Shown here: positions 1 to 64,000 of the stretch, in pieces
How positions within the stretch are numbered: the first letter of the stretch is position 1
Layout: every line of letters starts with the position of its first letter
Origin: Forficula auricularia
Lineage: Eukaryota > Arthropoda > Insecta > Dermaptera > Forficulidae
Reading direction: 5' to 3'
Length of the DNA stretch: 64,000 nucleotides
NCBI GenBank assembly: GCA_024734495.1
Contig: JALMQS010000887.1
Span: forward strand, 1,825,228-1,889,227
Made by a program: the position numbers and the translations under genes
The notes under the pieces: model-generated
What the model saw: only the letters and a program-made list of their open reading frames with translations
What the model was told of the DNA's origin: nothing
Database searches by the model: none

Positions 1-254
1 CCACTCACCTGTCTCAGGGAAAAAGATTTGTCAAGTTTTCTTACAACCCACCACTCCCTTCCCCTTACCGCCCTTCACCCTTTACCCCCCCTACTACTCT
101 ACTTGGCTAAATACAACTCTCAACAGTAGGATTATATTTTCTCGACAATTTGTACGATTTAAGAGATGTGAAAATTTACAATAAATCCTTTCTTATAATT
201 CTACTTTTGAGTCAATTGTAAGGCCTCTTTCACACGAGAAACTCAGTGTCCAGC

Positions 255-300
255 GAGGAGTGAACCGTGACCCAACATGCTGTACACCTACTGCCACTTG
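255..300 (+). mobile_element. MITE end fragment, related to the element at 5164-5320
   Basis: The stretch starting GAGGAGTGAACCGTGAC and running through a TGTACAC motif resembles the left end of the miniature element at 5164-5320, which starts GAGGGGTGAACCGCGA and also has TGTACAC. The 20-bp tandem array begins directly after it, so the array probably expanded inside or at the edge of a copy of this element. No matching right end was found. Confidence 0.4.
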
Positions 301-629
301 TACTTCCAAATATTTCCAAGTACTTCCAAATATTTCCAAGTAATTTCAAATATTTCCAAGTAATTCCAAATATTTCCAAGTACTTCCAAATATTTCAAGT
401 ACTTCCAAATATTTCAAGTACTTCAAATATTTCCAAGTACTTCCAAATATTTCCAAGTAATTCCAAATATTTCCAAGTAATTCCAAATATTTCCAAGTGA
501 TTCCAAATATTTCCAAGTACTTCCAAATATTTCCAAGTACTTCCAAATATTTCCAATTACTTCCAAATATTTCCAAGCACTTACAAATATTTCCAAGCAC
601 TTTCAAATATTTCCAAGCACTTTCAAATA
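300..629 (+). repeat. Tandem repeat array, 20-bp unit
   Basis: About 16-17 head-to-tail copies of a unit close to TACTTCCAAATATTTCCAAG. Most copies are 20 bp, several are 19 bp, and single-base changes affect the TAC/TAA/TGA and GTA/GCA positions. The last copies drift to CAC-TTTCAAATATTTCCAAG. Long open frames on both strands here exist only because the repeat lacks stops; they are not genes. Confidence 0.95.
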
Positions 630-632
630 GAA

Positions 633-1121
633 TAGCAGAGTTGTTGAATCATAAAGAGAAACAAAAAGATTGTCCTCTGCTTGGTGCAAATAAGCATACA
701 CACATAATATATATTAAATCTAGAATTGTATATAATAATATATACCTACATATCAGCTGACGGACGTAGACTTTTTAACTAGGGGATGCTGTCCAAAAAA
801 ATATCCTTAATTTTTTTAATTTTCTTTTATTATTCGCCTTTTTTTGAAAATTTCATCCAATACAGAGCATCATATAATTTTTCGTTATTTTTCAATTTAA
901 ACATTAAATTATTTTATGACACGCAGTATGAAAATGCTCTAAATGTTTAGAAATTTTAGGGATGGACCGCACGCCACAGATACATATATTATATAATTAG
1001 TAGAAATTGTGGTGTTGGTGCAATGTGAAACATCTTTATATATTATATATTTAATATATATGTGTGTATGTTTATTTGCATCAAGCAGAGGACAACCTCT
1101 TTGTTTCTCTTTATGATTTAC
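633..1121. mobile_element. Fold-back element, family IV (GCAGAGTTGTTGA ends), split by a hAT MITE
   Basis: The left arm (about 633-745) and right arm (about 1036-1121) are inverted copies containing AAAGAGAAACAAA, TGTCCTCTGCTTG and TGCAAATAA. The same arm sequence recurs at 39950-40535 (both arms) and 16064-16116 (one arm), with a divergent relative at 23135-23243. A separate 226-bp hAT-like MITE sits between the arms. The right half also holds GTGTTGGTGCAATGTGAAAC (1012-1031), a motif found at the ends of the family I fold-backs, so part of another element may have landed here. No coding capacity. Confidence 0.7.
754..979. mobile_element. hAT-like MITE with 8-bp target duplication
   Basis: It begins CAGCTGACGGACGT and ends ACCGCACGCCACAG, giving CAG...CTG-type termini. 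It is flanked by CTACATAT (746-753) and ATACATAT (980-987), which match in 7 of 8 bases, as expected for hAT elements. The right end shares CATCCCTAAAATTT and AACATTTAGAG with 25850-25890, which shows a dispersed family. No transposase frame. Confidence 0.65.
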
Positions 1122-1402
1122 TTTTTCATGAGAATTAGGTACAATTCCTTTCATAAAACAATGTGTAAAACTTTTCTTTAAACTTAAAGAATTCCCTGCT
1201 AAAAAATTATCAAAATTTTTCAATTTTTATTTTTGATTGTATATAAAGCGTAGTTGTGGTGTGTACAAATCAATTTTTGTATATTTTTTTATTATATTGA
1301 AATTATTTAGAACTCTTTCATTTTTGCTTATTATAAAAATAGAGCAATCCTAAATAAAAGTTAAATAAGGTAAATTTCTCTTAATTGGCCATCTCTTAAA
1401 TA

Positions 1403-1723
1403 TTAGATGATCTTGTTAACAGGCTGTTGAGAGTTGTCTGACCCTTTCAAGACACACTTGATTGGAGGCAACAAATCCTCTCTCTTGGCCAGCACGTCAA
1501 TTTTCCTCTCGTATAAAATTGCACTAAGGGCTCTGAAATTAAACTCTACTTTGTCTAGTCCACCTTTAGGAGGAGATGATGAGTAAGCTGACCCTTGAGC
1601 CTTGGCCTCTTCGGCCAAAAGCTTTGATATATGAGAGATCACGTGTAAAGAACGACGTCCACCCTTCACTTCGTCGTTCCTCTTTATCGCCATCATCAGC
1701 ATCGGACTCTCGAAAAGTTTGAA
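1403..1723 (-). CDS. Unidentified host-like exon, probably 3'-terminal
   Basis: An open frame of about 106 codons on the minus strand stands out from its AT-rich surroundings by balanced codon use and few repeats. A possible 3' splice site (AATTGAG) ends at 1724, and just upstream (about 1743) the frame is closed by TGA. The first methionines (MLMM) start at 1702. The predicted product is rich in charged residues, contains KLLAEEAKAQGSAYSSSPPK and FNFRALSAILYERKIDVL, and ends NSQQPVNKII with a TAA at 1403-1405. The first two thirds look alpha-helical, interrupted by a Ser/Pro linker. There is no signal peptide and no membrane segment. I do not recognise the family. A minus-strand AATAAA about 110 bases downstream fits a terminal exon. 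It could instead be an old retrocopy or a lone conserved exon; no partner exon was found within the next kilobases. Confidence 0.45.
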   Translation of the reverse strand, partial: FKLFESPMLMMAIKRNDEVKGGRRSLHVISHISKLLAEEAKAQGSAYSSSPPKGGLDKVEFNFRALSAILYERKIDVLAKREDLLPPIKCVLKGSDNSQQPVNKII

Positions 1724-2097
1724 CTCAATTGGATGGGCTCAAGAAATTCAAAAATAAATAATTTCAAACATAAAAAGGAAAAAAAAGAAAAAAAAAATGA
1801 ATTTCAAAGAGGAATTTGACCCGTCGTTGCTCCTTTGACTCTTCGTTTCTCTTTTAGCTTCAAAGAAAATAAACGATAAGAAAACATAGAAAGAAAATTG
1901 GATTAAAATTTTAGGGGAATTTATTTCTGTTTCATTTCTATAGATAAAAAATAAACACATATAAAAGAAATTCTAATGCAATATTTATTTGACCCGAACG
2001 AGGATGATATAAAGAAATGATAAATATTCAATAAATATATCTATACAAACATGGAGATATGAAAGAAGTAGAGGGAGGGAGCATTTACCCTAGCAAA

Positions 2098-2217
2098 ATG
2101 GCCACCATAGTAGGTCGCCTAGTTCGGATTGTTCTACAGCAGAGGGCACTGGCGTATTTGTTTGTTTTAAGATTCAGAGGAGCTTCTTACTTAAACTTGC
2201 ATAAAGAATTAATGTAA
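2098..2217 (+). other. Short open frame (39 codons) in a GC-richer patch, function unknown
   Basis: ATG in a fair eukaryotic context (CAAAATGG) opens MATIVGRLVRIVLQQRALAY and runs to TAA. The patch 2060-2180 is clearly less AT-rich than its flanks. No domain, splice pair or repeat match was recognised. It may be a first exon, a decayed transposon piece or chance. Confidence 0.15.
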
Positions 2218-2677
2218 ATATTTATTTATTTATTTTACTGTTCTTATATTAAGAATACAAGTTGTTCTAAAAATTTTTGATTTTATTTTTATTATAATAT
2301 TTAAAATTATTTGAATTAAGTATTATGTTGGAGACTATAAATGGTCTTAACTCTAGCCCTTTCTCCACTATCATCTACCTTCATGTGCCATGAAGTTTTG
2401 GCTATAGATAGATAGATTTTATTATTTTTTGTACAATGTACATAAACAAATACATTATGATTTATATAAATTTGAAATAATTACAATAATTAATAATTAG
2501 AATTTCATTCTAGCGCCTTCTCCACCATCATCTAGCTTCATGTATATATATTATCTATATTTGAGATGAAGTTTTGGCTATTGAAAAAATCAATTTTGAA
2601 GAATTAATATTTCGTATTCTAAATTTTTAAATGAAAAATTATAATAAAAAATTAATGTGTAAGACTTATAATGAATT

Positions 2678-3613
2678 AAAATTATTGGATAAAAATACTT
2701 GGTAGGTTTCACATTAAGATATAAAAAAATAAAACGAATTTATTTTTGGAGAATTTTTAATCTCGATATAATATATATTTCGGGTGACTAACCCAAAGAT
2801 AATAAATTCGTTTTATTTTTTAACCGACTTCAAAAAAGGAGGAGGTTCTCTATTCGACTGAATTTTTTTTTTGTGCCTATATTACCTCATATCTCCGCCA
2901 ATTGTGAACCGATTTTGAAAAAAAAATTTGCATTGGGTTCAGCCTACCTTCCGATTGGTCCCATTGTTTTCATAGGTATTAGACCTTTTTTATTAGGTTT
3001 TTTTAGACCTAACTTCTTTGTTTATGAACCGATTTCGATGTTTCTTTTTTTATCCGATAGGGGGTGTCAAAGGGATGGTGTCATAGTTCTGATGATATCA
3101 TCACTATTAATAACATCACTAAAAAGAGAACAATAAAAATAATTTTTAAGAAAAAATAAAAACCGACTTCAAAAATTAAATGCAACAAATAAAATACACT
3201 AAAAGGTATAAAATAATTATTATCTTATTTAGTTACAACTAAACGACGAAATATTAACATGAAATTACTTTTTGAAGTTGGTGCCAAACATATACCTTTT
3301 ATGAATCTCACTCGACGGATCTTACTTAGTACCTTTGGAGGGTATGCTCGCTTATAGGTATAGTTTGTTTGGTACCAACTTCAAAAAGTAATTTCATGTT
3401 AATATTTAGTCGTTTAGTTGTAACTAAATATGATAATAATTATTTTATACCTTTTAGTGTATTATATTTGTTGCATTTAATTTTTTGAAATCGGTTTTTA
3501 TTTTTTTCTTAAAAATTATTTTTATTGTTCTCTTTTTATTATATCTTAATGTGAAACCTACCAAGTATTTTTATCCAGTAATTTTAAAAAAATGTTTCAC
3601 CAAGTACCAACAC
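2678..3613. mobile_element. Composite family I fold-back, invaded by another palindrome
   Basis: Outer inverted arms (about 2678-2735 and 3540-3590) share ATAAAAATACTTGGTAGGTT and TTTCACATTAAGATATAA. The right edge carries the family terminal motif TGTTTCACC...ACCAACACC. A decayed ribozyme-like piece on the minus strand (about 2770-2800) keeps only the stem II hairpin (GGG...CCC) followed by GAAATATATAT; the CUGANGA half is lost. A segment starting AACCGACTTCAAAAAAGGAG (2822) and the palindrome 3119-3540 lie inside, so the element has been interrupted at least once. Confidence 0.6.
3119..3540. repeat. Nested palindrome with ACCGACTTCAAAAA near its ends
   Basis: Left arm 3119-3290 and right arm about 3365-3540 are inverted copies of about 170 bp with few mismatches. 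They share TTGAAGTTGGT, ATTAACATGAAATTACTTT and AACCGACTTCAAAAA or its decayed form. The loop of about 75 bp contains CTCACTCGACGGATC. It looks like a non-autonomous fold-back sitting inside the older element 2678-3613. Confidence 0.7.
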
Positions 3614-3619
3614 CAAATT

Positions 3620-5150
3620 CCTTAAAAACTATTATAATGAATTATTTTATTACACGAGTTAAATTTATTTTGGTTAAAAGAAATTACTGTAGATAATAAA
3701 AAATCTCTAAAATCAATGCTATAAAAATGCAATGAATTAAAAAATTAAAATTACATAAAGAACACATTAACTTATAGGCTTATCGCTTATGATTGTGATA
3801 CCATTTTCAGGTAGATGAAAGTATAGCTATTTAACTGAGAATTCAAAGACCAAAACCTTGATAATTTTATTTTAGATGATTACTTCAAAAATGAATGCAT
3901 TTTAGATCTCGTCCTTAAAAATGAATTTAAATGTAATAACGATAGCAGGAAACTACCCTTTTGCTACTTACAAACTTAAAAATTAACCGCTGTAACATTA
4001 ACAATATTTATTTTTTATTGGGGCCAAATAATGCATTTTTATTAGCTTGTGTTCACTAAATATATTTTTAAACTACCTAACCCTATGTATGTATTGATCC
4101 TGGGTCGATAACTTTAAATGGGGTGTGCGAAATATATCACTGATCAATCTAAATATATGCACCTAATGCACTCTCGATATCAACGTCCATGTTCGCCATA
4201 ATTTCAGATCGCAGAGACATTAACGAGTTCAGGAAACGCACTCTGGTTTGGCCTCCATCCTTTCCACATGCTCTATACCCTAAATTATTCTACATACCCG
4301 CGTTATACAACTACACATTCATCGAAACATTGGACCATCGAAGGCTATTTATAACGAAATAAATAAGTCAACAGGACTTTCTCATTAGACGTTAGTTCCT
4401 TCATTTAACACCCAATTGCTTTTACTTAGAAATAAGTTGTAAATTGTAATAAATCTAGTAGTTATGTTTATTAAATGTATACATTTCTACTATAGTTTAT
4501 TCGAAAAATGTTATTAGTTTAGTTAAATTCTCTGTAAAATTAAGAGGCAAGTGGTATCACGCTATTCATAAGGATAGAAAAGTTGATCAATTGTTTCCGT
4601 TTGTTTTAAGGGCGAGTGAGCTATCGTTATAAAACGAAAAAAAAGAAAATTTTACAAGGCAGAGAAAAAAAAATTTAATATTGTTGTTATGGAAAGAAAC
4701 TATTTTTCACATTTTTTTCTACAACTTAAAAATCGTAATTTTAAGTATCAGTTTTACTTGGACGATGTTGCATCTCTTTTTCTTTCGAACGGTATTAATA
4801 CGTCATATATGATAAAAAATGGATTTAGCAGGTTTACACTCTAAGGCAACGATAGTTTTAAAACAATCCATAAGTTTGTACTTTTTTCATGTTTTTGAGT
4901 TAGGTGTCCATAATGGGTTTGTTTTTAGACTTTTTATCATTGGTTTCAAATTGTCACCTAGATACAAAGTTTATTTTATCGAACACATATCAAAAAATAC
5001 TCATGTGTTTGATTTTTATTATGATTATTTTTGTTTCTCCGAACATTAGAAGTCTAAACATTTTAAATACCGAAATCTATACTTTTTAAATTCCAAAATC
5101 TATGTAACTTTTGATCATTACACACATTTTTTACGCTTATGTCATTTAGC
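3620..5150. other. Unassigned AT-rich DNA
   Basis: No gene supported. The stretch 4130-4165 (ATATCACTGATCAATCTAAA, then ATATATGCA) recurs at 6160-6190, so at least one low-copy repeat is present. A 58-codon frame from 4190 is open in more than one phase and is not convincing. Confidence 0.4.
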
Positions 5151-5163
5151 TGAGAGTGAAAGA

Positions 5164-5320
5164 GGAGGGGTGAACCGCGACTTTATATCGTGTACACTTC
5201 CGCTTTAATTTCACAGTAGAAGGATCAACAGATATAGGGGCATTATCTAATGAATTCCAAAATAATAACACATAATTCCAAAGACATGTAAACTTAATTC
5301 CAATCGCGGTTCACCCCTCG
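5164..5320. mobile_element. 157-bp MITE with 8-bp target duplication
   Basis: Terminal inverted repeats GAGGGGTGAACCGCGA (5165-5180) and TCGCGGTTCACCCCTC (5304-5319) match exactly over 16 bp. GTGAAAGA flanks both ends (5156-5163 and 5321-5328). An 8-bp duplication fits hAT or P-like transposition; no transposase is encoded. Confidence 0.8.
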
Positions 5321-6410
5321 GTGAAAGAAATCAGGCAGTTTAGCATACCGCGCTTATTGGAATGCTTACCTACTAAATTCGAGGGAAGAGTCCATAGATT
5401 TAAGAATTATTTTACAAAATTTCATACATTTTTAAAATATGTCATAATTTTTAAAATATGTTTACCAGATATTTTTCATTAAAAATTTACAATTTTCTTA
5501 GACTCTTCCTTAAATCTACCTTAGTTTTTAAATCCAGATCAGATCTTAATCTACGACTTAAGAATTATTTCTATATTAATTCCAATAAAAAAAAAAAAAA
5601 AAAATAAAAAACACTAAGCGGCTTATCTTTGCAACTCACTCTACAATCATCCACCCTTATTGAATTTGCTATATCAATTAATAAAAGATTTAGCACAGCA
5701 ACCCTACAATAATAATTCCCTGACCATTCCATTAAGAATCCATTCCATTTTTTTCTCTAATCTTCTATAACGAGATTTTTTTTATATTATTTAATTTTCA
5801 AAATAAATAACATTCATTCTGTTATTAATTTTATTTAATTATTTTTTTACTTTTTTCATTTTTGTTTATGAAAAGGATTAGGCCTTTAATCATCTTTATC
5901 AGCACCCCTTTTACATACATATACCTAACATATATATTTATTTAATGGGAAATAAAGATTATTCTAAAGGATGAATGTTCATTTGTTTCTCCCCCTTGTC
6001 GAAAGGATTTCTTTAAACCTCCATTATATTTAATGCTTTTATGTAATTTAGTTATCTAATCCTTTTACAAAATACATATCTAGAGTTTAACCTTGTTTAT
6101 ATATGATCACAGTTAAACAAATTTATTTTATAAAGAATTTGATAATACTGCGAAATACCATATATCACTAATCAATCTAAATATATGCATTCTCTCCAAA
6201 TGTCATCAATTCATATCATGTGTACAAAAAAAAAGACATTTTAAAAAAGTGATATTCGGCATATTTTAATTATTATTTGACAATTTTTGTCAATAAATGG
6301 TTTGAGATAAACACAGCATCATATGGCATTTGTGAGCCTCTAATAGATCCAATTTTGATATTAAATCAATAGAAACGTTTGGTTTAATATCAATAATTAA
6401 TTAAATGATT

Positions 6411-6462
6411 CGTTTAGCTCAGTATTAGAATACTAGAATAACAATTGTAGTTCGATATTATC
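6411..6462 (+). repeat. tRNA-like relic
   Basis: TTTAGCTCAGTATTAGAATA resembles a polymerase III A box region, and GTAGTTCGATAT about 30 bases later resembles a B box. No acceptor stem pairing was found, so this is at most a decayed tRNA or SINE head. Confidence 0.25.
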
Positions 6463-6814
6463 AGGCTGTTTGTTCGGGGTTAATTATTTACATAATTTAA
6501 TATTAAGACTTTCCCGAATTCAACTTAAATTTTCTCCTCCTCAAGATTACACTTTTAAATTGAAGTTTTTTATCTTTCTGCACTATGATAGGTATAATTG
6601 ATAACAATGACCTTTAAAGATTTAAATTAATTCCATTGTTTTAGAATGAATATGAATAGAAAAGTCCACTGTTGAAAATATCAAATGAAAAGGAACGTTG
6701 ATTCATGATATGATTTGTTTTATTTTTACTTGAAAATCGATTTAACCTGATTAAAATGTAAAAAAAAATATTGATACATATTAAAAATCATAGATCCCGT
6801 TAACATTACTAAAT

Positions 6815-6860
6815 TCGAATGCGAGGACTCGAGTTCAAATCCCGCTCACACTATTTTCAA
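6815..6860 (+). repeat. SINE or tRNA 3' fragment with B box
   Basis: GAGTTCAAATCCCGC is a good match to the T-arm and B box of tRNAs. The 5' half (A box) is absent, so this looks like the truncated end of a tRNA-headed SINE. Confidence 0.35.
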
Positions 6861-8907
6861 ATTTACTTAATTACTCAAACACATATCTATAGCACGCAAC
6901 ACACACAATTACTACTTTTGCTACAACCGCCACTGGCTAGAAATGGCCAAAGAATACAAGAGTCTTTAAAAAAATTCATCAAATTATCATTTTATTTTTT
7001 ATTGAACCTTCATTTTAGAATATGAAAAAGCCTTACAAATAAATAAATAAATAAAATAACATATAAAATAATTAAAAAGATTTTAATATATAAAAATTCT
7101 AGCTAGATTTCACAAAAAGGTGATCAGAGGAGAGAGTCCAGAGGACATGTATAGGTTTGGCGGGGTGAATGATGATGACAGAGATGGGTCTAGGGGAAGG
7201 ATAGGGTCGGTCGGGTGGATAGGGGATAGAGGAGGTAGCAAGAGACTCCGCCTTATATTTATATTTTTAAATTTAAAATTTTTATTAAATTTTCATTACT
7301 TTATTAAAATATGTTTCATCAAGAACCTACATCATTCTCCTTTAACAAAAAAAAATAATAATAATAACATATATATTATGTATAAAGTTAAGGGGTAGAG
7401 GCTCAAAATTAATTTACTAATAATTAAAACAATTAATATCAAATGGAAAAAAATAACTTTAACTTTTATCTAAAAAGTCATTTTATTAAAGTAAGATTAC
7501 ACTTTTTCAACAGTTTTAAAAAATTAGTTAATTGTCTATTAGGTTATTTTAAATATGACCCAATCTTTCTGCGGTTTTAAGTTTTAATGATAATGAAAAT
7601 TCCCATTGATTTAATTGCAATCTCTAATTTTATTATAAAGTTAAATGATAATTTTCTCAATTTCTTCATCAATCTCTCTCCACTTATTATTACTAGTATT
7701 AGTAGTAAAACTTATGTCAGGCAATTAAATGTATTTGGCTGCAGGGCTTGAGCCCATTACACAGACTCTCCTCGTGGAGGATAGCTAATATCCTTCTCTG
7801 CAGCGTTCAATTTTAATTTAATTAGTTCAAAGTAACTTAGGAGACCCCCTACAGACTCCCCCCACAACCAACGTTGATGGCGGATTATATGGGCAACTAA
7901 AAGAAGTGCATTTGCCCAAGGATCATACGAGGTCCATGATTGCTTATTTACTGCTACCTTCTATGTTATCTCTCGGGGAAAATAAACGCTTTTTTGGGTA
8001 AGGGTGGACTGGATGAATCATACCAAATGTAATTGGTCAAGACGATCCATCTAAAAACAGTTTTATGATTATTCGATTGATTTTATTGTGTCTTTATTTT
8101 TAAGACGATAAACCAATATTACTCCAATTTATTTTCAGGAAAAAATATTATAAGTGAAAAATAAATTACAAATAATATATAGTTAATAAATTCATCAACT
8201 CGAAAATATTTTTATTAAATATTTAAATTTTATTATCTATATTTTTCTTAAATCTTTTCAATTTAAAATTAACACTGATGACGTCACTGACGTTAGACCA
8301 ATCAAACACCTTTTCAATGCAGAATGCATTTAAATTAACAATGTGTCATATGATTACCCTCAAGAATTTATGAAAGTCACAAACATAATAATATTACATT
8401 ACGATTCGTCGGGAAGTTGGAAAAGTAGAAATTTTTAACTTTCGAATTCATCTATATTTGAGAATATTTCTACATAAAAACCACTAATAAAAATGCAATA
8501 CTTCCACACATATTTAATAGCATATAATGATATAAGAAAATGTAAAATTATATGAAATATTTATTTTATTAGACAAGTGTCAATAGGGGAAAATCACGAT
8601 AGGCTTGACATCTATAGTATTCAAGATATATTTTATCTTTTAAGTCGTGCGCCTCAAAAAGAGGCGTCGTGATTGGTGTGTAGTATTCTACAGACCGACG
8701 TTCATGGGATATAGGTAGTTTAGTAAAGTCCCTCTCTTTTCTACACTTCTGTAATCCAACTATTAAAGCTGATACAGCCGTGCTTGTATTAATCCGATCC
8801 TAATCCGGTCCGAAGTCAATCTTCTTGCGCCTTAGTCCGGTACTGGCAGGTACTGCTACCCTCTGCCAGGAATATTTATTGACTTTCCATTCAAGATATA
8901 TCAAATT

Positions 8908-9217
8908 ATAAAAAATTGGGTAAAATTGCGAGTTGGGTGTCACATAAAATGAAATAAAACAAAAGTGAGTATAGATTTCGATATATTTCGGGTTGTCAGC
9001 CCATCGTCAGGAGTCAGAGAAAACTGAATATAAATTAGAAATTTTTTTTCTAATTTAAGTATATTTTCAGTTTTCTTTGACTCCTGACGATGGACTACAA
9101 CTTCAAATATATAGAAATCTAAACTCACTTTTGTTTTATTTCATTTTATGTGAAACCCTCACAATTTTACCCAATTTTGTATTATTATATAAAAATGTTT
9201 CACCTAGAACCAACACC
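8908..9217. mobile_element. Family I fold-back with ribozyme-like motifs in both arms
   Basis: Inverted arms run from AAATTGGGTAAAATTG (8913) to CAATTTTACCCAATTTT (about 9161-9177), with the family end TGTTTCACC...CCAACACC to 9217. Each arm has one ribozyme-like core: minus strand 8973-9016 (CTGACGA, one base, GGG...CCC, GAA, ATATAT, C) and plus strand about 9077-9115 (CTGACGA kept, stem II and GAA damaged). The minus core keeps the catalytic bases, but its stem I pairing is short. Confidence 0.65.
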
Positions 9218-9412
9218 TATCTCCTTAAAAGCTATATATCAAATTAACTAGGTGACGCAAACTCAACCCTGATATCTTTTGGCAAACTGATATCCATATC
9301 CATTTTTCTCCATATAAGTGCTAATTTTCGCCAATTAAAAAAATCTTTAAATTCAATTTATTAGTATTGTATAAATTATTAACAACATAAATGTTTTTAA
9401 ATTAAACTAGAC

Positions 9413-10057
9413 CAGGTGTCTAACCTTTTGGCTTGAAGAAAAAAAAATGGTCTAGGACCGCGGATAAAATATTATATTATAATTCTATTGATATTTATTA
9501 TTCAAAAAAGAGAGGTTATTAATGTAGAAATAAGAATTTTATTATTTTTTAGCTCATCATCAGCTTCTAATTTTACTTTTAGTAAATTTTATACTTGAAA
9601 ATAGCTTCTCATATATGTAAATACATACCTAAAAATACTTACCAAAACTGATATTATGTATTTGTTTATATTTTTTCTGGCTAAATACCTAATTAATATA
9701 AAATTCTAATAGAGACAAAATTCAATTTTTCTTTCAGATCGGTATCTAATTGTTGTTCTAGAAAATTCAATCAGAAAGTTTGGAAGTAGAAAATATATTT
9801 CTAATGAAAATGGAGTCGAAAATAGACCAAAAATGATGATTATTTTTTCGGAAATCTTGAAATCTAGTTCCAGATTCAAAATTTAAAATTAGCACTTTTA
9901 TTTTTCGAAAACTTCACAGAGGATTTTCAGATTTCTTATTTTAGAGAAAAAAATTATCAGGCCAAATTGTTGTGTGTTTTCTATTATCTACATATAAATC
10001 TCAATGTTTTAAGTGAATTTTATAACTTTATATTGGGCCACTGGTTGGACAGCCCTG
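9413..10057. mobile_element. hAT-like relic 1
   Basis: Starts CAGGTGTCTAACCTTTTGG and ends CCACTGGTTGGACAGCCCTG, the CAGNGNTGTCCAACC-type termini common in animal hAT elements. Internal blocks at 9530-9620 and 9985-10030 reappear in the same order at 10370-10475 and 12205-12260, so two copies lie side by side. No clear 8-bp duplication and no transposase frame. Confidence 0.5.
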
Positions 10058-10369
10058 CATTAAATCGAATGGAATTAAAGAAGGATATGAGGAATGATAA
10101 TTTATTTTTTAAAAGGGTCTCGGATATAACAATCTCTGATTATCCATTACCTATTAACATGAAAGTTTACGCAAAAATTTAAAAGACAAGTCCTGACAAG
10201 TTTTAGTCCAGGAGAAAAAATATCAATTAATTGTGATTGTTCTAGAAAAAGCTCAATTCCTTGTCTCCTTGTACTAGAATGATAACTATACACTTGGTTA
10301 ATGTCGTAGCATATAAATTACTGAAATTTTAAATATTTTAGACAATGAAAATATGAAATCAAGAATAAT

Positions 10370-12322
10370 TTCTAAATATTCGGAACTTCATTATTTTTTT
10401 ATCTTATATAGTTGACTTAATAATTTTGCTTTTAGTGAATTTTATTCTTGAAATAAGCTCCACGTATTGTACAAATGTACCGGGTGATTCAATAAGGGTG
10501 ACGAGGTACCGTATCTCAGGAACTAATAATCGTAGAAGTTTGGGAAAAAAATCCTTCAGAGGAAATCGGCCAAGAAAAATTGCTGGAAATATTTTTTAAG
10601 TTCATACGTCCACCGCTAGGTGGCTAAATAGCTTCAATCGTATAAAAAAATGCAATTTTCTCGAAAATTTTCCAATATAAGTTTAGAAATGAATACTCTC
10701 ACGTTAATGCCACCATAATAGTCCATCTTTTTGATAAATGACTTTTTATTGTAGGGCGTAAAATAAAGGCGGGAGGGGATGCTAAACTTTTATGGACTGT
10801 AGTGTCTATAACTTAAGTTAGACTTAACGGAATTTTGTTAACAAGGTCTGGTTCAAGAAAGGAAGGTTTGGTGAATAAATTAAAAAACCATCCATGCCAT
10901 TCTAGTTCTTGCCGCCCTCGCTAAGGGGCGTGTTTTATAAAGTTAACCGTTTTATTAATTTTGCTCCGAAATCTTAAATGGAACCGTATAATTATTTTAT
11001 TAGATTCAGAAAGTAGATCAAATTTGCAACAAAATATGTTCAAACCGCATGTCGATATCTTCATTCGTTTAACAGTTATTGCTTAAAGAATATTTTATTA
11101 ACGAATTTATTAAAGAAACAAAATAGGTAATTGAGTTTTCAATTTTTTTTAAGTTTCGTAGTCAAGCATGCCATGGACAAATAAAAAAACAGTTTAAAAC
11201 TTTGTTCTTATTTTCATTTAATCACAACAATAATGATATAACATAACAAACAATAAAATAACAATTACAACATTAACATCTATTTGTGAAAAATCGCCGT
11301 TTCCATAGAAACTGTCAACCAAGTCTTTCACGGCCTTCTAAGAAATTAGACATTTTTGAAATTTAATACCTACTCACAGACGACACAGAAAAGCATTAGG
11401 AAAAAAGCGTTATTATCATTATTGTTGTGATTAAATGAAAATAAGAACAAAGTTTTAAACTGTTTTTTTATTTGTCCATGGCATGCTTGACTACGAAACT
11501 TAAAAAAAATTGAAAACTCAATTACCTATTTTGTTTCTTTAATAAATTCGTTAATAAAATATTCTTTAAGCAATAACTGTTAAACGAATGAAGATATCGA
11601 CATGCGGTTTGAACATATTTTGTTGCAAATTTGATCTACTTTCTGAATCTAATAAAATAATTATACGGTTCCATTTAAGATTTCGGAGCAAAATTAATAA
11701 AACGGTTAACTTTATAAAACACGCCCCTTAGCGAGGGCGGCAAGAACTAGAATGGCATGGATGGTTTTTAATTTATTCACCAAACCTTCCTTTCTTGAAC
11801 CAGACCTTGTTAACAAAATTCCGTTAAGTCTAACTTAAGTTATAGACACTACAGTCCATAAAAGTTTAGCATCCCCTCCCGCCTTTATTTTACGCCCTAC
11901 AATAAAAAGTCATTTATCAAAAAGATGGACTATTATGGTGGCATTAACGTGAGAGTATTCATTTCTAAACTTATATTGGAAAATTTTCGAGAAAATTGCA
12001 TTTTTTATACGATTGAAGCTATTTAGCCACCTAGCGGTGGACGTATGAACTTAAAAAATATTTCCAGCAATTTTTCTTGGCCGATTTCCTCTGAAGGATT
12101 TTTTTCCCAAACTTCTACGATTATTAGTTCCTGAGATACGGTACCTCGTCACCCTTATTGAATCACCCGGTACAAATGAACATCCTAATTTCGAAAAATG
12201 GAATAAATATATCTTTACATATAAATCTCAATGTTTTAAGGAAATTTATGATTTTTTTGGGGCCCCAGTCATTGCAATGCTGGGCCGCATGCGGCCTACG
12301 CGCAAGGGGTTGGACAGCCCTG
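10370..12322. mobile_element. hAT-like relic 2, interrupted by a long palindrome
   Basis: Left part (10370-10477) and right part (12179-12322, ending GGTTGGACAGCCCTG) match the first and last portions of relic 1. The 1.7-kb palindrome 10478-12170 separates them. GGGCCGCATGCGGCC near the right end is also shared with the hAT relic ending at 42871. Confidence 0.45.
10478..12170. mobile_element. Long near-perfect fold-back (arms about 760 bp)
   Basis: Arms 10478-11237 and 11415-12170 are inverted copies with practically no mismatches seen by eye; one 2-bp length difference was noted. The outer end is CCGGGTGATTCAATAAGG. TACAAATG flanks the element at 10470-10477 and again at 12171-12178, an 8-bp target duplication. 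The central 172-175 bp is not part of the arms and has no frame over 60 codons. Very long arms plus 8-9 bp duplication resemble Foldback/MULE-type elements. The near identity of the arms means either recent insertion or ongoing arm conversion. Confidence 0.85.
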
Positions 12323-12721
12323 ATTTAGGTCGTTCGGTTTATTATAAGAACTGGCAATAACTAAATGGATTCTAGAATTTGAAATATGCAGTCGAACGCG
12401 CATTGTGTAATTCCAGCTTTAAACCTGGTCAGCTCAATAAAACACGTTTTTTTAAACTTATTTTAATTATTGCCCTCTATTAATTATTCAGACTTTTACA
12501 AAATAACAATTAAATTAGTTGCTAATTTGAATTCTTTCACTGAAGTGATTTTTAATTTAATTATGATTTTACAAAGTATAACTCACGTAATTAATTAAAT
12601 TATATACCTAGTAAAGTGGGAAAAATAATCATTTACCAAACAATTTAATTAGGTATATATCATACGATATATATCCTCTAAATAATTCAATTAATTATAA
12701 TAATATTTTTTTGTTTTTTAG

Positions 12722-12837
12722 ATCCTTGTGATTATACAAGATGCAGTGCTAATCATGTATGTGTGAACAAAGAAGTATGCTCATGTAAAAGGACTGCGGT
12801 TTGCCAAGAAACGACGGAATGTCCGGAAATCAAATAA
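12722..12837 (+). CDS. Cysteine-rich 3'-terminal exon, follistatin-like motif (secreted protein C-terminus)
   Basis: A T-rich tract ending TTTTTTAG gives a strong 3' splice site; the exon starts at 12722 with two bases of a split codon. The frame then reads PCDYTRCSANHVCVNKEVCS and stops at TAA 12835-12837, followed by a second TAA. Seven cysteines fall in 37 codons with spacing C-x4-C-x4-C-x5-C-x-C-x5-C-x6-C. The first five match the follistatin-domain (FOLN) pattern PC..V.C....C...C.C found in extracellular proteins such as agrin, SPARC and follistatin. Polyadenylation signals AATAAA occur at 12836-12841 and 12889-12894. The upstream exons, including any signal peptide, were not found in this window and may lie beyond a long transposon-filled intron. 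Function is inferred from the cysteine pattern only. A short stretch like this could also belong to a Kazal or other disulfide-rich family. Confidence 0.6.
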
Positions 12838-12900
12838 TAAATACATGTAAAAACTATTTTTTTGATCAATCTATACATTTCTTTATAAAATAAACAAGAC
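12838..12900 (+). terminator. 3' UTR with polyadenylation signals for the terminal exon
   Basis: One AATAAA overlaps the stop codons (12836-12841) and one lies about 50 bases on (12889-12894). This spacing fits a very short 3' UTR. Confidence 0.45.
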
Positions 12901-13291
12901 CGGACTTTCACTCACAAGCTTCCCTTCTTTAAAATCTTAATAATTTTCCTCTTTAAAAGTGATTCACCAGAAATCAAAATCGCAAAATGTACACTGATCT
13001 GGAGAACCAAATAAACCAAAATCTTGCTGTAAATTCTTTTAACTGATGCTCGACATAGGTAAATTCAAAATTGCATTGCTCTAAAACATCGGTTTCCAAA
13101 CTTTTTAATCCCCTACTTTTTATTAATAATTCCCCTTCTCTTATCCCCACTCATTCCTAACAAAGTATTAAATTAAATAAAAAAAGTATCAAAAATAGAA
13201 TAGTTGAATATTCAAATGAAGCAGATAATAATTAAAACTATCAAGACTTTAATACAATAATATGGTATTCTTATTATTAATTTTATTTTTT

Positions 13292-13470
13292 TTTTTTGGC
13301 TTTTCGGCCTTTCTAGCCATAAGCCATTTACGATACTAATATTAATTTATTTAAATTTGTCTCTACCTCGGGGGTCAGATTTTAGCCGGATGCCTCGAGT
13401 CGGATTCGAACTCGGGTCCTCTTGGTTAGCTGGCTGACATGCTACCGCCTAGCCTACCCGACCCCCCCCC
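13292..13470 (-). repeat. SINE family A, tRNA-derived
   Basis: On the minus strand: a G-run, GGTCGGGTAGGCTAGGCGGT (A box region), a B box GAGTTCGAATCC, then a body with GGCTAAAATCTGACCCC, TAGTATCGTAA and GGCTTATGGCTAGAAAGGCC, and an A-rich tail. The same order of blocks is at 44978-45152 on the plus strand. It is transcribed by polymerase III if active and relies on a partner LINE for mobility; the partner is unknown. Confidence 0.75.
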
Positions 13471-14262
13471 CCAATTATTAATTTTATTTCCAAAATATTT
13501 TTGTTAATAAAATTTGTTGTTAATATACCTCTAAGTATTGAAATATTTTTTCTCGTAAATAAAACTTTTTTCAGTCATTATTAGTATAATTTTCGAACTT
13601 CCAAGCGATTAATAATTGGTACGTCAAGCACCCAAATGAAATAAAAAATGTAATTTTTCTGAAAATTCCACAAAAAAATAACTTTTTTCCTTCATAACTG
13701 TAATCAGAAAAGAACATTAAGTAATTAATATGGCTTTGCATCAAATAATAGCGAAAGATGTTAATTTTAATTTCAATGGATAAAAGCATTAATACCAAAT
13801 ATATAATTAAAGGTATTTGTGTAAAATGTTTATCTCAAAAAACATCATTCCTAACAAGCCTGAGAACTGAAGTTTCACATATCCATAAATAATGCCAAAC
13901 TTTTAAAAAAAGACATCACATCTAAAATTTTAATGATGTTGCGAAAGTGTCAGGATTCAGTCAAAAATAACACCTTAATTGTTCATTTCCAAGCTTTCAA
14001 TCATTTATGGTATTCAGGTCTTTGTAGCCTGACCACCAATTTTAAATCCAAAGTATGAAAATTACTAATGTCAAACATTTTTTAAAGAAGTAGTCATATT
14101 TCAATAATGGTCAAAAAACTATTAATGAAAATGGGGTTTAATATGATTCAAAACGTGGTATAAAGCAAATTCTAGAATTCGGATAATGGTGATTAAAAGA
14201 GCGGCATCGATATCTTATTAAACATCTTAAACATGGATAAAGTTACTATGATTGTTTATTTT

Positions 14263-14550
14263 ATTATAATAACCAAAATGAGGCTTTTTTAAAAACACAT
14301 GGAAAACGTTGGTCGTTCCCTTATAGACAGGAGAAAAGGTCAATTATAACAAATATCTTCTTTTCATAAGATTTTAATAATTCCCACCATGGAGACAGTT
14401 TCGGCCGATATTTTCATGCCATCTTCAATCTAAAATCAATATCAACAAACAATTGCATACAAGAAACATTATAACATAATTACATCATATTAATCCATAA
14501 CCAACGTTTTACATGTGTTTTTAAAAAAGCCTCATTTTGATTATTATAAT
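14263..14550. mobile_element. Fold-back element with degenerate ribozyme-like motif
   Basis: Arms contain AAAATGAGGCTTTTTTAAAA, CACATG and AACGTTGG (left about 14263-14320) and the inverse at about 14500-14550. In the loop, the minus strand reads TTGAAGA, one base, GGC...GCC, GAA, ACTGT, C (about 14397-14440). C3 of the hammerhead core is changed to T, and stem I pairing is only about 2 bp. Confidence 0.5.
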
Positions 14551-14554
14551 ATCT

Positions 14555-16060
14555 TAAAAATGGTTTAACAAATTTCGAATTAATTTAGAGCGAGACATTC
14601 ATCTGATAATGAAAGAGATATCAATACATGGGAAGCCCAGATAAGAAGAGACTGGTTTGACCAATTGTGTTTTTCTATAAAGAAATGAAGTCAGTGAGTA
14701 CTAGTATATTACTTTAAAATCCACTTCTAGTGAACAAATTATAATTTTTATTTAATAATCCACTTGATGTTAGCAAGGAGGTGACCAAGAGAGTGGTGCA
14801 CAGTTCCTGGCCCCTCCCTTAATATGATTTATATCAAAAAACAAAAACCTCTTTCTGAGAAAGCTAGAAAGCTGAAATTTCACATTCTTATGAATAATGA
14901 CGTCACACTTTTGGGTAAAACTGAAATGTTTAAAATTTTAATATCTAAGGGTGAAAATCGGAAAGAGGTTGTTAAAACCCAAATTATTAATCTTATCTAA
15001 ATCCCAAATAAATTAAATTTTTAATTCAAATTATATATTATGCATAAAAGCCTATAGCCAAGTTTCGGTTCAAGACAGTCCCCTTAGGTACAATGCCAGG
15101 AATAAATTTAGAAAAAATTAAAAATATAAAATATAAGACACCAGAAAACCAAACTCAATTAAATTTACTTAAAAGTTTGGCACTTATTTTTCAAAAGATT
15201 GTGAGCCCATTTTTCATAATCCAAATTGAGGAAAGAGTTCAAAATTTAAACTACTAAAATGTACCTAATGTTAAAAAAAAAACTAAGAAAGTTTAAATTT
15301 AAAAAGAGAGGTAATGTTTTATTATTAGAAGAGGAGTTTTAATATTTTACGAGACCGGAAATTAAATTAATACTTTTTGCTCAAATTTTATTTGGCAATT
15401 ATCCTATAAGTATAGATATTGAGCTGAAATTTGGCACACAATTTTTATTGATAAACTGAGGAATTTATTCTGAGTTTCAGCTCTCTATCTTAAATTATTC
15501 ATAGACATAATTGACTAAACTTTCTTCTCAAATTTATTCTACTAATCTATAGGTACTTTATTTTTTTTGAAAATTCGCTTTACTGGTCAAACATTTTATT
15601 GCAATATATGCATAAAACAAAAGATTAAATAATTTTGATTTACATTATTATAATCCAGAAACATTATTATTATGAAATGTTTATTAAAGAGATTATGGAA
15701 GATTAAATTTTCACAATTCATTCTGAAAAAAGTCAGGTATTATTTTATTATTTATTGTGGAGTTTTAGTCAATTTTGTTAAATAGAATAATAATGAATGC
15801 AGAGAGAATTGTGCTAATATGGGGTCGTGGGGCGAGGGTAGGGGTGGTTAAGGGTAAAATGCGAGAGGGCTGGTGAAGATGGATGATAGAATCGCATATT
15901 TAATGAGCCCTCTACTACATTATTAAATCCCATAGTATTATAGTCTTTTGTTGATATTCAATCATTTAAATTTATTATTAGGTGACGAACCTGAACGAAT
16001 TTTAAAGGTAATAATCAAAGTGTAAAATTTTATTGGTAATAATTAATTTAAATTAAATAA
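14555..16060. other. Unassigned AT-rich DNA
   Basis: No gene, SINE or paired repeat recognised. A G-rich patch (15815-15890) is the only compositional outlier. Confidence 0.4.
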
Positions 16061-16063
16061 TAA

Positions 16064-16116
16064 AGCAGAGGACACGCTATTTCTCTTTAAGAATTAAGAA
16101 CTCTGCTACTCGGCAA
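16064..16116 (-). repeat. Solo arm of family IV fold-back
   Basis: GCAGAGGACACGCTATTTCT followed by AACTCTGCTACTCGGCAAG matches the arm sequence of the elements at 633-1121 and 39950-40535 in the minus orientation. The partner arm is missing. Confidence 0.6.
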
Positions 16117-16380
16117 GAAAAAATATTTTCAATTCTCAAAAAACAAAAAGATATCCAATAAAGTCAATAATACCTACTAAAGTTTCATTTGTAAGAAACA
16201 TGAGATTCTCGAATTCACATAACGCACATATTCCACAAACTACAAGACCCAAATCCACAGGTACCTTCGACTCCGACCTAGCCCCCAAAAAATTATCATC
16301 TCAAGATTAAGGTGTCTAGATTTTTAATTTCAATTGCATAAAGTAAAAAAGTGGTAAACTAATTTAAGAATTTCATTTTT

Positions 16381-16675
16381 GTACTTGAGACGTTGCGCAT
16401 ATCGAGTGAGAGCACACCAAGATTTATGTACCATTTTATAATTCATATAATTTTGTATATTATGATAAAATCCACAACAACTCTGCCTGCGGACAATTTG
16501 TTTATAAAATTAATTGTGTCGCTAATACTCTCTTAGGAACTGATGATGGCATTATTTAATTAAAGCCGAAACGTTTTCCATAATTGGGAGTTTTTTATTC
16601 AGCGAGGCTACCCATTGGCTGAATCCCTCTCCATTACTTAATTATATACATATACAGCCATCAAAATTGTATCTA
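16381..16675 (+). mobile_element. Family V element fragment with well-formed ribozyme-like motif
   Basis: The whole stretch matches 41634-41937 in inverse orientation at high identity. That copy has a second inverted end, which is missing here, so this copy is incomplete or solo. The plus-strand motif at 16536-16579 has all invariant hammerhead core bases (see separate entry). Confidence 0.75.
16536..16579 (+). ncRNA. Hammerhead-like ribozyme motif (family V)
   Basis: GGAA (stem I), CTGATGA, one extra T, GGC with a 14-base loop and GCC (stem II), GAA, ACGT (self-complementary stem III), T, then TTCC, which pairs with GGAA. In hammerhead numbering the cleavage triplet would be GUU. The extra base before stem II is not standard. 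Stem III as ACGT can only form between two molecules or two copies, so activity would need dimerisation. Confidence 0.5.
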
Positions 16676-17323
16676 AATTAAGAATTTTTTAACAAAGGTA
16701 TTCAGAAAACTAGGTTTATTATAACTATATAACGAATTTTGTATTAGTGAATAACCCATCATCCAAATTACTCCGTTATATCGAGGTTTTATAGTGTAGT
16801 ATAATTTTGATTATAATGCTATTGCCTTTTTTGGGGGTGTCTTACACTTTATACTAAGTTTTCTCGAAAATGTTTAAAATTTGAATATTTTTTTTTCTAG
16901 AAATTAAGGAATAAAATATTTTAATAAACATTCTACTTAAAACGGGAAAGAATTATTTCCTAACATTCTGAATACAATTTGAGTTTTGAGTTAGAATTAT
17001 TTCGTGTTAAAACCCGACTTTCAAGCAGCTAAGCCCGTTTCTCAATTAACATTTTACCATATTATTATAATTTTTTGTGAGATCGTCAAAGCTGTCTCGT
17101 ATAGAACCCCATGTTTTTTCTAGCCAGCAAATCTTATTGTCTCAAGTAACCCAGAATAGCCGTGTTGAACGGCTGAATTGTTTTGACTACTCAAGCATAA
17201 TAAACTTATGCGTTAACATTTTAGAGCTAAAATTAGATGCATAGTTTGAAAAGTTTAATAGCAAAATCATTAAATACTCTACCCGAAATTCTGGGAAAAT
17301 AAAATAAATAGATTATTCAACCA

Positions 17324-17580
17324 AGGGTTTGATGTCATGGTGCGGGAACACCATTCCCGCACTGGTTTTGAGAGTTTTTTATTTTTGTATTTTTTATTTC
17401 ATCTATTTATTTTAGAGGTTAAAATTTTTTTTTGAAAAACACAGAAAAAAATTGAAAACTCCTAAAATCCATAATTTGCAACATATAATTCCAAAATTTT
17501 CCGGGGAGGACCCCACGGAACCGCCAGGTCATCCGAGATTTCAGTGTTCCCGCAGCGCTAAATTTGCGATGACACCACTT
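17324..17580. mobile_element. Mutator-like MITE with 10-bp target duplication
   Basis: TATTCAACCA occurs immediately outside both ends (17314-17323 and 17581-17590). Inside, the left end has TGATGTCATGG then TGCGGGAACACC, and the inverted right end has TGGTGTCATCG then TGCGGGAACAC. A 9-10 bp duplication is typical of Mutator-like elements. The GC-rich part 17500-17575 belongs to the element and explains the short open frame seen there. Confidence 0.6.
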
Positions 17581-18024
17581 TATTCAACCACATCCTTTTA
17601 TTCTTGCTTTTTTCTAAAATCAAATTTAGACAAATTAATCTAACGTTAGTATTTTGCAATCCGAAAAGTAGTAAATTTTATCAATATCTAAAAATATTAT
17701 AAATATCGTCTTTTCACTTTTCTATAGTTAAGGAAATGATGGGTAAAAACTTTAACAAATATTGGAAACTTCGAAAAATAAATTTTGGAAAGAACTCGTT
17801 CATTTATTCTTTAGAAGTGAATGTAGAAAACACAATTCTAACAATATTTCTCACTTTAAATCTGACTCTAGGTCCTCTAGGCCACAGGAACCAAATGATA
17901 ATATTTGCCAGGTTCTGTCACTACTGACAATATTATACACGCTTTAAAAGTAAATCCGTTCCGTTTCTAGCCAAGATAGAGTTGAAACTCTCCTTACTTC
18001 CTTTGTACTTTGTCAATAAATTTC

Positions 18025-18038
18025 AATGCGATACGGAT
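18025..18038 (+). repeat. Left target-site duplication of Jockey-like insertion
   Basis: AATGCGATACGGAT is repeated exactly at 18559-18572, directly after a poly-A run. A 14-bp exact duplication fits target-primed reverse transcription by a non-LTR element. Confidence 0.9.
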
Positions 18039-18558
18039 TAAAAGAAAGTTATACTGGATGATAGGACGGAGATCCAAACAACAAAATTATTGTGTATAGA
18101 CAAATCATAAGACCAGTCTGGATCTATGGTATACAGCTCTGGGGCTGTAGCAAAGAATCAATATCAGGATGATTCAAACTTTTCAAAACAATACTCTGCG
18201 AGATATCGTCGATGCCCGCTGGTACATCAGGAACGGAGACATCAGGAAGGATCTCCACATTACTACTGTACAAAGGAAATAACTAAAGCAGCCAGGAATC
18301 ATAAATTGCGACTGGAAAATCACTATAATCCAGAAACTGTTCGAATACTCAGCACCGTCGGACAGCTGAGAAGATTGAAGAGGCCAACTGACTTGTCCCA
18401 ATGAGAAACTTTAAAGTGATCCCAGTGAATTGCGGATAATGTTAGACATTTGCAATGTCATCAATGAGATGGCATGCTTCCTGAATGTTATATACTTTAT
18501 TATAGTAAAATCATAAAACGGTCATCTGACTGGATTGATAAAGTAAAAAAAAAAAAAG
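18039..18558 (+). pseudogene. 5'-truncated Jockey-clade non-LTR retrotransposon (RT C-terminal part)
   Basis: Conceptual translation gives the typical Jockey reverse transcriptase C-terminus in pieces: VYRQIIRPVWIYGIQLWGC, then RDIVDARWYIRNGDIRKDLH and EITKAARNHKLRLENH, ending near GQLRRLKRP before a stop around 18404. Stops and at least two frameshifts interrupt it, so it is non-functional. A 3' UTR of about 140 bp and a poly-A run (18546-18558) follow. The exact 14-bp target duplications define both ends and show the copy was truncated on arrival; only the last part of ORF2 was inserted. An open frame on the opposite strand is a shadow. Confidence 0.9.
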
Positions 18559-18740
18559 AATGCGATACGGATATATGCAACACGACTGGATTGGAAAGGA
18601 TGTAAAAATGACAACAGCACACAGTGTCATATGAGGGTCACCCACTTCAGAAAAAGCTGCGACACATGTTGCTTAACTTTGGAGATCCTTTGGAAAATGT
18701 TTTTTTTTTCTAATATGTCAAGGCATTTGAAAATCCAAAT

Positions 18741-18924
18741 ATTTTTATTTTTTTTATTTTCACCGAGAACACAGCCCATTTAGACAGCACATCAGTAAAG
18801 TGTTAGTAGTGTTAGTGAGCCGAGTTTTAGCTGGTCGAAATTTTATATGCTAGCAGGGCTCGAACCCATCAGCGATGCCGAAGCGGGCCCAGTGCCTTAG
18901 CCAGCTCGGAGAACCCGACTCCCC
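18741..18924 (-). repeat. SINE family B, tRNA-derived, with target duplication
   Basis: Minus strand: GGAGTCGGGTTCTCCGAGCT, CTGGCTAAGGCACTGG (A box region, Leu/Ser-tRNA-like), GGGTTCGAGCCC (B box), body with AACACTTTACTGATGTGCTG and TCTAAATGGGC, and an A/T-rich tail. AATCTAAATATT (18925-18936) and AATCCAAATATT (18732-18743) flank it, 11 of 12 matching. A second copy is at 27158-27368. Confidence 0.85.
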
Positions 18925-18939
18925 AATCTAAATATTAGA

Positions 18940-19840
18940 GTTAAAAAAATCAAAAAATTTTGATAACATTAAAGCCCATTATTAGGATTTGAATAATGCA
19001 AAACTGATTAGTCGAATCACATTATTCTAATTATCCAACAAATATATTCATCACGACATGTCTTAGGCTGGAAACATAATGAAAGAACAGGGCAGCGGGA
19101 CTCTTAGTTAGGTTTTTGCAACTCTAAAATCTATAGAAAAAAGATGCAATGCATTTTCTCAATGTCCACAAAAACATCCGGACAATTTGTCTAATTGACC
19201 TAAATAATATCATTTGGTTATTTTTAAATAATAGTTAAAATAGGGGGAAAATATTTAAATCATCCTTTCTAATTTAGTTGTTTAAAGCATATCGTGTGTA
19301 TGTTTGTGTATATATTTATGTAATTGGGTAATGGAATTCATTTAGACTTTTTTACGTGACGAGAAAACTAACTGGACATAAAGCCAATTTGTTTTCAAAA
19401 TGGGAACAAATAAAAAACACCCGAAGTATATATATATATACATGTATTGTTTGATATATTCCTTATATCAATTTGAAATTTTAATTACACATATTATTGT
19501 TTGAGAATTAGTAATATTTTGCATATTTTATCAAATTTAACAATTACATTTTAAAAAGTAAGTATGATTTCTGTTAAATCATCATTGTCGTTCTTAAGAC
19601 ATATTTGGTCAAATTGTTAGCCAAAATCTGAAGATATTTGGACTCTAAGGTTAAGTTGACCTCCAGAGTAATTTAACTGGCGTTGTACATTCTCAGATAC
19701 TTAATGAATGATTTGGGAAATTTTAGAGATTTAGAGAAATATGATAATCATTGTCATGTTATGTTAAATAAAATCGAATAGATGTTCCTTATGACTGATT
19801 ATTCCATAAAGATGATGATGGTGGTGGTGATATCTAGTTA
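18940..19840. other. Unassigned AT-rich DNA
   Basis: Nothing assignable; a short TA microsatellite lies at about 19428-19440. Confidence 0.4.
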
Positions 19841-19907
19841 TGTAATTAATAAAGTAAAGGGTGTGCAGTTTCACAGTGAATGAAATAAAACTCAAAGAGG
19901 TTTATAC

Positions 19908-19940
19908 AAACTCAATCTATTTCAGATTATTAGTCCATCA
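19908..19940 (-). ncRNA. Hammerhead-like motif, left-arm copy
   Basis: Reads AAACTC, CTGATGA, T, GGA...TCT, GAA, ATAGAT, T, GAGTTT on the minus strand. Core bases and stem I (AAACTC/GAGTTT) are intact. The stem III bases ATAGAT are no longer self-complementary, unlike the right-arm copy. Confidence 0.45.
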
Positions 19941-19975
19941 TCAGGAGTTTACAGGTTAAAACAGTTTTAACCTGT

Positions 19976-20018
19976 AAACTCCTGATGATGGACTAATAAT
20001 CTGAAATATATTGAGTTT
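19976..20018 (+). ncRNA. Hammerhead-like motif, right-arm copy
   Basis: AAACTC (19976-19981), CTGATGA (19982-19988), one T, GGA...TCT stem II with one G-U pair, GAA, ATATAT (20006-20011), T, GAGTTT (20013-20018). AAACTC and GAGTTT pair perfectly over 6 bp. Compared with the ACGT copies, stem III has changed sequence but stayed self-complementary. Confidence 0.5.
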
Positions 20019-20788
20019 GTATAAACCTTTTGAGTTTTATTTCATTCACTGTGAAACTACACACCCTTTACTTTATTATTTAATATCATGTTTCACCTAA
20101 AACCTACACCTCTTTCTCTAGTTAAGTAGTTTGGCGACTGAACATTCTTGAAAAATAACAACCCCAAAAACTAAACTTTGGACAGAGATTTTTTAAAGAT
20201 AGGAGAAATTAGCAAATATCACTTATGTTTTTTCTGTTATCATTTAGATTTTTTTATTAAAAGAACCAAATTTGTCGAAAAATTGAATTTTTGCTTATTT
20301 ATGTTAAGAATGATTTGAAATGAAGAAAAAAATTATTTTCATTCATGATATTTTTATGTTCATCTAATTCTTACAATATCTTAAAAATGATAGGTCAAAG
20401 AAATTTCATCCTGGTTGCAAAACATTAGTATTTTCGAAAGAAAAAATATGAACACATAATGGGCCTTCTAGCTTCGAAATATTTTAAACAATAACTTTGT
20501 CATATAAGAAGCTGTTGAGGCTGGAATTTTAACACATGTTCAGGTTGATAAACTTTACTTATCTGCTCAGTTCAACTTGTTTAGATAAAATGTTCGCTTA
20601 AAAATAAAATTGCCAAATCTCTGAAATGTGGCAAATGAGCATCAAATGTTAAAGAAGTTTTAATCTTTTACTCAGATTTACATTTTAAAAATAGAGTATA
20701 GATACCAGTAATTTATCTCTAATAAACACATCATATAATTTTATTTTTATTTGATTTTTTGAAAATATGAAATTAAGTTAAAGCTGAG

Positions 20789-21103
20789 GATTTAATAGAA
20801 TGCTATCTAGGAATAAATAAAAAGAATATTTCCAATAAAGAGGATTTATTGGAATGATTTTCTCTTTACAAGCTTTTGAAACCAACGTTTCGAAAAATCT
20901 TCCCTTTTGAGGGTTCAAATGGTAAATGAAGGAAGCATGTAATATTTCTATTTTTTGTACGCTTCCTTCATTGACTCATTGAACCATGAAAAGGAGGAAG
21001 ATCTTCGAAACGTTGGTTTCAAAAGCTCTAAAAAAATCTTCCAATAAATCCTCTTTTATTGGAAATATTATTTTATTTATTCCTAGATTACATTCTATTA
21101 AAT
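20789..21103. mobile_element. Fold-back element with two decayed ribozyme-like motifs
   Basis: Arms share TTTAATAGAATG, AGGAATAAAT, TTTATTGGAA and AGCTTTTGAAACCAACGTTT. The cores are mutated: minus strand about 20878-20925 reads CTCAAAA in place of CTGAAGA, and plus strand about 20976-21020 reads ATGAAAA. Both keep GAA-ACGT-T-GGTT. A 67-codon open frame on the plus strand is just the right arm. Confidence 0.65.
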
Positions 21104-21420
21104 CATCTGTTATAAATCAACTAGTCTGTCTTCGAAGAAACTCTTCTAATATATTAAATTATACTAGTAGTATATTAACTAAAATTTAAAAATTCTATTT
21201 GATTCCTTTAAGGTTGCTGGGACAGTACCCCGCAAATCACAATAAAATCTAAATATTTTTTGACTAAAATTAATAATTTTAACACATAAATTAAATATTT
21301 TAATTTAGATTTTATAGCTAACATCATTTTTAATCGGATACATGAAATAATTTAGTTAATAAATATAATAAATAAATGTTTTTTGACTCGAGTATTTTAA
21401 ATGAATCTGGCAACAGCATC

Positions 21421-21455
21421 TACTAGCTGTCAGTTGTTGAAGTTTTGAGGTGAGT
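21421..21455 (+). promoter_or_regulatory. Candidate arthropod promoter and short first exon
   Basis: TCAGTT at 21430-21435 matches the arthropod initiator. About 14 bases later GAG|GTGAGT (junction 21449/21450) is a consensus 5' splice site. Together these could mark a very short untranslated first exon of a plus-strand gene, perhaps joined to 22453-22514. No TATA box is seen. The evidence is short motifs only. Confidence 0.25.
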
Positions 21456-22009
21456 ATGGCTATAAAGTTTTAAATATAGAAAAGAAAAACAATTTTATTG
21501 ATTATAATATAAAATAAACGTGTTCTGGATTGTTTTTATAAAAGAGTTGTATTTTTTTATGAAGTTTTTCTTATGCGACGTTGCTACACTTTGATGAGTC
21601 ACGTGATTTATTTATAATCTTTAAAGAATTTGGTGTCAGTTCTTATGACAATTTATCTATATAAATAAAAGTTTTTTGTTTTTTTATCTACATACGATTT
21701 GTCTAGATTAATCGAAATATGTGCATTCAGTCGTCACTCCCTATTCACTAAGTGTTAAAAGTCCGATTTTTAATAATTAATTACACGAAAACCCTTGGTC
21801 TCAGATCTTTTTCAAAACATTATTTTAAACGTATTTGTTTTCGATTAATAACTTTTTAAAAATTCAGATTTTTAATCCTACATTGCCTTAATGTCCAAGC
21901 AACCTTAACATGAATACAAATGTTATTTTCTCCATGATGAATAATATAATATATTCTAGTACTCAATTACTTAAAAAAAGAAAATATTTTTTGAAATATT
22001 ATCTCTCTC

Positions 22010-22170
22010 GAGAGAGTGTCCTGGTTGACCGTCCTCATCACCGGGGTCCTCTTTACCCCTTTTGTTCACCCAGGCGGCTTTCACGCCCTTTTGGGCCGCC
22101 ATCAGGGCGCCTGTGTCCTGACCAGCCAGGGAACCGCAAAAGCAACCCCGTAAAATCAATTTTTCGCCTC
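22010..22170. other. GC-rich block, possible exon or old insertion
   Basis: This block is far richer in G and C than the flanks and open on both strands; the minus frame includes GVKAAWVNKRGKEDPGDEDG. It lies between the candidate exons at 21430 and 22453. No splice sites that fit either frame, and no repeat match. Confidence 0.2.
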
Positions 22171-22452
22171 GTTTTGTTGTTGTGTGCAAAACACAATGTC
22201 TCACTTTTCTTGATTTTCATTTGTAGACAGAGAAAAAAAATAACCAACAAACAAATAAACCAACCAACCTGGAACTCTCATTACAGGGCATAAATCATAA
22301 AATATGAATAATACTCATCAAGATTACTTGTCAGTATTTTTCATTTTTTTTCTTTTTTAATAAAAGAAACTCTGAAAAATATTCCCTGGATGTTATTAGA
22401 ATATTTAAGTCAATCTTTTCTTTTTTTGTTATTTTTGTGATTTCATTGCTAG

Positions 22453-22514
22453 ACGATGGAAGAAAATACTGAACGAACGATGAAAGGAAATTGAATAAGG
22501 AGAAAGACAACTAG
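22453..22514 (+). other. Candidate 62-bp internal non-coding exon
   Basis: It is preceded by a pyrimidine-rich tract and TTTCATTGCTAG, and followed by GTAAGT, a perfect 5' splice consensus. All three frames contain a stop, so if real it is part of a 5' UTR or a long non-coding RNA. One short upstream-type frame (MEENTERTMKGN) lies within it. Confidence 0.3.
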
Positions 22515-22519
22515 GTAAG

Positions 22520-25500
22520 TATATACCTTCGAATAAGTACCTGAATAAAATATATCATATAAAATCCAATTGAGAAAGCTGTATTTTTGCTTTTGTTTTT
22601 ATTTATTTCCAAATTTAAAAATAAAAGTCGAAAACTATAAGAAACGATTCAATCAAGAGCTTACAAGATGCTTGAAATTGGATTCTTATTTTTAATGGAA
22701 GAAAAATACTCTTCAAATAAAAGTATATTAAATTTCTCTATAAGTTATGGAAATATATTATCTAATATAGATGATTTAAGCCGAAACTTTTGGTAAACAA
22801 CTCAACTACCAAAGCATCAAATCTAGAATTAACTATTAAAAGCTTGGTAATTAAATTGTTTATTAAAAATGTAAAGATGTGAAGATAATTATGCAATATT
22901 AAATGTATTTTATTAATAAATAGCAAATTTAAAAAAAAACATCACGTGTCGATCGATGGACAACCAAGTAATCAAAAAGCTATATATAGTTCATTGTATA
23001 TCTTTGTTATTTATTAATAAATATATTTAACCTATCTGAAACTCGCCGAAAGTACTTATAATAAATATTAATAGTAAAGTGACATTTTTGGTTTAATAAT
23101 GTATTAAAATTAAATTGAAAGTTTCTTTTTGCCGAGAGTAGCAGAATTTTTATAAATTGAAAGAGACAATAAAGAGTGTGTCTTCTGCTGAAATTAAAAA
23201 TGTATCATTCCAGCAGAAGACATGCTCTTTTGTTGTCTCCTTCAATGTATTAAAAATTAATAAGCCGTCCAAGTGCGAGTTGGGCTTTCATACATTATAA
23301 TTTCGAAATACTTAAAATATCAAATTTATCGAATTTGTCGATGGTTGATAAGAAGTATATGAATGAATTTGTGAAATTTTTCATAATTTTAAGTTATGCC
23401 GTTTGCAAACATCATCAGGAACAAAAATCAACTAATAACAGTCAAATTAGAGCTCTCCCACAACGTCATTTTAAATAGATATAAATTTTATAAAATTAAG
23501 CCTAATTGTGCTTAAAGAGATATCTCACATCCCATCATAAAAAATATTTTTTACTTGACCATACAGGGTATTGTAATTGTGAATGAAAAAAGTTTTTTTT
23601 TGTTTCGTTTTTTCAAAATATCTCAAAAACGGATGAAACTATTTTGAATAAAAAAAATTGAGCAAAGTCATGGCGTTTTGGTCTACAAAAAAGCCGTAAG
23701 AGAGAAATTATATTTTTTGAGCTATTAATTGTTTTATAAAAATATCTGTTAGCTAATTAGTACGTTCGTTGGCAAATTCTGTCTACGCTCTAGCTAAAAA
23801 TCTAGTGTGAATATCAAAACGAAATTTTACATTTAGTTTTGTAATTTTTTTCAAATAAAAATCGAAGAAGCTGATATTTCTAATCAAATGGCCTCATAAT
23901 TAAAAGAAGATATTATTAATGGACCAATAATTAAAAAAAAGGGGGGGGGGTTCTTTCGTAAATAATTATTAATTGTTTTATTAAGTATCTAAATATAAGA
24001 AACGGGTCAGGTTTATGGTAGTCGCGTGGAAGGCAACATCAGCTTATTTTAAATTAAGTTTAGTAAAAAAAAATTATTTTTTCACTTTCTAATTAGGAAA
24101 ATATAGATACATATAATCTCTCAAAAGCTCTCAGAAAATATGAACAAAAAGTTTTCGAAAATTGTTGAGATAATAGGGAATTTAAAAATTACTCTATCCT
24201 CCCTGACAAAAATGTAGCGCCGCCTGGTAGACTAGATTATGCATTCAAATGGTACATTCTGATTAGAGGGTTGCGTCCTCAGGCGCTGAAATTAAAACCT
24301 TACTTTTGGACATTTTTTTTAAACTTAAACAATGTTTTTATTTTAACTGTATACCGTTTCGTATAAATAATTACTTAATATCTTCAAGAAAATTAGTTTT
24401 ATGTACACAGTTTTTTGATATTGTTTAATCGCAGTAATTTTTATGACAATTGTGAAATAAGTAGTAAAAAGAACTTATTCCTCGAGAATAGGGAGAAATA
24501 TTTATTTTTATAGTAGTAGATTTTTTTAACAAAATTTCCAAATTTATAATTTTTACAATTATTTGGACATCGAGCAACACTCCCTTCTCATAAAATAGTA
24601 GATAAAATCAATAAAACAAGTATGATTAATTAATTTGAAATTTGAAAAAGATGGTGTTTTTTGAAATTTCAGCATCACTACTAATCAGAGGAATTCTCTT
24701 TGATGTAAACTTTACAATATAACGACATATTTTTAATGAAGAATTTTAAAATTGATGAAATAACATCAAGATAGTTTGTTAATAAATTTTAATTTCACAA
24801 CAGAAGGCCTCATTTCCTCTGGAGTTTAATTCAATTGTTGTTATTCAAATATAAACAGACATGTACTGAATGGTCACTTCAGTCACCAAAAGAATTATAG
24901 TCGGATATATTATAACTCTAGAGAAGTTTTCTATCTGTACATATACTTATATTTCAGAAGGATTTCAGCCCTTCTGACATGAAATTCAATCATACCAAAC
25001 ATATACTTTGATTTACTACGTCATGGCCTTTTAAATTATTTTTTAAAAATTAGATATAATATCTTAATTATTTCATTGGTTTATTCACAAATAATTGTTA
25101 GTAATAAGATCGATATAGGACTTATGTTGACCACAATAAATGTTTCAATATTCAGTTTTCAATTTAGTTCAATCAATCAATCGTTACATTAGAAAGTGGT
25201 CTATAAATAAACAGATTTATTTTTAACCACACAAGATGATTGAATAGGCATTCTAATGAAAATTCAATGATATTTGTTTGTACTTTACCTTTAAATAACT
25301 GGCCTTTGAGTTTACCAAGAGATCATTTGAAAAGAAAAGAAAAATAATTTTAGAGAAATTATTGTTGCAAAAATTGACAATCATAAAAAATTAGCAACAA
25401 ACAGACGAGTCGTAACAATTAAGTGTTGGCAGGCACCAAATGAGAATACTTTATAAGTACAAATAATTAAGTATTTTACCATACGTCAATATTTAGTTTT
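22520..25500. other. Unassigned AT-rich DNA
   Basis: Apart from the hairpin at 23135-23243 no gene or paired element is visible. A G11 run follows an A run at about 23930-23951. GC-richer 24200-24290 (TAGCGCCGCCTGGTAGACTA) has no match in the window. Confidence 0.4.
23135..23243. repeat. Hairpin related to family IV fold-back arms
   Basis: CCGAGAGTAGCAGAATTTT is followed by inverted copies of GAGACAA, AAAGAG and GTCTTCTGCTG. The order of blocks matches the family IV arm, so this may be a short deletion derivative. Confidence 0.45.
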
Positions 25501-26275
25501 TGAAATATCTAAAGAAGCAGTCGCTAACACGTCGCTCGCGAGCTACCTGCAGCTCATCTTTGGTAGCTCGTAAAAATTTTGGTCAATAATTAAAACAAAA
25601 GTTGAAAGTAAAAATTAAAAAATTATTTAATAAGGAATGTTTATTCTAAAATACTTACATAAAAATAAATATATTAAAACTACTTTTTTTCTTCTATTTT
25701 TCATTGTTTTTTAAGGGAATTTTAAAAATTATTTAATTATTGAATAGAAATTTTTTCAAATATTAATTCAAAAGAGAGCAAATTTTTTATAGACTTAAAA
25801 ATTATTCCATTTTTGTGTTCCAGTGACGTGCGATCTATAGATGTAGTTGAGGCGGCGCATCCCTAAAATTTTAAACATTTAGAGTATTTTCATAAATAAT
25901 AATATATGTATAAAGTCGAATTCAAAATTTCAGGGGATTTTTAAATTATTATCCGTTATTTCAAATATTTCTATAGACAATTTAATTCATACACTAAAAG
26001 TCCCATAAGCAACGGTGTTTTTGTCACTATGACAGCGAAAAAAGTTTACCCTAACTTTTCCAGCGACAAAACTGAACCTAGCTTTAAGATTCTAGTAGGC
26101 CATGCACCAGCATGCCGCAAACTATTAACAAAAAACGTAGAAGTTCTGAAAATCAAGTTGTTTATAAGAATTGTATTTTTAACAATTGTACTTTTCCTCT
26201 AAATTAAATAAACTAATTTATGTCTTAATTTTGTTAATTTTGTGATTTACGTATTGATTCATTAAATTGTCTTAC

Positions 26276-26412
26276 CGAATTACACTCAAGCTTTTTTTTG
26301 GGTCGAAGTAAACTTGATATTTTATAATTCGAGTTTTGTTGCCTTTGGGCAACAAAATTCTCATTAAAATGTCAAGTTTACTTCGGCAAAAAAAAGCTCT
26401 CGTGTAATTATA
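26276..26412. repeat. Palindromic MITE-like hairpin, about 137 bp
   Basis: Inverted arms share TAATTACAC, AGCTTTTTTT, GAAGTAAACTTGA and TTTTGTTGCC and meet at a TTGGG centre. Non-coding, nested in the hAT relic. Confidence 0.6.
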
Positions 26413-27157
26413 AGTGAAAATATTTTTTGTTTTGAAAAGTATATTGCTTCTCGAAATGAAATAATATTGTTGTATAGTTTCAAGGGGAAATTAAAATGAA
26501 TGATTTTCCGAAAAGGGCGCCGATAGAAGGTTTGAAGTCCCTGCCTGGTATATCTACCAGTTCAAGTATGTCAAAGACAAGTCCAGACGAGTTTTGGTGG
26601 AATAAATATTGTTCTCCCTGAGGAACTATTAAAATAGAAATAATACAAAAAAAGGAATAAATAAACATGAATCGGGAATCTTTAGACTAATCCATTTCTA
26701 AGAAATCTCAATATATAAAATCGGAAATAACTAAGAGTGCTCTAGACAAGTCATAGCTTGCTTATAGCAATAGAATTAGGAGAAATTTAAGATTTTTTTA
26801 TAGGTCAGACTGATTAATTGTTGAAGATTATCGATTTCCATCTCAGGTGCTGTGGAGTTTAAGTCACAAGAATTAATTTCTGACTCCTACTCTCACTCGC
26901 ACAAAGTAGTATCCGTTTTGGGCGAAGGACCCAAAATATATTTTTTAAAAATCTAATGTTAAATTTGAAAAATAACGAAAATTTTATTATTAACCTTCGG
27001 TGAAATTTACAAAAAAAAGTGAAGATTAAAATAAAATTTAAAAAAATGAAGGGTATTTTTTTGAACGGATCCCTTGGTTGAAAAGTCAGCAAGAGCCACG
27101 GTTATGATATAGGTATTATTATTTCTTAATTTTTTTATATTTTAATATAACTATATC

Positions 27158-27368
27158 GGAGTCGGGCTGGCCGAGCTGGCTAAGGCGCTGGCTCTGCTTC
27201 AGCATCGTTGATGACGATGTTCAAGCGGGAGGCCTGAGTTCGAGCCTGGCTAGAATATAAAATTTCTTCCGGCTAAAGCTTGACTCCCTCACCAACACTA
27301 CCAACACTTTATTGATGTGCTGTCTAAATGGGCTTTGATCCCGATGACAATAAATAAATAAATAAATA
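27158..27368 (+). repeat. SINE family B, plus-strand copy
   Basis: GGAGTCGGGCTGGCCGAGCT then GGCTAAGGCGCTGG (A box), a variable-arm-like insert, GAGTTCGAGCC (B box), then AACACTTTATTGATGTGCTG and TCTAAATGGGC, ending in an AATA tail. It matches 18741-18924 from end to end. The head looks like a Leu- or Ser-type tRNA because of the long variable region. Confidence 0.85.
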
Positions 27369-27599
27369 ACTGTATAATTTTAAATATTTTTAATTTTAAG
27401 ATTTGGTCGTCTTTTTTGGTTGAACATATAAGTATATAAAATTGTATAAATAAGGTTGTATAAGCAATAAGTAAATTTTTTGTAACAAGTAGCTCACAGG
27501 ATTATTTTAACTTCGAAACTATTGGCTCACGCACATATTAAAGTTGGAGACCGCTGATTTAAAGATTTCTAGAGTTTGACCTATATAATGAAGGGAAAT

Positions 27600-28730
27600 T
27601 TTTTTTATATTTTGTAACTTTTTTGCTAACTTATTTTTGTACCAACTACTATAGGCTATTTAGAGTCCCAATAGTAGCTGAAATTTTAAACTACGCACCA
27701 TTTTATAAGAATAAAATTATTAAGCTTACTGAAATTATATTTTAAAAATGTCATTTAGACAGAAGCAAAATTAATAGGCAGAGGTAGAAAATTCAATAAT
27801 GTGTATCAATTTTTTATTATAGTATTCAAAATATTATGTTGATACTTGAAATGCATTGCAATTATTATAATATAAAAATGGTACAAATTTTAAGCGGCAT
27901 GTGATCGTAAATAACTATTTAATTACATTCTCTCTGTTTAAATAAGGATTGTAAAATATCGTTGCTATATAATTGTCAGTATGAATAGTTAGTTTCAAAA
28001 TGACAAATAACTTTAAAATTCCAGTCATTTGTGAAACACTTTTTAGTAGTATTAAAAAGTTTTGATTTGAACTAAAAAAGAATTAAATAAAATTCTTGTC
28101 TATATCATTTTATTTTTTTAAAAGAATAAGAAGTAATTTATAGTAAAAGTTAGTAAATTCGATTGGCAAATATCCAGAACTTTTTCAAACTATTAGACGA
28201 TTATTTCATTAATGTGAAATTCTTAAGAATACAAGACATTTCAACAACAATATTTATACTATTATATCTATCGATTATTGGTAAAATTTTATATTTTATT
28301 TATAGCCAGCTTGTTTTTGTTTGTGCGATGCCAATGAAAATAAAACTAAATGATTAAGATTAAAAATAAATAAGAGAGAGATTTCAAGATCGGGTGCAAA
28401 ATGTGAATTGCACTCCTTTTTTAGACAGATTGTCTCGTAGCTCGGAAGTCCAATTAGAGTATTAAAATTTAATTATATAATATGAATTATGAATAAATTA
28501 ATAAACAATCTTTTAAGGAGATTGAAGGTAAGCGGATTAGGAATTGCTGTAAAACTCTAAATAATAATTGATTGAAAAGAAAATTAATAGACTGTTTAGA
28601 AATTATATTTAATGACCAATTATTTATAATTTAGAGTTTGGCTATGAAGACTGATTTCAAATACTGATTTTTTATCATCTGCACTGAAACTCAAATAAGC
28701 CATTCATTAATCATAATAAGCATGTGCTTA
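27600..28730. other. Unassigned AT-rich DNA
   Basis: No gene or element recognised between the hAT relic and the LTR element. Confidence 0.4.
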
Positions 28731-28734
28731 AGGT

Positions 28735-29693
28735 TGCAATGGTCCTGTGGATTGAACCATAATTTATTTTTAATTAATCAATTAAATTCTTATTTTTATT
28801 CATCATTAAGTCTAATTGAGGCAATCAATTTATCATCAAACAAGGGAAACTTATAAATTCTGGGAAAGCATAGTAAATGACCAACGATTAACAAATATAG
28901 AAGAGCATTGACTTGAGCAAGTTCGACAGTCATTGACTGACATGTCATGAGAGAGAGTGTGCATATCTACTGCTATCGAAGTGACTCTGAATAAACCTAC
29001 ACAAATACTGTTATATTCAAGTTCCACAGTTTTTGACACGAGTGCAGAGAGAGAGTGAGCACATAAACTGCTAATTCTCTATATATACAAGTTCCTTCTT
29101 CATCGAGCACCTAGGTTGCACAAGGCGGTTACTTCATTTTATTTGATATACGTTCTTCTTGAGGAAAAGGTACTGGCGTACGAAGCGCACACCGCTAATA
29201 TATATACAATTATATACATTGAGCACCAGAGAAGCACACCTTCGGATACGGTCCTCAAACCTGATATATATATATATATATTACATTCACCAGCCGTTCT
29301 TCCCCATCGGGACATCTACAAGCAAAATAACACGCCTCTCCACTGCAACTGGGAAACTACAAAGGAAACACTTCTCTATCTCGCCTTTCTTATTTATAAC
29401 GATACAAAAAATAAATATCTCAGTCTCTCTATTAATTGCTGGTCTGTATAACTTTATTTATAGTATTAGTACCAGGAAGCCCATTTCCCTACATCCTTCA
29501 CGCATCACCTCAAATTTCATTCTCCATTTCAGGGACGTGCCACTTGGATCAGTCACTGAGGGACACACCCGCCCCATCAACAAATAGCGAAGCAGATTAA
29601 TTTAACAATAACGTAACAATAAAGCCCAATTTCCCTAGTACATAAGTTACATTCACCCCCCCTTGCCCCCTAATAACCCCCCACCCCCTCGTG
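28735..29693 (+). repeat. 5' LTR of a non-autonomous LTR retrotransposon
   Basis: The LTR starts TGCAATGGTCCTGTGG and ends CCCCTCGTG; the usual TG...CA ending is not kept at the right. It matches the 3' LTR (32462-33415) almost base for base: the only differences I saw are one A in an A-run and several C/T bases in C-runs near the end. CTATATATACAAG near 29080 could be the TATA box and AATAAA at 29618-29623 the polyadenylation signal. A small frame inside (MHKAVTSF...) is repeated in both LTRs and is not a gene. Confidence 0.9.
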
Positions 29694-29800
29694 TGGTGTT
29701 CGTAAGCTGGGATCCCCTCGTACATAAGTTACATTCACCCCCTTGCCCCTTAATAACCCCCCACCCCCTCGTGTGGTGTTCGTAAGCTGGGATTGGATAG
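29694..29800 (+). promoter_or_regulatory. Primer-binding-site candidate, tandemly duplicated with the LTR end
   Basis: TGGTGTTCGTAAGCTGGGAT follows the LTR directly. TGG is the complement of a tRNA CCA end, as expected for a primer-binding site. The last part of the LTR plus this site is present twice in tandem (period about 83 bp). The primer tRNA was not identified. Confidence 0.5.
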
Positions 29801-30118
29801 GCCGCAAAAGAAGCCGGTATTCTACTGATCCAGGTGAAAAGTCCTTATTCATCTTCAAAAAATCATTTCATCTCACAATTTCCTGGTACAATAATCCTGA
29901 AAATATTTGAAAGTAGCTACAATTGCCCAGAGCTTAACAGGTTCCTTTGTTTAAAAAAAAAATTTTTTATACAAAAAAATTCTTTTATATTTGCCTGAAT
30001 TGAAAATAAGTAAATACACCAGAGGCCATTGACATTTCCACCTACTAATTATAAATTTAACTTCAAATATTTATTTATTTATTTGCCTCTTGTTTTTTTC
30101 TTTCGAAATTAATTGTCG

Positions 30119-31093
30119 ATGTCGGACGTGCGGGGGACGTTTTCTATGCTTTCTGGACCGACGGCGGGCACCGGGGACGCGTCCTCGAGACCAATTCACT
30201 CCAGTCAATCAGGACATAATGATCACAATATGATTCATTTTCCCACAGCCGAAGTCGGAGCCGCATTGGACAGAGCGCCAGGTAAAGAAAAGCCACCCCC
30301 AACCCCTTCCACACCCTCTAGTGCTAAACCCACCATCCCCAATAATAAGGATACGAATGCAATGTTGGTTCAGATAATGACTGCGATGGAAAATATGAAT
30401 ATAAATTTGAATAGTAAATTTGAAAGTTTGAATAGCGATATGAATAGTGGATTCGATAAGTTAACTAGCAATTTTAAAAATATGAATCGTACATTTGAAA
30501 GGGGATTCGATAATTTCATTAGCAAACTCGATAGCATGAATAGCGGAGTTGAAGTAAAAAATAACAAGCTCGATGTGACAGATAGTCGATTTAATGATCC
30601 TCCCAGAAAGAATGAAGATGTAGTAACTGCCCTCCCAACCATTCAAACCCCTCCATTAAAATTTCAATTTGCAACAACGGTATCCACAGCCGAATTCACC
30701 GAAACCACACAAGAACTCAATTCAGACCCCTTTAAGAATGTTAATATTAGTTTCATCATAGAGCCCACCACCGAATTAAAGTCAGTAACCTATCTACCCG
30801 GCATAGAGATAAATGAACCAATTAATAAGCCACAAATTATTGAAATTAAGTCCCCATCGCCCTTAGTTAAAATCGATACAAATCCCCTAATCGAAATCAT
30901 CCCCACTGTTAAAATTTCACTTGGTTTGAATACATATTATAAAGAGTACTTCAAAACATTTTTAAGCTCAGAATTAATAAAAATAAAATCATTAATAATA
31001 TTTATTAGCCACATATTTCAAAATAAAATGCACCCCGGAACAGTGGCGCTGGAACAAATCGTTCGTAACGCCGCGCGAAATCATACACGCTAA
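30119..31093 (+). CDS. Gag-like or novel protein of the non-autonomous LTR element
   Basis: A 324-codon frame starts at the first ATG (30119) and is the only long frame between the LTRs. Residues 1-80 are rich in Ser, Pro, Thr and Gly. Residues about 85-165 form a likely coiled coil of repeating blocks (NSKFESLNSDMNSGFDKL, NMNRTFERGFDNFISKLDS). Residues about 165-285 are Pro/Thr/Ile-rich with acidic and IEI-type repeats. The tail is basic (ALEQIVRNAARNHTR). I see no CCHC zinc knuckle, protease motif, reverse transcriptase or integrase, so I cannot assign it to a known Gag family; a self-assembling structural role is inference from position and coiled coil. The frame is intact, in line with the near-identical LTRs. 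The G/C-rich 5' end differs from the AT-rich remainder. Confidence 0.6.
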   Translation: MSDVRGTFSMLSGPTAGTGDASSRPIHSSQSGHNDHNMIHFPTAEVGAALDRAPGKEKPPPTPSTPSSAKPTIPNNKDTNAMLVQIMTAMENMNINLNSKFESLNSDMNSGFDKLTSNFKNMNRTFERGFDNFISKLDSMNSGVEVKNNKLDVTDSRFNDPPRKNEDVVTALPTIQTPPLKFQFATTVSTAEFTETTQELNSDPFKNVNISFIIEPTTELKSVTYLPGIEINEPINKPQIIEIKSPSPLVKIDTNPLIEIIPTVKISLGLNTYYKEYFKTFLSSELIKIKSLIIFISHIFQNKMHPGTVALEQIVRNAARNHTR

Positions 31094-32461
31094 AATCAAT
31101 GAAAAGAAAATATTTTGTTGATCCACGCGAAATCTAAGAAAATTGTCTTCTCACGGATATCCGCCTTAAAAATGTAAAAATAACAATCAAACCAAGCTCC
31201 ATTTATTTCTCCCCTATTATCATATTCATTTCTTATTACTTTCATGTGTTGTATATATAATTTGTTCAATAAAATCTCCGCCTTAACTCTTACAAATTTC
31301 ATAGCCCCCACCTTATAAAAATATAAATTTACTAGTCCCCATTAAATTCTTAATTATATTATTTCCCATAGTTTAAATAAATCTATTATTAATTGCATCA
31401 TATTAAATCACTAATCTATTTTGTCCGATTAGCAACAATAATTAGAGGATTATATTTATTCTGTTCTATTTAAATGTATTTCTTTACAAAAACAAATGTG
31501 AACTTCCACAATAATTTAATAATTACATCTACTCATTTGTAAAATCAGCCCTTTTTCTCTTCTCCCCAATATTTATAAATTTAGCCCTTCATTTGCATAT
31601 TTCGCCGTCTGTTTTATTTTTATTTCTTACCTGATTAACTAAATATTAAATCCCCTATTAAATTTACATCGCACCCACCCACAATAATTATTATATTTTA
31701 GTCCCTTATTTTAACTACCCCAGTGATGTCATTTATTTTGTTATTTGTTTTGTCAAAACAGTCATTATTAAAAGCTATGATTGTTAGTGCTATAGTAATC
31801 AAATCAATTACATAGTATAATGCATTTATATTTTTGCCATCTTATTGTACATTACAAGCTCATTTTGTTACTTCGAACCCTGCTATTGCTTGCATTTTCA
31901 TTGTATCTTCTCTACTCAGGTCACTCACTTATTAATCCCTAATCCCATAGAATCATAACAACCCAAATATCAATATTATTCGAATAAAAGAAGATATTCC
32001 TAATTCCTTGTGTCATGTGTCATAAACACAAACCCCATAGTAACCCTAAGCACCTCTGCCCTTCCATATTAAATAATTTTCTACCCTTTTTACCTGTTGC
32101 TCGAAAATCAAGTGTGTCTCGAGGTAAGTGGATGCAAATGAATCAATATTTCACTTAACGCCTAAATTACTCTAAATAAACATGTTAGTCGTGTGATTGT
32201 TCCCACCCTGAATCTGGGACGATTAATATACCCTGGTGAATTGAGTGAGGTCTCGGCGATGCGTTTTCGAGTTACCGTGCGTTCTGGTGAGTCTGGAGTC
32301 CGTCTGTCCGCAACCCCGATACATAAATAAATAATCGAGCATTTTTGTCCCCAATAAATACCCCATAAACAAGTACCGAAAGAAAAATAAATAAATATCT
32401 ATCAATATCCCTATAATATCTCAATATATTTAATCATTTTTCTTTGCCATAACGTCGGAGG
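31094..32461. other. Non-coding internal region of the LTR element
   Basis: About 1.37 kb between the open frame and the 3' LTR. No YxDD, integrase or RNase H motif was found in any frame. Only a weak purine tract (GTCGGAGG) precedes the 3' LTR. The element must borrow enzymes from another LTR retrotransposon. Confidence 0.55.
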
Positions 32462-33415
32462 TGCAATGGTCCTGTGGATTGAACCATAATTTATTTTTAA
32501 TTAATCAATTAAATTCTTATTTTTATTCATCATTAAGTCTAATTGAGGCAATCAATTTATCATCAAACAAGGGAAACTTATAAATTCTGGGAAAGCATAG
32601 TAAATGACCAACGATTAACAAATATAGAAGAGCATTGACTTGAGCAAGTTCGACAGTCATTGACTGACATGTCATGAGAGAGAGTGTGCATATCTACTGC
32701 TATCGAAGTGACTCTGAATAAACCTACACAAATACTGTTATATTCAAGTTCCACAGTTTTTGACACGAGTGCAGAGAGAGAGTGAGCACATAAACTGCTA
32801 ATTCTCTATATATACAAGTTCCTTCTTCATCGAGCACCTAGGTTGCACAAGGCGGTTACTTCATTTTATTTGATATACGTTCTTCTTGAGGAAAAGGTAC
32901 TGGCGTACGAAGCGCACACCGCTAATATATATACAATTATATACATTGAGCACCAGAGAAGCACACCTTCGGATACGGTCCTCAAACCTGATATATATAT
33001 ATATATATTACATTCACCAGCCGTTCTTCCCCATCGGGACATCTACAAGCAAAATAACACGCCTCTCCACTGCAACTGGGAAACTACAAAGGAAACACTT
33101 CTCTATCTCGCCTTTCTTATTTATAACGATACAAAAATAAATATCTCAGTCTCTCTATTAATTGCTGGTCTGTATAACTTTATTTATAGTATTAGTACCA
33201 GGAAGCCCATTTCCCTACATCCTTCACGCATCACCTCAAATTTCATTCTCCATTTCAGGGACGTGCCACTTGGATCAGTCACTGAGGGACACACCCGCCC
33301 CATCAACAAATAGCGAAGCAGATTAATTTAACAATAACGTAACAATAAAGCCCAATTTCCCTAGTACATAAGTTACATTCACCCCCTGCCCCCTAATAAC
33401 CCCCCACCCCTCGTG
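32462..33415 (+). repeat. 3' LTR of the non-autonomous LTR retrotransposon
   Basis: Direct repeat of 28735-29693. AGGT follows at 33416-33419 and also precedes the 5' LTR at 28731-28734, giving a 4-bp target duplication, the usual size for Gypsy-type integrases (BEL/Pao and Copia usually make 5 bp). Confidence 0.9.
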
Positions 33416-33639
33416 AGGTATTAAGGAAAGAGGGCATCATAAAAATATACTTGTTGTTACTTTATCTACTCCTCAAATTGAAAGGTATTTCCTATTCTTA
33501 ATGTTGTCAAAAGCTGAAGGATGCTAAGTCAGAAGAAAGAAAATCTAATATCTAACTTAATTTGAGTTTCACTAATTACTATATGTGAGTCTCAAGTTCA
33601 CACAATAAAAAATATAAACTGAAGAGTAATTCATGTTGG

Positions 33640-33903
33640 ACTTTATAAAAGAATTGTAGAATACAAAAAACAGATATTTAGGTCATATTATGCGTGGCAA
33701 CCCATATTAAATTCTTCGCCTGATTATTGAGGCGAAGATTGAAGGTAAAAAATCGAATGGCAAACGCCAGAAGTAATGACTGAAGGACGTGTGGAGATGG
33801 TTCGGATACTTGTCGGTTGAGATCTTTCAGGCTCTAATCTCAAAAAGGATGATTGCTATATGAATCGATAACCTCCGTAAGAAGAAAGCGTTATAAGAAG
33901 AAG
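33640..33903 (+). pseudogene. RTE-like non-LTR RT C-terminal fragment
   Basis: Frame-corrected reading gives YLGHIMRGNP, then EAKIEGKKSNGKRQK and WLKDVWRWFGYLSVEIFQAL, the characteristic end of insect RTE-type reverse transcriptases. Several frameshifts and a stop are present and the rest of the element is absent. No target duplication found. Confidence 0.75.
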
Positions 33904-33939
33904 AATACAATATAGAGAGTCTGTGCTTTTCCAAATGTT

Positions 33940-34450
33940 TTTTACTTTATCCAATGCGAAGCATGGGGAAAGTATTGCAATCGGTCTGGCGGCAAGCGCG
34001 ACTTCAAAGGGTCCTCAGGTAAAGACTACGGAACCCATGGACTCAATTAAGGTCACAAATTGAAGTATTCAATGAGATTGAATTTTAGCACGTGACGGTT
34101 TTGCTAAAAATTACCTGGGATCTCGCCGAGAGGCCAAAAAGTGCCATTTTTTTTGGAAGGATGGATGGATGTATGTATGTGTGTTATCGTTTTTTTCGTC
34201 CACGAATTTTTCCACAACGTTGAACCGATTGAATTGAAATTGAAAACCTACCAGTATTTTAACAAAATGAAGCGCTGATTAGTTTTTGGTACATATCGGT
34301 CCACAAACATTAGTACTTTATTTGAGTACTTTTTTAGTTTTTTCTAAATATCTTGAAAATGACTTAACCAATTTTGATGAAATTTAATATCCTAATTAAG
34401 TACCTTGGGGACCACAAAAAAGGTTAAATAAAGTTTTTAGTAAAATTATA
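33940..34450 (+). repeat. Dispersed repeat with GAACCGATT motif
   Basis: TGTATGTATGTGTG, CCACAACGTTGAACCGATTG and AAATTGAAAACCTACCAGTA are features of repeats related to the ACCGACTTC segment at 2822-3170 (which has TTGTGAACCGATTTTG). GGGGAAGTATTGCGATGGC at 36883-36901 resembles GGGGAAAGTATTGCAATCGG at 33969-33988. Structure unresolved. Confidence 0.35.
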
Positions 34451-34596
34451 TTTTAAAGTACTTTACTCTAGAACATATTAATATTTCAAATGAATTTGGA
34501 TAAAGTTTAGCAACGATCCGTTGCAGTTTATTTCAGTTTCATTTATTTCTAACTTTCATGGTCACTAATTATTCAATTGAACGTTCATTTTCTCAG

Positions 34597-34700
34597 TTGA
34601 ATTATTATATAAAGAATATTAATAGAACAACTATGAAACAATGCAAGCTGAGTACCTTATCTACTATGCATAGCATAGAAGCCCCAGAAATTAATTTAAG
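34597..34700 (+). CDS. Candidate 104-bp coding exon, unidentified
   Basis: A 3' splice site (CATTTTCTCAG, ending 34596) and a perfect 5' splice site (TTTAAG|GTAAGT at 34700/34701) bracket a stretch open in one frame for 34 codons (LNYYIKNINRTTMKQCKLST and on). The other two frames have stops. The content is AT-rich, so chance cannot be excluded; no homology recognised. Confidence 0.25.
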
Positions 34701-34704
34701 GTAA

Positions 34705-35780
34705 GTATTGCACTAACCATATATAAAAAAATCTATTCAAATCTACTCAAAAGTTGAAATATCAAGACCATGGATATTTTTTCTACAAATTTTTTTTAAT
34801 TTTGTAGTCAAAATTCTAATAAATTAATTACCTAATTTGTGCACTGTACGTATTTACTTTAAAGTTCTCCTTTTTAAATCATCCTTTCGATTTTTAAAAT
34901 ATACTATTTGATAAATAATTAATTAATTTAAAGTAGGTATTCTTACACGCCGATATATAAAAGACATCTACTCAAATCTACTCAAAAGTTGAAATATCAA
35001 GAAACTTATAAATATTTTTTTTTAAACTTCATGATTATAAAAATTATATAAAATTATAATTGTTTAGTCAAAATTTTAATAAATTAATTAATTTGTTCAC
35101 TGTAGGTTTGTTTGTCCCTTAAAAGTTCTCCTTTTGAAACATCGTTTCAATTTTTAAAATATACTACATATATGATAACACGCCAAATTAGAAAAAAAAT
35201 GTTAATTTTTTGCAACGTGTCTAATCAACTCCCATTTCGTAACTTAAATCTGAATAAAATTTACTCTCGTTAAAGAAAATAGCTTACATGATAAGAACAT
35301 TTAAAATTTCTTAGAGCTATACTATTTGAGAAAATAGAAAAAAGCGTTTACGAGTAAATAGATAAAAAGTTTTCTGCTTTTAACCAAGACAATACCTAGA
35401 TATATGCTTAAGCTTCTAGTTTCAATGCTCTGCAACTTTATAAGATTTGATACTAAAGATATAAAATCTAGCTGCATAAGTGCTTTGAAGATGATAATCC
35501 GGAGATTCGAAAAAAATAATAAATAAATATTTATGAGTTGATTTAATTCCAACACCAAAAAATTCTTATTCTGCTCATTTATTTATTGAGTGGTAAAGTA
35601 AAAAGTTAATGTACGAATTGACGGAAAATTAATTTGTCCTTTGCTCGTCTCAAATGTTGATGAATGGATAATTTTTTATCAGCGAAAGTTTAGAGTCAAA
35701 AACCTGAAAATTGCTATAGATGTAATGTTTAATTGATATAAAACTTGCCAATTTTCAGCTCATATAATACCAATAATTAG
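34705..35780. other. Unassigned AT-rich DNA with a local direct repeat
   Basis: ATCTACTCAAAAGTTGAAAT occurs at 34740-34759 and again at 34976-34995, with GTTCTCCTTTTNAANCAT also repeated about 250 bp apart, so a tandem duplication of about 240 bp is present. No gene. Confidence 0.45.
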
Positions 35781-35789
35781 TATAGAATG

Positions 35790-36172
35790 TGGTGTTGGTG
35801 CAAGGTGAAACATCTTTAATAAAGATAAGAGTAAATAAATATTATATGTAATATTCATTTACTATGAGTTAAGGATTCATGGTCACTTTGTTTCACAGTA
35901 AAATTTAAAAAATTAAAAGAAGTAAAAATTGTTTTCAATATATATATTTCGGGCTATCAACCCATCTTCAGGAAGTACAGAAAATAACAGTTATTTTATG
36001 TACTTCCTGAAAATGGGTTGATAGCCCGAAATATATATATTGAAAACAATTTTTACTTCTTTAATTTTTTAAATTTTAATGTGAAACAAGTGACCATGAA
36101 TCCTTAACTCATAGTAAATGAATATTACATATAATATTTATTTACTCTTATCTTCATATAATACCTCAAAGT
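35790..36172. mobile_element. Family I fold-back with two ribozyme-like motifs
   Basis: It begins at GTGGTGTTGGTGCAAGGTGA (the family end). Inverted arms include AAGATAAGAGTAAATAAATA, GAGTTAAGGATTCATGGTCA and AAAAATTGTTTTCAATATAT. Minus motif about 35930-35978: CTGAAGA, T, GGG...CCC, GAA, then AT repeats. Plus motif about 36001-36050: CTGAAAA (one core change), same remainder. Stem III is a 10-base ATATATATAT palindrome. Confidence 0.8.
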
Positions 36173-36299
36173 CTTGATAACTTTCCATATCGCATATCTG
36201 ATTTTCTGCATTTCTAAAGAAATTAATTTATATATTAAAAAAAACGTGTTTTATCTCATTTAATCACTCTCTTTATTTACTATATTTATTTTTTAAGTG

Positions 36300-36640
36300 A
36301 ATGCCATTAAAGTAATTCTATTAATATAATTACTTGCCATGTTTAATCCTTTGCAATCCCTCTTAAATCTCGGTTTAATTTGCGCCATTTCATCGAATTA
36401 CTTTCTGATTTTTGGCTTTGATGAAAATCGTCGTCTATGCGGCGAGGAAAGTTTCGCTTGGCCTTGCAGCAACCCTAATCCATTAAGGGCTCAACCGTGT
36501 AATTGGCTCAAGTGACAACCATAAAGATTATGGCGACACATGAATCGGACCGAATAGAGATGGATCAGCCATGTCGACATTCGTATGAATATTCAAACTA
36601 GGATTTCAATTCGAAGAAATGAAATAGGAGAGGAGAGGAG
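36300..36640. other. Non-repetitive, less AT-rich block; possible conserved non-coding DNA
   Basis: Unlike most of the window this block (best part 36380-36600) has no repeat match and balanced base composition, with sites such as CCATAAAGATTATGG. No open frame. Could be regulatory, but only cross-species comparison can tell. A CAA microsatellite follows at 36660-36680. Confidence 0.2.
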
Positions 36641-36659
36641 AACAGGGGATCAATAGAAA

Positions 36660-36680
36660 ACAACAACAACAACAACAACA
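36660..36680 (+). repeat. CAA microsatellite
   Basis: About seven CAA units. Confidence 0.8.
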
Positions 36681-37004
36681 TGGGATTGTTCCAATTGGAT
36701 TGAATTAATTCTCAACGATCCATCAAATAAATAAATAACATCTTTGTTGTGCATTTCCTCTGAAGGGAAACATGAATGAAATAATATCCCCCTTTTTATT
36801 CTATTATGCCGTGGGTTGAATGATTAAATTATATCAGAAGTTTGCATTTTTTTACTTTCACATTTATATTCTATAGAATATAATGGGGAAGTATTGCGAT
36901 GGCCTGTCTGGATCCTGACTCTTTGAGAGCTTGTATTTTTCTTATAATATTCAAAAGGTTGTTATAAAAAACTAAAATAAATACACTAATGTTTAAAAAG
37001 TTAG

Positions 37005-37160
37005 GTGTCGATTCAAAGTGAAACATTTTTAAATAATAAAAGTAAGTAAAACTGCAAGGTAGGTTTCACAAAAATAAAACAAATACATATAGTTGAGTTT
37101 TATCTCGATAAATATATTTCGGGTTACGAGCCCATCATCAAGAGTTCAGAAGAAAATATT
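37005..37160 (-). mobile_element. Left half of a family I fold-back split by nested retroelements
   Basis: TAGGTGTCGATTCAAAGTGA, AAAGTAAGTAAAACTGCAAG and AGGTTTCACAAAAATAAAAC are the inverse of 40610-40695. The minus motif about 37104-37148 reads TTGATGA (C3 changed), T, GGG...CCC, GAA, ATATAT. The partner arm lies 3.4 kb away, beyond two non-LTR elements and another fold-back. Confidence 0.7.
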
Positions 37161-37399
37161 CTTCCTTCCAGTTTTCCCTGTGAGATTTGATTATAAAATG
37201 TAATAATATAGAAACAATTTTCAATTGATCATTAGTTCAATTCAGATTCTAAATTCAATGACAAGTTTTTATAAATTATTTATTTATTGAAAATTGTTGA
37301 AATATCCATGTTAATAAATTTATTTATTTATTTTATTTAAATGTATTTTTCATAAATATTTATTACAATATTACAAATTTTAATACTAAAGTTATAATA

Positions 37400-38157
37400 A
37401 TTCTCAATATTTCTCAATCGAAATGTTCAACTGTCTCTCTTAAGATATATCCTCACTTGGTTCTTAAATTGAATCAGAATTGATGCATTTCTCATTTCAG
37501 CTGGTAAACAATTAAATTCCTCAAGTCCTTTAAAATATAATTAATTTCTTGTGCCCTGTTTCCTCACCCTCTCAAAAAATATATCATTTCTAATTTGCGT
37601 CTCATGGTCATGGATCTCGTTGACCGATGTGAAATTCAGATAGGCTGGCAGCTGCCTATGACATAATAGTCCAAGAGCCCATGACCAATTTTTCATGAAG
37701 AGTTTGATTCAAGTAGATATTTCACCTAGAGGTATTAATAGCATAGATGAGTAGGGAATCGGCTGTTTTCCTGATCAACCTTGGTACTGCGCTACTGCGC
37801 ATAGGAAAAAGTTGTTCAAAAAATGTTAGCCAAAAAGAAAGTTTTCTGATTCAAAATCCAACAAACTACTATTCGACAGTTAAGTTGATTTTAAATTAAA
37901 AATTAACTAATCCAAATACTATTTAGGGGGGGGGGAACACTGAGTCAGACAACCCTAAAGTTGCTTTTTCAAATAAAAAAAATGTTTAGGACTTCATGAA
38001 TGTGAAGCAATTTATTTTTACAGTACAATGTGTTTTGTATATAGAATTATAGTCGGAGAGTATAACTTTCCAGCATACTACTTACTTACTTGATGTTATA
38101 TCTGTCACATTTTAATAATAATTTTCATGCATCTATTTTGTAAGAGCTGCAGCTTAT
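37400..38157 (-). pseudogene. Non-LTR retrotransposon A, RT C-terminus and 3' end (minus strand)
   Basis: Minus-strand reading from 38157 gives DKLQLLQNRCMKIIIK, then after a frameshift CDRYNIK and SSMLES, and near 37540-37440 FKGLEEFNCLPAEMRNASIL and FKNQVRIYLKRDS followed by a stop. These are the usual C-terminal motifs of insect non-LTR reverse transcriptases. The upstream part of the same gene is at 39577-39790, so element B has inserted into it. Multiple stops and frameshifts. Confidence 0.75.
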
Positions 38158-38158
38158 C

Positions 38159-39463
38159 AATAAAAACTATCGACCCATAGCAATCACTTCTGTCTTATCC
38201 AAAATTATGGAAAAGGCCATCAACGAGCAAGTTCTACGACAGTTAGAGTCAAATAAATTTATCCACGATAGGCAATACGGCTTCAGGCAATCCCGGTCGA
38301 CAGGTGACATCCTAGCATATGTAACTCATATCTGGAACAAAACCTTGGAGGCCGGGAATGAGACCCTCGCGGTAGCTTTAGACATTTCAAAAGTCTTCGA
38401 TATGGTCTGGCACAAAAATCTTCTTGCCAAATTGACCTCCGTCGGCCTTGCACCGAAACTCTGTAAGTTGCTCGAAAGTTTTCTTTCAGACCGTAGTATT
38501 AAGGTTGTCATCGATGGAATATCATCTTCCCCCTTCCACACCAACGCGGGAGTTCCTCAGGGATCGGTTATCTCCCCTACGCTTTTTCTTATCTATATCA
38601 ACGACCTTCTAAACTTGCCCTCCAATCCGGTACATTGTTACGCAGATGACAGCACCCTACATAACGCCCCTGCATCGCATAAAAACCGTGCAGACATTGC
38701 CTCTTCAATTAATTTAGACTTATGCAAACTTAAAAACTGGGGATCCCAAAACTTAGTTAACTTCAATGCAGGGAAAACTCAGTGTTGCCTTATTTCTAGG
38801 CGCGTCGACAGAAACCTCCCAAATATATCATTCGACTCAAACTCACTAGAATTCAGGGATAAAATTTCAATGCTAGGCGTAACTCTAGGGTCTGACCTTT
38901 CATGGAATGACCATATCTCAACCACAGCTAAAGCTGCAGCGCGCAAGCTTGGTCTCCTATTTAGGTCTAGACGCTGTTATACTCCCAGTCAACTCCTTAT
39001 GCTGTATAAGGCTCAAATTCGTCCCTGTCTCGAATATGGCTCTCATCTGTGGAGGGGTGCCTCCAAGCATTCTCTTGCCACACTGGATGCAATTCAGAAG
39101 CGAGCAATTAAACTAATAGGAGAACCGGCTCTAACCAACTCACTCGACTCCCTGGCTCACCGAAGAACCGTTTCTGCCCTTTCCCTGTACTACAGATACT
39201 ATCACGGTGTCTGTTCAGTCGAGCTGAAATCAATTATCCCCCCTAATGCCCTCTTTACGCGAAACACGCGGTTTTCTAACGCTCAGCACCCCTTCGCTGT
39301 CAAATTGGATAAAATTCGAACAAGCGCTTTCGCCAACTCTTTTATCCCTTTGACCTCCAGAGACTGGAACTCGCTCCCTGCCACCATCTTTCCCGCGACC
39401 TATAACCTTCAGCTATTTAAGACCCGTATCCACAGATACCTTCGACCCCCGCCCAACCCATAA
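38159..39463 (+). CDS. Non-LTR retrotransposon B reverse transcriptase, 5'-truncated
   Basis: Open for 434 codons from the truncation point (NYRPIAITSVLSKIMEKAIN); the first ATG is at 38207. RT motifs in order (residues counted from the ATG): YGFRQSRSTGD (about 24-34), ALDISKVFDMVWH with the first catalytic aspartates (about 57-69), AGVPQGSVISPTLFLIYIND (about 113-132), YADDS catalytic centre (about 144-148), LGVTLGSDLSWNDHI (about 224-238), then the C-terminal WNSLPATIF and FKTRIHRYLRPPPNP. All palm residues are kept, but the N-terminal endonuclease, ORF1 and 5' UTR are missing, so it cannot move alone. It is G/C-richer than its surroundings. It belongs to the Jockey/CR1 group; the exact clade is not resolved. 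The same 3' end occurs twice more at 62.3 and 62.7 kb. Confidence 0.9.
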   Translation, partial: NKNYRPIAITSVLSKIMEKAINEQVLRQLESNKFIHDRQYGFRQSRSTGDILAYVTHIWNKTLEAGNETLAVALDISKVFDMVWHKNLLAKLTSVGLAPKLCKLLESFLSDRSIKVVIDGISSSPFHTNAGVPQGSVISPTLFLIYINDLLNLPSNPVHCYADDSTLHNAPASHKNRADIASSINLDLCKLKNWGSQNLVNFNAGKTQCCLISRRVDRNLPNISFDSNSLEFRDKISMLGVTLGSDLSWNDHISTTAKAAARKLGLLFRSRRCYTPSQLLMLYKAQIRPCLEYGSHLWRGASKHSLATLDAIQKRAIKLIGEPALTNSLDSLAHRRTVSALSLYYRYYHGVCSVELKSIIPPNALFTRNTRFSNAQHPFAVKLDKIRTSAFANSFIPLTSRDWNSLPATIFPATYNLQLFKTRIHRYLRPPPNP

Positions 39464-39576
39464 AATTCTTTCTTCTTCTTTTCACGATGGAGGGGCCAAC
39501 CCAGGCCTTTAGGGGTTGCACCTTTTTTGGTGTAACTCCTTCTCTCATCATTATCATAAAAAAAAAAAAAAAAAAA
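39464..39576 (+). terminator. 3' UTR and poly-A of element B
   Basis: The 3' UTR contains ACGATGGAGGGGCCAACCCA and CCTTTAGGGGTTGCACCTTT and ends ATCATTATCAT plus a 19-A tail. This UTR identifies the two further copies at 62300-62433 and 62724-62922. Confidence 0.85.
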
Positions 39577-39790
39577 TTCTCCTGAGTACCAAAAAATAAT
39601 ATTGTAGGACAGTAAGAGAAACTAGGACTAATTATAGTTCTATACACCTTAATTCTAGTGTTCATATTTAAATTATTACTAGCTCTACCAAAGTATTGCA
39701 CTTTTCTGTTTACATTCTTCAAGAGCTCACTATGATGACTTAAATTGAGAATGAGTTATGTATGCAGAGTAACAAATTCCAAATCTTTAA
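39577..39790 (-). pseudogene. Non-LTR retrotransposon A, upstream RT part (minus strand)
   Basis: Minus-strand reading gives KVQYFGRASNNLNMNTRIKV and YRTIISPSFSYCPTILFFGT then QE, which is exactly the stretch that precedes DKLQLLQNR (38157) in this type of protein. The break between the two halves is filled by element B. Confidence 0.75.
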
Positions 39791-39949
39791 CGAAATTGTA
39801 TGTATGAGTGTGAAATTTTTTTGATTTTTATTTTGTATAATTGCATATTTAAAAAAAAATGTTTAAATTTTTAGTACTACTGAAGATGATCTACCAGGGG
39901 TGACCGAAAATGTTTAGTAAATCTATCTAATAAATAATGTTAATTGTCT

Positions 39950-40535
39950 AAAATTACAAACAGAAACAAAGAGGTTGTCCTCTGCTTGATGCAAATAAAC
40001 ATACACATATATATATCAAAATTATATATCTGTATATATATTATTTATTTGTTTGAGACTATAATTTCGAAGACTTGGCCTTCATCATCAGTCTTTTTTA
40101 ATTATAAATATTATTTTTCATGGGGTTAATACCGTATGGATATTGAAAATTTTCGATCTTTACTTAGCTGGAGCTAGTTAAAATTAAAATCAACTTCCAG
40201 TTCACATTCATATTTAACCATATGTATCCCTGTTAAATATGAATGTGAACTGGAAGTTGATTTTAATTTTAACTAGCTCCCAGCTAAGTAAAGATCGAAA
40301 ATTTTCAATATCCCTAAGGTATTGACCCCATGAAAAATAATATTTATAATTAAAAAAGACTGATGATGAAGACCAAGTCTTTGAAACTAAAGTCTCAAAC
40401 AAATAAATAATATATATATACAGATATATAATTTCTATATATATATATGTATGTATGTTTATTTGCATCAAGCAGAGGACAACCTCTTTGTTTCTCTTTG
40501 TGAATCAACAACTCTGCTACACTCGGCAAATTAAG
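39950..40535. mobile_element. Family IV fold-back, complete, with ribozyme-like motifs
   Basis: Arms of about 260 bp (centre near 40225) start at AGAAACAAAGAGGTTGTCCT and end with the inverse plus ACTCTGCTACACTCGGCAA. They share TTCCAGTTCACATTCATATT. Each arm carries a motif with CTGATGA, T, GAAG...CTTC or CTTT, GAA (minus about 40067-40105, plus about 40358-40402). Stem III and I pairing are weak, so these look inactive. Frames on both strands are shadows of the palindrome. Confidence 0.8.
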
Positions 40536-40599
40536 TCTAAAATTACTCTATTTATTTATTTTATGTGACTGAATAAACCCTTTAATTTATAAAATTACT

Positions 40600-40695
40600 T
40601 CCTTGTGAACTCCTGATGATGGACTCGAAACATATATTTGTTTTATTTTTGTGAAACCCACCTTGCAATTTTACTTACTCTTATTATTTAAAATA
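40600..40695 (+). mobile_element. Right half of the split family I fold-back
   Basis: GAACTCCTGATGATGGACTC, then GTTTTATTTTTGTGAAACCC and CCTTGCAATTTTACTTACTC are the inverse of 37020-37155. The ribozyme-like core CTGATGA is intact but most of stem II is deleted. Confidence 0.7.
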
Positions 40696-41654
40696 AATAC
40701 AATTCATTATAAAACGATTCAAAAAAGTTTAACAAAAATTCAAATCTCCTTTTTATCAATTTATTGAAAATTTGTGAAATATGAAAAATAGTTGTTTCAA
40801 GGAAGAATAATAAAGTAACTATTGATATAAACCAATAAATATTTTGAAAATAGCCAATACTACAGATTGTCTTGGTGTGTTTCGCATTATTAACTAAATC
40901 TGCATACAGTGTACATAGTCTTGAAAAAATTTCTCTCTTTTCTGCAAATTCCCTTTCAGAATGCTTGTTAGATGATTTATCATCTTATTTTTAAATATTT
41001 TTTTTAAGTAAATAACCTATATTAAACTCTATTTTATTAAAGAAAAAACTATTCACGCATCCATTATTCTGAGACCTCATGCTTCGGCTTATAGAAAATT
41101 CAAATCCAATTGAAAGAGTAAATATCTTTATCGTTTTTGTTCACGCAAAGCAAAGTGTAAACACGTGCACAAGCTTCAGTTGGAGATTAAATATTTACAG
41201 GGGGTTTCAAAGTGTTTTTTCTTATTATTTGGGGGTCAGAGGGCTAAAAGGTTAAGAATCGATGTTATAGATCAGGCCTGGCCAACCCACGGGCCGCATT
41301 GACTACCTAAAAATTTCAAAAGGCCGCAGAAAAATAAGATAATTTTTATTTTATTTAATATTTTTTTCTAGAGCTGGCTTTAAAACGGATTTCATATTTA
41401 GTGATTTTTATTGTAAGCGAACGCAAAAGTACACTGAAAGTGTTAAATCAATGTAAATGTGAAAAAAAAAATTCCAAGGAGATTCGGAAAGAAAACATGC
41501 ATTGAATGACCCAACAAAAAATGAACGTATTTGTATGGTAATAACCATTTAATTAAAAATAGTTTTAACTATCAAAATTATTTTTTTTATTTTTTTTTAT
41601 ATTTTAGTAATATTCAAAAACATAAGGTTTTAATGTTGATACAATTTTGATGGC

Positions 41655-42013
41655 TGTATATGTATATAATTAAGTAATGGAGAGGGATTCAGCCAATGGG
41701 TAGCCTCTGCTGAATAAAAAACTCCCAATTATGGAAAACGTTTCGGCTTTAATTAAATAATGCCATCATCAGTTCCTAAGAGAGTATTAGCGACACAATT
41801 AATTTTATAAATAAATTGTCCGCAGGCAGAGTTGTTGTGGATTTTATCATAATATACAAAATTATATGAATTATAAAATGGTACATAAATCTTGGTGTGC
41901 TCTCACTCGATATGCGCAACGTCTCAAGTACAAACGTTTTCCATAATTGGGAGTTTTTTATTCAGCAGAGGCTACCCATTGGCTGAATCCCTCTCCATTA
42001 CTTAATTATATAA
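41655..42013. mobile_element. Family V fold-back with ribozyme-like motif, two-ended copy
   Basis: Inverted ends of about 78 bp: TAATTAAGTAATGGAGAGGG, CAGCCAATGGGTAGCC and TCCCAATTATGGAAAACG (41659-41740) mirror 41936-42013. The spacer holds the minus-strand motif 41733-41776, the same as at 16536-16579: GGAA, CTGATGA, T, GGC...GCC, GAA, ACGT, T, TTCC. The right arm repeats ACGTTTTCC without the rest of the motif. Confidence 0.85.
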
Positions 42014-42346
42014 GGTTTTAATATTTAACGCCTAAAGATGGAACCCGCAATACAGAGCGCTCGATTTAAATACATAACCTAGAACACGCAGGCGAAGCTC
42101 TATCTTTCTAATCACTCCATCCCTCCCTATTTTTGGACACTATTAATTTCACAACGTGAGCCATTTTCATAAGGTAAATAGTTTTAATTATCAAAATTAT
42201 TAGTCAAGTTACATACGCCGAACATTATTTCGCGTCTTATTTTAAAATACCAAATAAATATCAATGGCTATTTCTTTCAGTGTATATTTTTGGATTTCAT
42301 TTCGTCTATTTTTAAATCAATTTCTCTTGTTTAAGTTTATTATTAT

Positions 42347-42642
42347 TAGATTAAAAATTCACAGTTCTTTGGACAATGTTTTTTTATTGAAGCTCTTATC
42401 CAATTTTTGTACAACGTTTATATCTGTGATCTGTCAAATCCATCCAGACTTATTTTATTGTATCAATCTAGAAAGAAAAATTCTACTATGTCTCAATTGT
42501 TTTTATCTTTATTTCAACCAATGTTGCTCTAACCAATTGAGTGCTTGAAAAAGTCTCGAGAGAGAGACGAAACGTTGTACAAAAATTGAATAAGAGCTTA
42601 AATAAAAAAACATTGTCCAAAGAACTGTTAATTTTTAATCTA
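42347..42642. mobile_element. Fold-back with degenerate ribozyme-like motif
   Basis: Arms share GATTAAAAATT, CTTTGGACAATGTTTTTTTA and CCAATTTTTGTACAACGTTT. The plus motif about 42540-42585: GTGC, TTGAAAA, A, GTCTC...GAGAC (5-bp stem II), GAA, ACGT, T, GTAC. Stem II and stem III are perfect and stem I pairs with one G-U, but two core bases are changed. Confidence 0.65.
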
Positions 42643-42884
42643 CTAATTATAATGGACATTAATCAACATAATTTATTATAAATATTATTTTTTATTTTAT
42701 TTTTTGTGCAATTATAGGGAACGCTATTTCTTTTAATTAATTTAATGGATTTAAAATACTTTGTGAAATACCCAATTAAAAAAAAACAATTTGTATGTCA
42801 TATATGACTGCGGGTCACACGTAAGGACGCCGAGGGCCGCATGCGGCCCGCAGGTTGGCCAGTCTTGTCTGGTATAGACTAGTG

Positions 42885-43640
42885 CTGTACATTTTAAGCA
42901 AAATAAAATTCGAAAATTAGTTCGTAGCACTTTCAATTTTTCTATAAATTCGAAGTTATAGAAAAGTTTGAATTAGAATATATTTTTTATTTAATTTATT
43001 TTAGGAAAGAAATACAGCTACATACATGGTACATACATAAAGAAAATAAGGGAATGATAATTACTTTTATAAAAATACATAAATAATCACACGTAGATGT
43101 TGTTTAATACATAACAAATTGTTTTTTAATTATTTCTATGATAAACAAAAAGAAAAACAGAAAAATATAAACATAATCTAATCAATAATTTATGGTTTTG
43201 TGCTAAATAATAGAATGTTAACATGTTCACAAGAGAGTCAGTTTCTTTTTGTACAAAAAGCTACGGGGGAAATCGAATAGAGCTGCTCCTCTCATGCAAC
43301 TCTTTACAAGGGGATGGTCATTAAATAGGACAACAGGGAATTCTTTTGCTACTATGTATGGCCAGGCAGAGCCTGGTGTGTTTCTGTAATAATGATTTTC
43401 TGGCTTCTAAAATCTTGAATACAAATATTTTGACTTAGTGTCCTGATTAAAAAAAATAATACTATTTGATTCATGTTATTATTTCAAAATTTCCCAAAAG
43501 AGCTGAGATATCATAATCATAATCATCATCATATTTGAAGCAACCTACCGCCAAAATGATAACAAATTTAAGTAAATTTAAGTCTTATAAAAAATAATTA
43601 AACAATGTTAGAATGATATTAAGATATATTAATTATAATT
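42885..43640. other. Unassigned AT-rich DNA
   Basis: No gene; slightly GC-richer at 43255-43400 without frame or match. Confidence 0.4.
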
Positions 43641-43651
43641 TATAACTGATA

Positions 43652-43838
43652 GAAGGGCAGCCCAAGGATAATGAAAAAATTCTATCGAATAAAATAGATT
43701 TATTGGATATTCATTTTTTCTCACTAAAAAACCAACGTTTCGGAGGATTCTTTCTCCTTCTTCAGGGCGAAAAAAATGAATATCCAATAAATCTATTTTA
43801 TTCGAGAGAATTTTTTTCACTATCATTGGGCTGCCTTT
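43652..43838. mobile_element. Family II fold-back (GGCAGCCCA ends) with ribozyme-like motif
   Basis: Arms AGGGCAGCCCAAGGATAATG... and the inverse ending CATTGGGCTGCCTTT share TAGATTTATTGGATATTCAT. The loop holds a minus motif (43730-43769): CTGAAGA, A, GGAG...CTCC, GAA, ACGT, T, GGT. Core bases are all present; stem I is short (3 bp with one G-U). Confidence 0.75.
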
Positions 43839-43839
43839 C

Positions 43840-44975
43840 TCTTAAAGTAGAATTGTTGATTTTTCTTTAAAATGACGCTACGAGAAAGGAGCAAATTGAG
43901 CATATGATTTTTACCTGTAGGCGTTTAAAATAGGCTTAACTTAATAACGAAAAATTAGTACGTTTTTGATATCTTAAGTATTTATCAAGTTATAAGATAA
44001 AAGACTCTCCATCACTTATCAATTAAAATTTATATCTGTCCGTCTCTCTCCGAAGAGAAAATTTCATCTAATATATATTAATTATTTTTGGAAAACCGCC
44101 ACAAATAAAAAAAAGTTTGCCAGCTCCAATATAAAAAAATTAATCATTTCTTAATTTCAATATAGAATAAATAAATATTAATTTTTGTTTGGATATTATT
44201 ATTGTTTTTTGTGGTAGAGCAAATACAAATTTGGCTACATACATACATACATACAAACATGTGAAATAGATTTTTTTTTAATAAGTCGGCCAAGTGCGAG
44301 TTAGTCCGCATACCGAGTCTCGTATCTTATAACTTGAAAATACTTAAGATATCAAATTCCTACTTATTTTTCGTCAATAACTTAAGCCTATTTTAAACGC
44401 CTACAGGTATAAAAATCATAAGGTCAATTTGCTGCTTTCTCGTAGCGTCATTTTAAAAACAAATTCAACAATTCTACTTTAAGAGATGATCTTTCGATAG
44501 CTCATGCCCTATGATAAAAAATATTTATATTTTCGACCCCTGAAAAAAAATTCGACCTTCTCCAAAATAATTATTTAATTAAAATTTTAATACAATTTTT
44601 AAATTCCTGGAAAATAACTAAAAGTAACTTATAAGGTTTGTGTGTTATTTAGCTTACCTGACAGACGGACAAACATTATAGCGACCGTATGAGATCTGTT
44701 TTATTTTTGAAAAAAACAACTAAAATTTACTTTTTTGGGATCTGGGGATCTTGAAATCTAAAGATCTGTAAAAGCTTAAAAAATCTCTCATAATTACAAT
44801 ACTACCCCAATGATTTTATTAAAAATTTAATTAATTAATTAATATTTCTCCATATATATAAGTAATTACACATACACCAGCTGCGAAGGCCGCATCCAGC
44901 AGGCATCTTGCTGGCTAGGGTGCTACGGCCTCTGAACTCTGCAATGGGTTTTAAAATGATAATTTTAATAAAAAT
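43840..44975. other. Unassigned AT-rich DNA
   Basis: TCCGTCTCTCTCCGAAGAGA near 44040 is the inverse of a motif at 52460-52480 and 53540-53560, a dispersed repeat end. An ATAC microsatellite lies at 44238-44256. A GC-rich hairpin (CCAGCAGG...TTGCTGG, 44895-44915) was not identified. Confidence 0.4.
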
Positions 44976-44977
44976 AA

Positions 44978-45152
44978 ATGGGGTCAGGTTAGCCGAGGGG
45001 TTAGCGTATCAGCCTGTTAATCAAGGGGGGGTCCCGGGTTCGAATCCGACTCGAGGAAACCAGCTAAAAATCTGATCCCTACAAAGAAGCCATAAATTGA
45101 TAATAGTATCGTAATTTGGCTGATGACTAGAAGGGCCAAAAATCCAAAAAAG
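44978..45152 (+). repeat. SINE family A, plus-strand copy
   Basis: GGGGTCAGGTTAGCCGAGGG and GGTTAGCGTATCAGCC (A box region), CGGGTTCGAATCC (B box), CAGCTAAAAATCTGATCCC, TAGTATCGTAATTTGGCTGA and ACTAGAAGGGCC, then A-rich. Same block order as 13292-13470. Confidence 0.8.
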
Positions 45153-45159
45153 CTTCGAC

Positions 45160-46635
45160 TTCGGAGATTACTTCTCCACTCTCGACTGTCCTTGATCTTC
45201 TTGAGCTTGCCATAATCTGTTTAGTCCTTGTTTATAATAAAGGGAAAAATTAATGAAATAAAAACCCTCTTTGCCATCTAAAAATAATAATTTAAATTTT
45301 CTAATTTTATATGTCATGAAATATTAGTGGGTTTTAAATCACACCGGCATCGTCGCGCAAGCCGATTATAATATGTACCTATAGATAGATAGATATAGGT
45401 ATTGAATAAATCTTTGAAAAAAAATATTATTACTTTTATTAATTTTTCATGCTCTCTCAAAATAATTGAATTAATTTCACTCAGTTTTATTTCTCATCTC
45501 ATAAATTGAATATGAGAAATTTTATAGCATCATAAATTTTTTACTCCTCTCGTTTTCTCTATTAACAAAAATAGGAAGAAAGTAATTAGCTCTTCCGGGA
45601 TTTCCAAATAAATTATGAGGAAAATTTATAATTTTTTTTCTACCTATTCATAAATTATTCGGATGTTACGAGTGCTGAATTAAAACAAACCGGGTTTCGA
45701 ACCGTTTCCATCGCATTATCAACTTTTAATGGAAATATATTTGTTACAGCGAAAGCGAAGAGGAAAAGAGAGGACGAGTATTCGTGGTAGACTTAAGAAG
45801 GAAGGCCAAAGGCCATATGCATGTGACTCTTCCGGGAAGAATAAATCTCTCTGCTTTGATCTTATTTTTTCACTTGATTCATTTTATAAATCACATTTTA
45901 TGATACGACTCCTGGTCAAAAAACTTTTTTATTAAAGCCTCCTAAGAAGTATAAAAATGAGTTAAGCATCTAATCCACTTTTAGATGAGCTATAAAACGG
46001 AAATTTTGTATTTGAAATATTGCAAAAATTGCCAAACTTTAACTTATTTAACGACAGTATTTTTTTTTCACTCTTTCTCGTTTATATTCGAACGAAATAT
46101 AATGATTTATTTTCATGATAAATTAAAATCTTACACGATATTTTTTATTTTATAAATAAATGTTATGATTATGGATGATACCAATAAATAACATTAGGTA
46201 AAAATAAATGGAGTAAAAGTTAAAATAAAATGAACAGAATAAAACGCCATCGTCTAATTGATTTATTATAAAATTATCACTCCGAAGGCTGGTTTGAGGC
46301 TTTTCAGCTGTATATATTCTGATTTCAAGTCAATTCTTGTAACTTTCAAAGGCTCGATTTATTCAGCTTCGGCTAAATAGGATGAAGGCTCAACTCATGG
46401 CCATATTTTGTTTTAAGTTTACTCAGATCATGTAGACTTTCACCTGATTTCCCTGTCAGTCAAAATATGTAAACCAAAGTCTGTCCGGAGGCAGAAAAAC
46501 CGACCATAAAAATCATACATCAATCATCACATTCCTCTCAATGTTTAAAAGAAAAAATTGGAGGAAAAAGGGAAAGCTTTTTCAAGTCTCGGTACGCTCT
46601 TAGACTACCTAAAGCCGGGCTAGTAATAAATAATA
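45160..46635. other. Mostly unassigned DNA
   Basis: GATA-type microsatellite at 45378-45395. The part 46240-46540 is non-repetitive and less AT-rich but has no frame. Confidence 0.35.
45750..45935 (+). pseudogene. Possible exon or relic with a C2H2-finger-like linker
   Basis: A 3' splice-like site (TTTGTTACAG, ending 45749) precedes an open frame that begins RKRRGKERTSIRGRLKK and continues EGQRPYACDSSGKNKSL. The second part resembles the zinc-finger linker and start GEKPYxCDxCGK, but the second cysteine is serine and no His pair follows. It may be a decayed zinc-finger exon or chance. Confidence 0.2.
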
Positions 46636-46639
46636 AACT

Positions 46640-47345
46640 TAATTACAAATTGTTATGCTGACGACGCAGTTTTAATAGCGGATAGTGAGGAAATCCCCCA
46701 AAAGATTTTAATCAAATTCGACCAGTTGGCTAAAAAACTAAATATAATCTTTAAAGAAGAAAATGCCTATCAATCACTAAAACCAACTAAAAGTGTGAAA
46801 TAAAACTAGGGGATACCATATTAGAACAAGTCTCCAAATTCAACGAGCCAGAATATCCGGCTACTTGAACAATTTAATATGGCTAAACAGATACATATAG
46901 GTATGTCAGCGGAGAGCAAAGTTCGCATTTATAAGACCGGCGTGCGTCCAGTGTTGACATATGCTACAGAGACAAGGGCAGATACAATTTCCACTCAACA
47001 ACTTCTCAGAACAACTGAGATGAAGATAATTAGAACCATACATGGAAAAATACTAAGAGATAGAGTCCACAGTGAACATCTAAGGGAGATAAGCGGCATA
47101 CCAGAAGATATAGTCGACTGTGTCGGTACTAGAAAAAGAGAATGGGCAGACCATAGATCATATGGAAGAGGACAGATTGGCAAAAGTAGCAGAAGAATGT
47201 TGTCCCCAGGGTGAAAGAAGCCGAGGAAGGCCAAAAAATATGGAAAGCTGGCCTAATTGTACACCCTGACTAAAAATTGAATGGAACAACGTTCTTCATT
47301 TGGAGAAACAGGCGCAAGCCTATTGAGAAGATTAAGAAGAAGAGG
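46640..47345 (+). pseudogene. RTE-like non-LTR RT pseudogene
   Basis: Begins in the palm (CYADDAVLIADSEE, the YADD centre at about 46650), then after a stop and frameshifts KVRIYKTGVRPVLTYATETR, ADTISTQQLLRTTEMKIIR and KREWADH (46915-47150), and a tail SRGRPKN before the AAGAAGAAGAGG-rich 3' end. These motifs are typical of a widespread insect RTE-like lineage. The upstream RT and endonuclease are missing and the frame is broken at several points. Confidence 0.85.
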
Positions 47346-47349
47346 AAGA

Positions 47350-49980
47350 GAAGATAAATTGTTTATTTATTCCTATATTATGACATCCTATTATCTTTAG
47401 TACACCTACGAGTACCTATTATAATAATTTTATCATTTATTAAAACTATGAAATTATAATTAATGAATCTAAATATTAATGAGATAGGTCTGCTTGTTTC
47501 TTATTAAAAAAAGAATCAAATAGAACTTAAAAAGAGCATCAACATTTTTCGAATTTTATCTGTATTTTAATTTTATAATCGTCAATCCTCAAAACGTAGC
47601 TTCACGTGAATAAATATCTAATACAAAATGGTCATTTCAGAAATGATTGGAAATTCAATGACATATACCAATCTTGAATTCACTACGCTTTAATTTTTTT
47701 GTTTTAATTAATTTTTAATCGCAACATATGATAATTTTTTCATTGTTGCCCTATGTTTTGCGACCCCAATAATCAGTTACTTGGCCCAAAATGGGGTCGC
47801 GGCCTATAGTTTAATATGCACAGCTCTAGAATATTTAATCAGACGTCCTAGAAAAAGTGAAACGAAATTAAAAACTCAATTATCAAAACTCAACAGATTT
47901 TTCTTTAATCGAATTTTATATATACTTTGGACTAGAACGAACTTAATATGGGCTTTCTCAAGTTTTCATGGATATGGAAACAAGGGCAGAGACTTAGATA
48001 AAAATCATGATTAAAAATTATTTTCTATTCAGACTTCTCTAATGGCACCGATAATAACAAAAATGAAGAAAAATTCTGATTAAATTCAATACTGTGGTTC
48101 TGGCAAGTGAAATTGTTTTTTATTTCATTCCGTCTATGTTCTAATAACGAAATATCATCTTTTCATTTTCAGTCCTTGGTGAATTATTAGACTAAATATA
48201 AGTTGTCTAAATAGAGGGAGAGCTCTTCTGGTTGGTTAGATGTGCAGAGAATGGTGTCTAATTTTATTTCGTTAGTCGTATTACATTGAGTGGGCAGAGT
48301 ACGGGGTGGTAGGGGGTCAATCCCCCCGGTTGACTCAAATGATAACAAATGATAACGACATTGTTTATCATTAAAGTCAATGTTCATGTCTTAATGGATG
48401 GGATGTTTTTTCCTCTCTCGCCCGCACTGTTTGACTCTCTAGCGTTCTATTTTAATTAAAAGGAAAATCCTATTGAAAAAGGACCTGGTCGGAAATGAAG
48501 GAAAAAGAAAATGTCAAAAGACTTTCAGTTTAGAAAGGCGTCAAGTGGACATTTAAAAAACAAATAAATAAATAAACGAACAATTTAGAAGAGAAATATG
48601 AAAAAATCAGAATAGACGGCTTATGATTTATTCATTTCAATATTAAAAATGTATGTTTGGCTTGTCACAGTTTTGGTAATTGTAACTGGTAAAGTACTTG
48701 GAAATTATACAAAAAAGTCAGCTTTGAATTAAGTTATTTTTCGTTTTTTTTAATGATATTAATGGTGAAAGAAGGTATATTTCCCAAAAAGAAGATGCAA
48801 CCCCTATATCATTAGCGAAAAATAAGTATTCGCTTGACTACTATAGCAATTTTGAAAACAATCTAAGCCATCATGATCATAATCGCAATACTGAAATATG
48901 TTAAAATACTAATTTTCTTTAATTTTTTTTTTAATTAAACGGTAGAGAAAGTTCCTCCTCAACTTAAATTGTTTAGAATTTTAAGCAGATTATTAGAAAA
49001 ATAATTTAAGTCAACTCGTTACGACGTACTTCTAGGTAAACAGACCCCTTTTTTTAATGATATTGATGGTGAAAGAAGTTTAACACCAACAAAAAATGCA
49101 ACCCCTGGCCAGGATCGTGAAAAGAGGAAGGAAAAGGGGAAGGAATTTTAGATGTTGGAACAGAGTTGAAGGAGTATAGTTACGAAACATAAAAGATTGA
49201 AGATTTTAAAAGAAGGGAGTTTCAGTATTTAAAAGTCATACAGGGATACAAAAGTTTCTTAGATTTGTATCTAATTTGATTCCTAACGGGCATGAAAATT
49301 TTAGAAATTACGAGGAAATGAGGCTTTAGAGGGATTAGAGAGTTTATCTCGTCAGATGCCATGGTTAAGTAGTAGATATATATAAAAATATGTAGAAATG
49401 CGAAAACGTTCTACAATGAGCCAGGGATAAGAATGATGTAGATAAGGCTGGATCTCTATTTAGTCTTATTGATTGTCTCTGTAACCAGAGCGGCAAGAAA
49501 ATGCATGTCAATATCGAGACGGATGAATTTGAGGTTTCCATAGGCTAAGAAATGCTCTGAGGGCAAAATAGAATCTTGATGTAGTGAATACGAAAAAGTT
49601 GGATTTGAAATTCACATTAAAACCTTTCAAAAAACTCATTTTACACTATTTTTTTTTCATAATGAAGGAAGCAATTATCAGAACTATATTTTCACAACAA
49701 AGAGTTTTAGAGTTGGATAATTTATAATAAAAAAATCAACCATGATACTTGTTTCCTTTTTACTTTACCATATAGGGTATGTTCAAGTTATCGTCCAGGA
49801 AAAAAGTGTTTTTTTTTGCTTCTTTTTTTCGAAATATCTCAAAAATATCAAAACCAAATTTCACAGGTAGCTTTGTTGCATTGAGATTAAAAGCTGATTA
49901 GATTTTGGTGTATATGCAAAATTAAGGGACGGAGGGGGGATTAAAATTTAAAATTATAATATTTTCAAACTAAAAAAACA
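47350..49980. other. Unassigned DNA with minor repeats
   Basis: A motif TTTTTTTAATGATATTNATGGTGAAAGAAG occurs twice (about 48747-48775 and 49051-49079), each followed by AAGATGCAACCCCT or AAATGCAACCCCTG, an approx. 300-bp direct duplication. 48180-48440 is less AT-rich, non-repetitive and without frame. Confidence 0.4.
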
Positions 49981-49983
49981 AGA

Positions 49984-50388
49984 AAAATACTAGAAAATCA
50001 TAGATCAAAGATGGTGTCATCTATTAAATCCGATGGAGTGGAATATTTTTATTTATATGTCAGAATTTCTTCAAAATTCGAAACACTCAACCACCTTTAT
50101 TTAAATTATATGGCATGGCTATATGTTTAAATTTAGAATCACTATATCGCGAAATTTTACAAATTAAGATAACAATCTTTGAGTAAAATATTTTACGCGT
50201 TTGCATATGTCAGAGAGGTTCGTATCCCGCAGGTGAACCAGGTGGCCCGGATTGCTGTTACTGGCACTCGGGTTCGATTCCCGAGGGGGTGAAAAACAAC
50301 CCCTCTGACATATAATTAAAAATATTCCACTCCACCGGAATTAATAGATGACACCATCTTTGATCTATGATTTTCTAGTAAATTTGAA
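49984..50388. mobile_element. tRNA-like fold-back (family III), copy 1
   Basis: Arms share TAGAAAATCATAGATCAAAG, GATGGTGTCATCTATTAA and GTGGAATATTTTTA. Just inside the right arm is a GTCAGAGAGG...CCTCTGACATAT hairpin (50207-50313) enclosing a perfect tRNA T-arm: TCGGG, loop TTCGATT, CCCGA (about 50269-50285). The arms are not shared with the other copies at 55.4 and 60.2 kb; only the tRNA-like part is. Confidence 0.7.
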
Positions 50389-50468
50389 TCTATTACCATC
50401 GGCAAATTAATATCTTTCATAAGAAAAATACTATAAAATGAACCTATAATAACGAAAATATTTTTTTT

Positions 50469-50790
50469 ATGGCCAAAATTAGAGGCGGGGGGGGGGGTCA
50501 AATACAAAAATCTAGGCCATTTGAGCAAACTCAACCATATTTTGTATTCATAATCAGTGGACCCTTAGAACACCAAAAAATGCAAAAGCAAACCGCCCAA
50601 AATGCAAGGGGGGAGGTAAAAAATGAAAATCTAGGCCCTTGGACCAAATTCAACCAAATTTTGTATATATAATCAGTGGGCTACCAGAAGACTAAAAATG
50701 CAAAAACTAACCGCCCAAAGGGGGGGAGGTTATAGGGTCAAAAAAATGAAAATCTAGGCCCTTGTACCAAACTCAACCAGAAGTGTATGG
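50469..50790 (-). repeat. Minisatellite-like repeat, unit about 115-120 bp, G-rich spacers
   Basis: About 2.5 copies of AATCTAGGCCCTTGGACCAA, TTCAACCAAATTTTGTATA, ATCAGTGG, AAAATGCAAAAACTAACCGC plus a G-run. The inverse of the same unit occurs at 60970-61230, where it follows a C-rich block. Two open frames here are repeat shadows. Confidence 0.75.
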
Positions 50791-50799
50791 TAAAATCAC

Positions 50800-51785
50800 G
50801 TGGATGGCCAGATCAGAACGTGTCAATTTATTTTTTATATAAGCCAACAAAATCTGAAGCTTTCAATTTTAGAAAATTTTTGAGACACAATATCTCTCGA
50901 GAGTGAGCTGATAGAAATTTAAAACTTGTACAACTTTAAGGGTTTTTTTTAAGACCATAATGAAAAAAAATCATTTTGTTTTTTGCAGGGATATCAGAGT
51001 TATGCCATCCTCAATATTAAAAAACAAAAACAAAAAAACTATTGGTTAATGAATACATCTTAAAAGAATTATCATAGTAAAAAAATGAATTTCATTAAAT
51101 TTGTAGTTGTGCATTGATCAAACATTTATTTTGAATGACTTGAAATGAATTGACCTATATATAATTAAATTTCTGATTCGCATTTGTGAAGATAATCAAA
51201 TGTTGATTACTAATTATAAGTGGTGCAGACATCACTTTACTAATGTATCGAATAGTACTTCCGAGCTCTTCTCATTTTATCTAATTTTGGTTGAGAATTT
51301 CCCACTCACGCTCGTCCTAAATGATCAATTACGCGAAATTGCTCATTTAATATAAATCCTTCCCATTCCTCGAAGTTCATCATAGATACAAAACCAAATA
51401 AAGAAATTTAGTTTGTTGATCGTTCCCGGAAGCTAGTCCGCATATTCCACCCCCCGATGAATTTATCTTGCCTTCCTCACTTATTCGTCATCCGCATTTA
51501 GAGCGTTGTGTGTTTGTTTGTGAATCATAATAGAGATAAGAGGAATGCATCTCTCTATTCTCCGTTAACAAATTATTATCAAACATGTTTAATATTACAA
51601 CACTCAGTGGATAGAGTTGAGGAAAGAGAGGGAATGAAATCGCAAATGATTATTGAGTTAATTAAGAATTTTGAGTTCAACTCGGGTTTCTTCATTTATA
51701 TTCTATTACAGTCGAACTGCATACGATTAAACTTTCAACTATTGATTAGAATTAGTGGGAATCATTTAAAAAAGGAAATAACATT
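50800..51785. other. Unassigned DNA, partly non-repetitive
   Basis: 51180-51520 is less AT-rich and shows no repeat match or frame; could be conserved non-coding DNA. Confidence 0.3.
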
Positions 51786-51789
51786 AGTG

Positions 51790-52305
51790 CATTTTTTGTT
51801 TAGGTTTTTAACTTCAAATTCAGACTTTTCCATATCAAATTTAGGATTTTAAAAATCAATTGCGGACTTTTCCATATCAAATTCAGGACTTTAAATTTCA
51901 AAATCAGACTTTTTCAAATCAAATTCAGAATTTCTATAAAACAATGCATATTTTACATATTAAATTATAGCTTTTTACCTGAAAACGTTTCCTGAGAGTA
52001 CAAAATGCTAATCTTGAAAGATTTTAGTTAATGAACTAAAAATTGGTACGCAAAAATCTTACAATGGACCAAATTTTAGCTTTTCACCTGAAAACTTTTC
52101 CTGAGAGTTAAATTAAATTAAAATTTTTTCTTAACTATAAATTTTTTCTATTTTTTCAATTGTTTATTAATACATTCTGAATTTGATTTGAAAAAGTCTG
52201 ATTTTGATTTTTAAAATCCTGAATTTGATATGGAAAAGTCCGCATTTGATTTTTAAAATCCTGAATTTGATATGTGGAAGTCTGAATTTGAAGTTAAAAA
52301 CCTAT
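51790..52305. repeat. Palindrome with internally repeated arms
   Basis: Left arm 51795-51935 contains the motif AAATTCAGACTTTTCCATATC two to three times in tandem; the right arm 52165-52305 has the inverse set. CACCTGAAAACTTTTCCTGAGA-like pieces occur twice in the spacer. Non-coding. Confidence 0.65.
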
Positions 52306-52544
52306 ATTATGTATATGCCGTTCTGCCTACTCAAGTTAAAAAAATTCATCAATTGATTAAGTCGAAATTCTAGCTACGAAAATTTCGTAGGGGAGAGAAT
52401 GATGCTTGATAATGCAAGAGTTTTAATGGCCAAGGAAATTATATATATTTGAAGAAATTTTCTCTTTGGAGAGAGACGGAAGGAAAAAATATTTTCTATT
52501 TTAATGCTTTTGCTAAGCAAGGAAAAAATTTCAAACGCTCCTGG

Positions 52545-52615
52545 AGGAGAGAAGAAGGAAGTATCTTGTTTCCTTCCTTCATTAACCCTTTGAAACCCTG
52601 AAGGAGGGAAGCAGG
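52545..52615 (+). repeat. Truncated ribozyme-containing repeat
   Basis: GGAGAGAAGAAGGAAGTAT, CTTCCTTCATTAACCC and TTTGAAACCCTGAAGGAGGG match the 5' part of the block at 53905-53985, then stop before stem II is complete. The break coincides with the start of unrelated DNA. Confidence 0.55.
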
Positions 52616-52754
52616 GCTGTGCCTACGGGTGGTTCAGGTGGTACATGGTGCAAAACACCACGGCGCTCAAGCTTAAGGGGGAGGACTTGTAAAGTTCCGG
52701 CCAGAAAATTAAATTTAGTTTTAAGCTCAAGAATTTCAAGAAAATATTATTTAA

Positions 52755-53042
52755 ATTAAGTGGATATTGATGAGGCAGTCCAAAAAAAGAAGAAGATAAT
52801 TTACACCATCTTTTTATTCATAATTACATTATAATTCTGCTGAGAATGAAATACAAGATATTATTGTTACTGCCACTGAAAGAGGAGACAGAGGGGAATG
52901 CCGCATTGGATTTCCTTCACTGACTTTTCAAAACCCTGAAGAAGGAGGGAATAGCCTCCGAAACGTCGGTTTTATGAATAAAAAGATAGTGTAAATTATC
53001 TTCTTCTTTTTTGGACTGCCTCATCAATATCCACTTAATTCA
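52755..53042. mobile_element. Family II fold-back (GGCAGTCCA ends) with the best ribozyme-like motif
   Basis: Arms TTAAGTGGATATTGATGAGG, CAGTCCAAAAAAAGAAGAAG and TAATTTACACCATCTTTTTA mirror 52968-53042. The spacer between them holds one complete motif on the plus strand (52930-52973). GGCAGTCCA parallels the GGCAGCCCA of the elements at 43652 and 53593. Confidence 0.85.
52930..52973 (+). ncRNA. Hammerhead-like ribozyme motif, best copy
   Basis: AAAACC (52930-52935), CTGAAGA (52936-52942), extra A, GGAGG (52944-52948), 6-base loop, CCTCC (52955-52959), GAA, ACGT (52963-52966), C (52967), GGTTTT (52968-52973). Stem I is 6 perfect pairs, stem II 5 perfect pairs, and the cleavage triplet would be GUC, the preferred one. 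All invariant core positions (C3 U4 G5 A6 G8 A9 G12 A13 A14 A15.1 U16.1) are present. Odd points: one extra base between A9 and stem II, and a 2-bp stem III without a loop, which needs two RNA copies. Confidence 0.6.
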
Positions 53043-53124
53043 CTTATCAGTCCGTCTCCAAAAATTACTCCAATCTTATTATTTAAATTTATTTTCGATA
53101 AAATATTAATATAAGACAGACCTA

Positions 53125-53215
53125 TTAGCCGGGCACAGACGTAGAGGATTTTCAAAGGATCTAGCCTGCCGGCCGGATACGCCGTCCGGGCCCGCCAAGC
53201 AAGCCTCCCACATAA
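53125..53215 (-). repeat. Dispersed GC-rich repeat, copy 1
   Basis: On the minus strand AAAATCCTCTACGTCTGTGC and CCGGCTAAT match 54400-54426 (AAAATCCTCTACGTGTGTGC). The upstream part (GGCGGGCCCGGACGGC) is GC-rich. Likely the end of an unidentified retroelement. Confidence 0.45.
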
Positions 53216-53356
53216 CAAATATGCTAATGCACACTAACGTAAAGATTTGACTTTTCCCATTCCTGGCGTGCCTGATGCGTAGAGCGCAAGTTATTTTAGT
53301 TAATGGCGAAATTTTTCACATTTTGAAGGGACCGATGGGCAGGCCGGCCTATTATA

Positions 53357-53418
53357 GCCATATGAAATCCTGGTGAGTGGCCTAAGACCTCTCACTAGGA
53401 TTTCATATTCTTCAAGAT
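53357..53418. repeat. Short hairpin
   Basis: ATGAAATCCTGGTGAG and CTCACTAGGATTTCAT are inverted with 15 of 16 matching and an 11-base loop. Function unknown. Confidence 0.5.
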
Positions 53419-53575
53419 GTCATAACAATATATCTTTAAATAAAAAATAAGTGAGTATATTTTTTTCTTTAGATTTTATGCGATTTCTAATTTAACGAAG
53501 ATTATTTTTGAAAAATAAAAAATAATTTTTTTGGAACAAAATTTTCTCTGGAGAGAGACGGACTGGTAGAAATTT

Positions 53576-54104
53576 TAATTGAATGTAATGGTAGGCAGCC
53601 CAGATGTAGTGATAAAAGAAAAAATTAACACATATAAAATAAGGTGTAATTTATTGGAATCCTTCCTCCTTTCCTTTCAAACCGACGTTTCGGAGATTTT
53701 TCCCTCCTTCTTCAGGGTTTCAAAGGGTCAATGAATGAAACAAATAAAATGTTTCCTTCTTCTCTCCACAGTAGTGTTCAAAAACTTTCTTCATTTTTAA
53801 CAAAGGCATAGAAAAATCGATTTTCTTTGTTAATTAAGAAAAGGAGGAAAAAAATTTGTTTTTCTATGCCTTTGTTAAAAATGAAGAAAGTTTTTGAACA
53901 CTACTGTGGGGAGAAGAAGGAAACATTTTATTTGTTTCATTCATTGACCCTTTGAAACCATGAAGAAGAAGGGAAAAATCCTCCGAAACGTCGGTTTGAA
54001 AGGAAAGGAGGAAGGATTCCAATAAATTACACCTTATTTTACATGTGTTAATTTTTTCTTTCCTCACTACCTCTGGGCTGCCTTCCATTACATTCAATAA
54101 AAAA
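53576..54104. mobile_element. Family II fold-back (GGCAGCCCA ends) with inverted pair of ribozyme-like motifs
   Basis: Arms of about 240 bp contain TTGAATGTAATGG, AGGCAGCCCAGATGTAGTGA, AATAAGGTGTAATTTATTGG and TTCAAAAACTTTCTTCATTT. Minus motif 53679-53720 keeps all core bases (CTGAAGA, A, GGAG...CTCC, GAA, ACGT, C, GGTTT with AAACC). Plus motif 53954-53996 has A for C3 and a damaged stem II. The centre near 53840 is AT-rich. A 113-codon minus-strand frame is an arm shadow. Confidence 0.85.
53679..53720 (-). ncRNA. Hammerhead-like motif, second-best family II copy
   Basis: AAACC, CTGAAGA, A, GGAG...CTCC, GAA, ACGT, C, GGTTT. Stem I 5 bp, stem II 4 bp plus a G-U pair, GUC triplet. The inverted copy 275 bp away would pair with it in a full-length transcript and hide it. 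Confidence 0.5.
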
Positions 54105-54319
54105 TAATAATTCTTGCATACAGTGCAGTTACACAATTTAAATAATATACATGCAGCTATAAAATAAAAAATGTAATTTATTTTTAAAATATAGTATTTC
54201 CCCATTTAAATTTTAAGGGCGACTTCTAGAGTTGTGAATTTGGCCTCCCAATGACCAGTAACAAATGTATCCTGCCTTTCGGAGGAATGGTTGTTCGATG
54301 GCTCTTCATAGAGTTCTGG

Positions 54320-54440
54320 TGTTCCACATACCCAGCGCGCCGGCTTCACCAACGAAACGACCAAGAGAGGGGATTGAGCGGCGCGGTAGCAAACCTTTTA
54401 AAAATCCTCTACGTGTGTGCCCGGCTAATCGAAGTGAAAG
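54320..54440 (+). repeat. Dispersed GC-rich repeat, copy 2
   Basis: Shares AAAATCCTCTACGTGTGTGC and CCGGCTAAT with the minus strand of 53125-53215. GC-rich, open in several frames without a recognisable domain. Confidence 0.45.
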
Positions 54441-54889
54441 GGCGTCTGGAATTTTGATGGGACAAATTGTTCCATTGTATATGTTGGAAAGGGCGGCGAA
54501 CTCTATTGTCCACAAACACAGGTCCAAATCAGTTTGGGGAAAAGTATACGCACCAAGAAAAGTCCTAAGATTTTAAATTAGGCTTCAAATAAAAATCGAC
54601 TTTTTTACCTGAATGTTGTTAGAGTTCATATGATACCTTTTTTTACTTGAATTCAAAGTTTAAAATAATATGTATTAATATATTGCTTTTAACTAAAGCC
54701 AGGTATTACTATACATAAAGAATAGTCTAGGCGTCTAGGGAAGCTGCCCGCCTGTATCTATGCAACTCTATAGAAGCCCCTGGACCTAGTAGCCTACCCT
54801 TCAGGCGTCCTTGTTAAATAAATATTTTTCATAATGTTTAAAATTCGACGGCCATCTCCCATGAGCTCATTTCCTATTTTTCTAATTAG

Positions 54890-55191
54890 CAGTGGTGGTG
54901 CCAGGCAGGGATGGGCGCGGTTGAATAAGCCCAACCTGATACAAATACAAAAATACCAAAATCTGAATTACCTGAAATAGCTCACAAGGGTCTTGGCTAT
55001 AGATTATTCATTCATACAAATACCTTGACAAATACATTACAACTCACTTTGATGAGGTTAATAGTATTTAAGATATTGCATTTAGTAAATTGTAACTTAT
55101 TAGATTACAATTTTTAATTTTTTTTTTGTCGTTATTGGGTTACTTAGTTAGGCACTTGCCACAGGCCCTTCATACCCTCGTTACGACACTG
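54890..55191. mobile_element. hAT-like MITE relic
   Basis: Left end CAGTGGTGGTGCCAGGCAGG and inverted right end CAGTGTCGTAACGAGGGTAT resemble hAT MITE ends; no matching 8-bp duplication was found. Confidence 0.4.
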
Positions 55192-55289
55192 ATGGGCAGG
55201 ATCATTCCAGTTGCGTTATTTTCTAGTATTTTTCGTAAGGGCGGCAAATCTTAACTTGCACCAGCGCGCATAATGGGTCAGGAACGGTC

Positions 55290-55330
55290 TTGGAGGGAAG
55301 AATTCTCCAAAACGTTGGTATAAAAAACAG
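55290..55330 (+). repeat. Ribozyme-like relic, 3' half
   Basis: TTGGAGGGAAGAATTCTCC (stem II), AAA, ACGT, T, GGT. The CTGAAGA half is gone and G12 is changed. Confidence 0.4.
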
Positions 55331-55420
55331 AGGTCGGGGAACTTTTTAGCCATTACCCCAAAATATTTTTGCGTAGGTCACTGTTACCCCTACATTCTTG
55401 AAAAGCAAGATAAATGTATA

Positions 55421-55834
55421 TTAAAAGAGAAAGAATTCAATCTTTAGGACAAATTCTAAGATTTTAGTAGAAATATCATTAAATTGTGATTTCAGAGGGG
55501 ATTCATCCCCTCAGGAGTCTATCCTGAGAACTAACATGCTCACTGTAAAAATATATAGTAAATTTACATTTTTTAACAGTGTAACTAAAATGTCCTTCAG
55601 TCTACCAGAGCATTGTACTCGTAAACTAAATAAGATTCAAACTTGAAATTAAAAAATACTCTCGGCGAGAGGTTTTTGGTCTCGAGGTTGTGAGCTGATT
55701 GACTGTCTGTCCAGAAAGCATGTTAGTTCTCAGGTCGACTCCTGAGGGGATGAATCTCCTCTGATATCGAAATTTAATAATATTTCTACTAAAACCTTAG
55801 AATTTGTCCTAAAGATTGAATTCTTTCTCTTTTA
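55421..55834. mobile_element. tRNA-like fold-back (family III), copy 2
   Basis: Arms AAAAGAGAAAGAATTCAATC, TTTAGGACAAATTCTAAG and TAGTAGAAATAT mirror 55770-55834. Inside, both arms carry the tRNA-like edge: TCAGAGGGGATTCATCCCCT and its inverse ...GATGAATCTCCTCTGAT. The T-arm equivalent is TCAGG TCGACT CCTGA. A central loop has CTCGGCGAGAGG. Confidence 0.65.
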
Positions 55835-56149
55835 AAAACATTGGTTAATCTGTACCCGAGCTGATTTTTTAAAAAACATTCAAACTATTTTCAAAAAAAA
55901 GATGCTCAAATCTATAGTTTTATAAATGTATATTATTTATTGAATTAATATAATTCCATTACTTTCAGCTGGAAATTATATATTCTAACAAACAAATCAA
56001 TTTATTTTCATCAAAAAAATCCACACTAATCTATTAGGGATTGTTAGTTTTTAAATCAAAGGGTTTTAAAATTAGAGAAAATCACAATACTACAGACTTT
56101 CTAGGTTCAAGTAAAATCATCGCTCACCCACAAAGTCAAAATAAATATT

Positions 56150-56605
56150 TCAGGATATACAAAATGACGGACACGATTCATATAAGAGAATATGGATAAT
56201 AATAAAATTAGAAAATAAAAACAATATTTTGATATAGTATTAGGACATTAATTAGGTGTTTAATTTTTTTTCTACCCCCTTAGCTAGGTGTTTAATTATT
56301 TGTAATAAAATTTTAGAAAAAGAGATATTTTAAAATATCTAATTTAAAAAATAGAATTTAATCCCTTTGGTAATTACAAGATTCCAAATGAGCTGATTTG
56401 CTTTCTTTATCAAATGTTTCTTGGCCAGATGCAATCCTTTCATCCCATTTTCTTGGTCGTCAATTTTTTCAATAATTCATGAATGTCTGGTTTCCTAATT
56501 TTGTTTTGTTGAAGATCTTTTAATTAAACTTCACGTTTTTTATCTTACATTTTGTTATATAAGTTCATGCACTTAACTAAAATGAGTCAGTAAAGGAAAT
56601 ATAAA
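56150..56605 (-). pseudogene. Triplicated exon-like unit, copy 1
   Basis: On the minus strand a frame reads RPRKWDERIASGQETFDKES and KSAHLESCNY (about 56370-56440). Upstream, TATTTCCTTTACTGACTCAT aligns with the clean splice acceptor CTTTACAG|GCTCATTTTAG of copy 2, so the acceptor is lost here. Copies 2 and 3 are 1.8 and 3.6 kb away. Product unknown; the frame upstream of the conserved part has stops. Confidence 0.4.
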
Positions 56606-56678
56606 ATATTAGCTAAATATGGTATTAGTAAAAAATTAGAGACAACTACTATTTTTTTGATAACATTTAGGGAAAGCG

Positions 56679-56955
56679 GTGTTGGCTTATAGTGAAACAT
56701 ATTAAACACAGGAGTTTTTAAAGGGTTATAATGGTGTTTCAGAAATAAAATAAAAATTTACAAAAATTTTAATTTTATTTTTAGAGTTTTATTTAATACT
56801 CTATATATATTTCAAGTTTTTAGCTGATGGGCTAAAAACCCGAAATATATATAGAGTATTAAATATAATTCCAAAAATATAATTAAAATGTTTTTATTAA
56901 TTTTTATTTTATTCGTGAAACACCACTATAACCTTTTAAAAACTTCTGTGAATAT
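56679..56955. mobile_element. Family I fold-back with ribozyme-like relic
   Basis: Starts GCGGTGTTGGCTTATAGTGA (family end). Arms share TTTTTAAAGGGTTATA or its inverse, GTGTTTC and AAAATAAAA. The plus relic (about 56822-56860) reads CTGATG-GGC...ACCCGAAATATATAT, with two core bases deleted before stem II. Confidence 0.65.
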
Positions 56956-57629
56956 TTCTATCAATCATTTGTATCAATCTGAACGATATAAACATTTTAA
57001 ACAAAAAATATTTAGTTAATCAACACGACTGAAAACAAAAACAAAAATCAAATAAAGAGATCAAAAGTTGCTGTTGAATTAATTTTTGTTTAATTTTCTT
57101 TCCAAAGTCGAAAAGCCCCTATTTAGAAATCTATATTTGAAGTCATTGTCAGGGTTTGTAGAAAAATGCATTTTTGATGTAAATACTCTATTGATTTTCT
57201 GTATCTATAATATTTGTAATATTTAAATAAGAGTCCTTAGAGGCTTTTAGACTTCGGGAAAAACGAAAACTTTCTTTTAGAAAGGTCTCAAGTTCTTTAA
57301 CTAAACAAATAAAATTAGAATTAAATTCCTTAACAAAAAAAATCTACAAATTTTATACCTTACATTATTGTTTCAAGTCAATTTAATGAATAGATTTTGC
57401 TAAATTATTACATATAGGTGTAGTTATAAATAATGTTGATACTAAATATTTCAGAGATCTGGTATTTTCTTTTTAGCCATTTGAACTTCCTATTCAAAAT
57501 CTCAGTCTCTTGGAAATTAAAATCATGTCTTACAACAACTTGGAGCCAAGCCAGAACTGATTTTATTCGCTCTGACATCATTCTTATGTTGATTTATTCT
57601 AAAATTTAATTTTTACCTTGTCTTTCTAA

Positions 57630-57811
57630 GGGCCGGTTGTATGTGGCAAAGTAAATGCTTTTTACTACTAACACAGGGTAGATGGTAAATGGAGGGGCTG
57701 GGATGGCCAACAGATGACAGGCACTGAAAGTTGGCCATCCCAGTCCCTCCATTTACCATCTACCCTGTATTAGTGGTAAAAAGCATTTACTTTGCGACAT
57801 ACAACTGGCCC
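57630..57811. mobile_element. PIF/Harbinger-like MITE, 182 bp
   Basis: GGGCCGGTTGTATGTGGCAA and the inverse ending CATACAACTGGCCC, almost perfectly inverted over about 80 bp, around an 18-bp centre. TAA flanks both ends (57627-57629 and 57812-57814), the 3-bp target duplication of PIF/Harbinger. Arms are nearly identical, so the copy is young. Confidence 0.85.
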
Positions 57812-58009
57812 TAAGGCATTTTCACAACGAGCATGGGATCTTGTAGGTACACATTTGATTTTTCAAGCTCATCTGTTTTGTCCTTTAATTAATCCTAAAT
57901 AATAATTGCTAAATCTTATTATTTTTCTCAGTTTATTCAAACTTTCATTATCTAATTGCTTTTTTATCATAGTCCAAATTCTTAAGCATTCTTATTCAAG
58001 ATATACATA

Positions 58010-58425
58010 CAAAATGATGGACATGATTCATATAAGAGAAGTATATTAATAAAATTAAGAAATAAAAGCAACATTTTGATATAGTAGTAAGACATTAATT
58101 ATTAAGTGTTTATTATTTGTAATAAAATTTTAGCAAAAGAGATATTTTAAAATATCTGATCTAAAAATAGAATTTAATCCCTTAGATAATTCCAAAATTC
58201 CAAATGAGTTGATTGTTATCTTCATCAAATGTTCTTGACCAGATGCAATTATTTCATCCCATCTTCTTAGTCGTAAAAAATCTAAATTTTTATTAATTCC
58301 TGAACTTGCTGGTCTCCTAATTTTGTTTCCTAGAATCTCTTTTGATTAGGTAAATCCATGATTTATCTTGAATTTTGATATTATATCTTGTATGTAACTA
58401 AAATGAGCCTGTAAAGGAAATATAA
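58010..58425 (-). pseudogene. Triplicated exon-like unit, copy 2
   Basis: Minus strand: clean acceptor TTTCCTTTACAG|GCTCATTTTAG near 58405, then a decayed frame containing RRWDEIIASGQEH. The flanking ATTTTATTACAAATAAT and TATTTTAAAATATCTC pieces also align with copy 1, so the duplicated unit includes non-coding DNA. Confidence 0.4.
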
Positions 58426-58454
58426 AATATTAGCAACAAACTATAGTTTTTATC

Positions 58455-58986
58455 GAGTAATTTTCAAAAACAATGTGTCATTTTGTTCCCTATAAAATGC
58501 TTAACATTTTAGTCTATGAAAAGAAATTTGATAAATGTAATAATTACTGAGATATAAACGAATGAAAAATTCACTTGACTAAAATTTTGAAATTTGTCAA
58601 CAAATAAATCCTATATCTAAGTAAATATTACTTGTATAAAATAATCTTATATTAGATCAAATCTTAAGCCTTTTTTGGTGAATAAAAAAACACATTTATT
58701 TTGAAATTCGGTTCACGAAAGGCAGACTTATATGCGGAAATCATTTTTGATAGAGAAAATCTATGTAAAAATCTATCGAAAATTATCTCCCCCAGGTTAA
58801 CTCGCTTGTTTATCAAGTAATTTAGAAAAACAATGTGTCATTTTGTTCCGTATAAAATGCTAAGCATTTTAGTCTATGAAAAGAAAGTTGATAAATGTAA
58901 TAATTACTGAGTTATAAACGAATGAAAAATTCACTTGACCAAAATTTTGAAATTTGTGAACTAATAAATGCTATATCTAAGTAAAT
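58455..58986 (+). repeat. Direct duplication, unit about 175 bp, period about 355 bp
   Basis: 58455-58625 and 58810-58986 share CAATGTGTCATTTTGTTCC, TTTAGTCTATGAAAAGAAA and GAATGAAAAATTCACTTGAC with a few substitutions. Confidence 0.8.
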
Positions 58987-59548
58987 TGGCTGACACACTG
59001 CCGTGTGTCTAGGTTTATTATAGAATCCGAAATTAGTTTGTCCCTGTCAAGTGTGAGAAGTTTGAATCAAAAACTTTCAAACTATAAATGGAAGTAACTA
59101 AATTACCAATGCACAACCTTAACTAGAATAAATTGTTTTGTATATGCCAGGCCACTGTGTATAGAGACTTCGAATTATTCCCCTGGCTTGGATGAATTCC
59201 CTACAGCTAGCTCTAGATCTAAATCTAATATAAATCATCCAAAGATTTCAATACAAATTTCTATGTGTTATATAATAATATCACGAGCTCTCTGGTTTCT
59301 AACCAGACTCTTCTCATGATGTGCACAATTACCTTAAAGATTGTCAAGAATAAATTGTTATTAATTCCTAGGAGTGTATTATTCAAGATAGTTTCGTTGA
59401 TATATAAATATTATGCAAAGAAGAGTATCTCTGTTTGCTGTTCTTCTTTCAATATTAGATAATTTGTTAAAATTTTTCTCGGAATTTGTGGTCTTAATTC
59501 TAAAGCCATCAAGACAGAATGCGTCAACTCAGGGAAAATAATGCATTG

Positions 59549-59577
59549 ATCATGAATCATGAATCATGAATCATGAA
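59549..59577 (+). repeat. 7-bp microsatellite
   Basis: Four copies of ATCATGA. Confidence 0.85.
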
Positions 59578-59794
59578 TTTTATCAGATGAAATGTTGAGT
59601 TTTGGCTCAATCTCTATTTATTTTCACTTGAAAACACCATTAGAATTCGAAACGCCGTAAATAAATTAGAAAATGAGAGATCTGATTGCTTGAAATATTT
59701 AATAAAAAACATTTAAAAAATAAGAATAAAAAAATAATATGAAACTCTATTTATTGTTCATTTGTTTTATTATTAATTTTGATGATATTAAAAA

Positions 59795-60125
59795 ATTAAA
59801 AGCAAAATTTAAAATATTAACTGTTAGGGTGATAAATTATTTATAATAAAATTTCAGTCAGAAAAAGACATATTTTAAAATAATTGGTTAAAAATAGACC
59901 TTATACCCTTAATAATAAGATTCCAAATGAGCTGATTTGATTCCTCTTTCGAATGTTTCTTAAACATATTCAATCCATTCACCACTTCTTTGTCATTAGA
60001 TCTATTTTTTCACGAATGTTCTGATTCTCTTGTTTCTTGAAATCTGTTTTCATTATACTGCACGTCTTTTATCCAGCAACGATCTTGAACTATTCGCTAC
60101 TAAAATGATCCTGTAAAAAAATATT
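59795..60125 (-). pseudogene. Triplicated exon-like unit, copy 3
   Basis: Minus strand: strong acceptor ATTTTTTTACAG|GATCATTTTAG near 60112, then ATG opening MKTDFKKQENQNIREKIDLM, TKKW and a stop caused by a 1-base loss exactly where copy 1 continues WDERIASG. ATTCCAAATGAGCTGATTTG (plus) marks the shared end. Confidence 0.4.
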
Positions 60126-60229
60126 ATGAAAATAAAAAATTATACAGTGAAAGCAAAGATTTAAGTATTATGAGTGTCTTTTTTTGAAAAAAGATGGAAA
60201 TTATTTCAAAAATCAACACAGACCTATAA

Positions 60230-60502
60230 TATTAATAAATGAATTTAACTTTTAAGGACATCATAGATATTAGAGAAATATTTTTACATTGCATATCAGA
60301 GAGGTTTGTCCCCTTAGGAATCGAACCCAAGCGCTAACTAAGCTTGCCGGGCCAGTAGCCAAACCTTTAAGACAAATCTCTCTCCGGCATGCAACATATA
60401 TAAGTATTATAGCTAGTGTAATAATGACTATAGCTATGCAATGTAAAAATATTTCTCTAATATCTATGATGTCCTTAAAAGTTAAATTCATTTATTAATA
60501 AA
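60230..60502. mobile_element. tRNA-like fold-back (family III), copy 3
   Basis: Arms share AATAAATGAATTTAACTTTT, AAGGACATCATAGATATTAG and AGAAATATTTTTACATTGCA. Next to the left arm, the minus strand has a GAGAGAGATTTGTC...GACAAACCTCTC stem with a T-arm TTGGG, loop TTCGATT, CCTAA. Relative to copy 1, T-A and G-U pairs replace C-G and G-C pairs, while the 7-base loop is the same. Confidence 0.7.
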
Positions 60503-60587
60503 AAATTATATTATTTAAAACTCATAAGGAAAGTGACAGACAACTAATATATTTTTCCAACAAACAATTTTTGTACTTTATTTAATA

Positions 60588-60970
60588 CTAGCTGCAGGGC
60601 CCGCCTTCGGCGGCCCTCTTGCTATAAAGGGACACGCCCCCTGGACCCCCAGCCCTCGACCCCCCCCCCCCCCGAAACCCACCCAGCACCCCCAGCCCCC
60701 ATACCTTGTCCAACCCCCACCACCACTCCATTCCGCACCCTAACCCAACTAACCCCCTCCCAAACCCCTCCAGCACCCCCACCCGTTCCCAACCCCCGCC
60801 CCCACACCACCACCCGAACCCCACCAACCTCGGACCCTGGACCCCCTCCAACCCTGCGCACCACACCCCCGCCTAGCCCCCATGCCCCCTGGACTCCACC
60901 CCCTGCACCCCCAACCTACTCCGCCTCACCCCACCCCCATTCCACCCCCGCACCCACCCTTCGCACCCAG
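60588..60970. repeat. C-rich block next to a GGGCCCGCC hairpin
   Basis: ATACTAGCTGCAGGGCCC, then CGCCTTCGGCGG, is followed by about 320 bases with almost no G on the plus strand (CCCC runs with A and T). In an AT-rich genome this is a very sharp composition change. The open frames on the minus strand (Gly/Val/Trp-rich) are artefacts of composition. It is continuous with the minisatellite unit that follows. Confidence 0.6.
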
Positions 60971-61230
60971 TTTTTGCATTTCTAGTCTTCTAGTGACCCA
61001 CAGGTTATGTATACAAAATTTGGTTGAATTTGGCCCAAGAGAAAGAATTTTCATTTTTTTGACCCTCCCCCTCCATTTTGGGTGGTTAGTTTTTGCATAT
61101 CTAGCTCTCTAGATGCCCAGAGATTATGTATACAAAATTTGGTTGAGTTTGCTCCAAGGGCAAGAACTTACATTTTTACACCCTCGCCCCCCCCCTTTTT
61201 GGGTGGTTTTTTGAGGAAATTAAGTGTTAT
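60970..61230 (+). repeat. Minisatellite-like repeat, about two 119-bp units
   Basis: TTTTTGCAT.TCTAG, ACAAAATTTGGTTGA and GGGTGGTTAGTTTTTGC recur with a period of about 119 bp. It is the inverse of 50469-50790. Confidence 0.75.
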
Positions 61231-61249
61231 TTGTATGATTTTATATATA

Positions 61250-62216
61250 CAGTAGAGTCCCGAAAACACGGCCTAATGTGGAGCGAAGGATGACCGAGTT
61301 TATGAAAATGCAGGGTTATCGGGAATGGTGTTAAAAAAGAATAAGTATAAGTGTTTCCTCAAAAAATACAGTAGTGTACTTGTATGTATTGTTTGCTTGA
61401 GGATATAACAGAGAATAATGTGACCAAATACCCTTAAACAAAGGAAAAGTACCTACGTACTTTATGAAGGCATAGAGCCTTTATTTCATGAAAATGAAAA
61501 TTAATGAATACACAGTAGGGTGGTCCTTATTTTGGATATTTGCGAATTTTTACGGTGCCAAGGGCTCATATGGTTCGAAATAAATAAAAAAATATCCTTC
61601 AAGTTTCAAGTCTCCATCTCAATTATAACCTGTGCCCCCAGCGATGTAAGTTTCTCATCTAAATAACAGGGGTTTTTGCCATTGAAAGATCAATTTTTTA
61701 TTCCGGCCAAAGTAATGGTTAAAAAAATTTGAAACTCTATCCATCAGAATTATTACAGATTTTTAGTTATTATAATTTTGGAGTTACAGCTAGATAAAAT
61801 TCTACTAAATATCTTAGCGTTACTAAGCTATATACTCCAAAATTATAATAGCTAAAAATCTGTAATAATTCTGATGGATAGCTAATATTATAAGGATAAA
61901 GTCTACAGAGTTTCAAATTTTTTGATCCATTACTTTGGCCGGAATAAAAAAATTGATATTTTAATGCCAAAAACCCCATTTTATTTAGATGAGAAACTTA
62001 CATCGCTGAAGGTATACGTTATAATTGAGATAGAGATTTGAAACTTGGGGTTATTTTTTTTTATTTATTTCGAACCATATGAGCTCTTTTCGGGTAAAAA
62101 TTCGAACATATCCAAAATAAGGACCACCCTAATTCACAGTGTACCTGCCAGGGAGGGTGTGGCCGAGTTATCCGGACTGCCGGGTTATCGAGTGCCAAAT
62201 TTTCAGGACTCTACTG
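61250..62216. mobile_element. pogo/Tigger-like element, non-autonomous, with a nested fold-back
   Basis: CAGTAGAGTCC at the left and GGACTCTACTG at the right are perfect inverted 11-mers. The inner ends (GGGTTATCGGGAA; CCGGGTTATCGAGT; CGAGTTATCCGG) are typical of pogo/Tigger mariner relatives. TA precedes the left end. The space between 61345 and 61500 (ATTTCATGAAAATGAAAATT) may be a remnant of the internal region; most is replaced by the fold-back 61516-62131. Confidence 0.65.
61516..62131. mobile_element. Fold-back inserted into the pogo-like element, 8-bp target duplication
   Basis: TAGGGTGGTCCTTATTTTGG and the inverse, arms of about 260 bp with TTCCGGCCAAAGTAATGG and TCTGTAATAATTCTGATGGA. 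ATACACAG (61508-61515) and ATTCACAG (62132-62139) flank it, 7 of 8 matching. Confidence 0.75.
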
Positions 62217-62299
62217 CAATGCTTCTTAAAGTAGTGGGCCGTGGCCCCCCAGGGGGCCATGGATTACTCGCAGGGGTGGGGGGGGGGGCGAAGAGTCGC

Positions 62300-62433
62300 A
62301 CCTTCGACCCCCGCCCAGCCCATAACATTCTTTCTTCTTCTTTTCACGATGGAGGGGGCCAACCCAGCCCCTTTAGGGGTTGCACCTTTTTGGTCTAACT
62401 CCTTCTCTCATCATTTTCATAAAAAAAAAAAAA
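62300..62433 (+). pseudogene. 3' tail of retrotransposon B, copy 2
   Basis: ACCTTCGACCCCCGCCCAGC then the B 3' UTR (CCTTTAGGGGTTGCACC) and a 13-A tail. Only the last codons and the UTR remain. GC-rich DNA just before it (62220-62295) resembles a hAT left end (GTGGGCCGTGGCCCCCCAGG). Confidence 0.75.
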
Positions 62434-62723
62434 TGTAACAAATAAATTATTATTGTTAAAATAAGTTTAAATACTTGGATTATAATTATAAAATTTCGAT
62501 AATAGTAATGAGTTATATTGTTGTGGTCAAGACCAGTCCATCCACGTAGTAGCGCATATTGAACCCAGCCCACATCCACGCCATATCTACACTTTCCATA
62601 TAAAGAGTTCAAAATTATTATTATTATTTTATTGCTTTAATTAAATAAGAATTTATCAAGTTTTTACCTACCCACGAACCACGAACCCCGAAAACTGTGT
62701 TGCCAGCACACCACGATCCACGC

Positions 62724-62922
62724 GAGACCCACGGAACTCGCTCTCAGCCACCGTCTTCCTTCAGCTGTTTAAGACCCGTATCCACAGATACCTTCGACCC
62801 CTAACCAGGCGATAAAATCGCCTCTTCTTCTTATTTTCATGAAGGAGGAGCCAACCCAGGCCTTTAGGGGGTGCACCTTCTTGGTGTAACTCCTTCTCTC
62901 ATCATTTTCATTAAAAAAAAAA
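62724..62922 (+). pseudogene. 3' tail of retrotransposon B, copy 3
   Basis: Encodes remnants NSLSATVF and LQLFKTRIHRYLRP, then the B 3' UTR and a 10-A tail. A short deletion lies between the two motifs. Confidence 0.8.
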
Positions 62923-62939
62923 CGTGGGCTAGCAATGGA

Positions 62940-64000
62940 ATGGGTTCAATTTGCGCCACTCCGCCTCAAAACTTGTTTTACAAAATCACCCAAGGGTGGC
63001 TTGGGCGTGGATTGGGTTCAATTTGAGCCGGGCCTAATGATCTCGATACTCGAAAAGAGAAAGTTTTTTTGTTTAAATAAATAAATAAATACAACCCAAA
63101 TACCTTTAAAATAGGAGAGTTATATTTTTCCTTTTTAATTCCTCCTTCAAACAAAGATATTATTTATGTATTTTTAGAAATATTAATTAAAATATTCTTC
63201 TTCTCCTTAAGACAGCTTTCCCATAGTGAGGTCATAGAAATTTTTATTTTAGATGTCACCGCCTTGAACAACTCTATTAAAGTAAGCCCGAGTAATTCTA
63301 GCAGATTTCGAATCCATTCAAGTCAAGTCCTTTTCCCGACAGTTTTTCTGTCTTGTCCTTTCCTAACACAATCATCTGACAAGTCAAGTCGCATAAAAAA
63401 ATCTCTTGTCAAATGATTCAATGCGCGCAACCAGAGCTCGCTGACTACAACGAGCGGTAGTTTAGAAATATTAAATACACATTAATGTATTCCTTTAATA
63501 TAATTCACAAACCTGTCTAAATTTACAATAAATAAATAATTTAGAATGATTGTATTTAAGTATCAAAGAATCATACATTTTGATTCATCCAGGATGACTC
63601 TCACTTTCGTCAAGTCCAAAAACAAAACAATGTGATCGTTATGCCTAGAGCCTTACATCCATCCACTGGATATAATAGACCAAAAGAATTATAAATAAAA
63701 ATAAAATCGATGGATTTAATCTATCTTGAGGTTCATAGTAACTTTTTAATATAAGAAAATAGCATTTTGATTAAGAAGTTTATAGTTTAAAAGAAATTGT
63801 ATGAAAAAATTCAGTTTCTTCTCTCCGGGAAGAATTAACTAGAAATGGCAAAAAGTTTTATTTATTTTCTCATTAGATATTTATTGAAATCTATTAAAAT
63901 TCCATATCTGTGGGTTATTTTCATTTATCTTTTATATAAAATAAGAATTATTAGGAAATTTGCATTTTTAAAGGGTAGTTTATCTAAATTCCAATTTGAA
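62940..64000. other. Mostly unassigned DNA
   Basis: TGGGTTCAATTTGCGCC and TGGGTTCAATTTGAGCCG (62942-63035) are duplicates of a motif also seen inverted at 62553-62590. The remainder shows no gene. Confidence 0.4.

Follow-up and report, generated by a model that had tools for sequence, protein, structure and literature searches.

Type I hammerhead ribozymes in Penelope-like elements (PLEs) are already published, and their kind is known. Minimal type I hammerheads are described as dispersed motifs in which helix III is small or absent, some of which map to the pLTRs of PLEs, and they may cleave as dimers (PMC7761336, PMC6155905). What they do in PLEs is, according to a review, a mystery (PMC7761336). 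In the PLE of Anolis carolinensis (PAc / Poseidon), both target strands are nicked and extended at AT-rich targets, and reverse transcription starts internally at two sites, the interval between which forms a tail of 30–40 nt (PMC11167929). The hammerhead of this element is near the RT start sites and cuts only with protein present; no reads with ends at the hammerhead site were seen in that study (PMC11167929). Rotifer PLEs form head-to-head inverted pLTRs with target-site duplications (TSDs) of 8–10 bp, one inverted pLTR may carry a 31-bp tail, and the word ribozyme is absent from the main text of that paper on bdelloid Pen elements (PMC3846280). In a viroid hammerhead, one additional nucleotide within the catalytic core weakens cleavage yet is linked to infectivity (PMC11014351).

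The window analysed here is a 64-kb stretch of the Forficula auricularia genome. The dispersed hammerhead motifs noticed in it in a preliminary description are confirmed (Table 1). They are very probably minimal type I hammerhead variants in the 3' ends (pLTRs) of 5'-truncated PLEs, mostly foldbacks.

Hammerhead motifs in the window and in the genome

The strict hammerhead descriptor matches the window six times. In 200 order-2 Markov sequences the mean is 0.03 matches and the maximum is 1. The four copies named in the preliminary description (16536, 19976, 52930 and 53679) are all present with the stems given for them. These copies had been described as differing in their stems each time; several distinct stem families are present, but there are three rather than four, since the copies at 52930 and 53679 are related (85% identity over 62 bp). 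Two further strict matches are present on the minus strand. The one at 41733 sits in a 305-bp copy of the 16536 element that is 98.7% identical, and the one at 19905 belongs to the opposite arm of the palindrome at 19976. The bare sequence CTGANGA is in modest excess, with 30 occurrences against 17.6 expected; 1 of 100 shuffles reaches 30.

Remnants are visible by eye at all eleven places previously listed as decayed copies, part of them also by covariance model or score. In the motif score scan of the window, 10 sites score 15 or higher against 0.25 expected, including those near 8990 and 35950 (both 15.5). The motif at 43729, listed as decayed near 43750, is hardly decayed (covariance-model E = 4.7e-9). 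Those near 2780, 37125 and 56840 are recognised by eye alone; they belong to the AUAUAU family, each as a half motif or a mutated one. The earlier count of about twenty copies in 64 kb is fair. That description did not remark on the extra core nucleotide in all six strict motifs or on the foldback elements that contain nearly all motifs, and the carrier, PLEs, went unnamed. In the two motifs of the 39956..40501 element, the stem III region has eight bases. In an Rfam scan of the window, the hammerhead family is absent at the gathering score and at E up to 10. The microRNA-type Rfam matches in the window are hairpins that score under the cut-offs of their own families and were rejected.

Table 1. 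Hammerhead motifs and the elements that carry them, in window coordinates
Feature	Position	Strand	Evidence or detail
Family A hammerhead motif: GGAA/UUCC; GGC/GCC; stem III ACGU; predicted cleavage site GUU	16536..16579	+	covariance-model E 1e-8
Family A hammerhead motif, copy of 16536 element	41733..41776	-	strict descriptor; E 1e-8
Gapped inverted repeat enclosing family A motif, arms 81 bp, 100%	41663..42012	-	
TSD ATTAAAACCTTAT of 41663..42012 element, tail-side copy	41622..41634	-	
TSD ATTAAAACCTTAT of 41663..42012 element, second copy	42010..42022	-	
Palindromic element, 96%; motif in each arm, both outward-reading	19843..20082	.	candidate TSD TCTAGTTA(A/T)GTA, score 8 (below count threshold of 10); right-side tail only
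Family B hammerhead motif, AAACUC/GAGUUU; GGA/UCU; stem III AUAUAU	19973..20021	+	strict; weak with ACGU model (E 1)
Family B mirror-arm hammerhead motif (AUAGAU)	19905..19953	-	strict; weak with ACGU model (E 1)
Gapped inverted repeat, arms 70 bp, 97%	52754..53040	+	13-bp TSD TATTATTTAAATT; right-side tail only
Family C hammerhead motif: AAAACC/GGUUUU; GGAGG/CCUCC; ACGU	52930..52973	+	E 5e-10
Palindromic element, 531 bp, 91%, motif in each arm	53573..54103	.	
Family C hammerhead motif, AAACC/GGUUU; GGAG/CUCC	53679..53720	-	E 3.5e-11
Family C mirror-arm motif, core base 1 altered (AUGAAGA)	53955..53997	+	E 2.6e-7
Palindromic element, motif near centre	43651..43840	.	
Family C hammerhead motif	43729..43770	-	E 4.7e-9
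AUAUAU-family palindromic element, motif in both arms (near 8990)	8897..9191	.	
Hammerhead motif, stem I weak	8974..9016	-	score scan and by eye
AUAUAU-family palindromic element (near 35950)	35819..36157	.	motifs 35935-35977 (-), 36001-36043 (+)
Palindromic element, 546 bp	39956..40501	.	motifs 40059-40096 (-) E 0.056, 40355-40399 (+) E 0.22
Palindromic element	42337..42652	.	decayed motif 42540-42581 (+), E 2.8e-4
Palindromic element	20778..21115	.	decayed motifs 20981-21019 (+) E 0.005, 20879-20916 (-) E 0.061
Gapped inverted repeat	14262..14551	.	decayed motif 14389-14433 (-), E 0.0013
AUAUAU-family palindromic element	56707..56950	.	half motif near 56840, by eye
Half motif, stem II to stem III, 5' core gone	55291..55316	+	E 0.87; also by eye
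AUAUAU-family half motif, 5' core gone	2755..2800 (approximate)	-	by eye
AUAUAU-family mutated motif, core UUGAUGA	37095..37145 (approximate)	-	by eye
Palindrome without motif, 87-90% like PLE end in L102	23145..23258	.	

In the whole genome, two disjoint patterns match 26,758 and 19,636 times, a sum of 46,394 strict core matches, and the reversed controls match 0 times and once. The motifs contain the hammerhead core (CUGANGA, GAA, NUH) together with stems I and II. An extra A or U stands between CUGANGA and stem II in 19,636 genome matches, against 85 for an otherwise equal pattern without it. The canonical spacing, with stem II directly after CUGANGA, is found in none of the six strict window motifs; in 335,548 fetched bases, which were picked with extra-base patterns, there are 0 canonical and 64 extra-base motifs. 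The extra core nucleotide may weaken these motifs.

Viral contigs were scanned for relatives in other species. The long pattern has no matches there, and looser patterns match 103 stretches and at least 120. Among the matches listed, both stems reach at least 3 bp in none of 103 variant matches and in one of 128 canonical ones. With stems so rarely paired, these matches look like chance; they were rejected as relatives and serve as a negative control. In the loci of the insect's own genome, both stems reach at least 3 bp in 96 of 138 motifs; part of these, like the viral ones, came from patterns in which the first stem II pair is fixed.

Covariation of the stems

At 72% identity, 137 motifs form 16 clusters. 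About two of these (L030 and L008) seem to be rearranged or diverged members of bigger clusters, and the number of independent families is slightly below 16. When each cluster contributes one representative, pairing is found in 48 of 64 stem I cells, against 25.6 ± 3.9 when whole 3' strands are re-dealt among clusters. The corresponding values for stem II are 58 of 64 cells and 36.9 ± 3.4. Neither count is reached in 2000 shuffles. A single recent family without independent stem changes, which the preliminary description named as the finding that would overturn it, is excluded.

Covariation above random, which that description had predicted for copies collected by pattern and aligned, is found in 31 ACGU sequences (0.755 against 0.202 ± 0.031 shuffled, reached in 0 of 500 shuffles). 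It is at most 0.192 when partners are slid. Two of the five measures in this test do not separate the 31 sequences from shuffles: pairs changed on both sides (8 against 7.9) and further pair types (30 against 26.5; 41 of 500 shuffles). In the gathering patterns the core, ACGU and the outset pair of stem II were fixed (in one pattern, both first pairs), and the unconditioned evidence is therefore that of stem I and of the inner pairs in stem II. Compensatory change of the stems under a fixed core is supported, and with it the selection on RNA structure first proposed for this locus.

Stem III shows no covariation of the kind expected for an ordinary helix. Usually it is a short palindrome, either ACGU or (AU)n, although the genomic patterns themselves demanded ACGU. 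A palindromic stem III would be in keeping with action as a dimer or with the help of a protein. When the 16 representatives are folded as monomers, the hammerhead helices are recovered in only some. The nested-structure folding program cannot represent a hammerhead dimer, and dimer folds were set aside.

Foldback architecture and the probable link to Penelope-like elements

An inverted repeat surrounds 99 of the 137 motifs, and 38 are without one. The former lie in 72 distinct elements, of which 40 are gapless and 32 gapped. Some of the gapped pairs have loops of 350–640 nt and may be two neighbouring elements. The arrangement is mainly head-to-head. Within a family the 3' end is near-constant; one set of families has it at about +49 to +73 and another at about +82 to +113. 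The motifs lie about 50–113 nt 5' of the presumed PLE 3' insertion end.

TSDs scoring at least 10 flank 29 of 65 elements, and the other 36 have none at this score; among 4000 mismatched flank pairs, 89 reach it. These TSDs are AT-rich and vary in length from 10 to 17 bp. A one-sided tail is present in 28 of the 29 elements with clear TSDs and in 39 of the 89 null pairs. A pile-up of cDNA ends at the predicted cleavage site was looked for and is not seen; 3 of 32 gapped junctions are within 5 nt of it. The elements share with PLEs the inverted head-to-head pLTRs with 5' truncation and the short TSD with a one-sided tail.

A PLE is present at a locus elsewhere in the genome, L102, whose minus-strand ORF matches RVT_1 (3e-13) and GIY-YIG (3e-5), both above Pfam cut-offs. 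A hammerhead match (236-280, minus strand, E 6e-4) lies about 150 nt past this ORF on the same strand. L102 is the one RT-EN copy that could be tied to a motif on its own strand, and the stem III of this motif (ACUAUAGU) falls outside all 16 clusters. The sequence 3' of the motif has a second, inverted copy 5' of the protein-like part (57 bp, 96.5%) and also corresponds to the window palindrome that lacks a motif. PLE-protein pieces are present in three motif-bearing loci (L041, L094 and L100). A further candidate, L097, has a GIY-YIG-like end by eye but no Pfam match and no match to PLE proteins, and was rejected as a PLE piece. The named relatives listed for the PLE RT are insect RT-domain proteins. 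PLE coding sequence was looked for in the window and none was found. The window appears to be populated by many severely 5'-truncated PLE ends.

Proposed mechanism, alternatives and known systems

In the proposed mechanism, the PLE enzyme would nick both target strands, each of which would prime a cDNA. The cDNA would start at two alternative RNA sites, and the longer start would leave the tail. Two truncated cDNAs joined mid-element would give a palindrome with outward-reading ribozymes. It is less sure that in a tandem-repeat PLE transcript two motifs may base-pair via the self-complementary stem III of each and cut, which, perhaps aided by the PLE protein, could release unit-length RNA. A tentative and rather doubtful extension is that a radiation of PLE hammerheads fixed the one-base core insertion and the self-complementary stem III, giving weak ribozymes that cut only as protein-held dimers; its standing was lowered slightly for the ACGU that the genomic patterns forced in stem III. 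If true, such dimer-dependent ribozymes would time cleavage to two-sided insertion and not to every transcript.

The self-complementary sequence could instead act at the DNA level, helping head-to-head cDNAs to anneal, with ribozyme cleavage incidental or lost. The self-complementarity of stems I–III agrees with this, as do 13 of 32 gapped rows (four from L058) in which the truncation point of one arm falls within the motif, at -33 to -18 relative to the cleavage site, and cleavage could be weakened by the extra core base. However, the catalytic core, unneeded for DNA pairing, is kept across covarying families (a constancy partly built into the search patterns), junctions are found far from the motif too, and their clustering stems from elements picked for one intact motif. 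A DNA-level role is unlikely.

Foldback DNA transposons (MITEs) that acquired a hammerhead-like sequence are a very unlikely source. In that case a transposase would mobilise the palindrome as a long terminal inverted repeat, which would suit the near-perfect palindromes among many elements and the symmetric-looking AT-rich outer ends of some. The TSDs have no single size, however, the tail breaks the symmetry in all but one of the 29 elements, inner junctions differ copy by copy, and the family A copy at 16536 is without an inverted arm yet has its own flanking repeat (by eye). An origin as metazoan non-LTR retrozymes, which are short, non-autonomous elements with a circular RNA and type I hammerheads, is also very unlikely. 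Short repeats of animal genomes do carry such hammerheads (PMC7229834), and L058 holds a small tandem array with a spacing of 111–125 bp, the one such array noticed. The sampled copies, by contrast, are dispersed and mostly head-to-head without tandem arrays of ~300 bp, their core has an extra base, and the same kind of 3' end is found on an RT-EN element.

A genome with this many strict matches in many covarying families lets the parts of the motif that selection keeps be tested. The same set suits asking if the extra core base and the palindromic stem III have a function, and in what way a two-sided target-primed insertion is resolved. Any proposed mechanism must account for the one-sided tail, which amounts to a simple quantitative rule.

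The motifs are of the same dispersed type, with a small helix III, as published minimal type I PLE hammerheads (Cervera & de la Pena 2014; Lunse et al. 2017). Compared with secondary descriptions of those hammerheads, they differ in the extra A/U after CUGANGA and in a stem III that is usually a short palindrome. The bdelloid Pen elements are alike in their head-to-head inverted pLTRs, junction palindromes, TSDs and one-pLTR tail (PMC3846280). Their copy number is low, whereas there are tens of thousands of motif matches here. PAc / Poseidon is similar in its hammerhead near the RT start sites, its tail and its AT-rich targets, but it is described as tandem repeats, whereas mostly short head-to-head foldbacks of many families are found here. 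Core insertions in hammerheads are reportedly described by Lunse et al. 2017. The viroid with an extra core nucleotide is Chrysanthemum chlorotic mottle viroid, in whose (+) hammerhead the insertion follows A9. This feature is shared with the motifs described here, but the ribozyme belongs to a viroid there and to a retroelement here.

Hammerhead motifs and the extra base

The four motifs of the preliminary description (16536, 19976, 52930 and 53679) are all present as described. Its eleven decayed places hold remnants, of which three were identified solely by eye. A strict descriptor (CUGANGA core, GAA, stem I ≥4 bp, stem II ≥3 bp, a stem III bounded by A..U, then H) finds six window motifs, where 200 order-2 Markov sequences average 0.03. 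All six require one extra base between CUGANGA and stem II, and the descriptor finds no window motif with canonical spacing, which lacks that base. Enrichment of the bare core CTGANGA is modest (30 vs 17.6). A looser score gives ten window sites at 15 or above (0.25 expected from 20 simulations). Searching with a covariance model derived from genomic copies yields 17 hits with E no higher than 5, and E is 0.005 or better for nine of them. The motifs at 19905 and 19973, with stem III AUAUAU, score poorly (E 1) because the model is based on stem III ACGU.

In the 1.06 Gb assembly, the pattern CTGANGANGGN{5,16}CCGAAACGT has 13,466 + 13,292 matches (reversed control, 0). The disjoint pattern CTGANGAWGHN{6,18}DCGAAACGT has 9,882 + 9,754 (control, 1) and, minus the extra base, 37 + 48 (control, 2). 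In comparable patterns, the extra base is therefore present some 230 times as often as it is absent. Several matches lacking it can be recognised as family members in which one base is missing. Of 138 fetched motifs, 137 have A or U at this position; one of the two patterns demanded W there. A descriptor run over 335,548 fetched and window bases detects 64 motifs with one extra base, none at canonical spacing, and 4 with two extra bases, the latter being G-run register shifts. The fetched set is drawn from the first contigs listed and so does not sample the genome at random; it consists of the first 30 matches from the two initial scans, plus 40 stretches surrounding other listed places. One fetched stretch, L058 (G000:C4:1021900-1024000), has five copies in direct tandem at 111-125 bp spacing; stem II of one contains a twelve-G run.

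Covariation of the stems

Compensatory change had been proposed for the stems and is borne out in stems I and II, whose pairing across 16 groups is never matched by 2000 shuffles each of whole 3' strands among groups. These groups hold 137 motifs at 72% identity; those of fetched stretches L030 and L008 seem to belong, in altered form, to larger ones. Pair 2 is CG in 6 groups, GC in 4, UA in 3, AU in 1 and GU in 1 for stem I, and GC in 9, UA in 3, AU in 3 and CG in 1 for stem II. Outer stem I pairing is less frequent: pair 4 is paired in 8 of 16 groups, and each of the two outermost pairs in 17 of 31 sequences.

Among these 31 sequences, 81.0% of cells are paired, vs 50.5% when shuffled, and the covariation score is 0.755, vs 0.202±0.031 shuffled and 0.05-0.19 slid. 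Two of five pair measures do not separate from shuffles in this set; both-sides-changed pairs number 8 (7.9 shuffled) and further pair types 30 (26.5 shuffled, reached by 41 of 500 shuffles). Shuffles overstate significance because the sequences are related; the slid controls preserve relatedness and agree with covariation. In comparable patterns, among the matches listed, stems occur in 96 of 138 own-genome motifs vs 0 of 103 and 1 of 128 chance matches in viral contigs.

When stem III is read without imposing a single sequence, then among 88 motifs, most from loci fetched with an ACGU pattern, it is ACGU in 72, AUAUAU in 5, AAGU in 1, AUAGAU in 1 and ACGU plus a longer register in nine. A subfamily (40059-40096, 40355-40399 and L102:236-280, in a fetched stretch) has an eight-base stem III, ACUAUAGU or decayed forms, not ACGU. 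Palindromes as short as ACGU or AUAUAU can barely, if at all, fold into a hairpin on their own, which fits pairing of two motifs, as described for related motifs of Penelope-like elements (PLEs) (PMC7761336, PMC6155905).

Foldback elements and their carrier

Nearly all window motifs lie in foldbacks and read outward wherever both arms have one. Over 305 bp, the elements at 16536 and 41733 share 98.7% identity; one has an inverted arm that the other lacks, and short direct repeats seem to flank both (16536 by eye). The large palindromes 3120-3538, 51801-52304, 57626-57815 and 61516-62131 have no hammerhead hit by strict descriptor, looser score or covariance model.

Foldbacks and other repeats in the window
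Feature	Position	Detail	Basis
Palindrome with motif	8897-9191		self-comparison
Palindrome with motif	19843-20082		self-comparison
Palindrome with motif	20778-21115		self-comparison
Palindrome with motif	35819-36157		self-comparison
Palindrome with motif	39956-40501		self-comparison
Palindrome with motif	42337-42652		self-comparison
Palindrome with motif	43651-43840		self-comparison
Palindrome with motif	53573-54103		self-comparison
Palindrome with half motif (by eye)	56707-56950		self-comparison
Looped inverted repeat with motif	14262-14551		self-comparison
Looped inverted repeat with motif	41663-42012		self-comparison
Looped inverted repeat with motif	52754-53040		self-comparison
Inverted repeat, no hammerhead seen	10468-12182	arms 775 bp, 99.2% identical; spacer 166 bp; perhaps a recent DNA transposon derivative	
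LTR-retroelement-like unit	28735-33422	direct repeats 966 bp, 99.3% identical, around a 326-residue ORF	
LINE-type reverse transcriptase ORF	38144-39463	439 residues; top-scoring species-named hit Callosobruchus analis, 48%	
Inverted-repeat elements	49988-50380, 60230-60500	tRNA-like B-box sequence in loops; possibly SINEs nested between arms	by eye

Inverted repeats enclose 99 of 137 motifs and make up 72 distinct elements, of which 40 are gapless and 32 gapped; none surrounds the other 38 motifs. A few gapped elements have loops of 350-640 nt and may be two adjacent elements. Within a family, the arms end outward at a nearly constant distance from the predicted cleavage site, roughly +49 to +73 nt in some families and +82 to +113 nt in others. 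Target-site duplications (TSDs) scoring at least 10 flank 29 of the 65 elements with enough flank (null, 89/4000); seven of the 72 were excluded for short flank or out-of-range ends. In 28 of the 29, a tail of 22-42 nt separates arm and TSD on one side and not on the other (left in 17, right in 11), vs 39 of 89 null pairs. The TSDs of these 28 are 90% A+T, and tails carry family-specific common motifs, such as CAGTCCGTCTC or ACAGCCA.

A Penelope-like protein piece, 54% to the PLE protein P0121, lies near a fetched motif in stretch L094. Its adjoining stretch, L102, has a minus-strand ORF of 510 residues with RVT_1 (3e-13) and GIY-YIG (3e-5), overlapped by an upstream frame without either domain. 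Their combined alignment to the homologue P0126 (814 residues) spans residues 100-307 and 318-807. About 150 nt past the ORF, in its orientation, lies a hammerhead match (E 6e-4, stem III ACUAUAGU). What follows this match is found again, inverted, upstream of the protein-like part, and also, at 87-90% similarity, as the window palindrome 23145-23258. L041 and L100 also contain PLE-protein pieces. Among 120 matches listed, the species-named relatives are insects (Euphydryas, Parnassius, Maniola, Bicyclus, Coccinella, Bemisia).

Proposed insertion mechanism and comparison with known elements

The enzyme of PAc, the PLE of Anolis carolinensis, is described as nicking and extending both strands of an AT-rich target, with reverse transcription beginning at two internal sites whose interval is the 'tail' (PMC11167929). 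Two-sided priming predicts the arrangement observed here: a head-to-head pair of copies whose constant 3' ends face outward, whose 5' truncation at the element middle varies, and which has a tail on the side using the longer start. The tails suggest that, in 28 of 29 elements, the two sides used different starts. Heavily truncated PLE insertions account for the small elements, without the need for a distinct non-autonomous family.

The PAc ribozyme is reported to cleave only with its protein and to be dispensable for insertion in vitro (PMC11167929). At element junctions here, no excess of cDNA ends was found exactly at the predicted cleavage site. In gapped elements, one arm often stops within the hammerhead, -33 to -18 nt from that site (13 of 32 rows; L011, L012, L021, L024, L045, L050, L058 with four of the 13, L063, L067 and L074), as might happen if cDNA synthesis or joining had a preference for that region.

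Thousands of dispersed minimal type I hammerheads are described in animal genomes, some in PLE terminal repeats (pLTRs) (PMC7229834, PMC7761336, PMC6155905), and the motifs here therefore belong to an already known type. Their fixed extra base is a departure from canonical spacing.
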